Part shown: piece after piece, positions 1 through 64,000 of the stretch
How the letters are laid out: every line of letters begins with the position of its first letter
How positions within the stretch are numbered: position 1 is the first letter of the stretch
Assembly (NCBI RefSeq): GCF_000519265.1
Contig: NZ_KI912608.1
Span: 3,071,313-3,135,312 of the forward strand
Direction of reading: 5' to 3'
Origin: Desulfonatronum lacustre DSM 10312
GTDB taxonomy: Bacteria; Desulfobacterota; Desulfovibrionia; Desulfovibrionales; Desulfonatronaceae
Length of the DNA: 64,000 nucleotides
Position numbers and translations under genes: made by a program
Notes under the pieces: model-generated
Seen by the model: only the letters and a program-made list of their open reading frames with translations
The model's database searches: none
Told to the model about the DNA's origin: nothing

Positions 1-117
1 CTGTTGCTTCCGGGAACACTGTATGAGCCGGGGTTGAACCATTTCCGGGTCGGATACGGTCGACGCAACCTGCCTCAGGCCTTGAACCAACTGGCTTCCT
101 ATCTGGCGACATCCTGA
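1..117 (+). CDS. PLP-dependent aminotransferase, class I/II (3' end only)
   Basis: The window opens inside an open frame of 38 codons that ends with TGA at 115-117. The visible C-terminus contains FRVGYGRRNLPQAL followed by a short helix, which is the pattern at the end of class I/II (fold type I) aminotransferases, where the arginine of the FRxGYGR segment binds the substrate carboxylate. The catalytic lysine and the rest of the protein lie upstream of the window, so the substrate cannot be assigned. It converges on the BCCT transporter gene on the other strand. Confidence 0.72.
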   Translation: MLLPGTLYEPGLNHFRVGYGRRNLPQALNQLASYLATS

Positions 118-165
118 AGCCGGGCTGAAACCGCGCTGGCCGGGCCTTTTTGGTACAGCGACATT

Positions 166-1677
166 TCACGTTGACGTCTCGACGTATTGCCGCAATCGGC
201 TCTCCCGTGCTTCGGAGGCCAGGGCCTTCCAGATGTTGTAGCACATGAACAGCAGGACGAAGTTGAACGGCAGGGCTGCGGTGATGGCCATGCGTTGCAG
301 GGCGGTCAGGCCTCCGGAAACGAGCAGGATGGCGGCAACGGAGGATTGGGTGATTCCCCAGGTGATTTTCTTGGCCAGGGAGGGGTTGGGCGATCCTTTG
401 CTGGTCATGATGCCCAGGACAAAGGTGGCCGAGTCCGCCGACGTCACGAAAAAGACGATCAACAGTACCAGGGCGGCGTTGGACAGGATCAGCGCGCCGG
501 GAAAATGGTCGAAGACCAGAAACAGGCCCGTGGACACGTCGTTTTGGACCGCCATGCCGATGTTCGTCCCTTGTTCCAGCTCCAGGAACAACGAGGCCCC
601 TCCGAACACGCTGAACCAGACAAAGGTCAGCAAGGTCGGCACCAGCAGGGCTCCGCTGACAAACTCCCGGATGGTCCGGCCACGGGAAATCCTGGCCACG
701 AAGATGCCCACGAAGGGCGACCAGGCGATCCACCAGGCCCAGTAGAACAGGGTCCAGTTCTTGTACCATTCCTGTCCCAGGAACGGATTCACCGCCAGGC
801 TCATTTCCAGCACGTTGCCCACGTATCCGCCGATGGTGTCGGTAAACACATTGAGAATGTACGAGGTCGGTCCGGCGATCAGCATGAACAGAAGCAGGAC
901 AAAGGCCAGGAGGATATTGGTCTTGCTCAGGGTCTGAATGCCCTTGTCCAGGCCCACCGCGGCGGAAACCATGAATAGAAGCGTCGTAACCAGGATGATC
1001 AGCAGCGTGTAGCCGGTGGAGGAAGGCAGGCCGTAGAGGTGTTCCAGGCCGCTGTTGATCTGGATCGCGCCAAGCCCCAGGGAGGTGGCGATTCCGAAGA
1101 TGGTGGCGAAAACGGCCATGATGTCGATGAAGTGGCCGATGGGACCGTAAATACGGTCGCCGAGCATGGGATAGAAGCAGGAACTGATCAGGGGCGGCAT
1201 GCCGCGACGGAAGGAAAAATAGGCGATGCCCAGGCTCATCACGATATAGATCGCCCAGGGATGCAGGCCCCAGTGAAAGAAACTGTAGCGCATGGCGAAC
1301 GTCGCCGCCTGTCCGGTTTCCGGCTGGATGAATTCCGGCGGGTCCATGTAGTGACTCAGGGGTTCGGCCACGCCCCAGAAAATCAGGCCGATGCCCATTC
1401 CAGCGGCGAACAACATGCTGAACCAGCCGAAGTAGGTGTACTCGGGCTTTTCATGATCCCGCCCCAATTTGATCTCGCCGTATCTGCTCAAAGCCAGGAC
1501 CAGGCAGAACACCAGGAAGAAAAAGCCGGAGAGCATGTACGCCCAGCCGAAATGGGCGATGATCGCCCCGTGGAGGGCGGCGGAAGTACGGTCCAGAAAT
1601 GCCGGATCAATCACCCCGGCAAGAACGAACACGACGACAATGACCAACGAGGTCAGAAAGACCTTGTCTTGGAACAT
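166..1677 (-). CDS. BCCT-family betaine/carnitine/choline-type transporter
   Basis: A 503-residue multi-spanning inner-membrane protein. Residues 93-98 (GMGIGL) are the glycine-rich substrate/sodium segment of TM3 and residues 308-324 carry the tryptophan-rich box (WTLFYWAWWIAWSPFVG) diagnostic of the BCCT family, which imports quaternary ammonium compounds such as glycine betaine by sodium or proton coupling. I chose the ATG at 1677 because GGGAG stands six bases before it; an in-frame TTG 14 codons earlier lacks this. It lies 47 bp downstream of a universal stress protein gene on the same strand, suggesting a shared osmostress transcript. The precise substrate is not readable from sequence. 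C-terminal tail is short, so no long osmosensor domain as in BetP. Confidence 0.93.
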   Translation of the reverse strand: MFQDKVFLTSLVIVVVFVLAGVIDPAFLDRTSAALHGAIIAHFGWAYMLSGFFFLVFCLVLALSRYGEIKLGRDHEKPEYTYFGWFSMLFAAGMGIGLIFWGVAEPLSHYMDPPEFIQPETGQAATFAMRYSFFHWGLHPWAIYIVMSLGIAYFSFRRGMPPLISSCFYPMLGDRIYGPIGHFIDIMAVFATIFGIATSLGLGAIQINSGLEHLYGLPSSTGYTLLIILVTTLLFMVSAAVGLDKGIQTLSKTNILLAFVLLLFMLIAGPTSYILNVFTDTIGGYVGNVLEMSLAVNPFLGQEWYKNWTLFYWAWWIAWSPFVGIFVARISRGRTIREFVSGALLVPTLLTFVWFSVFGGASLFLELEQGTNIGMAVQNDVSTGLFLVFDHFPGALILSNAALVLLIVFFVTSADSATFVLGIMTSKGSPNPSLAKKITWGITQSSVAAILLVSGGLTALQRMAITAALPFNFVLLFMCYNIWKALASEARESRLRQYVETST

Positions 1678-1724
1678 ACGAGACTCCCATCTGTTGGGAT
1701 GGTTGGCGGGCTTTGTCAATACAG

Positions 1725-2522
1725 TCAGGGAATCAGCAAAACGGAACTGGACACCCCGGATGTGACCCGAGAGCAGGTGGAACCGAGCAGTTTGGAAGGG
1801 AACGGTTCATTGAGTCGCCCCAGGACGACCAGATCGGCCTGGATCTGCTCGACGACATCAATGATGTGTTTGGCCGGTGAGCCGATCCGGGAGATCAGGG
1901 CGACTTCCTGGAAGTCGTCCGTGAATTTTGCGCGCAGCTCATTGAGCAACATTTCGACGTTTTCCCTGCGCAGCTGCTCCGTGTCCGGGTCAGAGGCCCG
2001 TTCGCCCACATGGAGGATGGTCAGCTTGGAAACGAAACGGCCCAGCATGCGCACATACAGCCAGACCCGGCTCGCCGCTTTGCGAAAGTCCGTGGCAAAG
2101 ACAATATTGTGAACCTTCTCTGTCCGGACCAGCACCGGGCGCTGTTTGTGAATGAAGACCGGAATATCGGAAAGGCGGATGACGTCTTCGGTCGTGCTCC
2201 CTAATAATGACGAAACCAGGACGTTCTTTCGACTGGCGGGCAGGTAGATCACGTCCGCGGCCAACTCCATGGCGGTCCGGGTGATCTCCGAGGCCACATG
2301 ACCTTGCGTGACCACGGACTTGGCCTGGATGCCCACCTGGTTCAGCTCGTCGGCAAGGTGCGCCAATCGCGACTGGACCATGTCCTTGTCGCCGAGCCCG
2401 GGGTTCATCACATGGACCAGAACAATCTCCCGGCCGCCGAATCGTTCGATGAATGATGAGCGGATCTTTACATCAGTGAGGGATTCGCTCAGGTCCACCG
2501 GCTGCACAATTATTTTCAGCAT
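1725..2522 (-). CDS. Universal stress protein, tandem UspA domains
   Basis: 265 residues made of two UspA folds (about 1-125 and 137-265). Each half begins with a beta strand ending in PVD or ATDF and the second ends with the usual VLLIP strand. The ATP-loop of the second domain (GRLNEPFPSKLLGST) departs from the canonical GxxGx9GS pattern, so nucleotide binding is uncertain. Start chosen at 2522 because AGGAG precedes it; an upstream in-frame ATG at 2570 has no such signal. Probably cotranscribed with the downstream BCCT transporter; USP-transporter pairs are common in bacteria and the USP often modulates the transporter, but that role here is inference. Confidence 0.88.
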   Translation of the reverse strand: MLKIIVQPVDLSESLTDVKIRSSFIERFGGREIVLVHVMNPGLGDKDMVQSRLAHLADELNQVGIQAKSVVTQGHVASEITRTAMELAADVIYLPASRKNVLVSSLLGSTTEDVIRLSDIPVFIHKQRPVLVRTEKVHNIVFATDFRKAASRVWLYVRMLGRFVSKLTILHVGERASDPDTEQLRRENVEMLLNELRAKFTDDFQEVALISRIGSPAKHIIDVVEQIQADLVVLGRLNEPFPSKLLGSTCSRVTSGVSSSVLLIP

Positions 2523-2616
2523 CGCACTCCTCTGGCGGATCGGATCACGTTTCTGGAAACGGGTATCCAAAGTCAGCCGACCGCCCTCCGGATCAAAGGA
2601 AATATCAAGGCGTGTG

Positions 2617-2797
2617 GTACCTACTCAGCTCATTTTGTATCCGCCCTTGCTCCGGCAATCGGAGTCGGGGTCGCTATCGGAATCGGAATCGGAACAGCAA
2701 AAATTTTGAACGCTTCCCAGCGTTTTCGATCCCGATAGCGAAGCGCCGATCCCGACTCCGACCCCGACAACGGCGTTACTCTATGCTGAATAGTTAC
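2617..2797. mobile_element. MITE copy 1 (IS66-like ends), 181 bp
   Basis: Begins GTACCTACTCAG and ends CTGAATAGTTAC, a 12-bp terminal inverted repeat with two mismatches to the other copies. It is flanked on both sides by GGCGTGTG (2609-2616 and 2798-2805), a perfect 8-bp target duplication. The interior is two long imperfect inverted arms of GATTCCG/GATCCCG units around a small central hairpin, with no coding capacity. GTAA termini plus 8-bp duplications are features of the IS66 family; a trans-acting transposase is inferred, none is in this window. Confidence 0.88.
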
Positions 2798-3738
2798 GGC
2801 GTGTGGAGCAACTGTTCGGCCAGTTCCAGGGCATCCACGGGCCAGTAGATTTCCGGACGGGGACGGCGCACTCCGGGTAGGCCCTCCTGGGGGCGGCAGG
2901 CGAGGACGGTTTTGGTCCATCTTTCCGGCACGGCGCTCAGGCCGTGGACCGCGCCCAGCAATGCCCCGCAGATGGCGGCGTTGGTGTCCGTGTCCCCGCC
3001 GCGCATGACCGTGTCCACGATCCCGTCTTCCAGACTTGGGGCGTTGAGCAGCTGCCAGACGGCGTTGCCGAAGGCGATGAGCACCCAGCCCTGGTGATGG
3101 AGATAATCTCTTGGCGGTTCGTTGATGCAGGCTTTGATCACACGGAACAGGAGCGGGTCGGCGTCCATGTCCTGGGCCCATACGAGCATGTCGACGACAA
3201 GTTCCTTGGGATTGGCTCCGGTGGCAACGGCACGGGCAATGGCCATGGTGAAGAGGGCGTTGACCTGGAGACAAATCGGGTGGGGATGGGTCAGTTCAGC
3301 GTCTTGGACGGCCCATCGGGCCACCTGGCTCAACTCGAATCGCGAACCGAATATGCCCAGGGGGCTGATGCGCATCAGGGCCCCGTTGGCTTGGCTGTCC
3401 TGATTTGGTTCGCCGGTCAGTCCGGCGGTGATGGTCGCGCCGCGGGAGAAGGGGGCGGAGCGTAGCCAGTCGAGATAGCCCCGGTTCGCGGCCCCGGCGT
3501 CGTAGTCGCGGCGGGAAACGAGCATCCTGGCCAGGGCCAGGGCCATTTCGGAATCATCCGTGGGTTGGCCCGCGAGGGTGTCGTGCGCACCGCCGTCGGC
3601 CATGTCGCGCACCCCGTCGGGATACGCGCGCTGGATTTGCTCCGAGGACTGAAATTCCACCAGGCTTCCCAGCGCGTCGCCGGCCAGTTGCCCCAGCAGG
3701 CATCCCTGGGCTCGTTCGATGATATGTTTTGCCCGCAT
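2794..3738 (-). CDS. ADP-ribosylglycohydrolase (DraG/ARH family)
   Basis: 314 residues with the three signatures of the family: GDALG at 20-24, TDDSEM at 60-65 and GGDTDTN at 247-253, which together hold the binuclear metal site. Such enzymes remove ADP-ribose from modified arginines or other acceptors. The start lies 3 bp after the antitoxin stop, so it is translated as the third gene of the BrnT-like/RHH operon. Its last codon and stop are formed across a MITE insertion: without the element the gene would end CAC ACG CCT TGA, with it CAC ACG CCG TAA, so the protein is unchanged. All metal ligands appear intact, so activity is expected; the target is unknown. Confidence 0.88.
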   Translation of the reverse strand: MRAKHIIERAQGCLLGQLAGDALGSLVEFQSSEQIQRAYPDGVRDMADGGAHDTLAGQPTDDSEMALALARMLVSRRDYDAGAANRGYLDWLRSAPFSRGATITAGLTGEPNQDSQANGALMRISPLGIFGSRFELSQVARWAVQDAELTHPHPICLQVNALFTMAIARAVATGANPKELVVDMLVWAQDMDADPLLFRVIKACINEPPRDYLHHQGWVLIAFGNAVWQLLNAPSLEDGIVDTVMRGGDTDTNAAICGALLGAVHGLSAVPERWTKTVLACRPQEGLPGVRRPRPEIYWPVDALELAEQLLHTP

Positions 3739-3741
3739 GTT

Positions 3742-4023
3742 TTACCCTACTTCCTTCAGTCTTCCGGAAACGAGCTTGTGCAATGCCCCTGAGATGTAGG
3801 TCTGGTAGGGAATGCCTTCACGCGCGGCTCGCATCCGTAAACGTTCCAGGTCGCGAGAAGATATTCGGATATTAATCCGTTTATCTTTCTGGAGGGTTCT
3901 GCGCGCTGAGGCTTCCAGTTCCTCTTTCTCTGCTTCCAGATTGGGAATTCTCTGGAATTCTCCACGTTCAAAATCTCGAAGAATCTGTTCTTCCTCCGCA
4001 TCAAACTGCATCGTATCGGTCAT
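3742..4023 (-). CDS. Ribbon-helix-helix antitoxin (CopG/BrnA-like)
   Basis: 93 residues. The N-terminal half is acidic and helical (DAEEEQILRDFERGEF), the likely toxin-neutralising arm; residues about 47-90 form a ribbon-helix-helix DNA-binding unit (RINIRISSRDLERL then a helix with GIPYQTYI). It overlaps the toxin stop by 4 bp (ATGA), giving toxin-first order as in brnTA modules. Expected to bind its own promoter upstream of 4289. The family of this antitoxin with DUF497-type toxins is well known; the downstream ADP-ribosylglycohydrolase as a third gene is less usual. Confidence 0.82.
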   Translation of the reverse strand: MTDTMQFDAEEEQILRDFERGEFQRIPNLEAEKEELEASARRTLQKDKRINIRISSRDLERLRMRAAREGIPYQTYISGALHKLVSGRLKEVG

Positions 4024-4289
4024 GACAGATACTCCTTTGTTGCTTTGCGACTGGGGATGACGGTTTTCAGAAACCTGACGCCACTCTGTTTGATGTACGG
4101 AACCAGCCAGACATAACCGTCCATGTTCAAAATGATGATGTTCTGGCGAGGATAGCGATCCCGGTTAGGATGCCGGATGACGTCCAGTACCTGACCGTTC
4201 TCAATGCTGACCACGACATCCTCGAAGCTTATGCCTCGTGTTTGTTCGAGAAACACGTTTTTTTCCTCGCTCCAGTCAAATCTGCTCAT
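4020..4289 (-). CDS. BrnT-like (DUF497) toxin
   Basis: 89 residues. The N-terminal FDWSEEKN, the central GISFEDVV and the C-terminal FLKTVIPSRKATKEYL match the layout of DUF497/BrnT ribonuclease-like toxins, which fold like RelE and cut RNA. The strand near IIILNMDGYVWLVPYI corresponds to the core beta sheet. It is followed by an overlapping RHH antitoxin. The ATG at 4289 has only a weak ribosome site (CTCGATCC). Alternative: a degenerate non-toxic relative, since catalytic residues of this subgroup are poorly defined. Confidence 0.78.
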   Translation of the reverse strand: MSRFDWSEEKNVFLEQTRGISFEDVVVSIENGQVLDVIRHPNRDRYPRQNIIILNMDGYVWLVPYIKQSGVRFLKTVIPSRKATKEYLS

Positions 4290-4381
4290 GGATCGAGATT
4301 AAACCATGTGTGCCGTATGTCAACGGAATGCGTTTGAATTCAGCTCGGCCTTTGACGGTGAAAGGCAGGGGGCAGAGCGTC

Positions 4382-5701
4382 TTACCGCCTTCCCCCGCCA
4401 TACTGCTTGCGCCATTCGTCCAGAAACAGCAGGGCGGTTTCCAGTTCGCTGAGGGTACCTTGGCGTTGACGGATGGTCCAGATCAGGTCTTCGAAGCGGA
4501 CGGTGGGGCGCAGGTCCAGGTCCTGGAGCAGGGCGTCCACCTGGGCGCGCAGATCCGGGGAGAGGGCGGCCAGGGGGGAGGCGTCGGGGGTTGGTTCGGG
4601 AGCGCCGGAGTCTGTTTTGGTCCGTGCCGCGCCCAGGCCGAGGCGGTCCTGGAGGAATGCCAGCAGGGTCGCCATGCGGTGCTGGTAGGTGTGCTCGCGC
4701 AGCACCCGTTCCCGGGCCAGGCGGCTCATGGCCAGGCGCTCTTCGGGGTGGGCCAGGTAGTGGTGGATGGCGTCGCGCAGATCGTCCATGTTCTCGAACA
4801 CGGCCAGCTCCCGGTCCGTGAACAGTTCGGCCAGCAGGCCGCGGCGGTCCACCAGTTGGAACGCTTGGCAGGAGGCCAGTTCGAAGGTCCGGGGGTTGAC
4901 GAAGTCGCCGCCGGGAACCAGGGGATCGGCCTTGACGCTGGAGTGCAGGTTCAGGTTGATCTTGGCGGCGTTGAAGATCTTGACCGCCTCCTCCGGGGTG
5001 ATCCGTTCCCCGGGGCGTTGCAGCAGCGGAGTCAGGGGGCCGTGAGTGGGCCAGTCGTTGCCCCAGATCTTGAAGTCCAGGGACAGGAATTGGCGGAAGG
5101 CGACCAGGCGGTTGGGATATCCCGCTCCAAGGAAGGAGAGGTCCGATCCGTAGCGGCGCTGGTCCACGGCGGACAGCTCCCGGGTGATCTCCAGGGGGCG
5201 GTGAAAGTCCGGGTCCGCGGCCAGGGGCAGGTAGAGGGCGTTGCGCTGGTCCAGCTCTTCCAGCAGGCCGAAAAACGGCTCCTTCTGGATCACCGCGAAG
5301 GCGTCGTAGAGCCGGGCGAAGGCTTTCCAGTAGGGAAAGACCTGATAATCCTCCACGAACCACATGGCCGTGGGCACCTTGTCCCGGCGCAGGCGTTGCA
5401 GGGCCTGGCGGCTTAACGGAGCCTGGGCCAGGGCCAGGACCAGGTCCGGCTCGAAATGTTCCACCTTGGCCAGGACGGTCTGGGCCACGAGTTGGAGGAA
5501 GCCGTTTTCCAGGGCCACCAGCCGATCCGCGGCAATGCGCTGTTCCTTGAGGGCCCGGAATGCGCCGTGAAATTCCGGAGCCTCGAAGCACTCCACCGTA
5601 TGGCCCAGGGCGCGCAGGGCCCGGACGCAGTAGCGGCCGATGGGCAGGGACCCGCCGTACATGGGCAGGACCGTGAGAATTCGCAGGGGCGTGGAGGTCA
5701 T
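4382..5701 (-). CDS. CgeB-like glycosyltransferase
   Basis: 439 residues. The N-terminal Rossmann half starts with a strand (RILTVLPMYGGSLPIGRY) and the middle contains DLSFLGAGYPNR; the C-terminal part (about 255-345) has the GT-B donor-site pattern (NPRTFELASCQAFQLVD, then ELAVFENMDDL and a helix of the Glyco_trans_1_2 type). This is the layout of CgeB/DUF3880 proteins, which are predicted sugar transferases acting on surface or flagellar glycans. Its start overlaps the stop of the upstream GT9 gene by 4 bp, so the two are translationally coupled and probably act on the same glycan. The region after 360 is proline/alanine rich with a helical tail, not recognised. Confidence 0.8.
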   Translation of the reverse strand: MTSTPLRILTVLPMYGGSLPIGRYCVRALRALGHTVECFEAPEFHGAFRALKEQRIAADRLVALENGFLQLVAQTVLAKVEHFEPDLVLALAQAPLSRQALQRLRRDKVPTAMWFVEDYQVFPYWKAFARLYDAFAVIQKEPFFGLLEELDQRNALYLPLAADPDFHRPLEITRELSAVDQRRYGSDLSFLGAGYPNRLVAFRQFLSLDFKIWGNDWPTHGPLTPLLQRPGERITPEEAVKIFNAAKINLNLHSSVKADPLVPGGDFVNPRTFELASCQAFQLVDRRGLLAELFTDRELAVFENMDDLRDAIHHYLAHPEERLAMSRLARERVLREHTYQHRMATLLAFLQDRLGLGAARTKTDSGAPEPTPDASPLAALSPDLRAQVDALLQDLDLRPTVRFEDLIWTIRQRQGTLSELETALLFLDEWRKQYGGGRR

Positions 5702-6945
5702 GGCGTGTCGATCATCCAGTCAGGTTCATGGTACAGGGCTTCAGCCGCGGTCTGCTCCAGAAGGACCCGACGCGGGACGATCCGCAGCCGGTGGGAGCGC
5801 AGCAGCTCGCGGCGGGCCGTTCGGGCTTCCTGGTCCGGCAGTTCTCCGGCCAAGGGGTGGAACTCCAGGCCGAAGTCGTCCAGTCCGGTGCGCAGCAGGC
5901 AGAGGGATTCCGGCGGAGCGGGATGGTTGGTCCGCTCCGGTCCAGCGGACGGGGCCGATCGGGCCAATCGGGCCAGGACGGCCTTGTCCGCGAAGGCCTG
6001 GGCGCAGGCCGCGGACCGGGGGCAAGGCGCGGCTTCCAGGCAGGGAGCGCAGGGTTCCACGGATTGCCAAACCTGATGGCCTTCGCCATAGGGTCCGGTC
6101 TCGAAGGCCCAGGCCGAGGAAAGGAAAAAGGCCGTGACCGGGGTGCCCAGGTGCGCGGCCAGGTGCATGGTCCCGGTGTCCGGGGTGAGCAGCAGGTCCA
6201 GCCCTTGGACCACGTCGCGCAGACCGGTCCAGCCGGTGCGCCCGGTGAGGTCGTTCAACCTGGCCTGGATCGTGGCCGGGAGCAGGGGCCGCAACGCTCT
6301 GGCCGGTTCGCGCTCCGCAGTCGTTCCCAGCAGATGAATCCAGCCGTCGATCCGGGCCGCCGCGGCCTGGATTACCCTGGCCAGGATGGGAACCGGCAGG
6401 GTCCGCCGGGCATGGCGTCCGGCCAGGACCACGCCCAGCCCTCCGCCCTTGGGCGTTGCCGGAGGGTTGACCAGGGCCGGGGATTGGGAAGGGTCAAGAA
6501 AAAAACCCCAATAGTCCATCAGATTCAGGGGATTGGCCGTTCGGTGCGCACTGAGCCGGAAGACCGTTTCCGGCCACGCACCTCGCAGCGCCTGGCCCTG
6601 ATGCCACCGATAGCCCACGACCTGCTCCGGCGCGAACAATCCGGCCAGGACATGGTTGAAGCCTGAATGGTTCAGGTTGTAGACCCGGACCACGTCCGCG
6701 GCCTTCCAGGCGGAGAAGATATCGGCGCAGGAGCGGATCAGGGTCGCGGGTTCCGAATGCGGGTCATGGACCGGCAGGCCGTGGACCATCACGTCCGGAT
6801 AGATCATCTCGGCCAGTTCAACCAGCCCGGCGTCCACGGCCAAATGGACCTGGTTGCCGGGGTCGGCCAGCAGGCCGCGAATCAGCCGTTTGGTCTGGAT
6901 GATATCCCCGAAGCGGGCCAATTGGATGATAAGATGCACGTTCAT
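5698..6945 (-). CDS. Glycosyltransferase family 9 (heptosyltransferase-like)
   Basis: About 415 residues from the ATG at 6945; an in-frame ATG at 6969 is possible and neither has a clear ribosome site. The N-terminus (LIIQLARFGDIIQTKRLI) is the acceptor-domain start of ADP-heptose:LPS heptosyltransferases, and LLTPDTGTMHLAAHLGTPVTAFF carries the conserved donor-site DTGxxHxA motif. A cysteine cluster (CAPCLEAAPCP) follows at the place where GT9 proteins of this type often have CxxC. It is cotranscribed with the CgeB-like gene. The window also contains hldD, which makes ADP-heptose, supporting an LPS-core or flagellin glycan role, though the acceptor is unknown. Confidence 0.85.
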   Translation of the reverse strand: MNVHLIIQLARFGDIIQTKRLIRGLLADPGNQVHLAVDAGLVELAEMIYPDVMVHGLPVHDPHSEPATLIRSCADIFSAWKAADVVRVYNLNHSGFNHVLAGLFAPEQVVGYRWHQGQALRGAWPETVFRLSAHRTANPLNLMDYWGFFLDPSQSPALVNPPATPKGGGLGVVLAGRHARRTLPVPILARVIQAAAARIDGWIHLLGTTAEREPARALRPLLPATIQARLNDLTGRTGWTGLRDVVQGLDLLLTPDTGTMHLAAHLGTPVTAFFLSSAWAFETGPYGEGHQVWQSVEPCAPCLEAAPCPRSAACAQAFADKAVLARLARSAPSAGPERTNHPAPPESLCLLRTGLDDFGLEFHPLAGELPDQEARTARRELLRSHRLRIVPRRVLLEQTAAEALYHEPDWMIDTP

Positions 6946-6990
6946 GGCGGTTGCCCGAATGATTCCCATTCAGCAAGGCGCAAACAGTCC

Positions 6991-7110
6991 GGGCATGCCC
7001 TGAGTCGAAATCGAGATCGAAATCGGAATCGAAATCGTTCTTTCCGCCATTCTCGCGACATACCTGTTTTTATCGATTTCGATAGCGATTTCGATTTCGA
7101 TCTTGAGCAA
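6991..7110. repeat. GAAATCG-type inverted-repeat element A
   Basis: Left arm 7002-7037 is built from ATCGAA/ATCGGA hexamers, right arm 7071-7102 from the complementary CGATTT units, with about 33 bp between, so the transcript would fold into a long imperfect hairpin. The left edge carries GGGCATGCCCTGAGTCGAAATCG, similar to the edge of elements B and D. It fills the space between rpe and the GT9 gene. Confidence 0.75.
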
Positions 7111-7145
7111 ATTTGTCGTCTTCTGTTCGTCCATTTGCAAGGTCG

Positions 7146-7820
7146 CTATTCTCTCTTCACGGCCCGCATGAAGGTTTCCAGGCGGTCTGCATAGGGCGGG
7201 AAGCCGAAAAAAGCTGAGCCGGAGACGAAGACGTTGGCGCCCAAATCGGCCAGCTCGCGGATGTTTTCCGGGCTCACGCCGCCGTCCACCTGGATGAAGG
7301 TCTCAGCCCCGGCCTCCTGGATCATGGCCCGGAGACGCTGGATTTTTTGCCTGGTGAAGGGGATGAACTTCTGGCCGCCGAAGCCGGGATTCACGGTCAT
7401 GATCAGGACCATGTCCAACTGAGGCAGCAGATATTCCACCATGTCCAGCGGGGTGTGCGGGTTCAGGGCCACTCCGGCCTTGGCGCCCAGGCGCGTGATT
7501 TCGGAAACGGTCCGCTCCAGATGCACGCAGGCTTCGGCGTGGACGCAGAGCAGGTTCGCCCCGGCGTCCACGAACTCTGCCAGGTAGCGGTCCGGCTGTT
7601 CGATCATCAGGTGGACGTCGAAGAACAGCCCGCAACTCTTGCGGCAGGCCTTGATCACCGGCGGGCCGAAGGTGATGTTGGGCACGAAGGCCCCGTCCAT
7701 GACGTCCCAGTGCACCCATTGCAGCCCGGCCTGCTCCAGGGCGGCCAGTTCCTCGCCGATGCGGCTGAAGTCCGACGAGAGCAGGGACGGGGTGAGAATG
7801 ATGGGGGGCGTGCTCGGCAT
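7146..7820 (-). CDS. rpe: Ribulose-phosphate 3-epimerase
   Basis: 224 residues, the usual length. It interconverts D-ribulose 5-phosphate and D-xylulose 5-phosphate in the pentose phosphate pathway, in the cytosol. Visible signatures: N-terminal TPSLLSSDF, HWDVMDGAFVPNITFGPPV with metal-binding His and catalytic Asp, DVHLMIEQP, VNPGFGGQKFIP and the second catalytic Asp in QVDGGVSPEN. A GGAGA ribosome site precedes the ATG. It lies 10 bp downstream of glpX on the same strand, so the two form a sugar-phosphate operon. Confidence 0.97.
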   Translation of the reverse strand: MPSTPPIILTPSLLSSDFSRIGEELAALEQAGLQWVHWDVMDGAFVPNITFGPPVIKACRKSCGLFFDVHLMIEQPDRYLAEFVDAGANLLCVHAEACVHLERTVSEITRLGAKAGVALNPHTPLDMVEYLLPQLDMVLIMTVNPGFGGQKFIPFTRQKIQRLRAMIQEAGAETFIQVDGGVSPENIRELADLGANVFVSGSAFFGFPPYADRLETFMRAVKRE

Positions 7821-7830
7821 TGGCGGTCTC

Positions 7831-8835
7831 CTAGTGCGAGTCGGTTTTATTGTATTCGATGGAGCTGATGCGCATCAGTTTGGAGAAGGAATGCTGGGCC
7901 TCGATCCGGCGGAAGGTTCCGGTTCTGCCGCGCATGACCATGGAGTGGGTCACCGCGCCCTTGCCGGTAAATTCGACGCCCTTGAGAAACGTTCCCCCGG
8001 AAATGCCGGTGGCCGCGAAAAAGACGTCGTCGCTACGGACCAGATCGTCCACGGTCAGGACGCGGTTCACGTTGTATCCGTTCTCCTCCACGGCCCGGCG
8101 CTCGTCGTCGGACTGCGGGTCCAGCATGCACTGCATCTCCCCGCCCATGATCCGGATGGCCACTGCGGCCAGCACGCCTTCCGGGGTCCCGCCGGTACCG
8201 ATCATCATGTCCACCTCGCCGCCCGGGGTCGTGGCCATCAGGGCTCCGGCCACGTCGCCGTCCGTGTGCAGCTGGATGCGGGCTCCGGCTTCGCGGATTT
8301 CCTTGATCAACTTTACGTGCCGGGGCTTGTCCAGGATAAAGACCGACAGGTCATCCACGGACTTGCCCAGGGCCTTGGCCACCCGGCGCAGGTTCTCGGC
8401 CACCGGGGCCTTGATGTCCACCTGGTATTTGGCCTCGTGGGGCACGGCCATTTTTTTCATGTAGAAAGCCGGGCCGGGATCGTAAAGCGTTCCACGCGGG
8501 GCCAGGGCGACCACGGCGATGGCGTTGGGTCGGCCGTAGGCCAGCAGGCGCGTGCCTTCCACCGGGTCCACGGCCACGTCCACTTCCGGCCCGTTGCCCG
8601 TGCCGAGCTTCTCTCCGTTGTAGAGCATCGGGGCTTCATCCTTTTCGCCCTCGCCGATGACCACCACGCCGTCGATGTCGATGGCGCTGAAGCTCAGGCG
8701 CATGGCCTCCACCGCGGCATAATCGCCGCGCTCTTTGTCGCCTTTGCCCAGCCAGCGGGAAGAGGCCAGGGCCGCGGCCTCGGTCACCCTCGCCAGGTCC
8801 AGGGCCAAATTGCGTTGCGGGGTTTCTTGGGACAT
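7831..8835 (-). CDS. glpX: Fructose-1,6-bisphosphatase, class II (GlpX)
   Basis: 334 residues. It hydrolyses fructose 1,6-bisphosphate in gluconeogenesis and needs a divalent metal. The GlpX metal/phosphate segments are visible: GEGEKDEAPMLYNGE, DVAVDPVEGTRLLA, and GTGGTPEGVLAA near the C-terminal half. I chose the ATG at 8835 because GGAGGAG stands seven bases before it; the ATG at 8853 would lie inside this signal. It is followed by rpe. An autotroph-like or gluconeogenic need for FBPase fits an organism growing on lactate or C1/C2 compounds. Confidence 0.95.
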   Translation of the reverse strand: MSQETPQRNLALDLARVTEAAALASSRWLGKGDKERGDYAAVEAMRLSFSAIDIDGVVVIGEGEKDEAPMLYNGEKLGTGNGPEVDVAVDPVEGTRLLAYGRPNAIAVVALAPRGTLYDPGPAFYMKKMAVPHEAKYQVDIKAPVAENLRRVAKALGKSVDDLSVFILDKPRHVKLIKEIREAGARIQLHTDGDVAGALMATTPGGEVDMMIGTGGTPEGVLAAVAIRIMGGEMQCMLDPQSDDERRAVEENGYNVNRVLTVDDLVRSDDVFFAATGISGGTFLKGVEFTGKGAVTHSMVMRGRTGTFRRIEAQHSFSKLMRISSIEYNKTDSH

Positions 8836-8876
8836 GAACGTCTCCTCCATCATGCATTATTTGCTTGAGAAAATGT

Positions 8877-8973
8877 AGTTTTCGGCGTCGGAGTCGGGAT
8901 CGGGGTCGATGATGTTTGTGCGCCAACAACCAGAATTCGATCCCGATTCCGATCCCGATAGCGACACCGAAAG
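8877..8973. repeat. GATTCCG/GATCCCG inverted-repeat element C
   Basis: Left arm TTTTCGGCGTCGGAGTCGG onwards (8878-8909) pairs imperfectly with the right arm 8937-8972 that ends GCGACACCGAAAG, leaving a 27-bp loop. Composed of the same GATCCCG/GATTCCG units as the interior of the MITEs, but no TAC-type termini or target duplications are visible. It lies in the glpX upstream region, between it and the unknown gene ending at 8998. Confidence 0.65.
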
Positions 8974-8997
8974 AGAATTATTGAAATGAAAATTGTA

Positions 8998-9957
8998 TCA
9001 CTCCAGCAAGTCCGCCGCCTGCTCCACGGTTTGCACGTCGCCCAGGTTGCGGCGCATGATCTGGTGGATCGGGGCGTAGGCATTCGCGGTTCTCCTGATG
9101 AGTTCGATCAGCTCCAGTTCGTCCCGGATGGCCTCCGGATCGAAGTGCTGTTCGACGATGCCCAGCATCCGCCGCGTTTCGAAATTGTGCGCTTGCCGGA
9201 CCCGTTCCATTTCCTCGGCCTGGTCCAGGTAGCGCAGCAAGGTCTCGCGGCGCTTGGCCAGGGCCGTGGGAATATCATCTCCGGAATACTCCAGAAAAGC
9301 CAGGGCCCACCGGATCACGTCCAGAGGGCGGCGTAGCGGCGTTTTCGGCTTGGGTACGTTTGGGTCGGGCTTGGGATCCGGTTCTTGATCCGAGCCGGGG
9401 AGGCAACCGTGCAGCAAGGTCAGGATAAAGGTCTCCTGGCTCGGGGTCCAGGGCAGTCGGGCTTGTTTGCAGGCCAAGGCCAGGCTCGCCGCGAGCTCTT
9501 GTCGACCCGATGTGGTCGAAGCGCGGAGAAGATGATGAATCGGTCCCGGCAGACTCTTGCCCAGACGCAGACGGCTTGCCAGCAGGCAGGCTTCGTCCTG
9601 GGCCAGGGTCAGCCACATTTCAGTTCGGTCTGGAAGGCGTAAACGCAACCCGGCATGGGCTAGCAGAGCGGCCACGGTATCCTGGTCCGGCATGACGGCC
9701 TTGTCGTCGCGTTGTTTTCGTTCCAGCAGCCAGCCTTCCACGGCCAAGCCCAAGGGCTGGTCTGGAAACAGCACCAGGTCGCGCATGGACCAGGCTTCGG
9801 CGTCGTCCGGGTCGGTCAAGCGGGCGGCGAGTTCCTCCGCCTCAGCGCCTCCCAGAACCTGGGAAATGGTGGTCAGGGCCGCTCCGTCCAGGTCCATGCC
9901 CTTTTCCAGAAGGGAACGGATCAGGGCCGCGAGTTCGGTGTCCGGTCGTTCGTGCAT
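8998..9957 (-). CDS. Hypothetical protein, acyl-CoA synthetase partner
   Basis: 319 residues that I do not recognise. Predicted soluble and mostly helical, rich in leucine and alanine, with a proline-charged linker at about 200-215 (EPDPKPDPNVPKPK) that splits it into two helical parts, and conserved-looking acidic helices at the C-terminus (ELELIELIRRTANAY). No signal peptide or membrane segment. It starts 9 bp after the stop of the acyl-CoA synthetase gene, so the pair is an operon and the protein may act in the same lipid or acyl process; that link is inference from position only. Confidence 0.7.
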   Translation of the reverse strand: MHERPDTELAALIRSLLEKGMDLDGAALTTISQVLGGAEAEELAARLTDPDDAEAWSMRDLVLFPDQPLGLAVEGWLLERKQRDDKAVMPDQDTVAALLAHAGLRLRLPDRTEMWLTLAQDEACLLASRLRLGKSLPGPIHHLLRASTTSGRQELAASLALACKQARLPWTPSQETFILTLLHGCLPGSDQEPDPKPDPNVPKPKTPLRRPLDVIRWALAFLEYSGDDIPTALAKRRETLLRYLDQAEEMERVRQAHNFETRRMLGIVEQHFDPEAIRDELELIELIRRTANAYAPIHQIMRRNLGDVQTVEQAADLLE

Positions 9958-9966
9958 GGCGGTTCG

Positions 9967-11736
9967 TCAGAACGGCGGCGAGGCGCTGGTGTAGAGATAG
10001 CGCTTGATTTTGTGGGTCGGGGTTTTTTCAAAGGCCTCGGTCTGCTCGATCATCTTGCTGACCCGGGCAAAGGAGGCCAGTCCGGCGTTGGTGCGGGCCC
10101 GGATGGTTTCCAGAAGGTCGGTGACGTACTTGCGGGCCTCGAATTCGCTCATCTTCCGCCAGGAAACCTCTTCGTCCAGCCGGTCATAGTCCAGGAAGAC
10201 CCGGGCCGCGACCTTGCCGTTCAGGTCAAAGGCCAGGGATTCCAGGACGTAATCCTGTTCGTTCAGGACGTTCTCGATCTCCTCAGGGTAGATGTTCTCC
10301 CCGCTGGGGCCGAGAATCAGGTTCTTCAGGCGGCCGCGGATGAACAGATAGCCGTCCTTGTCCAGCGTGCCCAGGTCCCCGGTGCGCAGCCAGCCGTCCT
10401 CTGTGAAAACTTCGGCGGTCAACTCCGGCTCCTGGTAATACCCTTGCATGACATTGGGACCGCGGACCTGGATTTCTCCGACAACCTCGCCGTCGGCCCG
10501 TCCTCGGGGCGGCGAATCGCTCTCCTGCTGCACGGCGATGCGGATCTCGACGCCGTTCAGAGCGCGACCCGAGGAACGCCGACGGACGCTCGCCGCGCCG
10601 GTCCCGGCCACCAGGGGCGATGCCTCGGTCAACCCGTAACCCATGGCATAGGGAAAACCGGCTTCGCGTAAAAAGGTCTCCGCTTCCACGGACAGGGGGG
10701 CTCCCCCGATACAGTAGCCGCGCAGGCTGCCGCCAAATGACTGGTACATCTTTTTCCCGGCGAGCTTGTGCAGCAGACCTCGGCTCAGGTTGAAGCGATA
10801 CAGGGTCCGGCCCACGGCGCTGCCGGTGAGTTTGGGCTGAATGCGGCGCTTGAAGATCTTTTCAATCACCAGCGGGACGCTGAGCATGAACGTGGGGCGG
10901 ATCTTGGCCATGGCGTCCATCAGCATTTGCGGCGAGGGGACCCCGCCGAGGTACCGGACCTGGGTCCCGTGCATCATGGGCAGCAGCAGACCCAGGGTGA
11001 ACTCCATGGTGTGGGCCAGGGGCAGGATGGAGAGCATCCGGTCCCGCGGCCCCAGGTCCACCAACTCCCGGGTCATCCAGGCGTCGGAAACCACGTTGCG
11101 GTGGGTGAGCATCACCCCTTTGGCCCGCCCCGTGGTCCCGGAGGTGTAGACGATGGAGGCCAGGTCGTCCTCCTTGGGGGTCGCCGGAGTGCCGTGGCCG
11201 GTCACGTGCCGGGCCAGGGATTGCAGGCGTTCCCGGTCCTTGAGGCTGGAGCGGATCACGTCCTTGACCCGACCGGCCCAGGATTCCGGAGGCAAAATCC
11301 GGAAGTCGTCCAGGACGATCACGGTCAGGTGCTGCTGGTTCAGGTCTTCCAGTTTCGCCAGGCAGCGTTGCGAGGCCATCAGCACCTTGGCCCCGCTGTG
11401 TCGGAGAATGTGCAGGACCGAGGACGGGTGAAAGTCCGGGAGAATCGGGACCAGCACGGCTCCCAGGGAGCTGGCGGCGAAATAGACCATGGGCCATTCC
11501 GGCCGGTTTTCACTGAAAATGGCTACTCTGTCCCCATGGCCCACTCCAAGGTGGGTCAGGGTTTCGGCATGTTCCCTGATCTTGGTTCGGAATTCGGCAT
11601 AGGTGATGGGGTCTCCCTCCACCAGGCCGAGGAGCGGGCGGTCGCCGAACAACGAGACTCCGCGGTCCAGGGTTTCGGGTACGGTGCGGGGAGGGGCTTG
11701 GGGAGTGAAGCCGTCGTTTGTTTGCGTCGTGGTCAT
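9967..11736 (-). CDS. Long-chain acyl-CoA synthetase / AMP-dependent ligase
   Basis: 589 residues of the ANL superfamily. The P-loop-like motif YTSGTTGRAKG is at 197-207, the adenine-binding GYGLTEASP at about 353, GWLRTGDLG at about 450, and the hinge RGRLKNLILGPSGENIYPEEIE follows, as in FadD-type long-chain ligases. It activates a carboxylic acid with ATP and transfers it to CoA. The C-terminal lysine region (KTPTHKIKRYLY) is present, so it should be catalytically complete. Followed by an unknown gene 9 bp downstream. Substrate chain length cannot be told. Confidence 0.9.
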   Translation of the reverse strand: MTTTQTNDGFTPQAPPRTVPETLDRGVSLFGDRPLLGLVEGDPITYAEFRTKIREHAETLTHLGVGHGDRVAIFSENRPEWPMVYFAASSLGAVLVPILPDFHPSSVLHILRHSGAKVLMASQRCLAKLEDLNQQHLTVIVLDDFRILPPESWAGRVKDVIRSSLKDRERLQSLARHVTGHGTPATPKEDDLASIVYTSGTTGRAKGVMLTHRNVVSDAWMTRELVDLGPRDRMLSILPLAHTMEFTLGLLLPMMHGTQVRYLGGVPSPQMLMDAMAKIRPTFMLSVPLVIEKIFKRRIQPKLTGSAVGRTLYRFNLSRGLLHKLAGKKMYQSFGGSLRGYCIGGAPLSVEAETFLREAGFPYAMGYGLTEASPLVAGTGAASVRRRSSGRALNGVEIRIAVQQESDSPPRGRADGEVVGEIQVRGPNVMQGYYQEPELTAEVFTEDGWLRTGDLGTLDKDGYLFIRGRLKNLILGPSGENIYPEEIENVLNEQDYVLESLAFDLNGKVAARVFLDYDRLDEEVSWRKMSEFEARKYVTDLLETIRARTNAGLASFARVSKMIEQTEAFEKTPTHKIKRYLYTSASPPF

Positions 11737-11800
11737 GGCGGCCCTCGAAATAAGTTGAGATGATGAATTGAAATGGAGCGGCGGAGTCGGACCGCGGAGC

Positions 11801-12775
11801 TCAAGCCAGGTAGGGATCTTCGGCCATCAGGTAGGTGCGCACGTAGTCGGCCACTCCGTCTTCCAGGGAGCTGAAAGCGGCGGGACAGCCCAGGGAGCGC
11901 AGCCGCTCCATCCCGGCCTTGGTGTAGTATTGATATTTCTCCCGGATGGCCTCCGGCATGTCGATGTATTCGATGTCCACGGGCCGATCCATGGCCGCGA
12001 AGACCGCCCGGGCCAGCTCGTTCCAGGACTTGGCCTCTCCGCGTCCCAGGTTGAAGATTCCGTTCACGGCTCGGTTTTCCAGCAGCCACCAGACCACGTC
12101 GACGCAGTCCTTGATGTAGACGAAGTCCCGGCGCTGCTCGCCGTCGGCGTAATCCGGACGGTGAGATCTGAACAGGCGCAGCAGCCCGGACTCTCCGATC
12201 TGGTGAAAGGCCTTGCAGACCACGCTCATCATGTCGGCTTTGTGGTACTCGTTGGGTCCGAAAACATTGAAGAACTTCAGGCCGACCATCCGGTCGGCAA
12301 CGCCCGTGCGCAGCGCCCAGAGATCAAAAAGCTGCTTGGAATAGCCGTACATGTTCAGAGGCTTCAGCCCTTCCATGGCCGCGGGATCGTCGTCGAAGCC
12401 CCGGGAACCGTCCCCGTAGGTCGCGGCGCTGCTGGCATAGATGAAGCGGATGTCGTGTCGCAGGCAAAACCGGGCCAGGATTTGCGTGTACCGGTAATTG
12501 TTCTCCATCAGGTACTCGGCGTCCGTCTCCGTGGTGGACGAGCAGGCGCCCATGTGCAGGATCGCCTTGACCTCCGGTCCGAGCTTGCCTTGTTCCAGGA
12601 GCTGGAGAAACGCGGCCTTGTGCAGATAGTCGGCGTACCGCAGGTTGACCAGGTTTTTCCATTTTTCGCCCCGGCCCAGATCGTCCACGATCAGCACGTC
12701 CGTGACGCCCTGTTGATTCAGTTTCCAAACCAGGGCGCTGCCGATGAATCCCGCGCCTCCCGTAACCACGTACAT
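11801..12775 (-). CDS. hldD: ADP-L-glycero-D-manno-heptose 6-epimerase
   Basis: 324 residues of the extended short-chain dehydrogenase fold. The NAD(P)-binding GGAGFIGS is at 6-13, the catalytic Tyr143-x3-Lys147 lies in MYGYSKQLFD, and the family-specific FFNVFGPNEYHK and RDFVYIKD segments are visible. It makes the heptose donor for the inner LPS core from ADP-D-glycero-D-manno-heptose. A strong GAGGAGGAG ribosome site precedes the ATG. Stands alone on its strand, upstream of the acyl-CoA synthetase; the heptosyltransferase-like GT9 gene is 5 kb away. Confidence 0.95.
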   Translation of the reverse strand: MYVVTGGAGFIGSALVWKLNQQGVTDVLIVDDLGRGEKWKNLVNLRYADYLHKAAFLQLLEQGKLGPEVKAILHMGACSSTTETDAEYLMENNYRYTQILARFCLRHDIRFIYASSAATYGDGSRGFDDDPAAMEGLKPLNMYGYSKQLFDLWALRTGVADRMVGLKFFNVFGPNEYHKADMMSVVCKAFHQIGESGLLRLFRSHRPDYADGEQRRDFVYIKDCVDVVWWLLENRAVNGIFNLGRGEAKSWNELARAVFAAMDRPVDIEYIDMPEAIREKYQYYTKAGMERLRSLGCPAAFSSLEDGVADYVRTYLMAEDPYLA

Positions 12776-13283
12776 GCTCTCCTCCTCAGTGCGCTGTCAT
12801 AAAAGTTTCCCGCGCTCCGGCCACGCGCTCTTGTCGGCTGTACCTCGGAGTCTTGTTCGCTGGCAAGCATCGCGGGGAGATCGCGAGGAGAAAATGCTTT
12901 CATCGCTTCCCGTCGAACTGCCCGCTGTTTTGGGAGTCATCCAATGTCCTTCGGAAGCGAAGCGAGATCCGGCACGATGATGGCGTATTCCCATATCATC
13001 CATGCCGTGGGATGTGTTCTCACTAAAAAAACAGCCCTGCTGGAGTTGATTGAAGTGACCATGTTCCGTGGAGTTCTCATTTGATTGAAATGAAGAAGCG
13101 GGTCGGAGAATTGGAGATGAAAAGCGTGGTTTATTGGAAAACACAATTGTCAGGAAGGTTGTCGAGATGTTTTTTATGGATGTCGTCAATGCAATATGAA
13201 TCTCAATGCTTGACTTAAGCGGCCTTTTTGTTATGAGTGCATTTGTTCGTTCGTCATTCATATTTTTTGAAAGGAGATTCACA
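12776..13283. other. Divergent intergenic region between hldD and mucR
   Basis: 508 bp with lower GC toward the mucR side. Open frames across it (for example 12797-13300 on the minus strand) have no ribosome site and no recognisable product. It must hold the promoters of both hldD and mucR. MucR/Ros proteins typically repress their own genes by binding AT-rich sites with T-A steps, and the stretch 13090-13260 is the obvious place for that; no defined operator is seen. Confidence 0.5.
13210..13237 (+). promoter_or_regulatory. Candidate sigma-70 promoter of mucR
   Basis: TTGACT (13210-13215) and TATGAG (13232-13237) separated by 16 bp, about 47 bp before the mucR ATG. A good -35 and moderate -10 match; no transcription start is known. 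Confidence 0.4.
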
Positions 13284-13700
13284 ATGGATGAATTCATCAA
13301 GCAAGCGTTGGAGATCGTAAAGGCTCAGGCTGGAGTTCGGCCCATGACCGAAGAAGAAATGATGTCCATGGTCACCAAAATCGCGACCAGTCTGCGAGCT
13401 GTTGCGGAAGGCGGAGTCGTGGGAGACGCGGGAGCGGAAGCCGCCCCTGAATTGAATATTGATCCGAAAAAGGCGATCAAGGAAAAGTCCGTCACCTGTC
13501 TGGAGTGCGGCAAGACCTTCAAGGTTTTGACGAAAAAGCACCTTGCTTCTCATGGCCTGACCACCGAGGAATATCGTGCAAAATACGGCTATAAGAAGGG
13601 CACCCCGTTGATCGCGAAAGCTCTTTCTAAGGCTCGACGCAAGAAAATGCAGGAAATGCAGCTTTGGACCAAGAAAGGGGTCAAGCCCGGTAAGGACTAA
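13284..13700 (+). CDS. MucR/Ros-family zinc-finger transcriptional regulator
   Basis: 138 residues. A single prokaryotic zinc finger is formed by Cys72, Cys75, His86 and His90 (CLECGKTFKVLTKKHLASH), followed by the family motif LTTEEYRAKYG and a basic C-terminal tail. The N-terminal helix region (1-45) is where MucR proteins oligomerise. MucR-type proteins are H-NS-like repressors of surface, virulence or cell-cycle genes in alphaproteobacteria and are also common in Desulfovibrionales. Start chosen at 13284 after AAGGAGA; a longer frame from 13206 has no ribosome site. It is followed by a strong terminator, so it is monocistronic. Confidence 0.92.
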   Translation: MDEFIKQALEIVKAQAGVRPMTEEEMMSMVTKIATSLRAVAEGGVVGDAGAEAAPELNIDPKKAIKEKSVTCLECGKTFKVLTKKHLASHGLTTEEYRAKYGYKKGTPLIAKALSKARRKKMQEMQLWTKKGVKPGKD

Positions 13701-13735
13701 AGCCATTCTTGCGGCGTCATTAGAATCGGCCGAAA

Positions 13736-13765
13736 AAAGCCCTCCTTGCCTGGAGGGCTTTTTTT
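13736..13765 (+). terminator. Rho-independent terminator of mucR
   Basis: Perfect 10-bp stem AAAGCCCTCC / GGAGGGCTTT with a 6-base loop, followed by a T-run to 13765, 36 bp after the mucR stop. Confidence 0.9.
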
Positions 13766-13899
13766 ATGGCGATTTCTGGTGTTCTGTTGGAAACGTTCCA
13801 GCCCGGCGGGAACCACTGCATGAGGAAGCTTTTCGGTGTTGCGATCAGAGCCGGAAACATCTAAAAGGGCGACAAAAACGTCCCGGTTTTTTTGGGGTG

Positions 13900-13914
13900 C
13901 CGGGAACATCCCGG
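13900..13914. promoter_or_regulatory. Small inverted repeat upstream of ahbB
   Basis: CCGGGA-ACA-TCCCGG, a perfect 6-bp inverted repeat with a 3-base centre, 62 bp before the ahbB start. It could be an operator or a leader hairpin; no family consensus is matched. Confidence 0.25.
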
Positions 13915-13975
13915 TGGAACGCTTTCGTGCATGACCGGGCGAAATATCAGCCGACCGGCAATGGAGCGGAGTCCA

Positions 13976-14467
13976 ATGAGCACGTCAACGAATTCTCACG
14001 AACACACCGAGGCCGAACAGGCGGCCTTGCGTCTTCTTCAGGCCGACATCCCGGACACGGAGCGGCCCTACCTGGAAATCGCCGAACGGACCGGCCTGAC
14101 CGAGGAGGCGGTTTTGGATCTGCTGCGCCGTCTGAAAGACCGGGGCGTGGTGCGTCGCTTCGGAGCGACCCTGCGCCACCAGCAGGCCGGATACGGGGCC
14201 AACGCCATGGTCGCCTGGTTCGTGGAACAGGAGCGGGACCTGAACGAGGTCGGAGCGATCATGGCCAATCGTCCGGAAATCTCCCACTGCTATCAGCGAG
14301 TGAACTGCTACGCCTGGCCTTACAACCTCTACACCATGGTCCATGCCCGCAGCCGCGAGGACTGCCTGGACGTGGTGGAGCAGTTGGCCCGGATCGCCCA
14401 GGTGCCCCAGTACGACATTCTTTTCAGCCGCAAGGAACTGAAGAAAACGTCCATGGCTTATTTCTAG
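13976..14467 (+). CDS. ahbB: Siroheme decarboxylase, beta-type subunit (AhbB)
   Basis: 163 residues with an Lrp/AsnC-like winged helix at the N-terminus (LEIAERTGLTEEAVLDLLRRLKDRGVVRRF) and a RAM-like domain. The segment SHCYQRVNCYAWPYNLYTMVHA and the C-terminal KELKKTSMAYF are typical of the AhbB half of siroheme decarboxylase, which converts siroheme to didecarboxysiroheme in the alternative heme pathway of sulfate reducers and archaea. These proteins look like regulators but act as enzymes. Start at 13976 preceded by GGAGCGGA. A partner AhbA is not in this window. hemL follows after a repeat element, so the local genes feed the tetrapyrrole route at both ends. Confidence 0.85.
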   Translation: MSTSTNSHEHTEAEQAALRLLQADIPDTERPYLEIAERTGLTEEAVLDLLRRLKDRGVVRRFGATLRHQQAGYGANAMVAWFVEQERDLNEVGAIMANRPEISHCYQRVNCYAWPYNLYTMVHARSREDCLDVVEQLARIAQVPQYDILFSRKELKKTSMAYF

Positions 14468-14479
14468 CCGCAAGCACCC

Positions 14480-14613
14480 CGGCATGCTTTGGGTCGAAAT
14501 CGCAATCGAAATCGCAATCGAAATCGGTATCGAAATCGAAAAACAAGTTCGCCATTGAATGACGGCGATTTCGATTTCGATCCCGATTTCGATTCTGACC
14601 CAAGGCCAACCCT
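14480..14613. repeat. GAAATCG-type inverted-repeat element B
   Basis: Left arm 14493-14540 consists of ATCGCA/ATCGAA units, right arm 14564-14594 of CGATTT units, loop about 23 bp. Edges GGCATGCTTTGGGTCGAAATCG and, on the other side, CCAAGGCCAACCCT recur in element D in the opposite orientation, so this is a defined element and not random low complexity. It separates ahbB from hemL. Confidence 0.75.
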
Positions 14614-14688
14614 ACGGTATTTTGAAAACAAACTATAATTGCCATTTTCCAGCTAATTACGAACCTATAGCGTATCGCGAGGAGAATC

Positions 14689-15957
14689 ATGTCTGATTCG
14701 AAAACCTTGTTCGCCAAGGCCCAGGAGCTGATTCCGGGCGGGGTGAACAGTCCGGTGCGGGCCTGTCTGAGCGTTCAGAGCGACCCTCTGTTCATCGCCA
14801 AGGCCCAAGGCTCGAAGATGTGGACCGTGGAAGGCCGCGAACTCATCGACTACGTCATGTCCTGGGGCCCGATGCTTCTCGGGCATTCCCATCCCGCCGT
14901 GGTGGAGGCCGTGCACAAGGCCGTGGATCAGGGCGCCAGCTTCGGCGCGCCCTGCCAGGCGGAGGTGGAACTGGCCGAGCTGCTCACGGCTGCCTTGCCC
15001 GGAGTGGACATGGTCCGGATGGTCAATTCCGGAACCGAGGCGACCATGAGCGCCCTGCGTCTGGCTCGCGGCTTCACCGGGCGCAACAAGGTGGTCAAGT
15101 TCGTGGGGTGCTATCACGGCCACAGCGACGCCTTCCTGGCCAGCGCCGGCTCCGGGGTGGCCACCCTGTCCATCCCCGGCACGCCCGGCGTTCCCGAGGC
15201 CGTGGTCGCGGACACCCTGCTGGCCCCATATAATGACCTGGACGCCGTGGAAGCGCTGTTCCGGGAACATGGCGACGAGATTGCAGCAGTGATCGTCGAA
15301 CCCGTGGCCGGGAACATGGGCATGGTTTTGCCCCAGCCCGGATTCTTACCCACCTTGCGCGTGCTGACCGACCGGCACGGGGCGCTGCTTATTTTCGACG
15401 AGGTGATCACCGGCTTTCGTTTGGCCTACGGCGGGGCTCAGAACGTCTTCGGCGTGATTCCGGACCTGACCTGCCTGGGCAAGATCATCGGCGGCGGATT
15501 TCCGGTGGGCGCGTACGGCGGACGGCGGGAGATCATGTCCCGCATCGCGCCGTGCGGTGACGTGTACCAGGCCGGGACCCTGTCCGGAAACCCGGTGGCC
15601 ATGGCCGCCGGGGTGGCGACCCTCAAGGAATTGGCCAAGGCCGACTACATGGACTTGACCATCCGAACCAAGGCCCTGGCCTCGGAACTGAAAAGCGTCC
15701 TGGAAGAGCGCGGCGTAACCGTGCAGCTCAACTGCATGGCCTCGATGTTCACCTTGTTCTTCGCTACGGACCCGGTCACGGATTTTGCCACGGCGTCCAA
15801 GTCCGACTCCGCGACCTATGCCTCCTTTTTCCGCCAGATGCGCGACGCCGGAGTGGCCCTGGCGCCCTCGGGCTTCGAGTGCGCCTTCACCTCCTTCGCG
15901 CATACCGACGAGGACTTTGAGCGGACCCTGGATGCCTGCCGAACCGTCCATTTCTAA
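14689..15957 (+). CDS. hemL: Glutamate-1-semialdehyde 2,1-aminomutase
   Basis: 422 residues. It turns glutamate 1-semialdehyde into 5-aminolevulinate, the first common tetrapyrrole precursor, in the C5 pathway. Signature segments: [11 protein letters not shown] at the N-terminus, [18 protein letters not shown], the PLP aspartate in [17 protein letters not shown], and the Schiff-base lysine K265 in [16 protein letters not shown]. An excellent GAGGAGA ribosome site precedes the ATG. cbiG begins inside its last codons, so heme/siroheme and cobalamin supply are co-regulated here. Confidence 0.97.
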
Positions 15958-17089
15958 CGGTTCCCTTTTCGCGGATGCCCAGGGCGTTGTTGATTCGTCT
16001 TCCACCGCGGTCTGGGCCCTGACCTCTCGCGGTTGCGACCTGGCCCGGCGGATCGCCGTCGGGCTGGGCGCGATTCTGTTCGTTCCCGAAAAATACGCCA
16101 TCGATTCCGGCGAACGGACGTTCCACCGCTTTACATCGGCCTTTTCCGAACACTTCTTCCGCTTTCGCCGCCACGTCTGCGTCGCGGCCTCCGGCATCGT
16201 GGTCCGGTGCGTCGGCCCGCTGTTACGGAACAAGACATCGGACCCGGGAGTGGTGGTCCTGGATCAGGACGGACGCCACGCCGTCAGCCTGGTGGGCGGA
16301 CACCTGGGCGGGGCTAACGACTTGGCCCGGGAAGTGGCCCGAATCTCCGGGGGCCAAGCCGTGATCACCACGGCCACGGACACGGCCGGGCTGCCGGCTT
16401 TGGATATCCTGGCCCGGGAACTGGGGCTTGTCGCGGACCGTCCGGAGCGCTTCGCCGCTCTCGCCGCGGCCTTGCTGGACGGGGAGATCGTCCAGGTGCT
16501 GGATACGGAAGACTGCCTTTGGACGCGATTATGTGAGATGGGCCACGGGGCGCTGTTCGAGCGGGTCCCGGACGTCGAGGCGTGGCGGGACGACCGGCCC
16601 GGGATCTGGGTGTCCTGGAAGCGCCCGCCCGCTCGACATTTTGGTGAATCGATCGGCGAACCGCTTGGTGAACCGGCGATTCTCGGTCTGCACCCGCGCT
16701 GCCTGATGGCCGGGCTAGGCTGCCACCGGGGCGTGAGTGAGGCGTCGATTACCGCCTTTGTCCGCGAGGTGTTCGACAAAAACGAACTGGCCCTGCCCAG
16801 CCTGGCCGCGCTGGGCACGGTCCAGGCCAGATCCGTGGAACCGGGGCTGCGTTCAGCCGCCACGGCCCTGGGCGCGAACGTGACGTTTTTTTTCCCGGAA
16901 CAACTCCAAGCCGTCCGGACGCCGAATCCATCCGAGACCGCGGCCCGACTGGTCGGCACCAGGAGCGTCTGCGAGGCCGCGGCCTTGCTCCTGGCCCGCA
17001 CCGACACGCTGCTGGTGGCCAAGACCAAGGGCGTTGCATTGACATTGGCCGTGGCCCTGCGCCGCGCCCCGACCGGTTTATGCGATTGA
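15932..17089 (+). CDS. cbiG: Cobalt-precorrin-5A hydrolase (CbiG)
   Basis: About 385 residues. The N-terminal part ([44 protein letters not shown]) is the CbiG N domain, and [17 protein letters not shown] begins the C-terminal CbiG/CobE domain. The enzyme opens the delta-lactone of cobalt-precorrin-5A in the anaerobic cobalamin pathway, releasing acetaldehyde. The ATG at 15932 overlaps the hemL end by 26 bp; a longer reading frame starting inside hemL is not credible. Between the two domains is a linker with no obvious homology. Followed by cobJ. Confidence 0.9.
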
Positions 17090-17120
17090 CCGCAAACGAA
17101 CAGACCAACCGAGCACGATC

Positions 17121-17915
17121 ATGACTCATTTGCCCAATGCCGACCATTCACCCTCCGCGCCGGTTCTCTCCCCTGGTCGTCTTTCCGTTGTCGGTCTGGG
17201 GCCGGGGAGTCCGGAGCTGCTGACGCCCCAGGCTCGGGACATTCTGGAGCGGTCCCAGGCCATCCTGGGCTACGACGTGTATATTGATCTGATCCCCAGG
17301 GAACTCCTGGCCGGAAAACAGGTTCTGGCCTCGGGCATGCGCCGGGAGGTGGAGCGTTGCAACCAAGCCGTGGACCTGGCGCTAGCTGGGGTGGATACGG
17401 CCCTGGTCAGCAGCGGAGACGCCGGGATCTACGGCATGGCCGGGCCGTGCCTGGAAATCCTGGAACAGCGCGGGGCGTTGGACCGTGTGGATTTCGAGGT
17501 CGTCCCCGGGATTCCGGCTCTGGCCGCGGCCGCGGCCCTGCTGGGCGCACCCCTGATGCACGATTTCGCGGTGATCAGCTTAAGCGACCTGCTCACCCCC
17601 TGGGAGCGCATTTTACGACGCATCGATCACGCCAGTCAGGCCGATTTCGTGTTGGTTCTGTACAATCCCCGCTCCAGGGGCCGGGACTGGCAACTGGCCA
17701 AGGCTCTGGAGGTCGCGGCTGAACATCTGGTCCCCGAAACCCCTGTTGGCTTGGTCCGCAACGCCTTCCGTCCGGGTCAGGAGGTTTCGGTGTGGACCCT
17801 GGCCACGCTCCCCGTGGACCGGGTGGACATGTTGAGCATCCTCTTCATCGGCAACAGCCAGACCCGCGCCCTGGGCGCGAGGCTGCTCACGCCCAGAGGG
17901 TATCCTCTGGACTGA
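17121..17915 (+). CDS. cobJ: Precorrin-3B C17-methyltransferase (CobJ/CbiH)
   Basis: 264 residues of the SAM-dependent tetrapyrrole methylase fold. The N-terminal VVGLGPGSPELLTPQA, ALVSSGDAGIYGMAGPCLEIL and the proline-rich VVPGIPALAAAAALLGAPLMHDFAVISLSDLLTPWE are diagnostic of CobJ/CbiH, which methylates C17 and contracts the corrin ring. It ends a 3-gene run hemL-cbiG-cobJ and is followed by a MITE inserted at its terminator. The symbol is used by homology; in the anaerobic pathway the same protein is called CbiH. Confidence 0.93.
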   Translation: MTHLPNADHSPSAPVLSPGRLSVVGLGPGSPELLTPQARDILERSQAILGYDVYIDLIPRELLAGKQVLASGMRREVERCNQAVDLALAGVDTALVSSGDAGIYGMAGPCLEILEQRGALDRVDFEVVPGIPALAAAAALLGAPLMHDFAVISLSDLLTPWERILRRIDHASQADFVLVLYNPRSRGRDWQLAKALEVAAEHLVPETPVGLVRNAFRPGQEVSVWTLATLPVDRVDMLSILFIGNSQTRALGARLLTPRGYPLD

Positions 17916-17947
17916 ACGTCGCGGGAGCCGACCGAAGACAAAAAAAC

Positions 17948-18129
17948 GTAACTACTCAGTACATTTTGTGTCCGATCTTGCACCGGCAATCGGTGTCGGG
18001 GTCGGCGCTACGCTATCGGAGTCGGAATCGAAACAGGAAGAATTTAGAACGCATCCCGGCGTTTTCGATCCCGATTTCGATTCCGATTCCGACCCCGGCA
18101 ACAGAATTACTTTTGTGCTGAGTAGTTAC
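17948..18129. mobile_element. MITE copy 2 (IS66-like ends), 182 bp
   Basis: GTAACTACTCAG (17948-17959) and CTGAGTAGTTAC (18118-18129) are perfect 12-bp terminal inverted repeats. Left flank AAAAAAAC (17940-17947) and right flank nine As followed by CC are compatible with an 8-bp duplication of an A-tract that later slipped. The interior shares most of its sequence with copy 3 (for example AGAATTTAGAACGCATCCC). Inserted in the 5' A-tract of a bidirectional terminator. Confidence 0.85.
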
Positions 18130-18135
18130 AAAAAA

Positions 18136-18174
18136 AAACCGCCCAGGCAGGGATACGGCCTGGGCGGTTTTTTT
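18136..18174. terminator. Bidirectional terminator between cobJ and the RRM gene
   Basis: Stem AAACCGCCCAGGC / GCCTGGGCGGTTT (13 bp) with a 9-base loop; Ts on the + side (18168-18174) and As on the other (18130-18138) allow use by both convergent genes. Confidence 0.92.
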
Positions 18175-18196
18175 GATTGAAGAAAAAGGTCGGGTT

Positions 18197-18526
18197 CTAC
18201 CAGTCGCGCTGCCTGCCGCCCCCACCACCGGAGCGTCGGCCCTTGCCGCCGCCACCACCGTCAAACCGGGGACGATCTTCCCGAGGGCGAGCCACGTTCA
18301 CCGTCAGGGGGCGTCCTTGATAATCAGTGCCATGAAACAGATCAATGGCCTTCTGGGCGTCCTCGTCGGAACTCATTTCCACAAAGCCGAAGCCTTTGGA
18401 GCGTCCAGAGTCGCGGTCCTTGATGACGGCGACGGATTGTACCGAGCCTGCATCCGAGAACAGAGCGTGCAGATCGTCTTCGGTGGTCGAATAGGAAAGG
18501 TTGCCGACGTACAGTTTGTTGTCCAT
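18197..18526 (-). CDS. RNA-binding protein with one RRM
   Basis: 109 residues. RNP2 (LYVGNL, 5-10) and RNP1 (KGFGFVEM, 44-51) are intact, including the aromatic residues that stack on RNA bases. Residues 83-109 are arginine/aspartate/glycine-rich (RFDGGGGGKGRRSGGGGG), a flexible tail common in bacterial RRM proteins. These small proteins occur in cyanobacteria and deltaproteobacteria and are often cold- or stress-induced; direct target unknown. CTGGAGA precedes the ATG. It converges on the cobJ operon. Confidence 0.93.
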   Translation of the reverse strand: MDNKLYVGNLSYSTTEDDLHALFSDAGSVQSVAVIKDRDSGRSKGFGFVEMSSDEDAQKAIDLFHGTDYQGRPLTVNVARPREDRPRFDGGGGGKGRRSGGGGGRQRDW

Positions 18527-18830
18527 GCGAGAATCTCCAGTTTACGTTAGACCGCGTGCAAGCAAGCAAGACCGGTCGCCCGACAGCGGGCCGCTTTTCA
18601 ATGTTGTCCTCTCCGCCAAGCCTCAAACCTCAGGAGCAGCCGTTTATTCGGCCCGGGTCCGGCTATTGATCGGAAACCTCGGACCGGGAAGATCAGGCGT
18701 GGCTCCCGATCTTCGCACTCCTGATCTCCGGCTACTTGAAAACAAGCAAAGGCACAAGGGGCAAACCGCTCGGAGAGCGAAAAAATATGTTTCGGGGAAT
18801 GAAAAGAGCGGATGAGGGGGCGCGCCAACA
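18527..18830. other. Upstream region of the RRM gene
   Basis: About 300 bp without a credible gene. A long 5' leader would be expected if the RRM gene is cold-regulated, but I see no conserved cold box or hairpin that I can name. Short open frames here have no ribosome sites. Confidence 0.4.
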
Positions 18831-18862
18831 AAAAAGGCCGGGAGAAAACTCCCGGCCTTTAG
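18831..18862 (-). terminator. Terminator of the tRNA-Val/tRNA-Asp transcript
   Basis: On the minus strand AAGGCCGGGAG-TTTT-CTCCCGGCCTT is followed by a T-run, 27 bp after the tRNA-Asp CCA. A smaller hairpin AAGCCCGAACGGGCTT lies just before it (18866-18882). Confidence 0.9.
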
Positions 18863-18888
18863 CGCAAGCCCGTTCGGGCTTTGAATTC

Positions 18889-18965
18889 TGGCGGGGCCGA
18901 CGGGACTTGAACCCGCGCCCTCCGACGTGACAGGCCGGCGTTATAACCAGCTTAACTACGGCCCC
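18889..18965 (-). tRNA. tRNA-Asp (anticodon GTC)
   Basis: Read on the minus strand: acceptor stem GGGGCCG / CGGCCCC, TTC arm GCGGGTTCAAGTCCCGT, anticodon GTC at 18931-18929 within CCTGTCACG, encoded CCA at 18891-18889. Cloverleaf complete; 10 bp from tRNA-Val. Confidence 0.96.
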
Positions 18966-18975
18966 GCATATTGTG

Positions 18976-19051
18976 TGGTGGGCGGAACAGGGATCGAACC
19001 TGTGACCCTCGGCTTGTAAGGCCGATGCTCTCCCAGCTGAGCTATCCGCCC
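18976..19051 (-). tRNA. tRNA-Val (anticodon TAC)
   Basis: Acceptor stem GGGCGGA / TCCGCCC, D arm AGCTCAGCTGGGAGAGC, anticodon TAC at 19018-19016 in CCTTACAAG, T arm ACAGGTTCGATCCCTGT, and an encoded CCA at 18978-18976. First gene of a two-tRNA transcript. Confidence 0.96.
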
Positions 19052-19074
19052 ATCCCGCCCTGAAGGAAACGGTG

Positions 19075-19101
19075 TTTATGCAAGAAGCAAGAAAATGTCA
19101 A
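19075..19101 (-). promoter_or_regulatory. Promoter of the tRNA-Val/Asp operon
   Basis: A perfect TTGACA (minus strand, 19101-19096), 15 bp, then CATAAA (19080-19075), placed about 24 bp before the tRNA-Val 5' end. Spacing is short but the position is right. Confidence 0.5.
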
Positions 19102-19138
19102 TGGGCTTTGTGGATCTGGTTTGAAAAAATGAAGCCGC

Positions 19139-22100
19139 TCAACTTCGCGGGAGCGTGAAGAAAAAGATCGAGCCAAGGCCTGGAGCGCTTTTCGCCCAAA
19201 TTCGACCGCCATGTCGCTCCACGAATTCCTTGCACAGGATCAGTCCCAGGCCGCTGCCGGTTTCTCCCTCCGTTCCCGGGCTGCTCGTTTTTCGGGCTAA
19301 AGCGAAGATGTTGTTCAAGGTTTCCTGATCCATGCCCACACCGGAATCTTGAACAACGACGGTGGACTCTTGATTCATTTCCTCCGCGAGGACGTCCACC
19401 TTTCCCCCGCGCACCGTGAACTTGAGGGCGTTGGAGAGCAGGTTGCGGATCACCGTGTTGAGCATGGCCCGGTCCGCGAAAACGACCAATTCCGAGGCCA
19501 CCATGTTATTCATGGCGACCTGCTTTTGGATGGCCGCCGGACGAAGAAGCCCCATGTTGTTGGCGATCACTTCGCGCAATACGCACGGGACCGGCTCGAA
19601 TGCCGTCAACCCGCGCTGCATCCGCGACCAGTCCAGTAAATTCTCCAACAACGCGAAAAGATCGCCCACGGTCTTACCCATGATTTTCGCGATCTTCCAC
19701 AGCTCTTTCGGGGACAGACCACCATCCTCCTCGACCACCATCCTGGCCAATCCCAAGAGCCCGGACATGGGGGAACGCAGGTCATGGGCGATGATGGAGA
19801 GAAATTTGTCCTTATCCGCCAGGAGCGTTTTCAATTCTTCACGGTGTTCTTCCAGAGCCTGCTCGGTCAGCTTGCGATGGGTGATGTCCTCCCGGATCAA
19901 CACGCCTCCCGCCACCTTGCCTTCCGTGATGATGGGCTCCCCGCGAATACTTGCCCAACCGGAATGTCCTCCCATGAATTCCGGAAAAAAAACTTCTTTG
20001 AGTTCGATGCTTTCTCCCCTGAGGATTCTGGTCACTTCTTCGCCGACTCCAGCCTTCACCAATCCCGGCAATTCATGGATGAGTTTGCCTATAAAAAAGC
20101 TTTTTTCCAGTTTTTCCCGGGCAAACACCTTCATGTGCCAGTCGTTGACAAAGGTTACGCGGCCTTGGTGATCAAAACGCATGATGGAGATAGGGCACTT
20201 TTCGGCAAGAGTCTTGAATTCTTTGTGGCCTTCCCGCGAGGCCTGCTCGGCCAGCTTGCGCTGGGTGACGTCGGTCATGGTTATGATGGAACAGCCGTCA
20301 GCGAGGCGATTTACTCGAAATTCGACATGTTTGGCTACGCCGTTCGCGCAGGTCACCGGATAGTCCCGGATTGTCTTGGCGGCTTCCAGTGGCGACTGTT
20401 TCCAGTACTCCAGGGCCTCTTTTCGCCGTCTTTCGTCTGGATAGGCCAGGGGAAACCAGTCCTCAAGCGTGCGAATGCAGCCGGGTGGGTACCCTGTCAT
20501 TTCGTGAAATCCGTTGTTGCTCTTCAGGAGGTTGCCCGCCCGATCCCAGACGACGATTCCCAGGGGAATGTTCTCGAACAACCCCTCCAGCAGAGAATAC
20601 TGACTGGCGATGGTCGCTTCAGAGGCGTTGCGCATGATCGCCGCGCCGATGGCCGTGGCAATGATGCGTAAAGCGTTCTCTTCCGCGGAGGTCCAGGTCC
20701 TGGGCTGGCGCACGGCGTCGAAGCCGAGAAATCCCCAGAAAAAGCCGTCAACGCGAATTGGGACCGCAAGCAGACTTTGGATTTCCTGGGACTCGAGAAG
20801 AGCTCGCTCCATTTCCGGGAAACTTCGGACCAACCCTTTGATACACCTTCCGGTTTTCATTTCCCTGAGCCAACGAGGAAAAACTTCGTCATATGGGGCG
20901 TTTTGGAGTTCCGGATTGTCGATCTGAGGGGATATGCCGGGCATGACCCATTCGAAGATCTGCTTGGTCCTCATCCGTCCGGTCCCTGCTTCTTCCTGGT
21001 TTCTGAAGATGTAAACCCGGTCCGAATCGGTGATCCGCCCTAACCTTGCCAGAATGTCGGAGATCACCTGTTCCTGGTCCGTCTCCCGCAGCAGGCTCAC
21101 CGTGGCTTCGGCTCCCAGTTCCAACAGCTTGTCACGTTTTTGAAGTGATTCGTTTGCGAGCTTCAATTCCGTAACGTCCATCATCATGATCAGGGTCCCG
21201 TTGAACTTCTTCTTGGAGTCAATGAATGGAGAGGCGGAATGGAAGGTCCAAATTGCGCGACCATTTTTATGGATCAAGCGGATGAGGTAACGAACAGTAC
21301 TCCCGGCGCGGTTTTTGGCGGATTGGGTATGCACAATATCCAAGTCTTCCGGATGCACATATGCAAGTGCGAAGGTATCCAGCACCTCCTCGGAAGTGTA
21401 ACCAAACAATGTCTCAATATTCTTGTTGGCGAAGGTGATCCGCTGCTCCGCGTCCACCATGACGATGCCTTCGTTGGCCGTTTCCAAGACCTGACGATGC
21501 AGACGCTCGCGCTGTTCGAGACGTTCATGGATCTCCATGAAAGAGCTCAGGTCGTGGATCGTGACCACCACGCCGGCGACGTCTCCGTTCCTCCGGCAAG
21601 GGGTGTAAATAACGTGAACGTATTTGCGGCTGCCGTCCCGGTAGGTTCGCCACTCGTGAAAGGAGCACTGCTCTTCACCGGTAAGCGCTTTTTCGACTCT
21701 GGGCCGCATAACCCTCTCAAAGTCCTCCCGGCCCCAATAGTCGATCAGGAACTCAGTCCATTGCCTGCCCTCGACTTCATCGGCCGACACCCCCATCAGG
21801 GCTTCATATTGCCTGTTGACCGCGACGATCGCGCCGTCGGCGTCGACAAACGCCTGGGCGTCGTGGGAGCTGTCCACCATTTGCTCGAAGATGCGCAGGC
21901 CTTTTTCGGCTTGTTTGCGCTGTTCGGCCTCCAGCTTGTACTTTTCTGCCGCTTCGGCGAGTGCCTGGTTTTTTTGGACCACGTACGCTTCCAGTTCCTC
22001 CTGGCGAAGCGTGACGGCCTGGTTCAGGGTCATGCAGTCCGTGACGTCCTGAATGATCAGTTGCATTGTCGCTGGGTTATGCGGACTCGTTCGAAACGTG

Positions 22101-22663
22101 TCCGGATTGAGCATTAGCTTGCGGTCTCGGCCATGTTTGGTCGTGATGTCGACCTGCATGCCGGAATCCGGCCGTCCCTGAGCCGCCATCTCTAAAAAAC
22201 GAGCCGCGGAGTCCTGTTGGGACGGGTGGACATGCCGGAGGAAGCGTTTGGTCGACGGCTTGACGGAATAAGGCGCGTATCCCAGCAAAACGTACAAAGA
22301 CTCGGACCAGTACGGTTTCAGGTCCGGCCCTCCCAAAAACCAGGTCGCTAAAAGGGCCATGAAGCAAAACCGGCCATTCGACGGCATCAAGGGCGTATTT
22401 TCCGGACAAGGTGACGATTTTTCCCGGACGGTCGGAACCGGATCAAAATACAGGAAGAAGTTCAAGGGCGGAGTGTTCAGCACCCGGGCCAAGTCCCGGA
22501 TCAGCGAGAAGGAAGGCGAGGCCTCGCCCCGTTCGATCCGACCGACGTGCTTCACACTCAACCCGACCCGGACCGCCAATTCGGCCTGGGTCATGCCCTT
22601 GAGCGTGCGCAAGTATTTGAGCCGGCTGCCAAATGACCGTGAAAGTGTTTCGGCTTTGTTCAT
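19139..22663 (-). CDS. Sensor histidine kinase with N-terminal XRE domain, multiple PAS and a GAF
   Basis: 1174 residues, with no membrane segments. Residues about 13-68 form an XRE helix-turn-helix (RLKYLRTLKGMTQAELAVR, GLSVKHVGRIERGEASPS). PAS-like segments follow at about 95-215, 265-375 and 385-505, a GAF domain at about 520-680 (QVISDILARLGRITDSDRVYI), two more PAS at about 695-935, then HisKA with His960 (IIAHDLRSPMSG) and HATPase (NLLSNALKF, DSGVGM, GSGLGL). All kinase boxes are intact and there is no receiver domain. A DNA-binding domain at the front of a kinase suggests it is held at its own or another promoter, or uses the XRE fold for partner binding. No clear ribosome site before the ATG. 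Neighbours give no cognate regulator. Confidence 0.9.
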   Translation of the reverse strand: MNKAETLSRSFGSRLKYLRTLKGMTQAELAVRVGLSVKHVGRIERGEASPSFSLIRDLARVLNTPPLNFFLYFDPVPTVREKSSPCPENTPLMPSNGRFCFMALLATWFLGGPDLKPYWSESLYVLLGYAPYSVKPSTKRFLRHVHPSQQDSAARFLEMAAQGRPDSGMQVDITTKHGRDRKLMLNPDTFRTSPHNPATMQLIIQDVTDCMTLNQAVTLRQEELEAYVVQKNQALAEAAEKYKLEAEQRKQAEKGLRIFEQMVDSSHDAQAFVDADGAIVAVNRQYEALMGVSADEVEGRQWTEFLIDYWGREDFERVMRPRVEKALTGEEQCSFHEWRTYRDGSRKYVHVIYTPCRRNGDVAGVVVTIHDLSSFMEIHERLEQRERLHRQVLETANEGIVMVDAEQRITFANKNIETLFGYTSEEVLDTFALAYVHPEDLDIVHTQSAKNRAGSTVRYLIRLIHKNGRAIWTFHSASPFIDSKKKFNGTLIMMMDVTELKLANESLQKRDKLLELGAEATVSLLRETDQEQVISDILARLGRITDSDRVYIFRNQEEAGTGRMRTKQIFEWVMPGISPQIDNPELQNAPYDEVFPRWLREMKTGRCIKGLVRSFPEMERALLESQEIQSLLAVPIRVDGFFWGFLGFDAVRQPRTWTSAEENALRIIATAIGAAIMRNASEATIASQYSLLEGLFENIPLGIVVWDRAGNLLKSNNGFHEMTGYPPGCIRTLEDWFPLAYPDERRRKEALEYWKQSPLEAAKTIRDYPVTCANGVAKHVEFRVNRLADGCSIITMTDVTQRKLAEQASREGHKEFKTLAEKCPISIMRFDHQGRVTFVNDWHMKVFAREKLEKSFFIGKLIHELPGLVKAGVGEEVTRILRGESIELKEVFFPEFMGGHSGWASIRGEPIITEGKVAGGVLIREDITHRKLTEQALEEHREELKTLLADKDKFLSIIAHDLRSPMSGLLGLARMVVEEDGGLSPKELWKIAKIMGKTVGDLFALLENLLDWSRMQRGLTAFEPVPCVLREVIANNMGLLRPAAIQKQVAMNNMVASELVVFADRAMLNTVIRNLLSNALKFTVRGGKVDVLAEEMNQESTVVVQDSGVGMDQETLNNIFALARKTSSPGTEGETGSGLGLILCKEFVERHGGRIWAKSAPGLGSIFFFTLPRS

Positions 22664-22823
22664 AATGTTTTAGGGTGCTGGTGATCCTTTTCAGAGTTTG
22701 GACAGTTTGTAACAAAGAGAGAACGTGCGTAAAACAACCTGGGATGTCCTTTTTGGGATGATTTTGGCCGGAATCTCGCGCCCGGCGCGTCAACATACGC
22801 CGCCGGATGGACCGAGGCGGGCG

Positions 22824-22865
22824 ACAAAAAAACGCCGGAAGATCGAAAAAACGATCTCCCGGCGC
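22824..22865 (-). terminator. Terminator of the rrf2-metY-cysK operon
   Basis: On the minus strand CGCCGGGAGATCG, a T6 loop, and CGATCTTCCGGCG followed by seven Ts, 40 bp after the cysK stop. Confidence 0.9.
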
Positions 22866-22905
22866 TGGATGCGAGGGTTGTTTTCTGTTGTTCAGCGAAA
22901 AGTAC

Positions 22906-23862
22906 TCAACCTACACCCTCAAACAACACGGTGGACAGGTAGCGCTCTCCGGCATCGGGCAGGATGACCACCATGGTTTTGCCTTCGAATTCCGGCTGGG
23001 TGGACAGGCGGGCCGCGGCGGCCGCGGCGGCGCCGCAGGAGATGCCGCAGAGCAGACCCTCTTCCAGGGCCAGGCGGCGGGCGAACTCCACGGCCTCCAT
23101 GCTTTCCACCGCTTCGACCCTGTCCACCACGGACAGGTCCAGGGTCTTGGGGATGAAGCCCGCGCCGATGCCCTGGATCTTGTGCGGGCCGGGTTTGAGT
23201 TCCTCTCCGGCCAGGGTTTGGGAGATCACCTGGCTTTCCCTGGGTTCCACGGCCACGGACAGAATCTGCCTGCCCTTCTGGTGCTTGATGAACCGGGAGA
23301 TGCCGCTGATGGTCCCGCCGGTGCCCACGCCGGAGATCAGCACGTCGATCTCCCCGTCGGTGTCGTTCCAGATCTCCGGGCCGGTGGTGACCTCGTGAAT
23401 GGCCGGATTGGCCGGGTTCATGAACTGCTGCGGCAGAAACCAACGCTTGGGGTCTTCCGCGGCCAGGGCTTCGGCCCGGGCCACGGCCCCCTTCATGCCT
23501 TCCGGCCCCGGGGTCAGGATCAGCCTCGCGCCGAACGCGGCCAGGACCCGCCGCCGCTCCACGCTCATGGTCTCGGGCATGGTCAGGGTCAGCTTGTAGC
23601 CCTTGGCCGCGCACACGTAGGCCAGGGCGATGCCGGTGTTGCCGCTGGTGGGTTCGATGATCTCCGTGTCCGGTCCCAGCAGACCACGCTTTTCCGCGTC
23701 CCAGATCATGGACGCGCCGATGCGGCATTTCACCGAATAGGCCGGGTTGCGGCCCTCGACTTTGGCCAGAACCTTGACCTTCTTGTTGGGGATGATCCGT
23801 TGCAGCCGGACCAGAGGCGTATTGCCGATGGACAGGGAATTGTCGTCATAAATGCGGGCCAT
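22906..23862 (-). CDS. cysK: Cysteine synthase A (O-acetylserine sulfhydrylase)
   Basis: 318 residues. It joins O-acetylserine and sulfide to give cysteine with PLP. The PLP lysine is K45 in [12 protein letters not shown], the phosphate loop is [13 protein letters not shown] and the sulfate/substrate loop TSGN is intact; the last strands ([16 protein letters not shown]) are canonical. Start at 23862 after GGAGA; the frame stays open 174 bp further upstream only because it runs through a 125-bp repeat element. Third gene of rrf2-metY-cysK; with sulfide abundant in a sulfate reducer, this direct sulfhydrylation route is expected. Confidence 0.96.
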
Positions 23863-23939
23863 AAGGATTCTCCGGTGGTGACGAAGCAGGTGAAAGATAT
23901 GGGTGGGCTGCTGGCTGGGTGTCGGAAAGTCATTCTTCG

Positions 23940-24063
23940 GCAGTCCGTTCAAAAAAAACAGTTGCAAGGAGCTAAAAGGCTCAAGCTCGAAGCGTATTTC
24001 TTCATACGTGAGAGTTTGAACTTTTTTTGGCGACAAGGCAATTGGGAGTTTTTCAACGGACTG

Positions 24064-24064
<1 letters not shown>
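23940..24064. repeat. 125-bp repeat element, copy 1
   Basis: Terminal inverted repeat GCAGTCCGTTCAAAAA (23940-23955) and TTTTTCAACGGACTGC (24049-24064), 15 of 16 matched. Inside is an inner hairpin CGTAT-TTCTTC-ATACG and the shared block GAGAGTTTGAA. It lies between metY and cysK and its right edge supplies the last base of the metY TAG. No target duplication seen. A second full copy is at 42742-42866 in the same orientation. Confidence 0.85.
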
Positions 24065-25853
<1,789 letters not shown>

Positions 25854-25865
25854 GGAGTCGGCTTA

Positions 25866-25888
25866 ATGTCTATGAATTCAGTAGACAT
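25866..25888. promoter_or_regulatory. Candidate Rrf2 operator
   Basis: ATGTCTA (25866-25872) and TAGACAT (25882-25888) are a perfect 7-bp inverted repeat around a 9-bp centre TGAATTCAG, 12 bp before the rrf2 ATG. The size (23 bp) suits a dimeric winged-helix repressor such as Rrf2 proteins. The centre itself contains the palindrome TGAATTCA. Confidence 0.6.
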
Positions 25889-25961
25889 AGTTGGCGAAAG
25901 AAACGGCGTCAAGTCCCGGTTTGAAGTTGGTGGCAACATCAGCAAGAGGTGGAGCGCGCTC

Positions 25962-26506
25962 TACCTTTTCTCCACCTCTTCCCACGCAAACCCGGCAATG
26001 TTCCGCTCCTCGGGCTCGAATTCCACGCCGATCAGGTAGACCGTTGTCCAGGATCGGCTTGTCGTACTCGTCCACCAGAATCACTACCTGTCGACCAAAT
26101 GTGTCGTGCAGGGTCTTGATCAAGTCGGCAAACCGGGTTCGCAGGTCCGTGTAAACCGAGGTGATCGCGTAGGCCTTGGCATGCTCATCCAGGATATAGG
26201 AAAACGCCCCTTGGAGCTCATCCAGGCTGCGCGTCACCCCGGAGCCGAAGCTGACATGAACCACCGGATGGACGGTCTCCCAGTCCCAATTGTGTTCCAG
26301 ATACAGCCCCTGGAACAGCTCCTTCTTGCCCTGAAACGCGGCCTTGATGGTGCTGAGCAAGAGGCTTTTTCCGAAACGTCGGGGCCGGGAGAGGAAGTAG
26401 TATTTCCCCTCATCGCGAAGTCCGGCGACAAACGAAGTTTTATCGACATACGCGAAGTTCTCTCGAATCATATTCTCGAACGTCTGGATGCCGATGGGCA
26501 GTTTTT

Positions 26507-26510
<4 letters not shown>
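25962..26510 (-). pseudogene. AAA-ATPase-like / PD-(D/E)XK protein, internally deleted
   Basis: Residues 1-155 are a good match to the N-terminus of the AAA-ATPase-like family (KLPIGIQTFENMI, YVDKTSFV, Walker A-like RPRRFGKSLLLST, Walker B VILVDEYDKPILDN). Right after DKPILDN the sequence changes frame to VYLIGVEFEPEERNIAGFAWEEVEKR, which is the usual extreme C-terminus of the same family and stops at 25962-25964. So a block of roughly 300-plus residues, holding the nuclease domain, has been deleted with a frame shift. The open frame that remains is nonsense after the junction. It overlaps the hybrid kinase stop by 4 bp, so it was translationally coupled to it. Full-length relatives are about 500-560 residues. 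Confidence 0.85.
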
Positions 26511-29908
<3,398 letters not shown>

Positions 29909-29942
29909 GCGCCGCTTCTCCTGGTCAGCTCGAGGGTAGGGG

Positions 29943-30794
29943 CTAACGGAGGGCTTCGCGGAAGCCGTCGTACAGGGAATCGTCCAGCACGGAAAAACCG
30001 GCCGCGGGCCAGCCGACCATCTCTTTCATGGCCGTATTGAAGGGATGGTCCAGTGGCATGGCGTCCAGGGCTTCTTGGTACATGGCCGCCCGCTCCGGGT
30101 TGATGTGGCCCGGTGAAACGATGGCGTCCAGAGGGATGGGGTCGGATTTGAGCAGGACCCGGAAGATGTCTCCGTGGGTCTGAACCGCGCTGTGGTAGGT
30201 TCCGTCGGAAACCGCGCCCAGGTCGATGGAGCCGGCCACCAGGGCCTCGATGATCCGGTCGTGGCGTTTGAGGAAAAAGACGTTGCGGAAGTACGTCTCC
30301 GGCTCAATGCCCAGGTTGCGGAGCATCATGGCCGGGTAGGCGTAGCCGGAGGTGGACCCCGTGTCCGTGAAACCCATTCTTTTGTCCTGGGCCTGGGATA
30401 ATTCCGTGATCGCGCTCTCTTTCAAGGTGATAATGTAGGAGTGGTAGTAGGGGATGACCTCCCCGGCGTCCTGGTTGAATTCCATGTAGGTGGCGATATA
30501 TTGCAGGGCGGGCAGCCGCTCTTTGAGTTTGAGGTAGTTGACCGGGTTGAGCCAGGCGATATCCACGGAGCGGTCCTCCAGGCGCAGGACCATTTCATTG
30601 TAGTCACGGGTGATGGTCGGGGTGATGGTTTCCCCGGTCCGATCGCTGAGGTACTCGGCCAGGATGCGCATGGGCGGAAGCAGTTTCTGGGGGTCGGTCA
30701 TGGGGTAGACGGCGAGGCGCAACTCCCCGGCCGCCGTGGAGACGGTGAACGGGAAAACCATGATGGCCAGGCAAATCAGAAAAATGCGTCGCAT
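29943..30794 (-). CDS. PhnD-like periplasmic phosphate/phosphonate-type binding protein
   Basis: 283 residues with a signal peptide (about 1-22, cleavage after STAAG). Class II periplasmic binding fold: LRLAVYPMTDPQKLLPPMRILAEYL, the DIAWLNPVNYLKL and FTDTGSTSGYAYPAMML segments match the PhnD/TctA-like family that binds phosphonates or related anions. No ABC permease or ATPase is nearby; instead the hybrid kinase follows by 34 bp. This layout is known for binding proteins that present a ligand to a sensor kinase rather than feed a transporter. A GGAGGA ribosome site precedes the ATG. The ligand is not defined. Confidence 0.88.
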   Translation of the reverse strand: MRRIFLICLAIMVFPFTVSTAAGELRLAVYPMTDPQKLLPPMRILAEYLSDRTGETITPTITRDYNEMVLRLEDRSVDIAWLNPVNYLKLKERLPALQYIATYMEFNQDAGEVIPYYHSYIITLKESAITELSQAQDKRMGFTDTGSTSGYAYPAMMLRNLGIEPETYFRNVFFLKRHDRIIEALVAGSIDLGAVSDGTYHSAVQTHGDIFRVLLKSDPIPLDAIVSPGHINPERAAMYQEALDAMPLDHPFNTAMKEMVGWPAAGFSVLDDSLYDGFREALR

Positions 30795-30815
30795 GCTCGA
30801 TGTCCTCCGTGTCCC

Positions 30816-30992
30816 TCAGCACGTTGATTTCGCGAAATCATCCATCCCCAGGGCAAGGCAGACCCGGTTTCGACCCTGGGATTTCTCCCGGTAAAGCTGT
30901 TCGTCGGCCCGGGCCACGAACTTATCCGGCGTGGTGGTCTGGTCGCAGCGAGTCATGATCATCCCCAGGCTGATGGTGACGTATCCGATCGA
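30816..30992 (-). pseudogene. GGDEF (diguanylate cyclase) C-terminal remnant
   Basis: The minus strand reads GYVTISLGMIMTRC, FVARADEQLYREKSQGRNRV and stops at 30816-30818. This is the end of a GGDEF domain: the VTISLG strand and the ADEQLYREKSQGRNRV helix. The GGDEF active-site loop and everything before it are missing; upstream sequence is the tail of alr. So only about 58 codons survive. It sits in front of the PhnD-like gene on the same strand. Confidence 0.8.
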
Positions 30993-32158
30993 GCATGATC
31001 GAGGTCTCCTTGACTCGCCTCGGACGAGGCGACGTATTCCCGCGGATTCATTCCCAGCATGCAGAAGACTTCATACGGAATTGTCCCCCACCAGGAGGAC
31101 AGTTCTTCCGGCGTAATCGCGTCACCTTCGTCCGGGCCCAGCAGCACGGCCATGTCTCCGGGCGCGACGCCGGGAACGTGGGACACGTCTACGGCGGTCA
31201 TCTGCATGCACACCCGGCCGAGGACTTTGACCCGTTGACCGCGCAGCAGCATCCAGCCCTTGTTCGACAATCCCCGTGAATAGGCGTCCGCGTACCCGGC
31301 GGCGACCACGGCCACGGTCTTGTCCCGGTCCGCGACAAAGGTCCGTCCGTAGGAGATGGACGCCCCCTTGGCCAGGGGATGCACGGCCAGCACCGGAGCC
31401 TGGACGCGCATGGCCGGGCGCAGATCTCGGCCCAGATATTCCAATTCAGTGCCGTGGAATGGGTTGGCCCCGTAAAGGGCGATGCCCGGTCGCTGCCGGT
31501 CCCAGGCCAGTTCAGGATAGGCCAGGAGCCCCGCGGAATTGGTCAGGGAGCAGCGTGGGAGTATTCCAGCGGTCGTGAGGCCGGACTGGAGACGGGCCTG
31601 GACGATCAGGTACCGGGTCGCCTGTTCCCGGACGAATTCCGCCTGGTCGGGGTCGTCCGCAGTGGCCAGGTGGCTGAACAGCCACCGAGGTTCCACATCG
31701 CGGCAGTGGGCCAGGGTCTCCAGGACCATGTCCACCTCCGCATGGTTAAAGCCCAGCCTGGCCATACCCGTGTCGAACTTCAGGGCCACCGCGGCCCGGC
31801 GCTTTGTCGCGTCGGCGGCGGTCTGGAGCCACGTCAACTGGTCGTGTCGCGCGGCTACCGGCACGATATCGCGTTGCACCGCCTCGCGGGCCTCTTCGGA
31901 GGACTGGGGACCCAGCAGGGCGAACACGGTCCCCCGGACCTCCGGGCGCAATCGGGTCGCCTCGGCCACCGTACCCACGGCGAAACAGTCCGCCCCGCTC
32001 TCCGCCAAGGCTTTGGCAACGGGGATCAATCCGTGACCGTAGGCATCGGATTTGATCACGGCGATCAGCCCGGTCCCCCGGGAGCGCAACAGCCGAAAAT
32101 TATCCTGGATTGCGCCAAGGTCCACGGTGACCCGGAGCAGGTTGGAGTCAATGGGCAT
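30959..32158 (-). CDS. alr: Alanine racemase
   Basis: About 399 residues from the ATG at 32158 (AGGA ten bases before). It makes D-alanine for peptidoglycan with PLP. PLP lysine K36 sits in AVIKSDAYGHG, the catalytic tyrosine is in ISYGRTFVAD, and the C-terminal beta domain ends IPYEVFCMLGMNPREYV. The final 22 residues (ASSEAS...SAWG) go past the normal end, into the GGDEF remnant read in another frame. This suggests that the original stop was lost by a deletion or recombination at the same junction. The core is complete, so activity is expected. Confidence 0.92.
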   Translation of the reverse strand: MPIDSNLLRVTVDLGAIQDNFRLLRSRGTGLIAVIKSDAYGHGLIPVAKALAESGADCFAVGTVAEATRLRPEVRGTVFALLGPQSSEEAREAVQRDIVPVAARHDQLTWLQTAADATKRRAAVALKFDTGMARLGFNHAEVDMVLETLAHCRDVEPRWLFSHLATADDPDQAEFVREQATRYLIVQARLQSGLTTAGILPRCSLTNSAGLLAYPELAWDRQRPGIALYGANPFHGTELEYLGRDLRPAMRVQAPVLAVHPLAKGASISYGRTFVADRDKTVAVVAAGYADAYSRGLSNKGWMLLRGQRVKVLGRVCMQMTAVDVSHVPGVAPGDMAVLLGPDEGDAITPEELSSWWGTIPYEVFCMLGMNPREYVASSEASQGDLDHARSDTSPSAWG

Positions 32159-32214
32159 GATGCGAGCGTCCTGTTCGGTCAATTGCCGTTCGATTTCGCG
32201 GTAATGATTTCAAA

Positions 32215-32754
32215 CTACAGCACGTCTTCAATGGCCAGTTCCGCCACGTCCACGTCCACGGCCAGCCAAACCAGTTCGAGGTCCCTGGCGAAGAAATAGT
32301 GAGCCTGCCCCTGGCCCAAGGCCATGTAGAAAACGACGTCGTTTTTGACGCGGGGCATCAGGTGAGAAAAGCCGTGGCCTTCCTTGGCCATGATCTCGGC
32401 CATCTCTTCCATGTCCGTCACGACCCGTCGAGGATCGTCGTACAGGGAAACGTAATACGTGGCCGAACCCGGAGGCCCTTTGTATTCGGCAATGTAGTTG
32501 GCTTGGGTGGCCACGTCCCCGTGATGCATCCGGTTGATGATCGCGGCGGCGCGCCGGCCGTCGATCAGCTCGACCAACTCCATTCCGGCGATGGTTCGAG
32601 GGATGAATTCAGGGATGGAAGAAGACGCTTGGTCCGCTGTTTGATCCGCCGCCGCCGGGATCGGCATGTAGACGGTGATCAGGGCGAGCAGGATGATAAC
32701 GGCGGGGGTCGGGTGCAGGGTAATCTTCGGAGAAGAAGATGCATGGAGCCGCAT
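32215..32754 (-). CDS. Hypothetical secreted protein
   Basis: 179 residues; a hydrophobic segment at about 16-34 (AVIILLALITVYMPIPAAA) is a probable signal peptide. The mature part has a mixed alpha/beta pattern (GMELVELIDGRRAAAIINRMHHG, ATYYVSLYDDPRRV, DVVFYMALGQGQAHYFFA, LVWLAVDVDV), which resembles a small periplasmic domain I cannot name. AAGGAAC precedes the ATG. Ends 57 bp before alr on the same strand and may be cotranscribed. Confidence 0.72.
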   Translation of the reverse strand: MRLHASSSPKITLHPTPAVIILLALITVYMPIPAAADQTADQASSSIPEFIPRTIAGMELVELIDGRRAAAIINRMHHGDVATQANYIAEYKGPPGSATYYVSLYDDPRRVVTDMEEMAEIMAKEGHGFSHLMPRVKNDVVFYMALGQGQAHYFFARDLELVWLAVDVDVAELAIEDVL

Positions 32755-32835
32755 AACGACGTTCCTTGATAGCTGGTGGGTTGATCGAACGTAACGCGGG
32801 GAGACCCGTGCGATCCGGGCCTCTCCGCGTTGATT

Positions 32836-33207
32836 TCAATTTTTGACCGTCACGTCCACGACGTTTTGGCGGGCGATGCTGATTTCTTGGCCTCCTTCCT
32901 GCTTCACGAAGACGTGCATGAAGCCCATGACTTCATACGCTCCATCCTCCAGGGCGGAGGTGTCCCATCGGACCGGAAAATACGTGTCCTGGTCCTCGGA
33001 CTCTCCGATCTTCACCCAGGTGCTTTCGCCTTTCTTCCGGTAATACCAGGGGTTGGTAATCCTGTTAACCGGGCCCTTGATGTTAAGTTTCGCCAATTGC
33101 TTGGCCAGTAATTCCCTGTCCAGATCCTCACGCAGCAGAATCGTGCCGGAGTAGACCTGAGACACCTCGGTGGGCACGATGAAGAGTGGTCCCCAGTTGT
33201 ACGACAT
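32836..33207 (-). CDS. Hypothetical protein, beta-rich
   Basis: 123 residues; no signal peptide or membrane segment. It begins MSYNWGPLFIVPTEVSQVYSG and contains NPWYYRKKGESTWVKIGES, TYFPVRWDTSALEDGAYEVMGF, a pattern of paired strands resembling a fibronectin- or immunoglobulin-like fold. I do not recognise the family. Start chosen at 33207 because AAGGAGG precedes it; a longer frame from 33273 lacks such a signal. Followed by the secreted protein gene at 32754 in the same direction. Confidence 0.72.
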   Translation of the reverse strand: MSYNWGPLFIVPTEVSQVYSGTILLREDLDRELLAKQLAKLNIKGPVNRITNPWYYRKKGESTWVKIGESEDQDTYFPVRWDTSALEDGAYEVMGFMHVFVKQEGGQEISIARQNVVDVTVKN

Positions 33208-33394
33208 GACGCGCCTCCTTTTTTCGATGCTGATTTCTCGGTGCTCTCTCGACGTTTTGAACTGATCGATCACGGATCGGTCGGTTACCTGGAAAACCGT
33301 GTATACACTTTCCCGTTATCCAACTCCATCAAGCAAAGCAACCGACTACAGCCGAACATGGGAGATTTGTTCTCGATTCTCACACGCTATTAGG

Positions 33395-33694
33395 ATCGGT
33401 ATCGAAATCGTGATCGAAATCGAAATCGAAATGAACGTCATATCCTACGAGGTGCTGTAATTACAGTAATGCGCAGTATTTGTAACTACTCAGTACATTT
33501 AGAGCCCGCTCTTGCTCCGGCAATCGGTATCGGGGTCGGCGCTTCGCTATCGGAATCGGAATCGAAACAGGAAGAATTTAGAACGCATCCCAGCGTTTTC
33601 GATCCCGATCCCGATTCCGATTCCGACCCCGGCAACAGAATTTCTCTGTGCTGAGTAGTTACCAGTATTTTTCGACTTCGATACCGATTTCGAT
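33395..33694. repeat. GAAATCG-type inverted-repeat element E, interrupted
   Basis: Left arm 33395-33432 (ATCGGTATCGAAATCG then ATCGAA units) and right arm 33671-33694 (GACTTCGATACCGATTTCG) pair with each other; MITE copy 3 with its target duplication lies between. Removing the MITE gives one continuous hairpin element of about 110 bp like A, B and D. Confidence 0.65.
33482..33662. mobile_element. MITE copy 3 (IS66-like ends), 181 bp
   Basis: GTAACTACTCAG (33482-33493) and CTGAGTAGTTAC (33651-33662) are perfect inverted ends, flanked by CAGTATTT at 33474-33481 and 33663-33670, a perfect 8-bp target duplication. Interior highly similar to copy 2. Inserted inside element E. Confidence 0.9.
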
Positions 33695-33724
33695 AAGAAC
33701 GGGTTTGCCCGACTACAGCCGAAT

Positions 33725-36115
33725 CTATGCCGGAAAGAAAACCGGCAGCAGCCAGACGCAGACCAGCATGGAGATGATGGTCAGGGGAACGCCCAGTTTC
33801 AGGTAGTCCACGAAGCGGTAGCCGCCGGGACTCATTACCAGCAGGTGGGCCGGATGGGACAGCGGGCTGGCGTAGCTGGAGGAGGCGGACATGGCTACGG
33901 TCATCATCAGCAATTGGGGCGAGATGGCCAGGGTTTCGGCGGTAGTCAGGGCCACCGGGGCCATCAGGACCACCAGGGCAGCGGTGGGGATGACCTGGGT
34001 GCCGAGCACCGTGGCCAGGAACAGGGCCGCGACCACCCAGCGGGGGCCGAGGTCTCCGACCACGGCGAGCAGAGCCTCGGCACCCATCTGGGCCGCGCCG
34101 GTGTTTTCCACGGCCACGCCCAGGGGGAGCATGCAGGCTATCAAGAAGACGACCTTCCACTCAATGGCTCGGTAGGCCTCGTCCATGCTGATGCATTTGA
34201 GGAGGACCATCAGGGTCGAGCCCACCAGGGCGGCGATGGCAATGGGCAACAGGCCGAAGATGGCGCTGAGCACCACGCTGAGCATGATCGTCGCGGCGAT
34301 GGGGGCCTTTTCCAGACGCGGGGCCTGGGCCGCGGACTGGTCGAGCACGAGAAAGTCGGGATTGCGGGCAATGGCTTCCAGGCTGCGCCGGGGGCCGTGG
34401 ACCAGCAGGGCGTCCCCGAACTGAAGGGGCAGGTCCTGCAGTCCGGTCCGATGGGCCCGCCCCTTGCGCCAGACGGCCAGGACGCTGACCCCGTACTGAT
34501 CCCGAAACATCAAATCGGCCAGGGTCTTTCCGGCCAGGGAGGTCCGCGGTGAAAGCAGGACTTCGGTCACGGCCACCTGTTGAGATTCCAGCTCGGCCAG
34601 CAGCTCGCTGTCCTGCTCGGCGATGGTCAGTTCCTGCAAGCCTTGCAGCAGCTCCAGGTCCCGTTCCGTGCCCTGTAACACGAGCAGGTCGCCGGGGCGG
34701 ACGATTTCACTGGCCGCGGGCATGCAGACCATGGCGTCGTCCCGCAGGATGCTGACCACGGTCAGGCCGAAGGCGTTGCCCAACCGGCTGTCCATCAGAT
34801 CCCGTCCGGCCAGTACCGAGCCCTCCGGCACCCGCACGGCCAGAAAGTGGACCTTGCCGCCCGGAAGCACGCTCCGAAGTTCGCCCGAACTTTCATTGGA
34901 AGCTTCCCTCAAATTTCGCAAGGGGCCGGTCTGAATCGGGATCGGGTCCGTGATAATCCCGTTTTGAACCAGCTTGTCCAGAGGCTCCCGCTCCCCTTGG
35001 AGCAGGAGGCGGTCTCCCGGAGTGAAGCGGTGATACTGCGGATGCCTGAGGGTCCGACCCTCGACCGTGCGGACGCGCAGCACCTGGACCAGATGCTCCC
35101 GCCGCAGGCCGCTTTGGGCCAGGGTTGTTCCGACCAGAGGGGACTGCTCGCCGACATGGCCTTCGACAATGGCCGTGCGCTCGCAAAACAGGGCGTCCAG
35201 ATGCCCAAGCGGTTCCACCCGCAGGTGCTGGTCGCCGTGGAAGCGTTGGAGCTGTTCCGGTTGCCCATGTACGATGACGGTGTCTCCGGCCTCGAGCACG
35301 TCCGTGGCCCTGGGGGCCAGCATCAACATGCCCTTGCGTTGCAGGGCCACCACGGTCAGGTACAGGGCCGAGCCGATCCGGCTTTCGGCCAAGGTGCGGC
35401 CGTCCAGGGGGGAGTCGGCCGGGATGGTGATGGAGAAAACATGGGAGTCCATCTCGTAGGAAGCCCCGGAAGACCGTCCCCGCTGTCCCGTCGCGGACGG
35501 TCCGGGCTTGTGGGTCGGCAGCATCCGGCGGCCGATGAGCACCACGAAGATGATCCCGGCCGCGACGATGGCCGCGGTGATGGGCGTGAAGTCCAGCAGG
35601 GCGAAGGGCGCGTAACCGGCGTTGCGCAGGGCGTCCGTGGCCAGGATGTTGGGCGGGGTGGAAATCCCGGTGAACGGCCCGCCCAGCAGGCAGCCCAGGG
35701 CCAGGGGCATTAACAGCCTTGACGGAGGGCGACCGCTGCGCCGGGCCAGTTCCATGGTCGCGGGCAACAAAATCGCGGCCACGGTGACCGTGTTGATCAG
35801 GGCGGAAAGCAGGCTTGCGGCCACCATCAGGGCGATGATCAAAACGGCCTCGCTGCCTTTGGCGAAGTGTTGCAGCGGCTTGCCCAGTTGATGGGCCACT
35901 CCGGTGCGGGTCAGCCCGGCGGACAGAATGAACATGGCCCAAACCGTGACCACGGCCGGACTGCTGAAGCCGGCCAGAGCGTCTTGCGGGGAGACGAGAC
36001 CGGTCAGGGCCAGGGCGGACAGCACCAGCAGTCCCACCAGGTCCACCCGCAGCCATCCAGCGATGAACACCACCAGGGCCGCCGCGATGATCGTCGTCAG
36101 AAGAAAGATATCCAT
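33725..36115 (-). CDS. SLC13/DASS-type permease with four RCK-C domains
   Basis: 796 residues. N-terminal TM block (1-200) has AGFSSPAVVTVWAMFILSAGLTRTGVA, a family motif, and the C-terminal TM block (about 600-796) carries AATIMLSVV and IPTAALVVLMAPVALTTAET. Between them lie four TrkA-C/RCK-C-like units (about 225-300, 308-385, 418-495, 505-580), each with a pattern like LxGRTLAESRIG ... VLEAGDTVIVHG. Related transporters have two RCK-C units; four is unusual. SLC13/ArsB-like proteins carry sulfate, di-carboxylates or other anions; in a sulfate reducer sulfate is an attractive guess, but no substrate residues were identified. Confidence 0.88.
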   Translation of the reverse strand: MDIFLLTTIIAAALVVFIAGWLRVDLVGLLVLSALALTGLVSPQDALAGFSSPAVVTVWAMFILSAGLTRTGVAHQLGKPLQHFAKGSEAVLIIALMVAASLLSALINTVTVAAILLPATMELARRSGRPPSRLLMPLALGCLLGGPFTGISTPPNILATDALRNAGYAPFALLDFTPITAAIVAAGIIFVVLIGRRMLPTHKPGPSATGQRGRSSGASYEMDSHVFSITIPADSPLDGRTLAESRIGSALYLTVVALQRKGMLMLAPRATDVLEAGDTVIVHGQPEQLQRFHGDQHLRVEPLGHLDALFCERTAIVEGHVGEQSPLVGTTLAQSGLRREHLVQVLRVRTVEGRTLRHPQYHRFTPGDRLLLQGEREPLDKLVQNGIITDPIPIQTGPLRNLREASNESSGELRSVLPGGKVHFLAVRVPEGSVLAGRDLMDSRLGNAFGLTVVSILRDDAMVCMPAASEIVRPGDLLVLQGTERDLELLQGLQELTIAEQDSELLAELESQQVAVTEVLLSPRTSLAGKTLADLMFRDQYGVSVLAVWRKGRAHRTGLQDLPLQFGDALLVHGPRRSLEAIARNPDFLVLDQSAAQAPRLEKAPIAATIMLSVVLSAIFGLLPIAIAALVGSTLMVLLKCISMDEAYRAIEWKVVFLIACMLPLGVAVENTGAAQMGAEALLAVVGDLGPRWVVAALFLATVLGTQVIPTAALVVLMAPVALTTAETLAISPQLLMMTVAMSASSSYASPLSHPAHLLVMSPGGYRFVDYLKLGVPLTIISMLVCVWLLPVFFPA

Positions 36116-36142
36116 GGCGTACCGTGATCCTTGAAGAGTATT

Positions 36143-37105
36143 TCAGAGAGCGGAAATGTCGTTGTTCGGGCGGTTTTCAGCCAAGTCGCGGGTCGCCTCG
36201 GACAGCGCCTCCACGGAGAGTTCGGACGGCAACGCCCAAGGGGGAGGCCAGTTCGGGAGCAGATGAAATTCCTGACCGGGCCAGACGATATGCCAGGCAT
36301 GGAGCAGCATGCCGCCGGGGCGGGGCGGGCCGCCGTATTTGACGTCTCCGATCAGAGGATGACCGCGGGTGGCCAGTTGCACCCGGATCTGGTGGGTGCG
36401 CCCGGTCAGCGGCGCGACCAGGACCAGGGCGGCGTCCTGAGACTGGAAGAGGGTTCGGACCAGGGTCCGGGAAGGTTTGCCCGCGCCGACGCGCATTTTT
36501 TCACCAAGGCCCGTGCGGACCTTGGCCGTCTCGTCCCGCAACAGCGCGGGCTCGCGCCAAGAGGGGCGTCCCTGGACCCAGGCCAGGTAGGTTTTGCGAA
36601 CCTTTTCGGAACGCCACAGGTCTTGCAGGGCTTGGAGCCGGGCGTAGGTCTTGGCCACGACCAGCAGGCCGGAAGTGTCCCGGTCCAGGCGGTGAGCCAG
36701 GGCGGGCTTCCAGGGGTGATCCGCGAAACGAGCGGCTAGGCGGCCCGCGACGCCGTCCTGGTGGCCGGTCCCGGCGTGGACCGGGAGACCTTTGGGTTTG
36801 GCCAGGACGAGCAGGTCGTGGTCTTCATGCACCACGTCAAGAAGGCGGTCTTCGGGGCTGTCGAGAACCGGAGCGGGGGAAGGTCCTGGTTCCGGCAGGT
36901 CGTGGGGCGGAACGCGGACGCGGTGGTTTGCTTCAAGACGGGTCCCGGGCTTGGCCCGGGACCCGTTCACCCGAACCTGGCCGGTACGGATCCAACGCTG
37001 CAAGGCCGAAGCCGGGACCGCGCCGACCAGGCGGCGCTGGAGGAACTGAAGCAGCTTCTGCCCGGCCTCGGGTTCGCTCACCGTCCAGACTTGGACTCCC
37101 GGCAC
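36143..37105 (-). CDS. RluA-family 23S rRNA pseudouridine synthase
   Basis: 320 residues with an N-terminal S4 RNA-binding segment (about 15-65, LLQFLQRRLVGAVP, WIRTGQVRVNGSRAKPGTRL), then the catalytic RluA domain with Asp141 in AHRLDRDTSGLLVVAKT and the later KTYLAWVQG and GRTHQIRVQLA motifs. It converts uridines of rRNA, probably positions handled by RluC/RluD-like enzymes, in 23S rRNA. It sits 12 bp after the FG-GAP protein gene and 27 bp before the SLC13 gene on the same strand. Confidence 0.93.
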   Translation of the reverse strand: MPGVQVWTVSEPEAGQKLLQFLQRRLVGAVPASALQRWIRTGQVRVNGSRAKPGTRLEANHRVRVPPHDLPEPGPSPAPVLDSPEDRLLDVVHEDHDLLVLAKPKGLPVHAGTGHQDGVAGRLAARFADHPWKPALAHRLDRDTSGLLVVAKTYARLQALQDLWRSEKVRKTYLAWVQGRPSWREPALLRDETAKVRTGLGEKMRVGAGKPSRTLVRTLFQSQDAALVLVAPLTGRTHQIRVQLATRGHPLIGDVKYGGPPRPGGMLLHAWHIVWPGQEFHLLPNWPPPWALPSELSVEALSEATRDLAENRPNNDISAL

Positions 37106-37117
37106 GGCTATCCGGTA

Positions 37118-38800
37118 CTATTCCAGACCGATGTCCAGAGTGGTCCCGGCATCCGGCACGGTGTCCAGGTCCAGGGCGTAGGTCAGCAACACGGTGCGGC
37201 GTTGGGTGAACCCGGTCACTCCGGGGTGGGTGTTCACCAGGACGAAAAGTTCGGTGCGTCCGTCGTTCATCACGTCCGCCAGGCCGTAATCCACCACCGT
37301 GCCGCGAATGCGCCGGGTCTTCCAGTTGATGTTCAGGTTGATGCCGTCCCAGAACAGGGAGTGGATTTCTCCCTGGGGGAAATACCGGTAGCGGGCGAAG
37401 AACTGGGCCGAAAGAGAGATGTTCCTGTTGACCAGCAGGTTCCAGGGCGAGTTTCGGTCCAAACGAAACGGGACCAAGCGCGAGGGAATGTAGTAGTAGT
37501 CCCGCATCTCCTCGTCCTTGAGCTGGCCGAGGCCCGGCATGGAGTCGTCCGTCACCAGACCGAGGGCCGAGCCTGCATAGGACTCTTCGGTGACCGACTG
37601 GAAGCTGTTGGTGGCCGAAAAGATTCGCAGTTTGTCGCGATGGTCGGCGATGACGATCTTGAAGTCGTTGTCCTGGGGCAGAAAGGTGAAATTAAAGACG
37701 TTGGCCTCCTTTGGCAGGTTCAGAGGCGTGCCCGGTTCCAGACGCCCGTCCATACGCAACACCTCGTGCACGCTGGAGTCGAAGAGCCGATTGCGACCCT
37801 GGCGCTGTCCGATCAGGACGTGACGGTAGTCCGGGGGATGGCGCACCACGTTCATGTACAGGGGGATGCGGTCTTCAAGGAGCGTGAAGCGACCGTCGAC
37901 GAAGCTGAGGATGAACGAGCGCGGAGCTTCTTCGAGAATCGCCGAGACGATGATTTCCTGAGAACCGTCCCGGTTGATGTCCAACAGGTTGATGTTCAGG
38001 CACTGAATCCGGGTTGGGGCGGCGTATTCAGCCAGGGGCATCAGCCTGTTGTCCACCACGTGGTAGGCCAGGACTTTGTTGTCCGTGAGGAGGAATATCT
38101 CGTTTTTGCCGTTGCCGTCGGCGTCGCCGACCGCCATGCCCAGGGAGGCGAAGGGCAGGGCCTGGCTGCGCCAGCGGCCTGGCGCATCCGCTGAGCCGGC
38201 GTACAGGATTTCCGGATTCAGGTGGTAGGGATTCCGTTCCGGGCCGTATTCGTTGTAGATCAGGTCCGGATGGCTCGGCCCGGCGGCCTGGGTTGGTTGG
38301 CCCGCCTGGGGCTGGGCGGCCTGCTCCTGGCGTCTGCCGAAGACCTGGGCGTTGATCTCCCGGGCCACGCCTTCCAGCGCGGGAATCAGGTCGTTGAGAG
38401 GAACCTGGGCGGAGTAGGGAAAGTCATTGCCCTGGACGTCCAGGACATGAGCGTCCAGACTGGCTTGGTCGCCGAGAATCGTCACGCTGCCGAAGATCAG
38501 ATAGTCCGTGCCCAAGGCGTCAAGCGCCGTTTGGGCTTCTTCCTGGGAAGCCGGGGTCGTGGGAACGACCTGGGTGATGACGGGCCTGTCCACGTCTTCA
38601 AAGCGTTCGGCCCACTTGAGCCGTGAGGTGAGCATGGTCTGCACGCCCTGCCCCAGGTAGGCATACTGGTCCGGGCCGTGCACGGTGAAGGGCAGCACGG
38701 CGAAGCGCTTCAGCGCGTCCTCGGCCAGGACCGCCTTGGGCGGCGTCGCGCAGGTGAACAAAACAACGGCCATCAGCAAAAAACGAAAGAAATGACGCAT
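37118..38800 (-). CDS. Secreted FG-GAP/VCBS-repeat protein with FlgO/TolB-like N-terminal domain
   Basis: About 560 residues with a signal peptide (MRHFFRFLLMAVVLFTCATPPKA). Residues about 30-165 (RFAVLPFTVHGPDQYAYLGQ, ALDALGTDYLIFGSVTILG, SLDAHVLDVQ) look like the FlgO/TolB N-terminal fold; the rest has VCBS/FG-GAP-like repeats (for example AVGDADGNGKNEIFLLTDN, DINRDGSQEIIVSAILE, DVMNDGRTELFVLVN) that suggest a beta-propeller. Start at 38800 after AAGGAGA; the open frame continuing to 39094 is not supported. Proteins of this layout occur in Desulfovibrio-like bacteria; function unknown, probably periplasmic. Confidence 0.85.
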   Translation of the reverse strand: MRHFFRFLLMAVVLFTCATPPKAVLAEDALKRFAVLPFTVHGPDQYAYLGQGVQTMLTSRLKWAERFEDVDRPVITQVVPTTPASQEEAQTALDALGTDYLIFGSVTILGDQASLDAHVLDVQGNDFPYSAQVPLNDLIPALEGVAREINAQVFGRRQEQAAQPQAGQPTQAAGPSHPDLIYNEYGPERNPYHLNPEILYAGSADAPGRWRSQALPFASLGMAVGDADGNGKNEIFLLTDNKVLAYHVVDNRLMPLAEYAAPTRIQCLNINLLDINRDGSQEIIVSAILEEAPRSFILSFVDGRFTLLEDRIPLYMNVVRHPPDYRHVLIGQRQGRNRLFDSSVHEVLRMDGRLEPGTPLNLPKEANVFNFTFLPQDNDFKIVIADHRDKLRIFSATNSFQSVTEESYAGSALGLVTDDSMPGLGQLKDEEMRDYYYIPSRLVPFRLDRNSPWNLLVNRNISLSAQFFARYRYFPQGEIHSLFWDGINLNINWKTRRIRGTVVDYGLADVMNDGRTELFVLVNTHPGVTGFTQRRTVLLTYALDLDTVPDAGTTLDIGLE

Positions 38801-38832
38801 GGAGGTCTCCTTGACATTGGCGGGGAGGGATA

Positions 38833-39336
38833 TCATGTCGGGCTGGTCGCGTCGCGCAGGATCACGACGAGTTGTCCGGGACCGGGACGGCTCAGCGTGA
38901 CCCGGGCGGAGTTGACGATGGTTTGGGCCAGGGTTTCCAGTTCCTCCGAAAGTCCGGGCCGGAAGGCGGAAGGTCGGCCTTCGGGAAGGTGCAGTCGGAG
39001 GTGATTTTCGACGTCGTCGCTGAACAAATCCGGTCCGATCCACATTTGCACGTCGCCGCGGGGTTGGGATACTAGCGAGAGATACAACAGCCACAACCCA
39101 TGAATCCTATCCCGATCCGGTGTTCCGGGAGCCAGCAGCAATTCCAGCTTCGTGGACAGGTCGTCCACCACCGCGCCCAGTCTGGACTCCAGGGTGTCGA
39201 GTACAGCGGAACGTCGACTCGGCGGACAGTGCTCCAGGGCTTGGAACAGGGCTGCGAACAACGCGGCTGAAATATCCCGTGAACCATCTCCGGAAGCCGT
39301 TAGGTTCGAAAAGGTGAAAGGCGAGTCAAGAGACAT
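38833..39336 (-). CDS. Hypothetical protein
   Basis: 167 residues from the ATG at 39336 (no clear ribosome site; a TTG at 39381 is the alternative). Predicted helical, soluble, no signal peptide, with ALFQALEHCPPSRRSAVLDTLESRLGAVVDDL and a C-terminal strand pair ending GPGQLVVILRDA. Not recognised. It ends 32 bp before the FG-GAP protein gene on the same strand and is divergent from the Sun-type methyltransferase; the two share an intergenic region containing a 20-bp palindrome. Confidence 0.6.
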   Translation of the reverse strand: MSLDSPFTFSNLTASGDGSRDISAALFAALFQALEHCPPSRRSAVLDTLESRLGAVVDDLSTKLELLLAPGTPDRDRIHGLWLLYLSLVSQPRGDVQMWIGPDLFSDDVENHLRLHLPEGRPSAFRPGLSEELETLAQTIVNSARVTLSRPGPGQLVVILRDATSPT

Positions 39337-39443
39337 GCCGGAAACGGGATCGGGCAAGGGCTCGGAGAATGGGGCGATCAACGGAAATGGTCCACTGTTG
39401 TTTGGAGAGTCGAAAAAATCATTTTAGACGCTTTCATTCACCA

Positions 39444-39463
39444 ACGCAAATGATCATTTGCGT
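39444..39463. promoter_or_regulatory. Perfect 20-bp palindrome between divergent genes
   Basis: ACGCAAATGA followed directly by its reverse complement, 24 bp before the methyltransferase start and about 108 bp before the divergent hypothetical gene. No T-run, so more like an operator than a terminator. Confidence 0.55.
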
Positions 39464-39486
39464 ACATACGGGAGAGAACAGGCCGC

Positions 39487-40881
39487 ATGCCGAGAAGTTT
39501 TCGCATCGTCTGCCGACCTGAGCACGTCGGGCTGGTGGAGGAACTGCTGCGGGCCGAAGGCCACGTCTTCGCCCAGGAGCCTTTTTCCCCTCTGGCACGC
39601 CGGCTGATGGAGGAACCGGCTCCGCTGGGAGCTTCCGCTGCCGCGGCTTTTGGTCTGATCTACATCCAGGACCGTTCCTCCATGCTCGCGCCGCTCTTGC
39701 TCCATCCGCCCCAAGGCGGCACTGCGCTGGACATGTGCGCCAGCCCGGGCAGCAAGACCGGTTTGTTGGCTCAACTTGTGGGCACCTCCGGCATGGTTCT
39801 GGCCAACGAGCCCAACCCGCGGCGGCTGGCGACGCTGCGCCAGAACTTGACGGCCCTGAACCTGATCCAGGTGGCCACCTGCGGCCGTCCCGGACAGGAA
39901 TTGCCCTTGCCCGAAGCTTCGTTCACCCATATCCAGTTGGACCCTCCGTGCAGTGGATGGGGAACCGTGGAACGCAACCCCCGTGTTCTGGAAATGTGGC
40001 CGGAACACAAGCTCGGGCCGCTGGTCGCCCTGCAACGCGAGCTGTTGCGCAAGGCCGCCGCGCTGCTGGCTCCGGGCGGACGGCTGCTCTACTCCACCTG
40101 CACCACCAACCCGGGGGAGAACCGGGAGCAGGTCCGCTGGGCCGTGGAGCACCTCGGCCTGACGCCGGTCCCGCTGCATCCCCTGCCGGGCTTCGACCTG
40201 TCCCATGCCCTGTCCCATGCCCGGCCCGATGCCCCTTCAAGTGCTTTGGGCGAGGACGACGGCTGCCTGCACGTTCATACCGAGGCCGGCGAGGGACAGG
40301 GCTTTTTTTTCGCCGCCCTGACATGTTCCGAAGCCCGTTCCGCGGCTCCTCCGGCAAGCTTCGAAGGAGGGCGGCGGGAACGATCCGCTTCGCTGGAATC
40401 GGCCGGACGATCCCATGGTGGAAGGGGAAGGAAAAAGGACGACGCGTCCGGCACGGTGATCCGGCCCGGCGAGTTTCGCGGCTTGGAGGGCGTAGCCTGG
40501 GAGCATCTGCCTCCGGGAGAACTCCGGGACTTCAACGGTCGGGTGGTTTTTCTGCCGGAACGGACTTTGTCTCATGGCTTGGCCTTGCCGCCTTCCCTGG
40601 GGTGGCGGGGATTCGACCTGGGCCGGCTGACGGGCGGCACCTTGCGGCTCAACCCCCGGTTGCGGCTGCTGCTGCCGGAGTACCGGCCCGGTCATGGGGT
40701 GAACCTGGACGACGCGCGGGACCTGAAAAAACTGTTGCAAGGCCAGAGTCTGGATTTGCCCTCAGGAGCCGCGACCGGACTTTCTGGGTGGGCCGGGGGC
40801 CGGGTTGGGCTGTACTGGCGCGGTTTGCCCCTGGGCTGGGCCACGGTTAAGGGCGGGCGCTGTCTGTGGTCACCGAAGTGA
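39487..40881 (+). CDS. Sun/NOL1-type rRNA (cytosine-5) methyltransferase
   Basis: 464 residues. The SAM site LDMCASPGSKTGLLAQL, the catalytic-release Cys in LDPPCSGWGTVERNP and the catalytic Cys in YSTCTTNPGENREQV are intact, so it methylates cytosine in rRNA or tRNA. Residues after about 280 contain a low-complexity linker (GGRRERSASLESAGRSHGGRGRKKDD) and then a conserved C-terminal region (LPEYRPGHGVNLDDARDLKKLLQGQSLDL) like the RsmF accessory domain. GGGAGAGA precedes the ATG. It overlaps the 3' end of the ClC gene by 12 bp (convergent). Confidence 0.92.
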   Translation: MPRSFRIVCRPEHVGLVEELLRAEGHVFAQEPFSPLARRLMEEPAPLGASAAAAFGLIYIQDRSSMLAPLLLHPPQGGTALDMCASPGSKTGLLAQLVGTSGMVLANEPNPRRLATLRQNLTALNLIQVATCGRPGQELPLPEASFTHIQLDPPCSGWGTVERNPRVLEMWPEHKLGPLVALQRELLRKAAALLAPGGRLLYSTCTTNPGENREQVRWAVEHLGLTPVPLHPLPGFDLSHALSHARPDAPSSALGEDDGCLHVHTEAGEGQGFFFAALTCSEARSAAPPASFEGGRRERSASLESAGRSHGGRGRKKDDASGTVIRPGEFRGLEGVAWEHLPPGELRDFNGRVVFLPERTLSHGLALPPSLGWRGFDLGRLTGGTLRLNPRLRLLLPEYRPGHGVNLDDARDLKKLLQGQSLDLPSGAATGLSGWAGGRVGLYWRGLPLGWATVKGGRCLWSPK

Positions 40882-42705
40882 ACATCCACGGCGTTTTTCC
40901 TCCGGAATGGCCTGGGTATAGGCCTGAAAGACGTCCTCGCGGTTGATCAGGCCCAGTACGTGATGTGCGTCGTCTCCTGATTCGTCCCGGACCACGGGAA
41001 TCTGGTCCACATCCGCCTGCACGAAGGCCATCAGGGCCGTATACAGAGAGTCCTCGGGCCGGAGCAGCACGGGTTTGCGGGCCACGTCCTTGACCACCAG
41101 CAGATCGCACAGATCCTGCTCATAAAGGATCGTTCGCACGTCCTGGATGGACAGGATGCCGGTGATGCGGTCGTCGCGGCCGCGCACCGGAAAGTTGAAC
41201 TGGCTGGTGTTGGCGATGACGTCCATCAAGACCCTCCAGGTCGTTCCCTCCTCCAGAATGATCACCCGGCCGGGCCGGAAATGGTCCTGAACGCGCAGCT
41301 CCTCCAGGACGTTGATGGTGGCGTCCTCCCGGTGCGCGGGGGAGTCGAACTTGTTCTCGGCTTGGTGCTCGTAGAGCGAGACGTTGCGGTTGATCACCAG
41401 ACACAGGGCCGAGGCCAGCATCAGCGGGGCCAGCAGGCCGTAGCTCTGGGTGATCTCGCAAACCATGATCAGCGGGCCCACCGCGGCGTTGGCCACTCCG
41501 GCGAAAAACGCGGCCATGCCCACCAGCACGTACCCTCCGGGCTGGGTGACCACGCCCGGGAGCAACAAGTGCCCGACCTGCCCGACCACCCCGCCGCACA
41601 TCCCACCCACGAACAGGGCCGGGGCGAACATCCCGCCGCTCATGCCCGAGCCCAGGGTGATGGACGTGGCCAGAGTCTTGCCGAGAAATACGGCCAGCAT
41701 CACCACCAGGGACAGCTGGCCCAGCACGGCCATTTCCAGCCAGCCGTAGCCGTCGCTGAGCACGGGCGGAAAGGCGACCCCCAGCATGCCCACCAGCAGC
41801 CCGCCCAGCCCCATGGACCAGACCAGTCCGGCGCGTTGCCGGATATGCTCGAAGACAGTGCGCTTGATGAAGAAAAACGTCGAGAGGTAGGCCCGTCCGG
41901 CCAGGGCGCAGACCAGGGCCAGGACGATGTAAAAGGGCAGTTCCTGAGCGCTCTGGAAGCGGAAGTCCGGAGTTTCCAGCATGGGTACGGCGCCGAAGAA
42001 CAGGGTGAACAGGGAGTAGGCCGTGACCGAGGAGATCAGAGCCGGCAGGATGGCCTCAGCCTCGAAGTCTTCCCGGTAGAGGACCTCCACAGCGGTGATC
42101 GCCCCGCCCAAGGGGGCCCGAAAAACCGCGCCCAGCCCGCCGGCGGCCCCGGAAAGCAGTAGAATCCGCCGTTCCTTGACGCTCAAGCCGAGGCGATCGG
42201 CCAGCAGGGAACCGAAACAGCCTCCGAGTTGGGCCATGGGGCCTTCCCGTCCGGCGCTGCCCCCGCTGGCGATGGTCAGCACCGCGGTGGCGCTTTTGAT
42301 CAGGGTTGTGCGCACGGGCATGTGGCCGTCCTGGCGGTGGAACGCCTTGATCATGGCGTCCGTGCCGTCCGTGCCGCCGGACATGGGTTCGGAAATCCAG
42401 CGGCTGACCAGGATTCCGGTCAGTACGCCCACGGATGCGGTGAGAATGGGGACCAGCCAGGGGCGATACGTTCCCGGTTCGCCGTGAAAAAGGACCTCCC
42501 CCGAGGGCAAAGGCAGGTCCAGGCCTGCCAGGTACACCAAAAAAAAGTGGCGCAGCCCCTCCAGGCTGACGAAAAACACCACCGCCGCCAACCCGGAGAG
42601 CAGCCCGGCCAGCAGGCCCAGCAACACCCACCGGGCCGACCCGCCCCGACCCGCGGCATGGAGGAAGCGGGTCCATTTCCGAATGTGCGGTTCAGGAACA
42701 GACAT
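40870..42705 (-). CDS. ClC chloride channel/antiporter with CBS domains
   Basis: 611 residues. The chloride-binding segments are visible: GSAGREGPMAQ (gating glutamate GREGP), GSGMSGGMFAPALFVG, plus a probable proton glutamate in AVEVLYREDFEAEA, which favours a Cl-/H+ antiporter. Two CBS domains follow the membrane part (about 470-600), starting RPGRVIILEEGTTWRVLMDVIA and ending INREDVFQAYT; CBS pairs often bind adenine nucleotides. N-terminal cytoplasmic tail of about 25 residues. A 125-bp repeat element lies just upstream, between this start and ribF. Confidence 0.93.
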   Translation of the reverse strand: MSVPEPHIRKWTRFLHAAGRGGSARWVLLGLLAGLLSGLAAVVFFVSLEGLRHFFLVYLAGLDLPLPSGEVLFHGEPGTYRPWLVPILTASVGVLTGILVSRWISEPMSGGTDGTDAMIKAFHRQDGHMPVRTTLIKSATAVLTIASGGSAGREGPMAQLGGCFGSLLADRLGLSVKERRILLLSGAAGGLGAVFRAPLGGAITAVEVLYREDFEAEAILPALISSVTAYSLFTLFFGAVPMLETPDFRFQSAQELPFYIVLALVCALAGRAYLSTFFFIKRTVFEHIRQRAGLVWSMGLGGLLVGMLGVAFPPVLSDGYGWLEMAVLGQLSLVVMLAVFLGKTLATSITLGSGMSGGMFAPALFVGGMCGGVVGQVGHLLLPGVVTQPGGYVLVGMAAFFAGVANAAVGPLIMVCEITQSYGLLAPLMLASALCLVINRNVSLYEHQAENKFDSPAHREDATINVLEELRVQDHFRPGRVIILEEGTTWRVLMDVIANTSQFNFPVRGRDDRITGILSIQDVRTILYEQDLCDLLVVKDVARKPVLLRPEDSLYTALMAFVQADVDQIPVVRDESGDDAHHVLGLINREDVFQAYTQAIPEEKRRGCSLR

Positions 42706-42741
42706 GGGCCGGCGAGTCAGCTAATGAAAAGTCTTTGTTCG

Positions 42742-42866
42742 ACAGTTCGTTCAAAAATCCCAAGTGCAAGGAGCAAGAAAAGCTCAAGGTCGAAGCGTAT
42801 TTCTTCATACGTGAGAGTTTGAATTTTTGCGGCGACGCGGCAATTGGAGGTTTTTCAACGGACTGC
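42742..42866. repeat. 125-bp repeat element, copy 2
   Basis: Ends ACAGTTCGTTCAAAAA and TTTTTCAACGGACTGC; shares with copy 1 the inner hairpin CGTATTTCTTCATACG and AATTGG-AGTTTTTC edge. It lies between ClC and ribF, in the same orientation as copy 1. Its right edge is followed by three 12-bp tandem units. Confidence 0.85.
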
Positions 42867-42902
42867 CAGACGCACTGCCAGACGCACTGTCAGACGCACT
42901 GC
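42867..42902. repeat. Three tandem 12-bp units at the ribF stop
   Basis: CAGACGCACTGC, CAGACGCACTGT and CAGACGCACTGC in direct tandem. The ribF TGA (42890-42892) and its last three codons lie inside them, so the terminal QCV of RibF comes from this repeat. The repeat abuts the right end of the 125-bp element. Confidence 0.8.
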
Positions 42903-43852
42903 CTGGCTTCCACCAGATGCGCCTCCGGGGAGTCGAGAATGCGGCGGGCCAAGACAATGTCTTCGCGAATTCGGGCCATCAGTGCGTCAAGGTTCGGAAA
43001 TTTTTGTTCGCTGCGCAGCCGCTGAACGAAGTGGACGCGAACGTCGCGGTCGTAGATGTCCTGGTCGAAATCCAGGATGTGCACCTCCACGGAGAGCACG
43101 TCGTTTCCAAAGGTGGGGTTGTAGCCGATGTTGGCCACGGCCGGATATGTCCGACACTCGGATTCGGCCCAGACCGCGTAGACTCCGGTCTTGGGGAACA
43201 GTTCGTCGCGCAGTTGCAGGTTGGCCGTGGGAAAGCCCAGCAGACGGCCCCCCCGGTTACGCCCGGAAACCACCTTGCCCTCCACCCGGTAGAACCGGCC
43301 CAGCAAAGGTCGGACCTCCCAGATCAGTCCGGCCTGGACCATGTCCCGGATCCGCGACGAACTGACCACCGCGTCGTCGATCAACACCGGCCCGATTTGC
43401 TCCACGGCAAACCCGTGCCGCGCCCCGAGTTCCCGGAGCATGGCATAGTCGCCCTTGCGGTTGCGCCCAAAGGCGTAATCGTACCCGATGACCATCTCCC
43501 GCATGCCCAGACCCTCCAGAAGATAGGTCCGCACGAACTCCTCGGGTTCCAGTTTGGCCATGTCCTTGGTGAAGGCAATGCAAAAGGCGTAGTCGAGCCG
43601 TAGGGATGCGATGGACTCCAGCTTTTGGTGCGGCAAGGTGATGAACGGGGGCGTCCGTGATCCGCTCAGAACCCGCAGTGGGTGCGGTTCAAAGGTGACC
43701 GCGACGCTGGGAAGACCGAGGGAAGCGGCTTTTTGGCGCGTCCGGCACAACAATTTCTGGTGGCCCATGTGGACCCCGTCGAAATTGCCGATGGTGACGC
43801 AGGATTGAGAAACGGTTTGGCGGGCTTCTTCCAGGGTGCGCAAGACCTGCAT
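42890..43852 (-). CDS. ribF: Bifunctional riboflavin kinase / FAD synthetase
   Basis: 320 residues. The N-terminal FAD synthetase part has GNFDGVHMGHQKLL and FEPHPLRVL; the C-terminal riboflavin kinase part has GRNRGGRLLGFPTANLQL and the later VEVHILDFDQDIY. It turns riboflavin into FMN and FAD. The ATG at 43852 lacks a strong ribosome site. The C-terminal residues QCV are encoded by the 12-bp tandem repeat, so the natural C-terminus has probably been changed slightly without effect on the core. Confidence 0.94.
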   Translation of the reverse strand: MQVLRTLEEARQTVSQSCVTIGNFDGVHMGHQKLLCRTRQKAASLGLPSVAVTFEPHPLRVLSGSRTPPFITLPHQKLESIASLRLDYAFCIAFTKDMAKLEPEEFVRTYLLEGLGMREMVIGYDYAFGRNRKGDYAMLRELGARHGFAVEQIGPVLIDDAVVSSSRIRDMVQAGLIWEVRPLLGRFYRVEGKVVSGRNRGGRLLGFPTANLQLRDELFPKTGVYAVWAESECRTYPAVANIGYNPTFGNDVLSVEVHILDFDQDIYDRDVRVHFVQRLRSEQKFPNLDALMARIREDIVLARRILDSPEAHLVEARQCV

Positions 43853-44056
43853 GAGGATGGGGTTCTCCTACCGGATAGGTATGTCGTTCGCCGTCTCCCG
43901 AAACCCGAAATCGGAAGACTTCGCGAAACGGCGAAACCTGTATCCATACCGGAAACCCTCGCGTCCTTCAACCATGTGACGATGCCCGTCCCGGGCGGAC
44001 CGGTCACGACCGACACGGCGGCACTGGAAAAAAATAAATTTTCTTGCACTGACCCC

Positions 44057-44085
44057 TTGCCAACCGAAGCCGATGCGAGTAGACA
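44057..44085 (+). promoter_or_regulatory. Candidate promoter of tRNA-Leu
   Basis: TTGCCA (44057-44062), 17 bp, TAGACA (44080-44085), 13 bp before the tRNA. Position fits a tRNA promoter; the -10 match is weak. Confidence 0.4.
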
Positions 44086-44097
44086 CCTCTCCTTCGG

Positions 44098-44184
44098 GCC
44101 GAAGTGGTGGAATTGGTAGACACGCTAGGTTCAGGGTCTAGTGGGGGTTTCCCCGTGGGAGTTCGACTCTCCCCTTCGGCACCA
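44098..44184 (+). tRNA. tRNA-Leu (anticodon CAG)
   Basis: Acceptor stem GCCGAAG / CTTCGGC, D arm with GGAATTGGTAGACACGCTA, anticodon loop TTCAGGG giving CAG, long variable arm GTGGGGGTTTCCCCGT, T arm GTTCGACTCTC, encoded CCA at 44182-44184. Class II structure as expected for leucine. Confidence 0.95.
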
Positions 44185-44192
44185 CGAATTTT

Positions 44193-44231
44193 AAAGGGAT
44201 TCAAGCTGTAACGGCTTGGATCCCTTTTTTT
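44193..44231 (+). terminator. Terminator of tRNA-Leu
   Basis: AAAGGGATTCAAGC and GCTTGGATCCCTTT form a 14-bp stem with one mismatch around a 7-base loop, ending in a T-run. Confidence 0.9.
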
Positions 44232-44267
44232 ATGCCTGAGCGCCTTTTTTTGTCGTACGATTTTGCT

Positions 44268-44981
44268 TCAAACCATATCTTTCTTTGAATGGTCTCCATT
44301 CCTCGCCAACCATCGCCGCAGACCATGGATCACCTCGGGCAAGGGGCGGCCCAGGAGGAAAGGAAGGTGGTCCGGAGGGATTCCAGCTTTTGCCTGGAGC
44401 AGGTCGCGCAGTGCGGCGTCGTAGGCCGCGGCTTGGCGGAGGAGGTCGGCGGATTCCGGGGTGGGGGCTTGGAGGTGGCGGAGCAGGTCGGCGACGGAGC
44501 AGTGGGTTTCGTGGTCCCGGACCAGTTCGGCCAGGGCGTTGTCCGGACCCAGGATATCCAGCCTGGACAGGCGCGGCGTCGCGGCGGCCTCGGCCAGCCC
44601 GGCGGTGTCCCAGCACTTCAGGGCCGCGCACTCCTGGGGTTTGTTTTCGTGGATGGCGCAGCGGCCAGAAGCCCATTCGGACGCTTGGGCGGCGGGAGAG
44701 GGATCGGGCAGGTAGAATCGACAGCCCGGCTCACTTTTTGCCGAGCTGTCCACCGCGGACTCTTTCGAGCGCACCTTGACGCATTCCGCGTCCAGCAGGA
44801 CGACCTGGCCCTTGACCTGGTCGTGAACCGGTTCGCCCACGCGCAGGGTGTAGAGAGCCTCCCGAAGGATGATCGTGTCGCGCAGCAGCGGAAGGTCCGC
44901 GTGATGCAGGGCCGGGCCGCCCTTGCGGCAGCAGGTTCCGCATCGTCGGCAGTGGTTTGGCGGGTCCGGGCGTTGCGACAT
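44268..44981 (-). CDS. YkgJ-family cysteine-cluster protein
   Basis: 237 residues from the ATG at 44981; a GTG at 45041 would add 20. The N-terminal CRRCGTCCRKGGPALHHADL and the later CRFYL...GRCAIHENKPQECAALKCW give the cysteine pattern of the YkgJ (Fe-S or zinc) family. The C-terminal 110 residues are helical and unrecognised. Function of the family is unclear; members often sit with maturation or stress genes. No strong ribosome site. It converges with tRNA-Leu. Confidence 0.87.
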   Translation of the reverse strand: MSQRPDPPNHCRRCGTCCRKGGPALHHADLPLLRDTIILREALYTLRVGEPVHDQVKGQVVLLDAECVKVRSKESAVDSSAKSEPGCRFYLPDPSPAAQASEWASGRCAIHENKPQECAALKCWDTAGLAEAAATPRLSRLDILGPDNALAELVRDHETHCSVADLLRHLQAPTPESADLLRQAAAYDAALRDLLQAKAGIPPDHLPFLLGRPLPEVIHGLRRWLARNGDHSKKDMV

Positions 44982-45067
44982 GGTGGGGCGTTCCGTCCGC
45001 GCTGGTTCAGGAATCAGGGCAATGAAAGCGGTTGATTTCACTTTGCTTTCAACATGACCTTATCAGG

Positions 45068-45182
45068 TCAGCCTGGCGTTGGAACCAGGATCGAAATCGG
45101 TATCGAAATCGAGGCTTACAGTAACTTCACGCAATGTCGACGATTGCGATTGCGATTTCGATTTCGGCCTGAAGCATGCCCA
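45068..45182. repeat. GAAATCG-type inverted-repeat element D
   Basis: Left arm 45089-45112 has ATCGAAATCGGTATCGAAATCG, right arm 45141-45166 the complementary GATTGCGATTTCGATTTCG, loop about 28 bp. The right edge CCTGAAGCATGCCC is the reverse of the left edge of element B, so D is in the opposite orientation. It lies between the YkgJ gene and the M16 protease gene. Confidence 0.75.
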
Positions 45183-45226
45183 GCTTATTGGGTCATTTTG
45201 AGCGCAATACACAGTAAAGAGCCGGG

Positions 45227-47953
45227 CTATGGCCGGACCTTGATCAGGTAGGCCTGGTCCCATTGCAGATACTCCCGGACCAGGGCGGCGAGGTCGTGGG
45301 GGGTTGTTTGTCTGGCTTGCTCGATCATGTCCTGGGAATGGTCCAGGGTGAATCCTCGGGACAGGTTCTCAGCCGCTTCGTGGGCCCTGGCGATCAGCCG
45401 TTGCCGACTGCGCTGGTAGTCCCCCCAGAGCAGGTTTTTGGCCCGGTCCAGATCCGTTTCCGGGAGGCCCCGGTCGATCAGATCGCGGACCACGTCCTGA
45501 AAGCCTTGAACCGCGGCCTCCTCGTTGTCCGGGGAGGTTCCGATGTAGAAGGCCAGAAAACCGGCCAGGGTCTCCTGCCAGAGCAGGGCGGTTACGGAAT
45601 AGGCCAGGCCGCGGACGTCGCGCAGCTCGCGAAAGAGCATCCCGGATTGTCCGGCCAGGACTTCCCTCAGCAGATTCAAGCCCGGGGTCTGTTCGCTGCC
45701 CAGGCCCGGCAGGGGAAAGACCACCAGGATGTGGGTCTGGTTGCGGTCCTTGAGCTGAAGCGACAGCTTCCGCTCTTCGCTCCAGCGCGGATACCGGGGC
45801 GTGGGGGCGGCCATGACGTCTCCACGGGCCAGGTTCCCGGCCATGGTCAGCAGGGCGTCGCGGTCCAGGTTCCCGCAGGCGGCCAGGACCCAAGGGCGAT
45901 CTTTCTGGCGTTCCCAGAAGGAGAGGACGTGTTCCCGGGAAAATCCCGTCACCGCGTCCGTGCCGCCGGAGCGCTGGTAGCCGTAAGGGTGTTCGGAAAA
46001 CAAAAACGGGAAGGTGTGGCGCAGGGCCAAACCCACCGGACTGTCCTCGGCCCGGACGATGGCCGCGCACTGCTCCTGCTTGGCCCGGGCCAATTCCTCG
46101 GGCAGCCAGGCCGGTTCCTGGACCAGTTCTTCGAAAAAGGTCAGCATTTCCGGACGGAATCGGGCCGGGAAATGGACGTTCAGGTAGAGTTGTTCCAAAC
46201 CGGCCCCGGCCGCCACCCGGGCCGCCCTGTCGGCCAGAAAGTCCTGGACCTGCACGGCGTTTTTGGAACGCGTCCCCTTGGTCCAGACTCGGGCGGTCAG
46301 CTCGGACAAGCCCTGGTCCGAGGGGGGCAGCAGCAGATCGCCGCCGTTCCAGCACATGGTCAGGGCCGTGTAAGGCAAGGATGTGTCGGGCAGCAGGACC
46401 ACTGTCCGGCCGGGGGCCAGATGGATGATCTCCGGCTGGTGACGACCGACGAGGGGCGCGGTGGCGACCGCGGTGGTCCGGGAAGGCCATTTTCGGGTCA
46501 GCGTGTCGCGCAGATCCTCTTCCGCCGGGGTCTCGGGAGTCGGCGTGAAGATGGAGCAGACCAGCCTTTCAGGACGGACATGGACGCGGATCACGTCCCG
46601 CAACTGTTCCGCGTCCATGGTTTTAATCATGTGCAGGTAGACCTGCTCGGCCTCGAAGGAATGTTCGTGGAACTGGAAATAGCCAAGTTTGGAGGCCATG
46701 CCGGAAAAGGTTTCCTTGGCCTGAAACAAACCGTCTTCCATGTTCAGCTTGGCCCGGTTCAGGGCTTCCGGACTGAAAGCTTCCGGGGTCAGATCAGCCA
46801 GCATGTTCATCAGGCCGGTCCACAGGGCTTGGATATTGGCCGGGTCCAGTTGGGCCTGAATGGAAAGCATTCCGGCCTGGTCCAGGCTGGTGGCCGAAGC
46901 GGAGATGGTGTCCACCAGTCCCTGCTCGTACTTGAATTCGCGGTACAGCAGGGAGGTTCGGTCCCCGCCCAGCATGTGGGCCAGCACATCCAGCCCCACG
47001 CTGTGCACGTCCCGCAGACCGGGAATGGGCAGGGCCAGGAAAAAATGGGCTTTTTGCCAGGGGCCTTGGTGGATGGCGATATGCGGGGCCGGGCCGCCTG
47101 AAACGCAATCGCCTGAAACGCCTTTGGCAACATTTGGGGCAACGTTTTTTGCATCACCTTGGGCACCACCTTGGGCGCCATTTGGGGCGGAGAGGAGTGC
47201 AGCCGGACAGTGGACGGAATGCCGGTCACCGTGGTTGGTCAGCCGGCCGAAAAGCTCACGGGCCTGTTCCAGGACCTTTTCGGGCCGTACGTCGCCGCAC
47301 AAGACCAGGACCATGTTTCCTGGCTGGTAGCGGGACCGGACATAGGCCGCGAGGTCGTCCCGGGTGATGGAGCGAACCGTTTCCGGAACGCCGATGATCG
47401 GTCGGGCATAGGGCGTCCCGGCCCAGATGCGCTCCTGCACGGACTTGAAGATCCGGCGGTGCGGATCGTCGTCGCCCTGATCCATCTCGGCCAAAATGAC
47501 TTGGCGCTCGGACTCCAGTTCTTCGGGGTCGAAGGAGGCGTTGAAGATCATGTCCTGGATCACGTCCAGCCCCATGGCCCAGTGCTCCGCGGGCAGATCC
47601 ACGATATACATGGTGGCGTCGAACCCCGTGGCCGCGTTCAGCTCGCCCCCCAGAGACTCGATGTCCGCGGCGGCCTGGCCCTGGACCCGGCGAGGCGTCC
47701 CCTTGAAGACCATGTGTTCAAGCAGATGGCTGATCCCGGCCTGCTTCTGGGCTTCGTGGACCGAGCCGGCCCGGACGAACAGCCGGATCGAGACCAGGGG
47801 GAACCGGTCGTCTTCGTGAACGAGCACGGTCAGACCGTTGGCCAGGACGTGGACCTGGGTTCCCGGTGAAGCCGGAAGCGGCGCAGCGACGGGGGCTTGG
47901 AGAGGGAACGTGGAGCGGGAAGAACGATCGATGGGAGAAGGGCTGTTCGCCAT
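45227..47953 (-). CDS. M16-family (insulinase-like) zinc metalloprotease
   Basis: About 908 residues with two M16 halves fused. The active N-terminal half holds the inverted zinc motif H76-LL-E79-H80 (HLLEHM) followed by ESERQVILAEMDQGDDDPH with the third ligand; the C-terminal half (about 480-900) is the catalytically inactive one (RGLAYSVTALLWQETLAGF). These proteases degrade peptides in the periplasm or cytoplasm; no clear signal peptide. Residues about 248-280 contain a low-complexity insert (GAQGGAQGDAKNVAPNVAKG) coded by a degenerate 11-12-bp repeat. ATG at 47953 has a weak ribosome site. Its promoter must lie within 48 bp of a terminator. Confidence 0.92.
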   Translation of the reverse strand: MANSPSPIDRSSRSTFPLQAPVAAPLPASPGTQVHVLANGLTVLVHEDDRFPLVSIRLFVRAGSVHEAQKQAGISHLLEHMVFKGTPRRVQGQAAADIESLGGELNAATGFDATMYIVDLPAEHWAMGLDVIQDMIFNASFDPEELESERQVILAEMDQGDDDPHRRIFKSVQERIWAGTPYARPIIGVPETVRSITRDDLAAYVRSRYQPGNMVLVLCGDVRPEKVLEQARELFGRLTNHGDRHSVHCPAALLSAPNGAQGGAQGDAKNVAPNVAKGVSGDCVSGGPAPHIAIHQGPWQKAHFFLALPIPGLRDVHSVGLDVLAHMLGGDRTSLLYREFKYEQGLVDTISASATSLDQAGMLSIQAQLDPANIQALWTGLMNMLADLTPEAFSPEALNRAKLNMEDGLFQAKETFSGMASKLGYFQFHEHSFEAEQVYLHMIKTMDAEQLRDVIRVHVRPERLVCSIFTPTPETPAEEDLRDTLTRKWPSRTTAVATAPLVGRHQPEIIHLAPGRTVVLLPDTSLPYTALTMCWNGGDLLLPPSDQGLSELTARVWTKGTRSKNAVQVQDFLADRAARVAAGAGLEQLYLNVHFPARFRPEMLTFFEELVQEPAWLPEELARAKQEQCAAIVRAEDSPVGLALRHTFPFLFSEHPYGYQRSGGTDAVTGFSREHVLSFWERQKDRPWVLAACGNLDRDALLTMAGNLARGDVMAAPTPRYPRWSEERKLSLQLKDRNQTHILVVFPLPGLGSEQTPGLNLLREVLAGQSGMLFRELRDVRGLAYSVTALLWQETLAGFLAFYIGTSPDNEEAAVQGFQDVVRDLIDRGLPETDLDRAKNLLWGDYQRSRQRLIARAHEAAENLSRGFTLDHSQDMIEQARQTTPHDLAALVREYLQWDQAYLIKVRP

Positions 47954-48008
47954 GGGCTGGACTCGATGCGTGGTAATGGTGAAAAAAGAGTGATGGCCGG
48001 TTGAATCA

Positions 48009-48045
48009 AAAAGAGGCACGGACGCGGATCGTCCGTGCCTCTTTT
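48009..48045 (-). terminator. Terminator of the 96-residue gene
   Basis: Perfect 15-bp stem AAAAGAGGCACGGAC / GTCCGTGCCTCTTTT around a 7-base loop, 55 bp after the stop of the 96-residue gene and before the M16 start. Confidence 0.9.
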
Positions 48046-48099
48046 CGCGAAGACGTGCAGGCAGTTATCCTCGATAAGGGGATGACTGCTATTTATGTA

Positions 48100-48390
48100 T
48101 CAGGCCTTGCAGGGTCCGCCCTTGCACTGGCAGGCTTCTCCGCCCTGGCAGTAGACGCGAATGAAATCCGCGACATGTACGCCCAGGTGGATGCATTCGA
48201 CGCCCTGAAGACATTTTTCGGCGTCTTCTTGTTCGATGTGGGTCTTTTGTTCGGTGCCGTCTTTTTTCAGGGAGACCACCCAGGCCTTTTTGGCCTCGTC
48301 GAACGTCGTGGTCATGGTCACGCCGTATTTTTCCAACTCAGGGTAGAATCCTGAAATTTTGGCCAACAATTCCTTGGAATCAGCGTTCAT
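48100..48390 (-). CDS. Small cysteine-tail protein
   Basis: 96 residues. N-terminal helix (ELLAKISGFYPELEKYG), a strand pair (VTMTTTFDEAKKAWVVSL), and a C-terminal cysteine cluster (EKCLQGVEC; YCQGGEACQCKGGPC). Not recognised. Cysteine spacing CxCxxGPC could bind a metal or Fe-S cluster. A perfect AAGGAGG ribosome site precedes the ATG and a strong terminator follows, so it is a real monocistronic gene. Related by position only to the next genes. Confidence 0.8.
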   Translation of the reverse strand: MNADSKELLAKISGFYPELEKYGVTMTTTFDEAKKAWVVSLKKDGTEQKTHIEQEDAEKCLQGVECIHLGVHVADFIRVYCQGGEACQCKGGPCKA

Positions 48391-48534
48391 AAGACCTCCT
48401 TGCGATGAGGGTTCGATGTTCGTGCATGATGCCTTTTGGTCGAGACTTCAAAAAATGAACAATCAATTATTACTTTTTTAGCATGGGGGATGGTTTCAGG
48501 CAAGATAAATTCCGGGCTGAAAAGCTTGCGTGCG

Positions 48535-49023
48535 TTACGGCTGAGCGCAGCCCATGGGTTCGGTGATAGGACGCGGCGATTGCTGGAGCGTGTTTTCGCT
48601 CAGAGCGGCAAAGGCCGGTTGGTTGATGATCATGTAGGTGTAGATCGGGCTGACTTCGGCGTAGGCCTCGGGAGAAAGGCGTTCTTCCAACAATTGCATC
48701 CAGGTGTCCAACTGGGCCGGCCAGTAGGTGAGCCGGAAGCCGTGGGAGCGGTAGGCCTGGAAGACCCAGAGCACGGTATCCACGAGGGTTCTGGGGTCGT
48801 AGAGCCAGAGCAGGGAGGTCATGAACCGGGCGTGGTTGCGGTGGTTGTCCTCCATCATGGCCATGTTGTTCGTGCCGATCAGGGTGGTGATGTCCGCACG
48901 GGCGGACATGCGTTGATTCAGTTCCGCGGCCAGGGCCGGGGCCTGGGTTTCGAACTCACGGGCCGTTTGCCGGCCGGGGGGCGTGATGCGCCCGGCGCGT
49001 TCGATCAGTTCTTCGCGGGTCAT
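48535..49023 (-). CDS. Hypothetical all-helical protein
   Basis: 162 residues, predicted all-helical and cytosolic (MTREELIERAGRITPP; NNMAMMEDNHRNHARFMTSLLWLYDPRTLVDTVLWVFQAYRSHGF; LDTWMQLLEERLSPEAYAEV). No known family assigned; the helix order and HxxxHA/NHRNH motif slightly resemble globin-like sensor folds, but I cannot claim heme binding. Its start overlaps the EVE-gene stop by 4 bp, so it is translationally coupled to it. Confidence 0.72.
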   Translation of the reverse strand: MTREELIERAGRITPPGRQTAREFETQAPALAAELNQRMSARADITTLIGTNNMAMMEDNHRNHARFMTSLLWLYDPRTLVDTVLWVFQAYRSHGFRLTYWPAQLDTWMQLLEERLSPEAYAEVSPIYTYMIINQPAFAALSENTLQQSPRPITEPMGCAQP

Positions 49024-49511
49024 GGGTTTTCCTCCGTTGCTTCGTCGGCCAGACGCAGAATGGTCGTGAACTGGGACTCGGTCACGGGCTGGACCGAAAG
49101 GCGACTGCCCTTGCGCAGCAGTTCCATGCCGGCCAGGTCGGCCACGGTGCGCAGCAGGGGCAGGGGCAAGGGATGGGGGAATTTACGGACCAGCCGGATG
49201 TCCACCATGTCCCAGACCGGCTTGTCCGGGGTGGATCTGGGATCGAAGTGGTTGCTTTGCGGATCCCAGGCCGTGTGGTCCGGATAGGCCTCGCGGACGA
49301 TCTCGGCCAGGCCGACCACCGAGGGGTTGGTCTGGCTGTGGTAGTACAGGGCCTGGTCCCCGACGCGCATCTCGCGCATCAGGTTCCGGGCCTGGTAATT
49401 GCGCACTCCGTCCCAGAAGGTGGTCTGGTCCGGGGCCGCGGCCAGGTCGTTGATGGAAAAGCAGTTGGGTTCGCTTTTCAGGAGCCAGTGTCTGGGTTTG
49501 GTGTCGGGCAT
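49020..49511 (-). CDS. EVE-domain protein
   Basis: 163 residues, the size of a stand-alone EVE domain. HWLLKSEPNCFSINDL, TTFWDGVRNYQARNLMREMRVGDQALYYHS and GLAEIVREAYPD are the hallmarks of the PUA-like EVE fold, which in other systems reads modified bases in DNA or RNA. Stand-alone members are common in bacteria; function not proven. It precedes an all-helical protein with 4-bp overlap. Confidence 0.93.
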   Translation of the reverse strand: MPDTKPRHWLLKSEPNCFSINDLAAAPDQTTFWDGVRNYQARNLMREMRVGDQALYYHSQTNPSVVGLAEIVREAYPDHTAWDPQSNHFDPRSTPDKPVWDMVDIRLVRKFPHPLPLPLLRTVADLAGMELLRKGSRLSVQPVTESQFTTILRLADEATEENP

Positions 49512-49529
49512 GGGCGTCTCGCTGGCGGA

Positions 49530-50927
49530 TCAGGTCCGGGTTTCCACGGTATAGGTCAGCAAAAGCTGATCCTGCTCGCTGGAGGGCGGGACGTCCAGGG
49601 TGAAGCGGACGCGGCGGGCGTCCAGGCGTTCGTGGTCGTGGCTGGAGGAGGTGATCCGCCAGTCGCCGAACAGGGTGTCCTCCAGCAGGAGCTGCTGCGG
49701 CTCGTCCTTGCTGTTCCGGACCCGGATTTCCCAGGTGTAGCGGACCACGTTGCGGCCAAGCTGCTCATGGGCGGTCATGGTCCGCTCCACGTTCACGTCA
49801 AAGGCCTGGCCCATGCGCAGTTCCACGTCCGCGTCCCGGGGCGTGTGGTCGATGCGGTCCTCGCCGATGAACAGGGTGCTGCCGTCCCGGCTTTCCTGAT
49901 AGGCCCGGACGATCCCCTTGGGCAAAGGCAGACCCAGCCCGTTGGCCTCGGCGTTCTTGAAGGTCAACAACACGTCCACGCCCTGCTTGATGGTCCCCTG
50001 GCCCGGATTGGGATAACCGCCGAACCGGGCGACCAGCTTTTTGTTCAGACTCATTTCCGGAGCCTGCAGCAGGCTGACCTGCTTGGTCTGGCGGTTGGCG
50101 ATGTCCACCGGACGGGGCAGGCTGTAGAGATGGTACTCGAAGAATTCCTCCTGCTGCATCTGTTCCGCGGCCATGGGAGCGGCCATGACCATGTCCCGGC
50201 GCAGCGCCCTGGGCTCCGGGCGGACCACGTTCACTTCTCCGGCCACCAGCTTTAGGGCGGCCTGATCAAAAGCCATGCCCGACTGGTTGTCCAGGGTCAC
50301 CCAGCCGGACAGCGCGGCCCGTTGGTTGTCGCGGTCCACCTTGAGCACGTAGTCGGCCCGCCAGTTCATGCCTCCGGCCAAATAGGAAACGTCGAGACGC
50401 TGCCGGGGCGGTCCGTCGTTGCGCACCAGCCAGACCAGGGTCGGTCGCGGACGCAGCCCGGCGGGCATTTCGGCCAGATACACGGCATCATGGTTGCCGA
50501 CGAAGATCTGGTCGTCCACCTGGAAGATGGGCCGGTCGTTGTTGGCCAAGAGCACGGCCTCCCGGAGCACCGTGGCCTTGCGGTCATGCGGGTCGGGCAA
50601 CACGACCTTCAGCGTCTTGCCCACGTAGCGGTCCAGCAGGCTCTGCACGCTGATCAGGTCGTACTCGTAGTTCATGTCCAGGACGACGAAGGCTTCGGGC
50701 GCGGTCAGGGAACGGACTTGCAAGGTGGGGGCCTCGATGGTCTCGGCCACCCCGCTGAACTCCACCAACCCGGAGCCCGAGGGCAGCTCCACCTCCCGAA
50801 CCTCGTTGATCAGGGCTTGCCCGTGGTTGTAGATCGTGACGGTCAGGGCCGCGGTCTCCTCGGCCCAGGACGTCCGGCCGAGGAGGATGCAGCACAAGAA
50901 GAGGGAAATGGTGATCAGGGTTTTCAT
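49530..50927 (-). CDS. DUF4139 secreted protein
   Basis: 465 residues with a signal peptide (about 1-22, MKTLITISLFLCCILLGRTSWA). The segments LTVTIYNHGQALINEVREVELP, LDVSYLAGGMNWRADYVL and the C-terminal beta-rich SPHD...DLLLTYTVETR region match DUF4139, a family in which the C-terminal half is a beta-sandwich. Predicted periplasmic or outer-membrane associated. It lies 18 bp before the EVE gene on the same strand and may be cotranscribed. Function unknown. Confidence 0.85.
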   Translation of the reverse strand: MKTLITISLFLCCILLGRTSWAEETAALTVTIYNHGQALINEVREVELPSGSGLVEFSGVAETIEAPTLQVRSLTAPEAFVVLDMNYEYDLISVQSLLDRYVGKTLKVVLPDPHDRKATVLREAVLLANNDRPIFQVDDQIFVGNHDAVYLAEMPAGLRPRPTLVWLVRNDGPPRQRLDVSYLAGGMNWRADYVLKVDRDNQRAALSGWVTLDNQSGMAFDQAALKLVAGEVNVVRPEPRALRRDMVMAAPMAAEQMQQEEFFEYHLYSLPRPVDIANRQTKQVSLLQAPEMSLNKKLVARFGGYPNPGQGTIKQGVDVLLTFKNAEANGLGLPLPKGIVRAYQESRDGSTLFIGEDRIDHTPRDADVELRMGQAFDVNVERTMTAHEQLGRNVVRYTWEIRVRNSKDEPQQLLLEDTLFGDWRITSSSHDHERLDARRVRFTLDVPPSSEQDQLLLTYTVETRT

Positions 50928-51026
50928 GGCGAACCTCTTTGCTTGAAATTGCCTTCGCGCTTTCGCGTCTTCCTTATTCCATTTTTGTTCAATAGCTGCA
51001 TCATCAGATCAACAAGGCTATTCAAA

Positions 51027-52046
51027 TTATAAACCTTTCTCAGCCATATACGTCACCAAGTCCCCAACTCGGCAGGAATAGCCCCACTCGTTGTCGTACC
51101 AGGAGTAGATCTTGGCCATGTTGCCGGACTGGACCATGGTGAAGTCCGCTTCCACGATGGACGAGCGCGGATCGCCGATAAAGTCCGAGGAGACCAGAGG
51201 GGATTCGGAGTAGCCGAGGATGCCTTTCAGGGGGCCTTCGGCCGCGGCCTTGAGCAGGGCCCGCAGGTCCTCGGTGGTGGTGTCCTTATTCAGTTCACAG
51301 ACAAAGTCCACCAGAGAGACCGTGGGGGTGGGCACGCGGACCGAATAGCCGGAGAACTTGCCGGCCATTTCCGGGATGACCAGGGCCACGGCCTTGGCTG
51401 CGCCGGTGGAGGTGGGGATCATGTTGCAGGCCGCGGCCCGGGCCCGGCGCAGGTCCGAGTGGGGCAGGTCAAGGATGCGCTGGTCGTTGGTGTAGGCATG
51501 GATGGTGGTCATGGTGCCCTTGTTGATGCCGTACTTCTCGTGCACGACCTTGACCACGGGGGCCAGGCAGTTGGTGGTGCAGGAGGCGTTGGAGATGATG
51601 TGGTGTTTGGCCGGGTCGTAGGCGGCCTCGTTCACGCCCATGACAATGGTGATGTCCTCTTCCTTGGCCGGCGCGGAGATGATCACCTTCTTGGCTCCGG
51701 CCTCGATGTGCATGGCCGCCTTGGGGCCGGTGCGAAAAATGCCCGTGCACTCCACCACCACGTCCACCTTGCGCGAGGCCCAGGGAATCAGCCGGGGATC
51801 GCGTTCGGCGAAGTTGGTCACCTGGAAGTCGTCGCCCACCAGCATGGTGTCCCCGTCAACGCGGATTTCCGGCTCGAAGCGTCCGTAGCTGGTATCGTGG
51901 GCCACGAGGTGGGCGTTGGTCTTGATGTCGAACAGGTCGTTCACCGCTACGACCTCGATGACGTCGCGATGATACGTCCACATGGATTTGAGAACCTGCC
52001 GCCCGATGCGGCCGAAGCCGTTGATGCCGACACGTATTTTGCTCAT
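51027..52046 (-). CDS. gapA: Glyceraldehyde-3-phosphate dehydrogenase, type I
   Basis: 339 residues. Catalytic Cys156 in [15 protein letters not shown] domain [10 protein letters not shown], and the [15 protein letters not shown] and [16 protein letters not shown] segments are canonical. It oxidises glyceraldehyde 3-phosphate in glycolysis or works in reverse in gluconeogenesis. A CGGAGGAA ribosome site precedes the ATG. A GAF protein follows upstream after half of a 125-bp repeat element. Confidence 0.97.
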
Positions 52047-52096
52047 GCGTTCCTCCGAACGGATGTCGAGTTGCTGGGTTGGGGAATAACGAGGAA

Positions 52097-52124
52097 GGGC
52101 AATTGGGAGTTTTTCAATGGACTA
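52097..52124. repeat. 125-bp repeat element, half copy 3
   Basis: Only the right-hand 28 bp (AATTGGGAGTTTTTCAATGGAC) resembles copies 1 and 2; no left half. It lies between gapA and the GAF gene, ending at the GAF stop. Confidence 0.6.
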
Positions 52125-52685
52125 TCAGTCCTCGAAGACCTGGTAGATGTAATCGTTGGCCAGTTCGCTGGCCCGCTTCAGAGCGTGAAACATCCGGGCA
52201 TTTTCCAGAGCGATGCCGCAGAGGTTGGCAATGCAACTCAAGAACTCCAACTCTTCGTCGGAGAATTGACGGGTTTCCCCGGCGTAGACCCGAAGGACGC
52301 CGATGACCTTGTTGCCCTGGGCGGTGAGCGGCACCACCACGATGGAGACCAACCCTTCCTCGGAGGCCTGTTGGGGGTACTGGAAGCGAGGATCGGTCCG
52401 TACGTCGGCGATGTACACGGCATTTCCGGCCAGGGCTTCCTGGTCCAGCTTGCTCTTGGCCACCTCCACGGGGCCTTTTTGGGCGTAGCGCTCGCTCAGT
52501 CCGTAATAGGCGTCCGGCTTGAGGATATCCCCGGTCCTGTTCAACAGACGGATGAAGCACCCCTTGGCGTTCATGGTCGTGGCGACCTGTTCGACGATCT
52601 GGTTGAGGACCACCTTGGGTTCCAACGACGAGTTGACGACCTTGGCGATCTTGTAAATGGTCTTGTAAAATGCTTGTGGTTCCAT
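52125..52685 (-). CDS. GAF-domain protein
   Basis: 187 residues; nearly all is a single GAF domain (FYKTIYKIAKVVNSSLEPKVVLNQIVEQVATTMNAKGCFIRLLN; GNAVYIADVRTDPRFQYP; GLVSIVVVPLTAQGNKVIGVLRVYAGE). No output domain is attached, so it is a stand-alone sensor or a partner of another protein. AGGAA precedes the ATG at 52685; the open frame running to 52913 upstream is not supported. It lies upstream of gapA on the same strand. Confidence 0.9.
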   Translation of the reverse strand: MEPQAFYKTIYKIAKVVNSSLEPKVVLNQIVEQVATTMNAKGCFIRLLNRTGDILKPDAYYGLSERYAQKGPVEVAKSKLDQEALAGNAVYIADVRTDPRFQYPQQASEEGLVSIVVVPLTAQGNKVIGVLRVYAGETRQFSDEELEFLSCIANLCGIALENARMFHALKRASELANDYIYQVFED

Positions 52686-53020
52686 AGCTGTTCCTGCCTT
52701 TGCTGAATTGTCCACGTGCATGCGACCGGGCCACATCGGCGCTGGCGTCCCGCTCGCGGCCTCTTTTCGCTCATCACGCTTGGCCACGTTTGGCCACAAC
52801 AGGCGTCCGGTCCGGAAGTTACGTTTTTTTGTCTTCAAAGGGGACGATTTTCTTAAACTAGTCCAGGCGTTTTTGCATTGCAAGGGGATGGAAAATGAGA
52901 GGCTTCGAGACAAAAAGACCGGCGTGAACGTGGCTGTACGGCGAGGCCTGATTGCCGGATGATCCGGGATTATGTAGATGCTTCACATTACCGACAACAA
53001 CCTGTTTCATGGAGTGAGTC
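52686..53020. other. Divergent intergenic region, GAF gene and Sel1 gene
   Basis: 335 bp without a credible gene. Should hold the promoters of both divergent genes. I see no clear -35/-10 pair, hairpin or repeat. Confidence 0.5.
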
Positions 53021-53932
53021 ATGTTTCCGCGCACGATCCCGTCCACGGCTTTGATTTCTTGCCTGACCCTGGCGTGTTGCCTTCTTCTCGTCCTCCTTGC
53101 CCCTCTTCGCGCGGACGAAAGCGCCACGTTCCGGGATCTGGAACGAATTCAAGAGCGAGCCTTGGCCGGTGACGTGGAGTACCAGCATCGATTGGGATTG
53201 ATTTACGGGGAAGGCCGGGGGGTGCCGCGGGATCCGGAATCGGCGTTTTACTGGTTCAGCAAGGCCGCGGACCAGGGTCATCTGGAGTCCCAGGTGAACC
53301 TGGGGGCCATGTACGCCATGGGGGTCGGGGTGGAGCGCAATTCCATGCACGCGGCCCATTGGTACAGGACAGCCGCGGAACGCGGCCATCCGGAGGCCCA
53401 GAACAATCTGGCCATTCTTTTCGAGGAAGGACTGGGCTTTGCCGTGGACAAGGATCAGGCCGCGCTGTGGTATGGCCGGGCCGCGAAACAGGGCTATCCT
53501 GAAGCCCAGTACAATCTGGCCCAGTTGTACCTGGAGGGCGACGGCGTGGACCGTGACCCCCGGGCCGCTCTGTATCTGCTCATGGCCGCCGCGGAAAGCG
53601 GCTACGTCCCGGCTCAGTACCATGCCGGGTATCTCCTGGAACACGGCGACGGCGTGGAACAGAATCCGCGCCTGGCCGCGGCCTTCTACATGATGGCCGC
53701 GGAACAGGGGTCGCCTCTGGCCCAGCTCAATCTGGGGCTGATGTATCTCACCGGTCAGGGGGTCTCCCAGGAAAACGTCCTGGCCTACAAATGGTTCGTG
53801 CTGGCCTTGTTCCAGGGCCTTGAACAGGCCGCTGAAGCCATGCACCTGGCTGAACTGCAAATGACCCCCGGCCAGATCGTCGAAGCTCGCCGCCAGGCCG
53901 AGCAGTGGGTGCTCCAGAAACGGGCCGAGTGA
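53021..53932 (+). CDS. Secreted Sel1-repeat (TPR-like) protein
   Basis: 303 residues with a signal peptide (about 1-28, ALISCLTLACCLLLVLLAPLRA). It then has about six Sel1 repeats of 36 residues, each with an A-x-x-G motif (for example AAERGHPEAQNNLAILFEEG, AAKQGYPEAQYNLAQLYLEGDG, AAESGYVPAQYHAGYLLEHG). Sel1 proteins act as scaffolds for protein-protein contact in the periplasm. GGAGTGAG precedes the ATG. It is followed by a hybrid kinase gene after 162 bp. Confidence 0.92.
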   Translation: MFPRTIPSTALISCLTLACCLLLVLLAPLRADESATFRDLERIQERALAGDVEYQHRLGLIYGEGRGVPRDPESAFYWFSKAADQGHLESQVNLGAMYAMGVGVERNSMHAAHWYRTAAERGHPEAQNNLAILFEEGLGFAVDKDQAALWYGRAAKQGYPEAQYNLAQLYLEGDGVDRDPRAALYLLMAAAESGYVPAQYHAGYLLEHGDGVEQNPRLAAAFYMMAAEQGSPLAQLNLGLMYLTGQGVSQENVLAYKWFVLALFQGLEQAAEAMHLAELQMTPGQIVEARRQAEQWVLQKRAE

Positions 53933-54094
53933 TGCTCTCCGGCCTTTTCGTCGAAAATATATCCTTTGTATGGAGACTGATCCTTTTGACCAAGGATGCA
54001 TTAAGAATTTGCTGCCAATCGCCCCGCATCAACCTTGAGCCGTGGCGTGAACCCTGAACCATGAACCCGCGAAGTCTTTGAAGGAGGGGTGCGC

Positions 54095-56257
54095 ATGGAG
54101 AACAGTTTTGAAGACCGGATGAAACTCCTGCGGGAGCAGGCCGAAGCCCGGTTGGCCGAGACCGACAGGATTGATGGCGACCTCACCCCGGACGAGATCA
54201 AGACGTTGCTCCACGGCTACCAAGTGTATCAGATCGAGCTGGAACTGAAAAACGAAGCGTTGCGAGCGACCCAGACCCAGTTGGAGATGACCCGAAATCG
54301 GTTCGCGGGATTATTCAACGATGCGCCGATGGGGTACCTGGTCCTGGACGAACATGGAGTGATCGATCAGGCCAACGAGACCTTCGCGGCCATGGTCGGG
54401 CGGTCTCCGCACCAAATTCGTGGCAGGGCTCTGGCGGATTTTTTGGTCAGTGCGGATCGTCCGGTCCTGGATGGACGATTTGACGGGTTCTTCAAACACC
54501 CCGAAGGCAAGCGGCTGGACCTGACCCTGTGCGGGGTCGATGGGGAGATGAGCGTACGCTGCTTCGGACGGCTAGAGCGAGAGTACCATGTCCGGCCGGA
54601 TCTGGACGGTCGCCGGCAATTGTTGCTGGTGGTCAGCGACGTCACCGATCAGGTCCGGGCCGAGGAGGCTTCCCGTGAGAGCAGGGCCTTCTTGAACATG
54701 CTCCTGCAAACCGTCCCCATTCCGGTGTTCTACAAGGATAAAAACGGCCGCTACCAGGGCGCGAACAGGGCGTTCGAAGAACTTTTCGGCCAGGATATGA
54801 CCCGCCTGGAGGTTGTTTTGGGCGATAATCCGTCCAGGATGGACAAATCCGCTCAGGTCAATCCCGCTGAATTGCTTGCCGGGCCCGTGTCCCAGGTTTT
54901 CCAGTCCCAGATCGTGGACGTGTCGGGCGAGGTCCGGGACGTGGTTTTTCATCAGGCTTCCCTGACGGACAAGCATGGTCGGGTCAACGGGCTGGTCGGC
55001 GCTGTGCTGGACATCACGGACCTGAAGCGGGCCGAACAGACCCAGGCTCAAGCCAGAAAATCCGCCGAAACGGCCTATCTTGCCAGAACCGAGCTTCTGA
55101 CCGCCATGCGCCACGGCCTGCATACGCCGCTTCATGGCATCATGGGCATGCTCCAGTATTTGCTGACCACAACACTGGACCGGGAACAGCGCGAATTCGT
55201 GGCCAAGTCCATCGCTTCCTGCGATGAGTTGGCCCGCTTGCTCAAGGACCTCCTGGACGTGGCCGCCATGGAGGCCGACCAGGTGGAACCGCGGGGCGTG
55301 GAGTTTCGCGTGGACGAACTCTGCGTCTCCCTGGCTGAAATGTATGCTGGTCTGGCACGGGAAAAAGGGCTGAATCTGGAGTGCTTCGTGGACCAGTCCA
55401 TGCCTGCCCGGCTGGTGGGCGATGAGGCCCGTGTGCGCCAGATTTTGTCCAATCTGGTGAGCAATGCCCTGAAGTTCACCGAACAGGGCGGGGTCCGGGT
55501 GGACATGGCCAATCTCTCCCCAGGGGACCACGGAGCGGTGCTGGTGCATTTCTCCGTGAGCGACACCGGCATCGGTATTTCCGATGAACAGCAGTTGACC
55601 CTGTTCGCGCCCGTGGTCCGGGGCGACGCCCTGTATGTTCATGGGCGTCCGGGGCTGGGATTGACCATTGTGCGGCGACTGGTGAAGTTGATGGGGGGCG
55701 ACGTCTCCATGGAAAGCACGTTTGGCCAGGGTACGACCATGAACGTCTCCATCCCCTTCAAATTGCCGCAAGACCTCGCCTCGACCGCCTTTCTGACTGA
55801 CGCCGACCGCTGGAAAACCGGGAAAGGGTTGCGCATCCTTGTTTGCGAGGACAACGCCTACAACGCTTTGCCCTTGCGGATGTTTCTGGAGAAGGCCGGC
55901 CATGAGGTGACCCTTGTGGACAATGGCCAGGAAGCGCTTGAGAAACTTGACGCTCAGGGGTTCGACTGCATCCTGATGGATATTCAATTGCCGGTGATGG
56001 ACGGACTGGAGGCGACCAAAAAGATCCGCGCGTCCACCAGCAACAGTGCAAAGAAAAGCATCCCGATCATCGCCATGACCGCCATCGACAAGCGCGGTGA
56101 GCGGGAGAAATGCCTGCAAGCCGGCATGAACGCGTATCTGGAGAAACCGGTGCGCATGGCCGACCTGCAGCGGGAACTGGAGAACATCAAACCCCGGGCG
56201 ACCAGCCTTGGGGCCAAAAGAAGTGCAGGCTCGACTCACGAGGAAAGCGGCCCATGA
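54095..56257 (+). CDS. Cytoplasmic hybrid sensor histidine kinase (PAS-PAS-HisKA-HATPase-REC)
   Basis: 720 residues with no membrane segment. PAS domains at about 70-185 and 200-310; HisKA with H340 in AMRHGLHTPLHG, where the usual MSHEIRTPLNG is altered (Glu to Gly after His); HATPase with NLVSNALKFTEQGG and GLGLTIV; receiver from about 588 with CEDNAYN and phospho-Asp in ILMDIQLPVMDG. Start chosen at 54095 with AAGGAGG seven bases before. Preceded by intergenic GTGAACC-type repeats. Its stop overlaps a 35-codon open frame, then trmL. Confidence 0.92.
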   Translation: MENSFEDRMKLLREQAEARLAETDRIDGDLTPDEIKTLLHGYQVYQIELELKNEALRATQTQLEMTRNRFAGLFNDAPMGYLVLDEHGVIDQANETFAAMVGRSPHQIRGRALADFLVSADRPVLDGRFDGFFKHPEGKRLDLTLCGVDGEMSVRCFGRLEREYHVRPDLDGRRQLLLVVSDVTDQVRAEEASRESRAFLNMLLQTVPIPVFYKDKNGRYQGANRAFEELFGQDMTRLEVVLGDNPSRMDKSAQVNPAELLAGPVSQVFQSQIVDVSGEVRDVVFHQASLTDKHGRVNGLVGAVLDITDLKRAEQTQAQARKSAETAYLARTELLTAMRHGLHTPLHGIMGMLQYLLTTTLDREQREFVAKSIASCDELARLLKDLLDVAAMEADQVEPRGVEFRVDELCVSLAEMYAGLAREKGLNLECFVDQSMPARLVGDEARVRQILSNLVSNALKFTEQGGVRVDMANLSPGDHGAVLVHFSVSDTGIGISDEQQLTLFAPVVRGDALYVHGRPGLGLTIVRRLVKLMGGDVSMESTFGQGTTMNVSIPFKLPQDLASTAFLTDADRWKTGKGLRILVCEDNAYNALPLRMFLEKAGHEVTLVDNGQEALEKLDAQGFDCILMDIQLPVMDGLEATKKIRASTSNSAKKSIPIIAMTAIDKRGEREKCLQAGMNAYLEKPVRMADLQRELENIKPRATSLGAKRSAGSTHEESGP

Positions 56258-56361
56258 CTGATGCTGGAACGGGCTCCCCGCCCTCACTGTACGTGACCAT
56301 CGGCACGTCGGCCGATGGTGACCTGGCAAACACGATCCGAACCGTCCTGGACGGGGATTAG
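56254..56361 (+). CDS. Possible 35-residue peptide between kinase and trmL
   Basis: Starts in a 4-bp overlap with the kinase stop (ATGA) and its TAG is immediately followed by the trmL ATG. Sequence MTDAGTGSPPSLYVTIGTSADGD then NTIRTVLDGD. No recognised domain. Tight coupling on both sides argues that ribosomes read through it; it may be a real small protein or just a translational bridge. Low confidence. Confidence 0.35.
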   Translation: MTDAGTGSPPSLYVTIGTSADGDLANTIRTVLDGD

Positions 56362-56826
56362 ATGCGCATCGTCCTTTTTGAGCCGGAAATCCCGCCGAAC
56401 ACCGGCAACATCGCCCGGCTTTGCGCGGCCACGCAAACCCCGCTGCACCTCGTCGAACCGTTGGGGTTCTCCATTGAGGACAAATATTTACGTCGGGCCG
56501 GGCTGGACTATTGGGAACACGTTCAGGTCCGGACGTGGCCGGACTGGGCCGCGTTTCTCCAGGGCAAAGGCCCGGGGCGGCTGGTGTTCACCAGTGCGCG
56601 GAGAGGCGAAGCGCACCACTGCTTCGCGTTTCAGCCGGACGACTATCTGGTCTTCGGCCCGGAAACCAGGGGGCTGCCCGATGAACTGCTGGCGGACGAC
56701 GCTCTTTGCGTGCGGATTCCCATCTGGGGCCGGGTGCGCAGCCTGAATCTCTCCACCTGCGCAGGCATCGTGCTCTATGAGGCTTTGCGTCAAACCGGGA
56801 TGTTGCCGGAAGCGTCTGATCAGTGA
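56362..56826 (+). CDS. trmL: tRNA (cytidine/uridine-2'-O)-methyltransferase TrmL
   Basis: 154 residues of the SPOUT fold. N-terminal IVLFEPEIPPNTGNIARLCAA and LVFGPETRGLP, and the knot region RSLNLSTCAGIVLYEALRQ are canonical. It adds 2'-O-methyl to nucleotide 34 of tRNA-Leu and acts as a dimer. ATG follows the previous stop directly. A bidirectional terminator follows. Confidence 0.95.
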   Translation: MRIVLFEPEIPPNTGNIARLCAATQTPLHLVEPLGFSIEDKYLRRAGLDYWEHVQVRTWPDWAAFLQGKGPGRLVFTSARRGEAHHCFAFQPDDYLVFGPETRGLPDELLADDALCVRIPIWGRVRSLNLSTCAGIVLYEALRQTGMLPEASDQ

Positions 56827-56854
56827 AGGCAAGTCCAGTTATTGGAATCAACGC

Positions 56855-56893
56855 AAAACGGCCCTGGAAGAAATTACCTTCCAGGGCCGTTTG
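56855..56893. terminator. Bidirectional terminator, trmL and TRAP operon
   Basis: 16-bp stem AAAACGGCCCTGGAAG / CTTCCAGGGCCGTTTT with a 7-base loop; short T-runs on both sides. Serves convergent genes. Confidence 0.85.
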
Positions 56894-56921
56894 ACGTTGC
56901 GGAGATAGACGGTGTGCGTCC

Positions 56922-58937
56922 TCAGGCATTTCCAACCTGTCCGGGGGTGGGGAAGGGGCACGTTGCCTTCATGCTTTCTTCCTTCTTGTTCTTTCGATGC
57001 TGCCAGAGCCCCAGGAGCACGACGATGCCGATGCCCAGGGCGTCGCTGAGCAGGTTGGGCTGGAAGCAGAGGAAGGTGGCACCGCCGAAGACGATCCATT
57101 CCAGGATAGTCGTACGGCGGATCAGGTAGAACATGGACCAGGCCGAGAAGGCCACCGTGCCCACGGCCGCTGCGAAGTAGACCGAGGCGATTTCGGTCCA
57201 TCCGGAGTCGCCCACCACTGCTTCATCCCAGCCGATGAACAGGGTCATGGCCGGTTCGTAGGCAAAAAGAAAGGGCATGACGTAGAGCAGCTTGGAGAAC
57301 TTAAATGCCGTCCAGCCCGTCTTCCAGGGGTCGGACCCGGCTATGGCCGCGCCGGCATAGGCGGCCACGCAGACCGGTGGGGTGATGTTGGAGTTCTGGC
57401 TGAACCAGTAGACGATCATGTGCCCAGCGATCAGGCCCACGCCCATTTCGTGCAGGGCGGGCACGGCCAGCACGGCCACGATCAGGTACGAGGCCGTGAC
57501 CGGGACGCCCATGCCCAGGACCAGCGAGGCCAGGGCGATGAGCACCAGGGCCGGGAACAGATGGCCGCCGGACAGGGAGATGATGATGTCCGAGAACTTC
57601 AAACCGATCCCGCTCAAGGCGATGGTGCCCACGATGATCCCGATCACGCCCACGGTGGCCCCAATGACCAGGGTGCTCTGCGCACCGGCGACCAAGGCCT
57701 CCCAAATCTGTTTCGGCCCCATCCGGAATTCCGGGTCGAACCAGCTGATGACAATACAGGACAGCGTGGCCCAGAACGCGGCGTTGCCCGGGGAGTAACC
57801 GTAAAGCATCATGGCCACGATGACCACCAGAGGCAGACATTTATACCAGTGCTTCTTGAAGATGGCCGAAGCCGAGGGCATGTCGTCCAGGTTCAGCCCC
57901 TTGATGTTCAGCTTCTTGGCCTCGAAGTGGATCATGGTGAACACGGATAAAAAGTACAGGATGGCCGGAAAGATGGAGATGAGCATGATCTGCACGTAGG
58001 GCGTGTTGGTCAGCTCGGCCATGATGAAGCCGCCTGCGCCCATGATCGGCGGCATGAACATCCCGCCGATGGATGCCGCCGGTTCGATGGCCCCGGCCAC
58101 ATGGGGCCGGAATCCGGCCCGTTTCATCAGAGGGATGGTAAAGGCCCCGGTGGTCACGGTGTTGGCGATGGCCGATCCGGAGACCGAGCCGAAAAAGGCC
58201 GAGGCAATGACGCAGACCTTGGCCGGCCCGCCCACGGCCCGACCGGCCAGGGCTAGGGGCCAGTCGATAAAAAAGCGTCCCACCCCGGATTTTTGCAGAA
58301 ACGCTCCGAAAAAGATGAACAGGATCACGTAGGTGACCAGGACGCTGGCCATGACCCCGAACACCCCGTCCTGGGTCAGGTAGAGGTAGGGGGCCAGACG
58401 GTCGATGTCGAAGCCCCGGTGGGCGATGGCTGACGGGAAATAGGGGCCGAAGTAGCCGTAAACCAGGAACAGCAAGCCGCCCATGGTGATGGACCAGCCC
58501 AGGACGCGGCGGCAGACCTCCAGGGAGATGATGATCCCCACCACGGAAACCCAGATGTCCAACTGGGTTTCCATCCCGGTGCGATAGTTCAGGTTCTCGA
58601 ACTCGAAGATCCAGTAGCCCACCACCCCGGCGGAGACCAGGGCCAGCAGAATGTCCACCACCGTGGGCCGGGTCTGGTTGGATCGCCTCCAGAACGGAAA
58701 GGACAGAAAGATCATGATGTACGTCAGAAAAACGTACAGGCCGCGGTGATACTGGTCACCCACCGGACGCACCCCGGCGGCGTAAAAATAGAACACGACC
58801 ATGCACAGCCCCATGATGGAGACCAGCCATTTCCAGAAACCGGTCAGCTTGCGGCCGGTCTTGGCGTCCTTGGATTGTATCCGTTTCAGTTCTTCCTTGC
58901 GGGCGGCGGACATTTCCTGGAGCTGAGGGTCGGTCAT
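56922..58937 (-). CDS. TRAP transporter fused permease (TAXI type)
   Basis: 671 residues with many membrane segments. The N-terminal four TM are the small-permease part, and the rest is the large DctM-type part (AFFGSVSGSAIANTVTTGAFTIPLMKR, PASIGGMFMPPIMGAGGFIMAE, GMGVPVTASYLIVAVLAVPAL). Fused permeases are typical for TAXI systems. Start chosen at 58937 (GGAGA before it). It imports a small organic acid or amino acid using ion gradients; substrate not predictable. The TAXI binding protein gene is upstream, separated by a stable hairpin. Confidence 0.93.
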   Translation of the reverse strand: MTDPQLQEMSAARKEELKRIQSKDAKTGRKLTGFWKWLVSIMGLCMVVFYFYAAGVRPVGDQYHRGLYVFLTYIMIFLSFPFWRRSNQTRPTVVDILLALVSAGVVGYWIFEFENLNYRTGMETQLDIWVSVVGIIISLEVCRRVLGWSITMGGLLFLVYGYFGPYFPSAIAHRGFDIDRLAPYLYLTQDGVFGVMASVLVTYVILFIFFGAFLQKSGVGRFFIDWPLALAGRAVGGPAKVCVIASAFFGSVSGSAIANTVTTGAFTIPLMKRAGFRPHVAGAIEPAASIGGMFMPPIMGAGGFIMAELTNTPYVQIMLISIFPAILYFLSVFTMIHFEAKKLNIKGLNLDDMPSASAIFKKHWYKCLPLVVIVAMMLYGYSPGNAAFWATLSCIVISWFDPEFRMGPKQIWEALVAGAQSTLVIGATVGVIGIIVGTIALSGIGLKFSDIIISLSGGHLFPALVLIALASLVLGMGVPVTASYLIVAVLAVPALHEMGVGLIAGHMIVYWFSQNSNITPPVCVAAYAGAAIAGSDPWKTGWTAFKFSKLLYVMPFLFAYEPAMTLFIGWDEAVVGDSGWTEIASVYFAAAVGTVAFSAWSMFYLIRRTTILEWIVFGGATFLCFQPNLLSDALGIGIVVLLGLWQHRKNKKEESMKATCPFPTPGQVGNA

Positions 58938-58982
58938 TCGTGGGTCTCCGGGCTTGGGGTGGGGGGGCAAAGAGGACGCAAT

Positions 58983-59014
58983 AATCCCCGGAACGCCTCA
59001 AGGCGTCCGGGGAT
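58983..59014. promoter_or_regulatory. Intercistronic hairpin, TAXI gene to TRAP permease
   Basis: AATCCCCGG-A-ACGCC / GGCGT-CCGGGGATT, 14 paired bases with a single bulge and a 4-base loop; no T-run, so more likely an mRNA-stabilising or processing hairpin that lets the binding protein be made in excess. Confidence 0.7.
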
Positions 59015-59038
59015 TGTCGCTGTAAGATTACGCGAGGG

Positions 59039-60028
59039 CTAGGGCTTGTGTTCGTCGGGGATGGTCAGGCCCTGCTCGGTCCAGAACTTGTAGGCTCCTG
59101 GATGCAAGGCAACGGAGGCACCGGTCAGGCCGCCTTGAATGGACATTTCCCGGGCCGCGGCATGGGCCGTGACCATGTGCTGCAAGCCTTCCGGAGAGTA
59201 AATAATCTTTAGGGACTCGTAGACGATGTCGTCGCTGACGCCGGCGTTGGTCATCCAGAAGGTGGAATCCTGAAAGGTCACAACGGGCTCGCCTTGGCCC
59301 CGGTAGGTGTCCGCTGGAATCTCGACTCTGGCGTAGAAGGGGAAGGCGTCGTAAAATCCGCTTGCCTCGGCGTCATGATGCAGATTCACGAGGGCGATGC
59401 TGTCCTGGGTCGCGGCCTCGATGATGGAGGCGTTGGGGTAGCCCACGAGGACCCAGAAGGCGTCGATCTTGCCGTCCCGGAACGCGGAGGCTGCCGGGGA
59501 ATAGCCCAGGAACTGCGGGCTGATGTCGTCCCAGAGTCCCATGTGGCGGAAAAAGCGCTCCGCGGCCAGGGCCGCGCCGGAACCGGCGTTGCCCACGGCG
59601 ACGCGTTTGCCGGCCAGATCCTTGGCCGAGGTGATCCCGGCGTCCGCGCGTACGACCAACTGGGCCGGAGCGCCGTATAGGTAGCCCATGGTTCGCACGT
59701 TGGTGTATTGCCGGTCGTCGTTGGTCAGCTTGCCGAGGCGGCCCAGATAGGCGTCTCCGGAGTAGACGATGCCGAAGTCCACCTGACCGGCATGCAGGCG
59801 GCGCAGATTTTCACCGGAGCCGCCGGAGCCCTCGGAGGAAATTTCCACGTTGGGCAAGGCCCTGGAGAGATAAATGGCGATGCCGTTGGCGAAATAGTTG
59901 AACGTGCCTCCGGTGGGGCCGCCGCCAAAGGCCAGAAAGGTGCTGCGCTGGGCCGAGGCGGGGGAGGTTCCGATGCACAGGGCCAACAGCGCCAGTCCCG
60001 TCAGGACGATCTTCAGTTTCGACTTCAT
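59039..60028 (-). CDS. TAXI-family TRAP transporter solute-binding protein
   Basis: About 329 residues with a signal peptide (MKSKLKIVLTGLALLALCIGTSPASA). The TAXI-type segments STFLAFGGGPTGGTFNYFANGIA, EISSEGSGGSGENLRRLHAGQVDFGIVYS and AAERFFRHMGLWDDISPQFLG are present. It carries the substrate to the fused permease. Two adjacent ATGs (60031, 60028) follow AAGGAGA; spacing favours the second. First gene of the TRAP operon. Confidence 0.94.
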   Translation of the reverse strand: MKSKLKIVLTGLALLALCIGTSPASAQRSTFLAFGGGPTGGTFNYFANGIAIYLSRALPNVEISSEGSGGSGENLRRLHAGQVDFGIVYSGDAYLGRLGKLTNDDRQYTNVRTMGYLYGAPAQLVVRADAGITSAKDLAGKRVAVGNAGSGAALAAERFFRHMGLWDDISPQFLGYSPAASAFRDGKIDAFWVLVGYPNASIIEAATQDSIALVNLHHDAEASGFYDAFPFYARVEIPADTYRGQGEPVVTFQDSTFWMTNAGVSDDIVYESLKIIYSPEGLQHMVTAHAAAREMSIQGGLTGASVALHPGAYKFWTEQGLTIPDEHKP

Positions 60029-60031
60029 CAT

Positions 60032-60427
60032 GCTCTCCTTGGCTGGAAGGTTTGCTTTGGAGGGGGTCCCTCCGGATTGCCATTGAAGAGTCTTGCATGG
60101 AGAACCGATCTTTCGTCAAGGCTCCCCCATGAATGGAGGATATCGATCGGTAAACGATCGTCGCGTCCGGTTGAAAAACCAGCAGCTCACGTGAAATTAT
60201 GAACAAGGAGGAAAAAAGAGGTAATGAAGGAGATAAGCGTGCCCGTGGTCCGGGAAGTGCCGCCTGGAATCGTATCGTGAGGAAGCCCGGAATTCTGAAG
60301 AAGGCTTTGACTGCGAACGCTGCCGCAAGTGGCTGAGCACGGCGGGATGATATTTTGGCTTACTTGAGGACTTCAGGAAAGAATGTGGTGAACGGGACGG
60401 ACTGGATCAAGCCCAGAAGAAAGAAGG
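60032..60427. other. Intergenic region, M23 gene and TAXI gene
   Basis: About 396 bp. On the + strand, 60237-60350 is open and reads ACPWSGKCRLESYREEARN then FDCERCRKWL before its TGA, a cysteine pattern that looks protein-like but has no start codon. A short ATG frame (60199) ends after 27 codons. No other gene is credible; the TAXI promoter must be here. Confidence 0.4.
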
Positions 60428-61333
60428 TCAGTTCAGAATATAGCGCATAGGATCCACGGGAATGCCGTTGAGGCGGACCTCGTAGTGCAGATGGGGGCCG
60501 GTGGTGCGGCCGGTGTTGCCCATATGGCCGATGAGTTCGCCTCGGCTGACTTTCTGGCCGGCCTTTACCGCGAATTGCTGCAAATGAGCATACAGGGTGA
60601 CGATCCCGGAACCGTGGTCAATGGCCACCGTCAGACCGTAGGCCCCGTCGCGTTCCGCGGAGAGCACCCGTCCATCGGCCGAGGAGTAGATCGGGGTTCC
60701 TATGGGGCCGGCGATATCCAGCCCTCTGTGCAGCTCCCGGCGATCCGTGAACGGGGAGCGGCGATAACCGAACTCGGAGGTGACCCAGCCCTCGGTGGGC
60801 CAGATGGAGGGAGTGGACGCGAAAAAGCTTTGGTTGTCCCGCAATGTGGCCAGCAATTCCTCTTGGCGGAGTTCTTCGAGTTTGGCCTCGGCCTGGAGTT
60901 GCTCCAGGAAGCCGTGCATCTTTCTGACCAACAGTTCTTGTCGGTGGGCCGTCAGATACTGGTCCGAAAAGTCCATCCGTTCGACCCCGCCCAAGGGGGT
61001 CGTGGTCGGGACATGGCCGGGATCAAGGTTGGCCATCACCCGAACCTTGGCGTTGAAGTCCGCCACATGGAGTATCTGGTCCTCCAGATTTTTGATCTTT
61101 TCGGTCAGGGCCATGAATTGGCGGTGCTGGTTTTCCAGGTCGCGTTGGGCCTGTTCCAGCCTGGCTTGGGCCGAGTCGGCATGCAGGGTCGTGTTGTAGA
61201 AGTAGATGTTCAGGGCCAATGAAGACAAAAAAATACCGGCCACCAGAAGACAGACCCAGATGCGAAGCGTAAAGGTCTTGCAGGTGCCGGCTTTATCCTT
61301 GAAAACGAGGACTTGGTATTTTTTGCGAATCAT
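60428..61333 (-). CDS. M23-family metallopeptidase, membrane anchored
   Basis: 301 residues. Cytoplasmic start, one TM at about 25-47 (VCLLVAGIFLSSLALNIYF), a coiled-coil of about 60 residues (SAQARLEQAQRDLENQHRQF), and an M23 domain at about 190-300 with zinc ligands in HRGLDIAGP and GPHLHYEVRLNG; the LYAHL segment is present. It cuts peptidoglycan cross-links (lysostaphin/DipM-like) in the periplasm. The ATG has only a weak ribosome site (GAGAGC). Confidence 0.92.
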   Translation of the reverse strand: MIRKKYQVLVFKDKAGTCKTFTLRIWVCLLVAGIFLSSLALNIYFYNTTLHADSAQARLEQAQRDLENQHRQFMALTEKIKNLEDQILHVADFNAKVRVMANLDPGHVPTTTPLGGVERMDFSDQYLTAHRQELLVRKMHGFLEQLQAEAKLEELRQEELLATLRDNQSFFASTPSIWPTEGWVTSEFGYRRSPFTDRRELHRGLDIAGPIGTPIYSSADGRVLSAERDGAYGLTVAIDHGSGIVTLYAHLQQFAVKAGQKVSRGELIGHMGNTGRTTGPHLHYEVRLNGIPVDPMRYILN

Positions 61334-61427
61334 TGTGCTCTCGAAATGCTTTGAGGTGCATTGGATGCTGAAGGGGTGGGGATACTGATGAACATCGCTG
61401 AGACGAGCAGGTCAGCCTCACGATTCG

Positions 61428-62195
61428 TCATTGCAGATGAGCACCTAATTGACTTCGATGCAGTACGTCAAGCTGCCAGCGCTTCAGAGCTCCATAAACG
61501 CTGCCGTGCATGGCCGAATCCTGGGACAAGATGGTCCGCAGCCAGGCCTCGGTCCTGGCCCGCTCGCTGTTGGTGGCCGAGGGGCAGGGGTTGCTCCACA
61601 CGTGCAGCTTCCATTGGGCCGCGGCGCGGCGGATCATGGGCTTTTCCAGCAGGAGCAGGGGCCGAATCAAGACCAATTCGCCACCGAAATACTCCTCCTT
61701 GGGTGACAGCCCTTCCACTCGTCCGTTGCGAAACAGATTCATGAAGAATGTCTGCACCAGATCGTCGGCGTTGTGGCCCAGGGCCAGGTGGGTCAGGCCA
61801 TAGTGCTTGCACAGCTCGAAAAGGCGCTTGCGTCGGTGCCAGGCGCACAAAAAGCAGGGCGAGTTTTTCCGGTTTTCAGGGCCGTGGGCCATGGGACCGT
61901 AGTCGGTGATCTCGGCGTGCAGGGCCACGCCATGCGCTGCTGTCCACGGCGCCAGCGGAGCATGGCTGGTCGCGTCGAACCCGGGATTGAGATGAATGGC
62001 CATCACTTCGAAGGGAAACGGAACGATGCGTTGGCGCAGCAAGAGCACTTGCAGCAAAATCCAACTGTCCACCCCCCCGGATACAGCCACCCCGACCCGG
62101 GCTCCGGGCCAGATCATGCCCGTGCGCTGCATCAACAGGCCGGTGGGACCGAGGCATTTTTTCTGGGCAAAAGTCAGCTTTCCGAGGCGGCTCAT
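61428..62195 (-). CDS. TtcA-like PP-loop tRNA-modifying protein
   Basis: 255 residues. The PP-loop SGGVDS lies at 39-44; CFLCAWHRRKRLF gives the C-x2-C and a third cysteine in NPCPSATNSERA, as in TtcA, where they hold an Fe-S cluster used to thiolate cytidine 32 of tRNA. AAGGA precedes the ATG. The wider family also includes other tRNA thiolases, so TtcA-like is as far as sequence alone goes. Confidence 0.85.
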   Translation of the reverse strand: MSRLGKLTFAQKKCLGPTGLLMQRTGMIWPGARVGVAVSGGVDSWILLQVLLLRQRIVPFPFEVMAIHLNPGFDATSHAPLAPWTAAHGVALHAEITDYGPMAHGPENRKNSPCFLCAWHRRKRLFELCKHYGLTHLALGHNADDLVQTFFMNLFRNGRVEGLSPKEEYFGGELVLIRPLLLLEKPMIRRAAAQWKLHVWSNPCPSATNSERARTEAWLRTILSQDSAMHGSVYGALKRWQLDVLHRSQLGAHLQ

Positions 62196-62408
62196 TCAAA
62201 GAATCCTTCGGGAAAAGGATGAAAGGATGGGGTCAAGTCTGCTCTTGGCTTTTGTAGTTCGAACGGATGGTAAAAACATTACGGGTTGAATATTCCGGAG
62301 CATGAAGTGCCGCCGGTCGGTGCCGTATGTCACATCCCGCCAGGATAAGGCAATCCCGGTGCGTCGAGGAAATCCGGCGTGCATGGCTGCCGGCGCGGAT
62401 CGCCCGGC

Positions 62409-63494
62409 TCAGTGCTGCCCGACCATGGAGGCGAGACTTTCCGACAAGCGGCGTAGTTCGTCGCTTTCCTCGAGACCGTCCAGGAAGCGTCGGGGGATGC
62501 CGGTGAGGCCTGTTTGGGCGCCGACGAGCGCGCCGGTCAGGATGGAGCGGGCCTGGTTCTGGCCTCCGCCGTTGAGCGCGTGCAGCACCGCGGACTCGAA
62601 GTCGTCGTGGAACCTGGCGGCAAGGTAGTATGCCGCCGGGAGCATGTGGTAGATGGCGCAGGGCATGCCGTAGACCAGGGAGACCTTCCAGGCCGGTTCG
62701 ATGCGGATATCCGGGTCCACCGCCGCGGCGGCCATGTAGGAAGGGGAGAGCAAGGCATCCGGCGAGGCGAAGAGACCGGCGCGGGGCGGTTCGGGTTGGC
62801 CCGGTGCCGGGGGCTGGAGATTGTCGGTGGTCACGGCGTGAAAGGGCAGTTCTCCGGACTTGACCAGGTCCATGAGCCTGGAGGACAGGTTCGCGTCCAG
62901 GGTGTGGCCCCGGACCAGCAGGCCGAGCACGGCGCCGAAGGCCACGGTCATGGACACCACCAGTGCGTTGGCCTGGGTCAGGACGGTGTTGTCGGCCACG
63001 GCCACGGCCAACTCCCGGGGTTGGAACGCGTAGCGGACGGCGATGGCCAGGGTGCGCTCGATGGCCTCCGTGGTGTCGGCCTCGCCCCCGGTCCGGTCCC
63101 AGGACAGGCCCAGCTTCACCCGGCGTCGCCAGGCCTCGCGGATCGACTGGCTGGTGTATCCCCCCGGGCCGCTGACTGGCGCGCCGTCCAGCAGCGGAAA
63201 GAGATCCTCTTCCAGGCGGCGGCAAAAATTCTTTTTGTCGTACCCCCCGCATTCAACAAGGGAACGAAGCGTCAGCTTCAGGATGAAGCCCGCCTGGGAA
63301 AGCTGCCCCGCCTTGAGTCCCTCGTGGTATCGGCCCGGTTTGGGGTCGGTATAGTCGCTGATCCATTCTCCGTAGTCGCGCCGCAGCTCGGCAAGATCGT
63401 AGTACCAGTGCGGCCCGAGTCCCAGGGCGTCCCCGATGAAGGCCCCCATGAGGGCCCCGGCCGCGCGATCCCGAATATTCGTGTTCGTCGACAT
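62409..63494 (-). CDS. ADP-ribosylglycohydrolase-like protein with altered metal site
   Basis: 361 residues. N-terminal GAFIGDALGLGPHWYYD (GDALG at 21-25) is the ARH signature, but the second motif reads ADTTEAIERTLAIAV instead of TDDTxM, and the C-terminal GGDTDTN is replaced by NGGGQNQARSILTGALVGA, so the DxD metal ligand is absent. Start at 63494 after GGAGG. Either a binding protein or a distinct hydrolase. The first ARH in this window (2794-3738) has all ligands intact. Confidence 0.8.
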   Translation of the reverse strand: MSTNTNIRDRAAGALMGAFIGDALGLGPHWYYDLAELRRDYGEWISDYTDPKPGRYHEGLKAGQLSQAGFILKLTLRSLVECGGYDKKNFCRRLEEDLFPLLDGAPVSGPGGYTSQSIREAWRRRVKLGLSWDRTGGEADTTEAIERTLAIAVRYAFQPRELAVAVADNTVLTQANALVVSMTVAFGAVLGLLVRGHTLDANLSSRLMDLVKSGELPFHAVTTDNLQPPAPGQPEPPRAGLFASPDALLSPSYMAAAAVDPDIRIEPAWKVSLVYGMPCAIYHMLPAAYYLAARFHDDFESAVLHALNGGGQNQARSILTGALVGAQTGLTGIPRRFLDGLEESDELRRLSESLASMVGQH

Positions 63495-63591
63495 GTTCCG
63501 ATCCTCCATGCTCTTGTCAGGCGATTAGCGGTTGTCGCGTTTTCCTCTTGCGACTCAAGAACAGACGTACCCCTCGTACGACCGCGGCGAT

Positions 63592-64000
63592 CTATCCATC
63601 TTGTTTGTATGTCATTTTGACAAGACTGGACAGCAAAGCAGAATGCTCCTCCTGATAACCAGCCCCCATTAAAATCTCAAGCCATATCCCATCGGCCGCG
63701 TATCTCAGAACTTGCAGCATTTGGTCTGAATCCGTGTCGTGATGCACTCTTTGTTTTTCTTTCATCCACTCGTTATACATGGACTTTAAATGTGGCTCGG
63801 ATAAGGCGTAGATGGCAAAAGATACCCACTGTTCTTTCCGCCCTGAAGCAACGTCTTGCCGGATTGAATTGATATAAGCCCTGGTAAATTGTCCATATTC
63901 TACAGGATCTTCAGCCATCAATCTGTCAAGTTCAGTATCCAGCTGATCTACAAAATACCTTGATACGGCCTCGCCAAGTTGATTCTTGTTCTTGAAATGA
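63592..64000 (-). CDS. TetR-family transcriptional regulator (5' end outside the window)
   Basis: At least 136 codons; the start lies past 64000. The visible part begins HFKNKNQLGEAVSRYFVDQLD, the end of the TetR helix-turn-helix with the usual FKNK, followed by an all-helical ligand-binding C-terminal domain (EYGQFTRAYINSIRQDV ... LRYAADGIWLEILMGAG). Composition is noticeably more AT-rich than its neighbours, so recent acquisition is possible. Downstream, 98 bp separate it from the ARH gene on the same strand. Confidence 0.85.
   Translation of the reverse strand, partial: HFKNKNQLGEAVSRYFVDQLDTELDRLMAEDPVEYGQFTRAYINSIRQDVASGRKEQWVSFAIYALSEPHLKSMYNEWMKEKQRVHHDTDSDQMLQVLRYAADGIWLEILMGAGYQEEHSALLSSLVKMTYKQDG

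Follow-up and report, generated by a model that had tools for sequence, protein, structure and literature searches.

MITEs are usually regarded as insertion-sequence copies that have shrunk, internal deletion being the standard model of their origin. Other dispersed short palindromes, the REPINs and BIMEs, are mobilized by RAYT (HUH) proteins, and they are not known to have 8-bp duplications or GTAA ends. Among described systems, the insertion sequence ISDge4 of Deinococcus geothermalis, a member of the ISBst12 group of the IS66 family, encodes a single 449-aa transposase between the ends GTGACTACTCAGCA / GTAACTGCTCAGCA; it has an 8-bp repeat, and its transposition has been observed (PMC12898284). 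MITECca01 of Cardinium, an IS982-derived element of about 240 bp, is confined to one strain, and its parent is still present (PMC9769881). “Candidatus Thiomargarita nelsonii” carries many copies of hairpin-forming MITEs for which the authors found no parent insertion sequence, and the MITE in hupL has 10-bp direct and 19-bp inverted repeats (PMC4853749).

The elements described here lie in a 64,000-nucleotide stretch of Desulfonatronum lacustre DSM 10312 (the window). They have ends nearly identical to those of ISDge4 and the same 8-bp duplication, but they are gene-less and have nothing beyond the ends in common with it, whereas ISDge4 is autonomous in an unrelated host (PMC12898284). They resemble MITECca01 in their high copy number and in keeping little beyond the ends of the parent, although the IS982 family sets that element apart (PMC9769881). 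By description, they resemble the Thiomargarita MITEs in copy number, hairpins, and lack of a parent insertion sequence (PMC4853749). With REPINs and BIMEs they share the form of dispersed short palindromes.

Three copies in the window

The first-pass annotation had delimited three elements with 12-bp inverted ends, and both coordinates and ends were borne out (Table 1), as were the perfect 8-bp duplications at copies 1 and 3 and the A-tract at copy 2. The three copies can be aligned end to end over their full length. At up to two mismatches, the window holds six matches to GTAACTACTCAG, which are precisely the six element ends; 100 shuffles of the window gave a mean of 0.89 matches, and none of the 100 reached six.

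Table 1. MITE copies, target duplications, and end-less hairpins in the window
Feature	Position	Strand	Remarks
MITE copy 1	2617..2797	+	181 bp; ends GTACCTACTCAG / GTAACTATTCAG; hexamer-repeat foldback core
Target duplication of copy 1, GGCGTGTG	left 2609..2616, right 2798..2805	.	perfect, 8 bp
MITE copy 2	17948..18129	+	182 bp; both ends perfect GTAACTACTCAG
Left target copy of copy 2, AAAAAAAC	17940..17947	.	
Right target copy of copy 2, AAAAAAAAAC	18130..18139	.	two-A slip
MITE copy 3	33482..33662	+	181 bp; both ends perfect GTAACTACTCAG
Target duplication of copy 3, CAGTATTT	left 33474..33481, right 33663..33670	.	perfect, 8 bp
End-less hexamer hairpin	8881..8959	.	repeat type of the MITE core; not a MITE
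End-less hexamer hairpin	14517..14593	.	

Copy 1 has one substitution in each end. It has landed at the 3′ terminus of a minus-strand gene for an ADP-ribosylglycohydrolase (2794-3738), and the TAA stop codon of this gene is now part of the element's end. The insertion point of copy 2 is an A-tract adjoining a hairpin terminator (arms 18132-18148 / 18158-18174), and its flanks read as an 8-bp duplication plus a slip of two A residues within the tract. Copy 3 sits between the arms (33400-33425 / 33670-33695) of an older, end-less hexamer hairpin.

A genome-wide family with 8-bp target duplications

A search of the complete, single-contig genome (3.76 Mb) for the 12-bp end and its flanking 8-mers, as the first-pass annotation had proposed, found 91 forward and 86 reverse matches at up to one mismatch, while a reversed-pattern control gave 1 and 4. 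At least 73 paired elements of 149 to 239 bp, with inverted ends of 12 to 16 bp, were recovered. Because pairing was done in stretches around the copies, among the matches listed, the total of about 85 elements has been estimated from the end counts. Perfect 8-bp duplications flank 36 of the 73 paired elements (0.014 expected from mismatched flanks), and duplications with one mismatch flank a further 11 (0.33 expected). The target sites are AT rich (38% GC versus 50% in the flanks). The elements are MITEs: they are short (<300 bp), have no coding capacity, carry inverted ends, and exist in many copies. The reading as a large MITE population with 8-bp duplications is therefore supported by the genome-wide end counts and duplications.

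Copies devoid of the duplication, which had been named beforehand as evidence against that reading, do occur: 26 of the 73 elements lack a good duplication, and the two copies most alike (596470 and 2322868; 99.5% identical) are among them. Recombination between elements does not account for them, as swapped 8-mers (3 found, 5.2 expected) were not above chance. Recent mobility was also claimed; the nearest-neighbor identity among copies (median, 96.8%; best pair, 99.5%) indicates that it was fairly recent, but nothing shows that movement continues now. A stop-to-stop test for a depletion of insertions in genes (82% versus 97% of points in frames of at least 150 codons) is made uninformative by the GC-rich genome.

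The fixed-length duplications are complemented by an empty orthologous site. The site of copy 2 is cleanly empty in a genome of the same genus (G002; locus L384), in which the element is also absent from the site of copy 1; this genome carries about 30 copies of the family. The element is likewise absent from the copy 2 site in two other genomes (G004 and G006). Carriage is patchy; with a strict pattern, elements with these ends were detected in 3 of 395 genomes of the host phylum.

Could these be structural or regulatory repeats (REP/BIME-like sequences, terminators, or RNA elements) rather than transposons? The strong foldback (median z of −4.9 for cores without the ends) and the frequent placement of copies in intergenic regions or beside terminators, as for copy 2, are in keeping with such a role. 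However, Rfam gave no match at the copies and only three tRNAs in the window, and compensatory covariation is wanting in the core (5 of 1,777 cells, one pair; a compensatory change of any kind in 1 of 28 pairs). The 36 perfect duplications and the empty site refute a nontransposon repeat as the complete explanation, and we regard this alternative as extremely improbable. It is possible that single copies have acquired a domesticated role.

Shared ends in complete IS66 elements and a probable mobilizer missing from the host

The proposal that the ends are of the IS66 type is supported by complete IS66 elements in other organisms that share the ends and the 8-bp duplications. Two elements in the Bathymodiolus japonicus gill symbiont (L344 and L345; 1,706 bp) have perfect GTAACTACTCAGCG at both ends and target duplications of 8 bp, AAAAATAA and TATTTGTT, respectively. 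Two further complete IS66 elements are L346 (2,261 bp; AAATTACA) and L166 (1,717 bp; GTAACTATTCAGCT on both sides). The 12- to 14-bp MITE ends are identical in L344, L345, and L346 and nearly identical in L166 and L136. L344 encodes an IS66 transposase (NF033517, 297 bits with a cutoff of 180; PF03050, 1.3e-48) in its single large open reading frame of 475 aa; this partner has no TnpA or TnpB. The gill-symbiont elements share with the Desulfonatronum family the ends, the 8-bp duplications, and AT-rich targets, and they too are accompanied by MITEs, of 174 to 176 bp, in their own genome, but they are autonomous and numerous, and the cores of the symbiont MITEs are unrelated to the hexamer cores found here.

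The transposases of elements ending in GTA(A/C)CTA(C/T)TCA(G/C) form one clade (100/99), apart from that of the canonical IS66 transposases. The MITEs do not fit the canonical three-gene IS66 elements (GTAAGCG ends; TnpA-TnpB-TnpC): the MITE ends diverge from theirs after GTAA, and the transposase clades are separate. In having GTAA-type ends in common with autonomous elements and an 8-bp duplication, the MITEs match the ISBst12 group. On sequence grounds, the attribution is thus narrowed to this branch of the IS66 family, of which the MITEs would be nonautonomous members. Among papers available without subscription, none relevant to the GTAACTACTCAG end sequence was found.

A genomic IS66 transposase had been put forward as the likely mobilizer, to be compared with the MITEs at its ends. 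The host genome contradicts this, as it has neither an IS66 transposase nor a relic of one: there was no match to PF03050 in the complete contig, none to a profile for the transposases in question, and none to the closest complete transposase at an E value of ≤1. No IS66 gene was found in G002 either, so that the autonomous partner has never been seen in the host itself. In another genome of the genus (G004, contig C27), the C-terminal 96 residues of a transposase of this kind survive, 64% identical to those of L344, and their stop codon falls within a perfect CTGAGTAGTTAC. The mobilizer seems to have been lost from D. lacustre, leaving some 85 copies behind.

Since the host lacks an IS66 transposase and some copies are nonetheless so similar, the MITEs might be mobilized by a transposase that the genome still encodes but that belongs to a different family, having the same ends and 8-bp stagger by chance. 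Against this, all complete elements recovered with these ends carry an IS66 transposase gene, the end sequence tracks the IS66 transposase clade, and no non-IS66 element with these ends was found. Moreover, among end pairs spaced by at most 3 kb in the stretches around the copies, none with a duplication is longer than 438 bp. We consider this alternative very unlikely.

With high confidence, we favor mobilization in trans by a single-gene IS66 transposase of the ISBst12 group, with only the ends derived from the insertion sequence and the gene lost since. The transposase would recognize GTAACTA(C/T)TCAG ends and insert the elements with an 8-bp stagger, preferably at AT-rich sites. Only the terminal 12 to 17 bp would stem from the insertion sequence, and the interior foldback would be of a hexamer-repeat type already dispersed in the genus. 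That these particular copies were moved by this transposase clade is suggested by the shared ends and duplications, and the gene was presumably once present in this genome and later lost. Because of that putative loss, the copies would now be stranded, barring the arrival of a new IS66 element.

Exchangeable foldback cores

The core of about 130 to 150 bp is a foldback in which the repeat unit is a hexamer, (N)TCG(G/A)(N). Its arms vary in 6-bp steps, each side independently, and their lengths are uncorrelated (Spearman, 0.17; P = 0.18); given this and the absence of covariation, we make no claim of selection on the hairpin within this MITE family.

According to the standard model, the core would be the product of an ordinary internal deletion of IS66 followed by divergence, with the shared hexamers due to slippage or convergence. 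The independent 6-bp steps imply that hexamer arrays can grow by slippage, and conservation reaches about 4 bp past the 12-bp ends (CACA/TACA). Yet in the gill symbiont, where IS66 and MITE are found in the same genome, the MITE core shows no similarity to IS66 past the terminal 14 to 17 bp. The D. lacustre genome holds at least three unrelated core types within the same ends, and 118 cores from many taxa fall into 58 unrelated clusters (among the matches listed, binned assemblies included). The main hexamer-repeat type, furthermore, also occurs without ends, both in the host genome and in relatives that carry few MITEs or none; the first end-less hairpin in Table 1 illustrates that it exists outside MITE ends. 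We consider internal deletion unlikely, although less so than the alternatives above; the foldback core probably originated by capture of preexisting hairpin repeats, not as the residue of an internal deletion in the insertion sequence.

What is new is that, in bacteria of many phyla and in one archaeal assembly, unrelated cores, most of them foldbacks, are enclosed by the same ends at the same spacing and with the same kind of duplication. Almost nothing but the 12- to 14-bp end is in common with the parent; the cores are unrelated to it and vary between and within genomes. Tentatively, at somewhat less than even chances, one end specificity (GTAACTACTCAG; ISBst12 group) may have independently packaged unrelated, preexisting host hairpins into MITEs of one size (about 150 to 190 bp) across many lineages of bacteria and in at least one assembly from an archaeon. 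Such MITEs would be modular, with a constant end frame and exchangeable hairpin cores, and a foldback core might then be required for mobilization or strongly favor it, e.g., by bringing the ends together. If this is general, a single 12-bp word at fixed spacing would provide a handle on a large class of unannotated mobile repeats, and both the birth of MITEs and the help of hairpins in transposition would become testable. Viral contigs were considered as carriers and rejected, with 1, 1, and 0 matches at three spacings. Some genomes hold hundreds of such ends; a Thiomargarita assembly has 228 plus 211 ends of the same type.

Window copies and the genomic population

The first-pass annotation placed three MITEs in the window, with perfect 8-bp duplications at copies 1 and 3; all three positions and both duplications are confirmed in the sequence. 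GTAACTACTCAG (up to 2 mismatches) matches the window six times, at the six element ends and nowhere else, a number never reached in any shuffled window. The ends are perfect in copies 2 and 3 and carry one substitution each in copy 1. The inverted ends reach about 16 bp, the four bases beyond the 12-bp word being mostly CACA or TACA. Copy 2 is flanked by AAAAAAAC and AAAAAAAAAC. Its site in the same-genus genome G002 reads GGAGAC-ATAAAAGAAAACCGCC, with the element absent and the A-tract single; the element is also absent from this site in G004 and G006. G002 has no element at the copy 1 site either; the site shows one 8-mer-like stretch (GGCGTTGA) and some unrelated local sequence. The 8-mer is doubled at neither G002 site; a doubled 8-mer at an empty site is what the annotation had named as refuting its reading. 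The stop codon of an ADP-ribosylglycohydrolase gene falls within the copy 1 end (window 2794-2797), and the insertion therefore re-ended this protein.

The large population proposed earlier was also found. In the 3.76-Mb genome (a single contig, with the window at 3071313-3135312), 91 forward and 86 reverse ends were counted (up to 1 mismatch), versus 1 and 4 for the reversed pattern. Fetched stretches of the genome yielded 73 paired elements of 149-239 bp, with 36 perfect and 11 one-mismatch 8-bp duplications (0.014 and 0.33 expected by chance, when the left flank of one element is matched with the right flank of another). Target sites are AT-rich (38% GC versus 50% in the flanks), and the elements insert with an 8-bp stagger at such sites. 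Sixty-four of the 73 align to copy 3 across at least 150 bp, with a median nearest-neighbor identity of 96.8% (best pair, 99.5%). In that best pair (genome 596470-596651 and 2322868-2323056), neither element has an 8-bp duplication. A good duplication is missing in 26 of the 73 pairs; end swapping between elements was tested and does not account for these, and adjacent deletions are our guess.

IS66 partners and the mobilizer

The annotation's expectation of an IS66 transposase in the same genome failed: no match came from PF03050 (whose positive controls worked), from a profile built on the relevant IS66 transposases, or from the closest complete transposase (E ≤ 1), and the mobilizer is absent from the D. 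lacustre genome. PF03050 matches occur in 47 of 199 genomes of the order. At L163 (same order), a 375-aa N-terminal transposase piece begins just behind GTACCTACTCAG, the sequence that forms the left end of copy 1 in the window, and the same-genus genome G004 has a 96-aa C-terminal piece with its stop codon within CTGAGTAGTTAC, adjoining a gene that we take to be IS1634-like. The clearest case of IS66 elements and MITEs with common ends is a Bathymodiolus japonicus symbiont assembly, in which 1706-bp elements (perfect GTAACTACTCAGCG ends, 475-aa IS66 transposase) and 174-176-bp MITEs with the same ends both show perfect 8-bp duplications; the sequence common to MITE and IS is limited to the terminal 14-17 bp. 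A 2261-bp version of the element (L346, 1385-3645) also has these ends and a perfect duplication and is longer by about 555 bp.

The ends are specific to a single clade of IS66 transposases. A tree of 20 IS66 transposases places the ones from elements with GTA(A/C)CTA(C/T)TCA(G/C) ends together in one clade (support 100/99), separate from canonical GTAAGCG three-ORF IS66 elements. ISDge4 of the ISBst12 group has ends nearly identical to those of the window MITEs and an 8-bp repeat, and its transposition has been observed (PMC12898284). The IS66 character suggested for the ends and duplications is matched by complete elements elsewhere, by one transposase clade, and by ISDge4. Because of the clade-specific ends, the partner elements, and the likeness to ISDge4, we class the window MITEs as nonautonomous ISBst12-group elements. 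Judging from ends and duplications, an ISBst12-group transposase probably moved them; the clade sharing their ends would have mobilized them in trans, and its gene would later have been lost from D. lacustre.

Cores and hairpins

Coordinates of the MITEs, related hairpins and IS66 elements
Feature	Coordinates	Length or ends
MITE copy 1	window 2617-2797	
MITE copy 2	window 17948-18129	
MITE copy 3	window 33482-33662	
Hexamer core (foldback of hexamer repeats)		main type in D. lacustre genome
CCCGCCTTCGCGGG core	e.g., genome 2285223-2285386, 2962849-2963020	
Core of the 224-225-bp type	genome 648800-649024	
End-less hexamer hairpins (MITE-core type without GTAACTACTCAG ends)	window 7004-7033, 8881-8959, 14517-14593, 45090-45113	
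IS66 element L136 (same order)		1727 bp; GTAACTATTCAG / GTAACTATTCAC
IS66 element L166 (same order)		1717 bp; GTAACTATTCAGCT at both ends

The same ends enclose at least three unrelated core types in D. lacustre, and each type is represented by one or more copies with a perfect duplication. End-less hexamer hairpins also occur in relatives' genomes, and a plain shuffle of the window gives no such hexamer runs. The arms of an older end-less hexamer hairpin enclose copy 3, and a 15-bp direct repeat, CCGACTACAGCCGAA (window 33342-33356 and 33709-33723, 367 bp apart), flanks this hairpin together with copy 3. Existing hairpin repeats may have been captured between two IS66 ends. Several end-less hairpins of the genus (window 8840-9000; L037, L041, L051) seem framed alike by GAGAAAATGCAGTT-TCGG ... 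CCGAAAGAGAA, possibly as members of a second repeat family that shares the hexamer core type.

Hexamer-core arms change length in 6-bp steps, each side independently, and no compensatory change is shown; slippage is therefore evident within this family, while selection on pairing is not. The median folding z-score is -4.9 for D. lacustre cores and -4.3 across taxa (76% below -2; flanking DNA, -0.1), so that foldback is typical, not universal. It may help synapsis or be a by-product of element formation.

Spread across taxa

The exact pattern GTAACTACTCAG-N130-160-CTGAGTAGTTAC, with one genome per species, gave at least 120 matches (about 0.03 expected from a simple base-count estimate). By record title, the matches listed include Chloroflexi, Ignavibacteriales, Calditrichota, Bacteroidetes, Nitrospirae, Beggiatoa-type and methanotrophic Gammaproteobacteria, Accumulibacter, Leptolyngbyaceae, Leptospiraceae, Fusobacteriaceae, and one Methanophagales archaeon; single labels may be wrong, because most matches are binned assemblies. 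The pattern occurs in 3 of 395 genomes of the D. lacustre phylum, and the distribution is therefore broad but patchy, not ubiquitous. In the open-access literature, to which the search was limited, we found no MITE described with this end; the novelty is therefore provisional. Among 121 pairs listed, 64 have perfect and 17 one-mismatch 8-bp duplications. The 118 cores among the matches listed form 58 clusters (E 1e-5); for 37 of the cores, end-less relatives lie within the few kilobases fetched. The pattern itself fixes the spacing; ends listed without a spacing limit and paired by hand gave 30 facing pairs, of which 28 lie at 113-217 bp; the median is about 170 bp. End counts rise to 296+285 in an assembly of 2 Mb from Mariprofundales; one from Thiomargarita has 228+211, and the controls have 0-3. 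Five assemblies (G368, G361, G358, G350, and G354), from Mariprofundales, Thiomargarita, Thiotrichaceae, Parabeggiatoa, and Anaerolineae, have 130-300 ends per strand, far more than the D. lacustre genome.

What the first reader, a model, noticed from the sequence alone, without database searches (positions are those of the whole stretch)
2601..2805. MITE copy 1 replaces a stop codon without changing the protein
Reading the minus strand, the ADP-ribosylglycohydrolase ends CAC ACG CC|G TAA, where the G TAA comes from the element's terminus. With the element and one duplication removed, the frame is CAC ACG CC|T TGA: same residues His-Thr-Pro, different stop. The insertion thus fell in the wobble position of the last codon and the GTAA end provides an in-frame TAA. 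It explains how such an element can be tolerated and gives strong internal evidence that the duplication is real.
Basis: seen in the sequence. Interest (0 to 1): 0.75.

Follow-up and report, generated by a model that had tools for sequence, protein, structure and literature searches.

The report
Tiny transposon lends gene its stop
A 181-base non-autonomous transposable element landed in the very last codon of a bacterial gene, and its own end (GTAA) now supplies the stop codon, so the protein kept its length; a close relative without the element supports this, making it a clean but ordinary case of a harmless insertion.

Summary
The element occupies window 2617-2797 between exact 8-bp duplications GGCGTGTG (2609-2616, 2798-2805). 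On the minus strand the ADP-ribosylglycohydrolase ends CAC ACG CC|G TAA, with G TAA from the element; removing the element and one duplication gives CAC ACG CCT TGA, same length.

A same-genus relative (90% amino-acid identity, same next gene) lacks the element and ends TCA ACG CCA TGA: same length, same stop position and triplet; only the wobble base differs (CCA, not CCT).

The family is high-copy: 78 paired-end copies in the stretches read, 39 with exact 8-bp duplications, none spanned by a predicted gene. Its ends (GTAACTAYTCAGC) and 8-bp duplications match IS66-family transposons of the ISBst12 group, whose transposase was not found in this genome.

Stop donation recurs: three other copies end a gene at the same G|TAA, probably costing 1-3 residues. 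A chance-plus-selection null expects about 1.1 such cases, so no targeting is needed. Two copies may also supply start codons.

Verdict: correct and well supported; a new member of a known kind. MITEs overlapping gene 3' ends are already reported in Coxiella.

The parts
2617..2797 (.). MITE copy 1, 181 bp, IS66/ISBst12-type ends
   Evidence: Paired terminal inverted repeats and family matches in the genome
2617..2629 (+). Left terminal inverted repeat GTACCTACTCAGC (gives no stop in the G|TAx frame)
   Evidence: Sequence; family end pattern
2785..2797 (-). Right terminal inverted repeat GTAACTATTCAGC (supplies G TAA)
   Evidence: Sequence; family end pattern
2609..2616 (.). Target-site duplication GGCGTGTG, left copy
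   Evidence: Exact 8-bp match to 2798-2805
2798..2805 (.). Target-site duplication GGCGTGTG, right copy; last codons of the gene
   Evidence: Exact 8-bp match to 2609-2616
2794..2796 (-). Stop codon TAA supplied by the element
   Evidence: Translation
2794..3738 (-). ADP-ribosylglycohydrolase gene, 314 aa
   Evidence: ORF, Pfam PF03747
1725..2522 (-). Universal stress protein gene, next downstream; synteny marker in the relative
   Evidence: Pfam PF00582; start chosen by my codon-usage gene finder; orthologue follows the same gene in L010

Best explanation
A non-autonomous element of the IS66 family (ISBst12 group) inserted, after this species split from its nearest sampled relative, between the 2nd and 3rd base of the last sense codon of an ADP-ribosylglycohydrolase gene. 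An 8-bp staggered cut left GGCGTGTG on both sides. The element's terminal GTAA completed the proline codon (CC|G) and supplied an in-frame TAA in place of the native TGA, so the protein kept its length and last residue. Shown: element, duplication, reading frame, empty relative, match of the ends to IS66-type transposons. Inferred: transposition by an IS66 transposase not found in this genome today, and survival because the insertion was harmless rather than useful.
For: Exact duplication and frame. Relative without the element, same synteny, same length, TGA at the same place. Family of 78 copies, 39 with exact 8-bp duplications, none spanned by a predicted gene. IS66 relatives with the same ends: Marinobacter and Chlorohelix elements with exact 8-bp duplications, an Oceanisphaera element, and a G001 remnant whose transposase stops inside the end. 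ISDge4 of the ISBst12 group has near-identical ends and an 8-bp repeat (PMC12898284).
Against: The relative has CCA, not CCT, so the exact ancestral wobble base rests on the duplication alone. No conspecific empty site was available. No IS66 transposase was found in this genome, so the mobiliser is inferred.
Confidence: 0.93

Rival explanations
1. The element family targets the 3' ends of genes or stop codons, and the fit to the stop is by design.
For: Four of 78 copies end a gene at G|TAA; the distance to the nearest gene end facing the element is shorter for 3' ends (median 61) than for 5' ends (median 95).
Against: A null of random survival between genes or at G|TAA positions costing up to 3 residues expects about 1.1 cases, and 0.27 perfect ones. 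Only one of the four is a perfect exchange. In congeners, gene-end overlaps fall in other frames. No common sequence is evident in the exact duplications beyond A+T richness (mean GC 0.375).
Confidence: 0.05
2. There was no insertion here: the repeat is an old REP-like palindrome, and the flanking 8-bp match is chance.
For: High copy number, strong end-to-end fold (-85.1 kcal/mol, z -7), mostly intergenic location.
Against: Defined terminal inverted repeats and exact 8-bp duplications at half the copies, shared with IS66-type transposons. The nearest relative lacks it and aligns through the junction. REPs are described as 20-40 bp palindromes (abstract of PMC3733652).
Confidence: 0.01
3. The insertion changed expression or stability of the ADP-ribosylglycohydrolase and universal stress protein transcript and was kept for that effect; the stop exchange is incidental.
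For: The element lies between two genes of the same strand, folds strongly as RNA, and holds a terminator-like hairpin on the transcribed strand.
Against: No expression data; the terminator-like match is weak and pattern matches of this kind are not evidence of function.
Confidence: 0.1

Closest known systems
IS66 family, ISBst12 group (e.g. ISDge4 of Deinococcus geothermalis, PMC12898284)
   Same: Ends GTAACTGCTCAGCA / GTGACTACTCAGCA against GTAACTAYTCAGC here, and an 8-bp direct repeat
   Different: ISDge4 encodes a 449-aa transposase and transposes; the element here is about 180 bp and encodes none
QMITE1 and QMITE2 of Coxiella burnetii (PMC5896051)
   Same: MITEs overlapping the 3' ends of functional genes by as little as 1-3 bp, with protein mass said to be little changed
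   Different: No kinship with these ends was tested; here the exchange is resolved to the base, with a relative lacking the element
RU-1 (ERIC) in Erwinia ECA3499 (PMC2759123)
   Same: A small mobile repeat that replaces a gene's normal stop codon
   Different: RU-1 adds residues in frame; here none are added

Membership tests
MITE (non-autonomous inverted-repeat element) | Short, multicopy, no transposase gene | tested here: met
   181 bp; 78 copies with median 173 bp
MITE (non-autonomous inverted-repeat element) | Terminal inverted repeats and target-site duplication | tested here: met
   13-bp repeats; 39 of 78 copies with exact 8-bp duplications
IS66 family, ISBst12 group (as its MITE) | Ends beginning GTAA that match an IS66 element | tested here: met
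   Same ends on IS66-type elements of Marinobacter, Oceanisphaera and L221; ISDge4 ends. This copy's left end is GTAC, a variant
IS66 family, ISBst12 group (as its MITE) | 8-bp duplication | tested here: met
   also on Marinobacter and Chlorohelix elements
IS66 family, ISBst12 group (as its MITE) | Source transposase in the same genome | tested here: not met
   No PF03050 match in G000; congener G001 holds a remnant with the same end. Usual for an orphaned MITE and not required for membership
IS66 family, ISBst12 group (as its MITE) | Mobilisation by an IS66 transposase | not testable with these tools
   Needs a transposition assay
REP / RAYT palindromes | 20-40 bp palindrome, tagged GTAG or CGTC at one end | tested here: not met
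   About 180 bp with 8-bp duplications; definition from the abstract and title of PMC3733652

The most novel reading that the evidence does not exclude
The terminal repeat acts as a portable translation boundary: read inward, one frame stops at once (G|TAA); read outward, it offers ATG CTG AAT AGT TAC as a new start. In related IS66 elements the transposase gene itself stops inside this repeat. The family would then be shaped to replace gene ends without harm, with selection keeping that property.
Probability: 0.08. Interest if true: 0.5.

Novelty: new member of a known kind. Interest (0 to 1): 0.3.

Why it matters
It is a clean, base-level example, with an empty relative, of a mobile element exchanging a gene's stop codon without altering the protein. 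It shows that tolerance of small transposons at gene ends can depend on element orientation and frame. It also links an unnamed high-copy repeat of this genus to IS66/ISBst12 transposons, whose transposase was not found in this genome. The general phenomenon is already known.

Tried and rejected
A plasmid DNA search for the element found nothing. A frame bias (all four G000 cases in the G|TAA frame) looked suggestive, but congeners G004 and G005 show gene overlaps in other frames and the null expectation is about 1.1, so targeting was rejected. A start codon apparently supplied by a G005 copy (L279) was rejected because a better start preceded by AAGGAG lies just downstream. The other IS66 hits in G001 and G003 do not show a matching pair of ends in the stretches read. 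For some minus-strand orthologue loci the first printout read the wrong strand; those used were re-read. A search for papers on MITEs in Desulfonatronum, my guess at the genus, found none.

Full report
Observation. Window 2617-2797 is a 181-bp element with ends GTACCTACTCAGC and GTAACTATTCAGC, flanked by GGCGTGTG at 2609-2616 and 2798-2805. The minus-strand ORF 2794-3738 is an ADP-ribosylglycohydrolase (PF03747, E=5e-61). It ends CTC CAC ACG CCG TAA. The G of CCG and the TAA are the element's terminal bases. With the element and one duplication removed, the frame ends CTC CAC ACG CCT TGA at the same length of 314 residues.

Among 60 related genomes, G005 (same genus) has the closest orthologue, 90% identical. 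It is followed by the same universal stress protein gene, 90% identical, with no element between them. It ends CTC TCA ACG CCA TGA AATGTGCTTTGATCCG. The joined flanks of the window read CTC CAC ACG CCT TGA TATTTCCTTTGATCCG, and the two align through the junction. Protein length, final proline and the TGA agree; the wobble base differs (A, not T) and the third-last residue differs (Ser, not His). Congeners G003 and G004 have the same C-terminal length, and G001 is two residues shorter. The simplest reading is that the insertion happened after the split from G005.

The family. The 13-bp end (GTAMCTAYTCAGC) occurs 81 times in the 3.76-Mb genome, with no match of the reversed control. Pairing ends in the fetched stretches gave 78 copies, median 173 bp; 39 have exact 8-bp duplications and 50 match at 7 or 8 positions. 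No copy is spanned by a predicted gene (a simple codon-usage gene finder of mine). The element folds end to end as RNA (-85.1 kcal/mol, z -7). Related copies occur in congeners G001, G003, G005 and G007. G001 appears to be a Desulfovibrionales bin (contig of the same length and identity, L076), so the window probably belongs to that order.

Which transposon. No IS66 transposase was found in this genome. In congener G001 an IS66 C-terminus (PF03050) runs straight into the same end, and its stop TAG lies inside the end: GCT GAG TAG TTAC. Searching with that fragment found a 960-bp element on a Marinobacter plasmid (GTAACTATTCAGC, exact 8-bp duplication), a 1504-bp element with an annotated IS66 transposase in Chlorohelix (exact 8-bp duplication), a 1570-bp element in Oceanisphaera whose transposase frame also stops inside the end, and an order member, L221. 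ISDge4, placed in the ISBst12 group of IS66 and seen to transpose, has ends GTGACTACTCAGCA / GTAACTGCTCAGCA and an 8-bp repeat (PMC12898284). The element is best read as a MITE of the IS66/ISBst12 type whose source was not found in this genome.

How often. Three other copies also end a gene at G|TAA. At 1324081 a protein that reads like a sensor histidine kinase ends TTG TAA where the element-free frame reads TTT ACA TCA ACA TGA (3 residues fewer, exact duplication). At 607375 a protein that reads like a sigma-54-type activator ends TTG TAA against TTG AGA TAA (1 fewer; duplication 6/8). At 1245823 a hemerythrin-like protein ends TTG TAA with no clear duplication; the G004 orthologue is one residue longer. 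These three names are my reading of the sequences, not tested. Only the window copy is a perfect exchange. If copies survive at random between genes or at G|TAA positions costing up to 3 residues, about 1.1 cases are expected among 78, and 0.27 perfect ones. With a Poisson mean of 1.1, four or more has a chance of about 0.03 and three or more about 0.10 (my arithmetic). The excess is small and was noticed after the fact, so insertion plus purifying selection is enough.

Frames. Entering at the right end, one frame stops at once (G|TAA), one stops after about five residues (xGT AAC TAT TCA GCA TAG), and one reads through nearly the whole element; the 214-aa ORF 2630-3274 uses that frame. Entering at the other end of this copy (GTACC) gives no immediate stop. 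About 65% of ends in the family read GTAA. The outcome therefore depended on frame and orientation.

Comparison. MITEs that overlap the 3' ends of functional genes by a few bases are reported for Coxiella (PMC5896051), and one that removes a normal stop is reported for RU-1 in Erwinia (PMC2759123). The case is a new member of a known kind, unusually clean because the protein is unchanged and an empty relative exists.

Limits. Gene calls around the other copies come from my own simple gene finder. No conspecific empty site was available. Copies were gathered around end and sequence matches, so degenerate copies may be missed. Protein expression and function were not tested.

Noticed in passing
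G000:C1:992814-992974 (L177) and G000:C1:3701398-3701564 (L218): Two copies may supply a start codon: the outward end reads ATG CTG AAT AGT TAC (or TCC) in frame with a lipoprotein-like gene and a putative acyltransferase gene. For the second, the flanks suggest the native start lay on the far side of the element, about 23 bp before the insertion, as in G005.
   Followed up: partly
window 17948-18129 and 33482-33662: Two further copies of the same family in the window; the second has an exact duplication CAGTATTT, the first matches at 7 of 8.
   Followed up: partly
L220 (G001:C27:16422-16716) and L227 1154-2723: In IS66 relatives with these ends, the transposase reading frame stops inside its own right terminal repeat (TAG in GCTGARTAGTTAC).
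   Followed up: partly
window 2709-2724 (minus strand): A terminator-like hairpin followed by AAAATTTTT inside the element, on the strand of the upstream gene.
   Followed up: no
L225 21-2642 (G025, same order): A 2.6-kb IS66-like element with ends GTAACTTCTCAATAG and an exact 8-bp duplication CAAAAACA.
   Followed up: no
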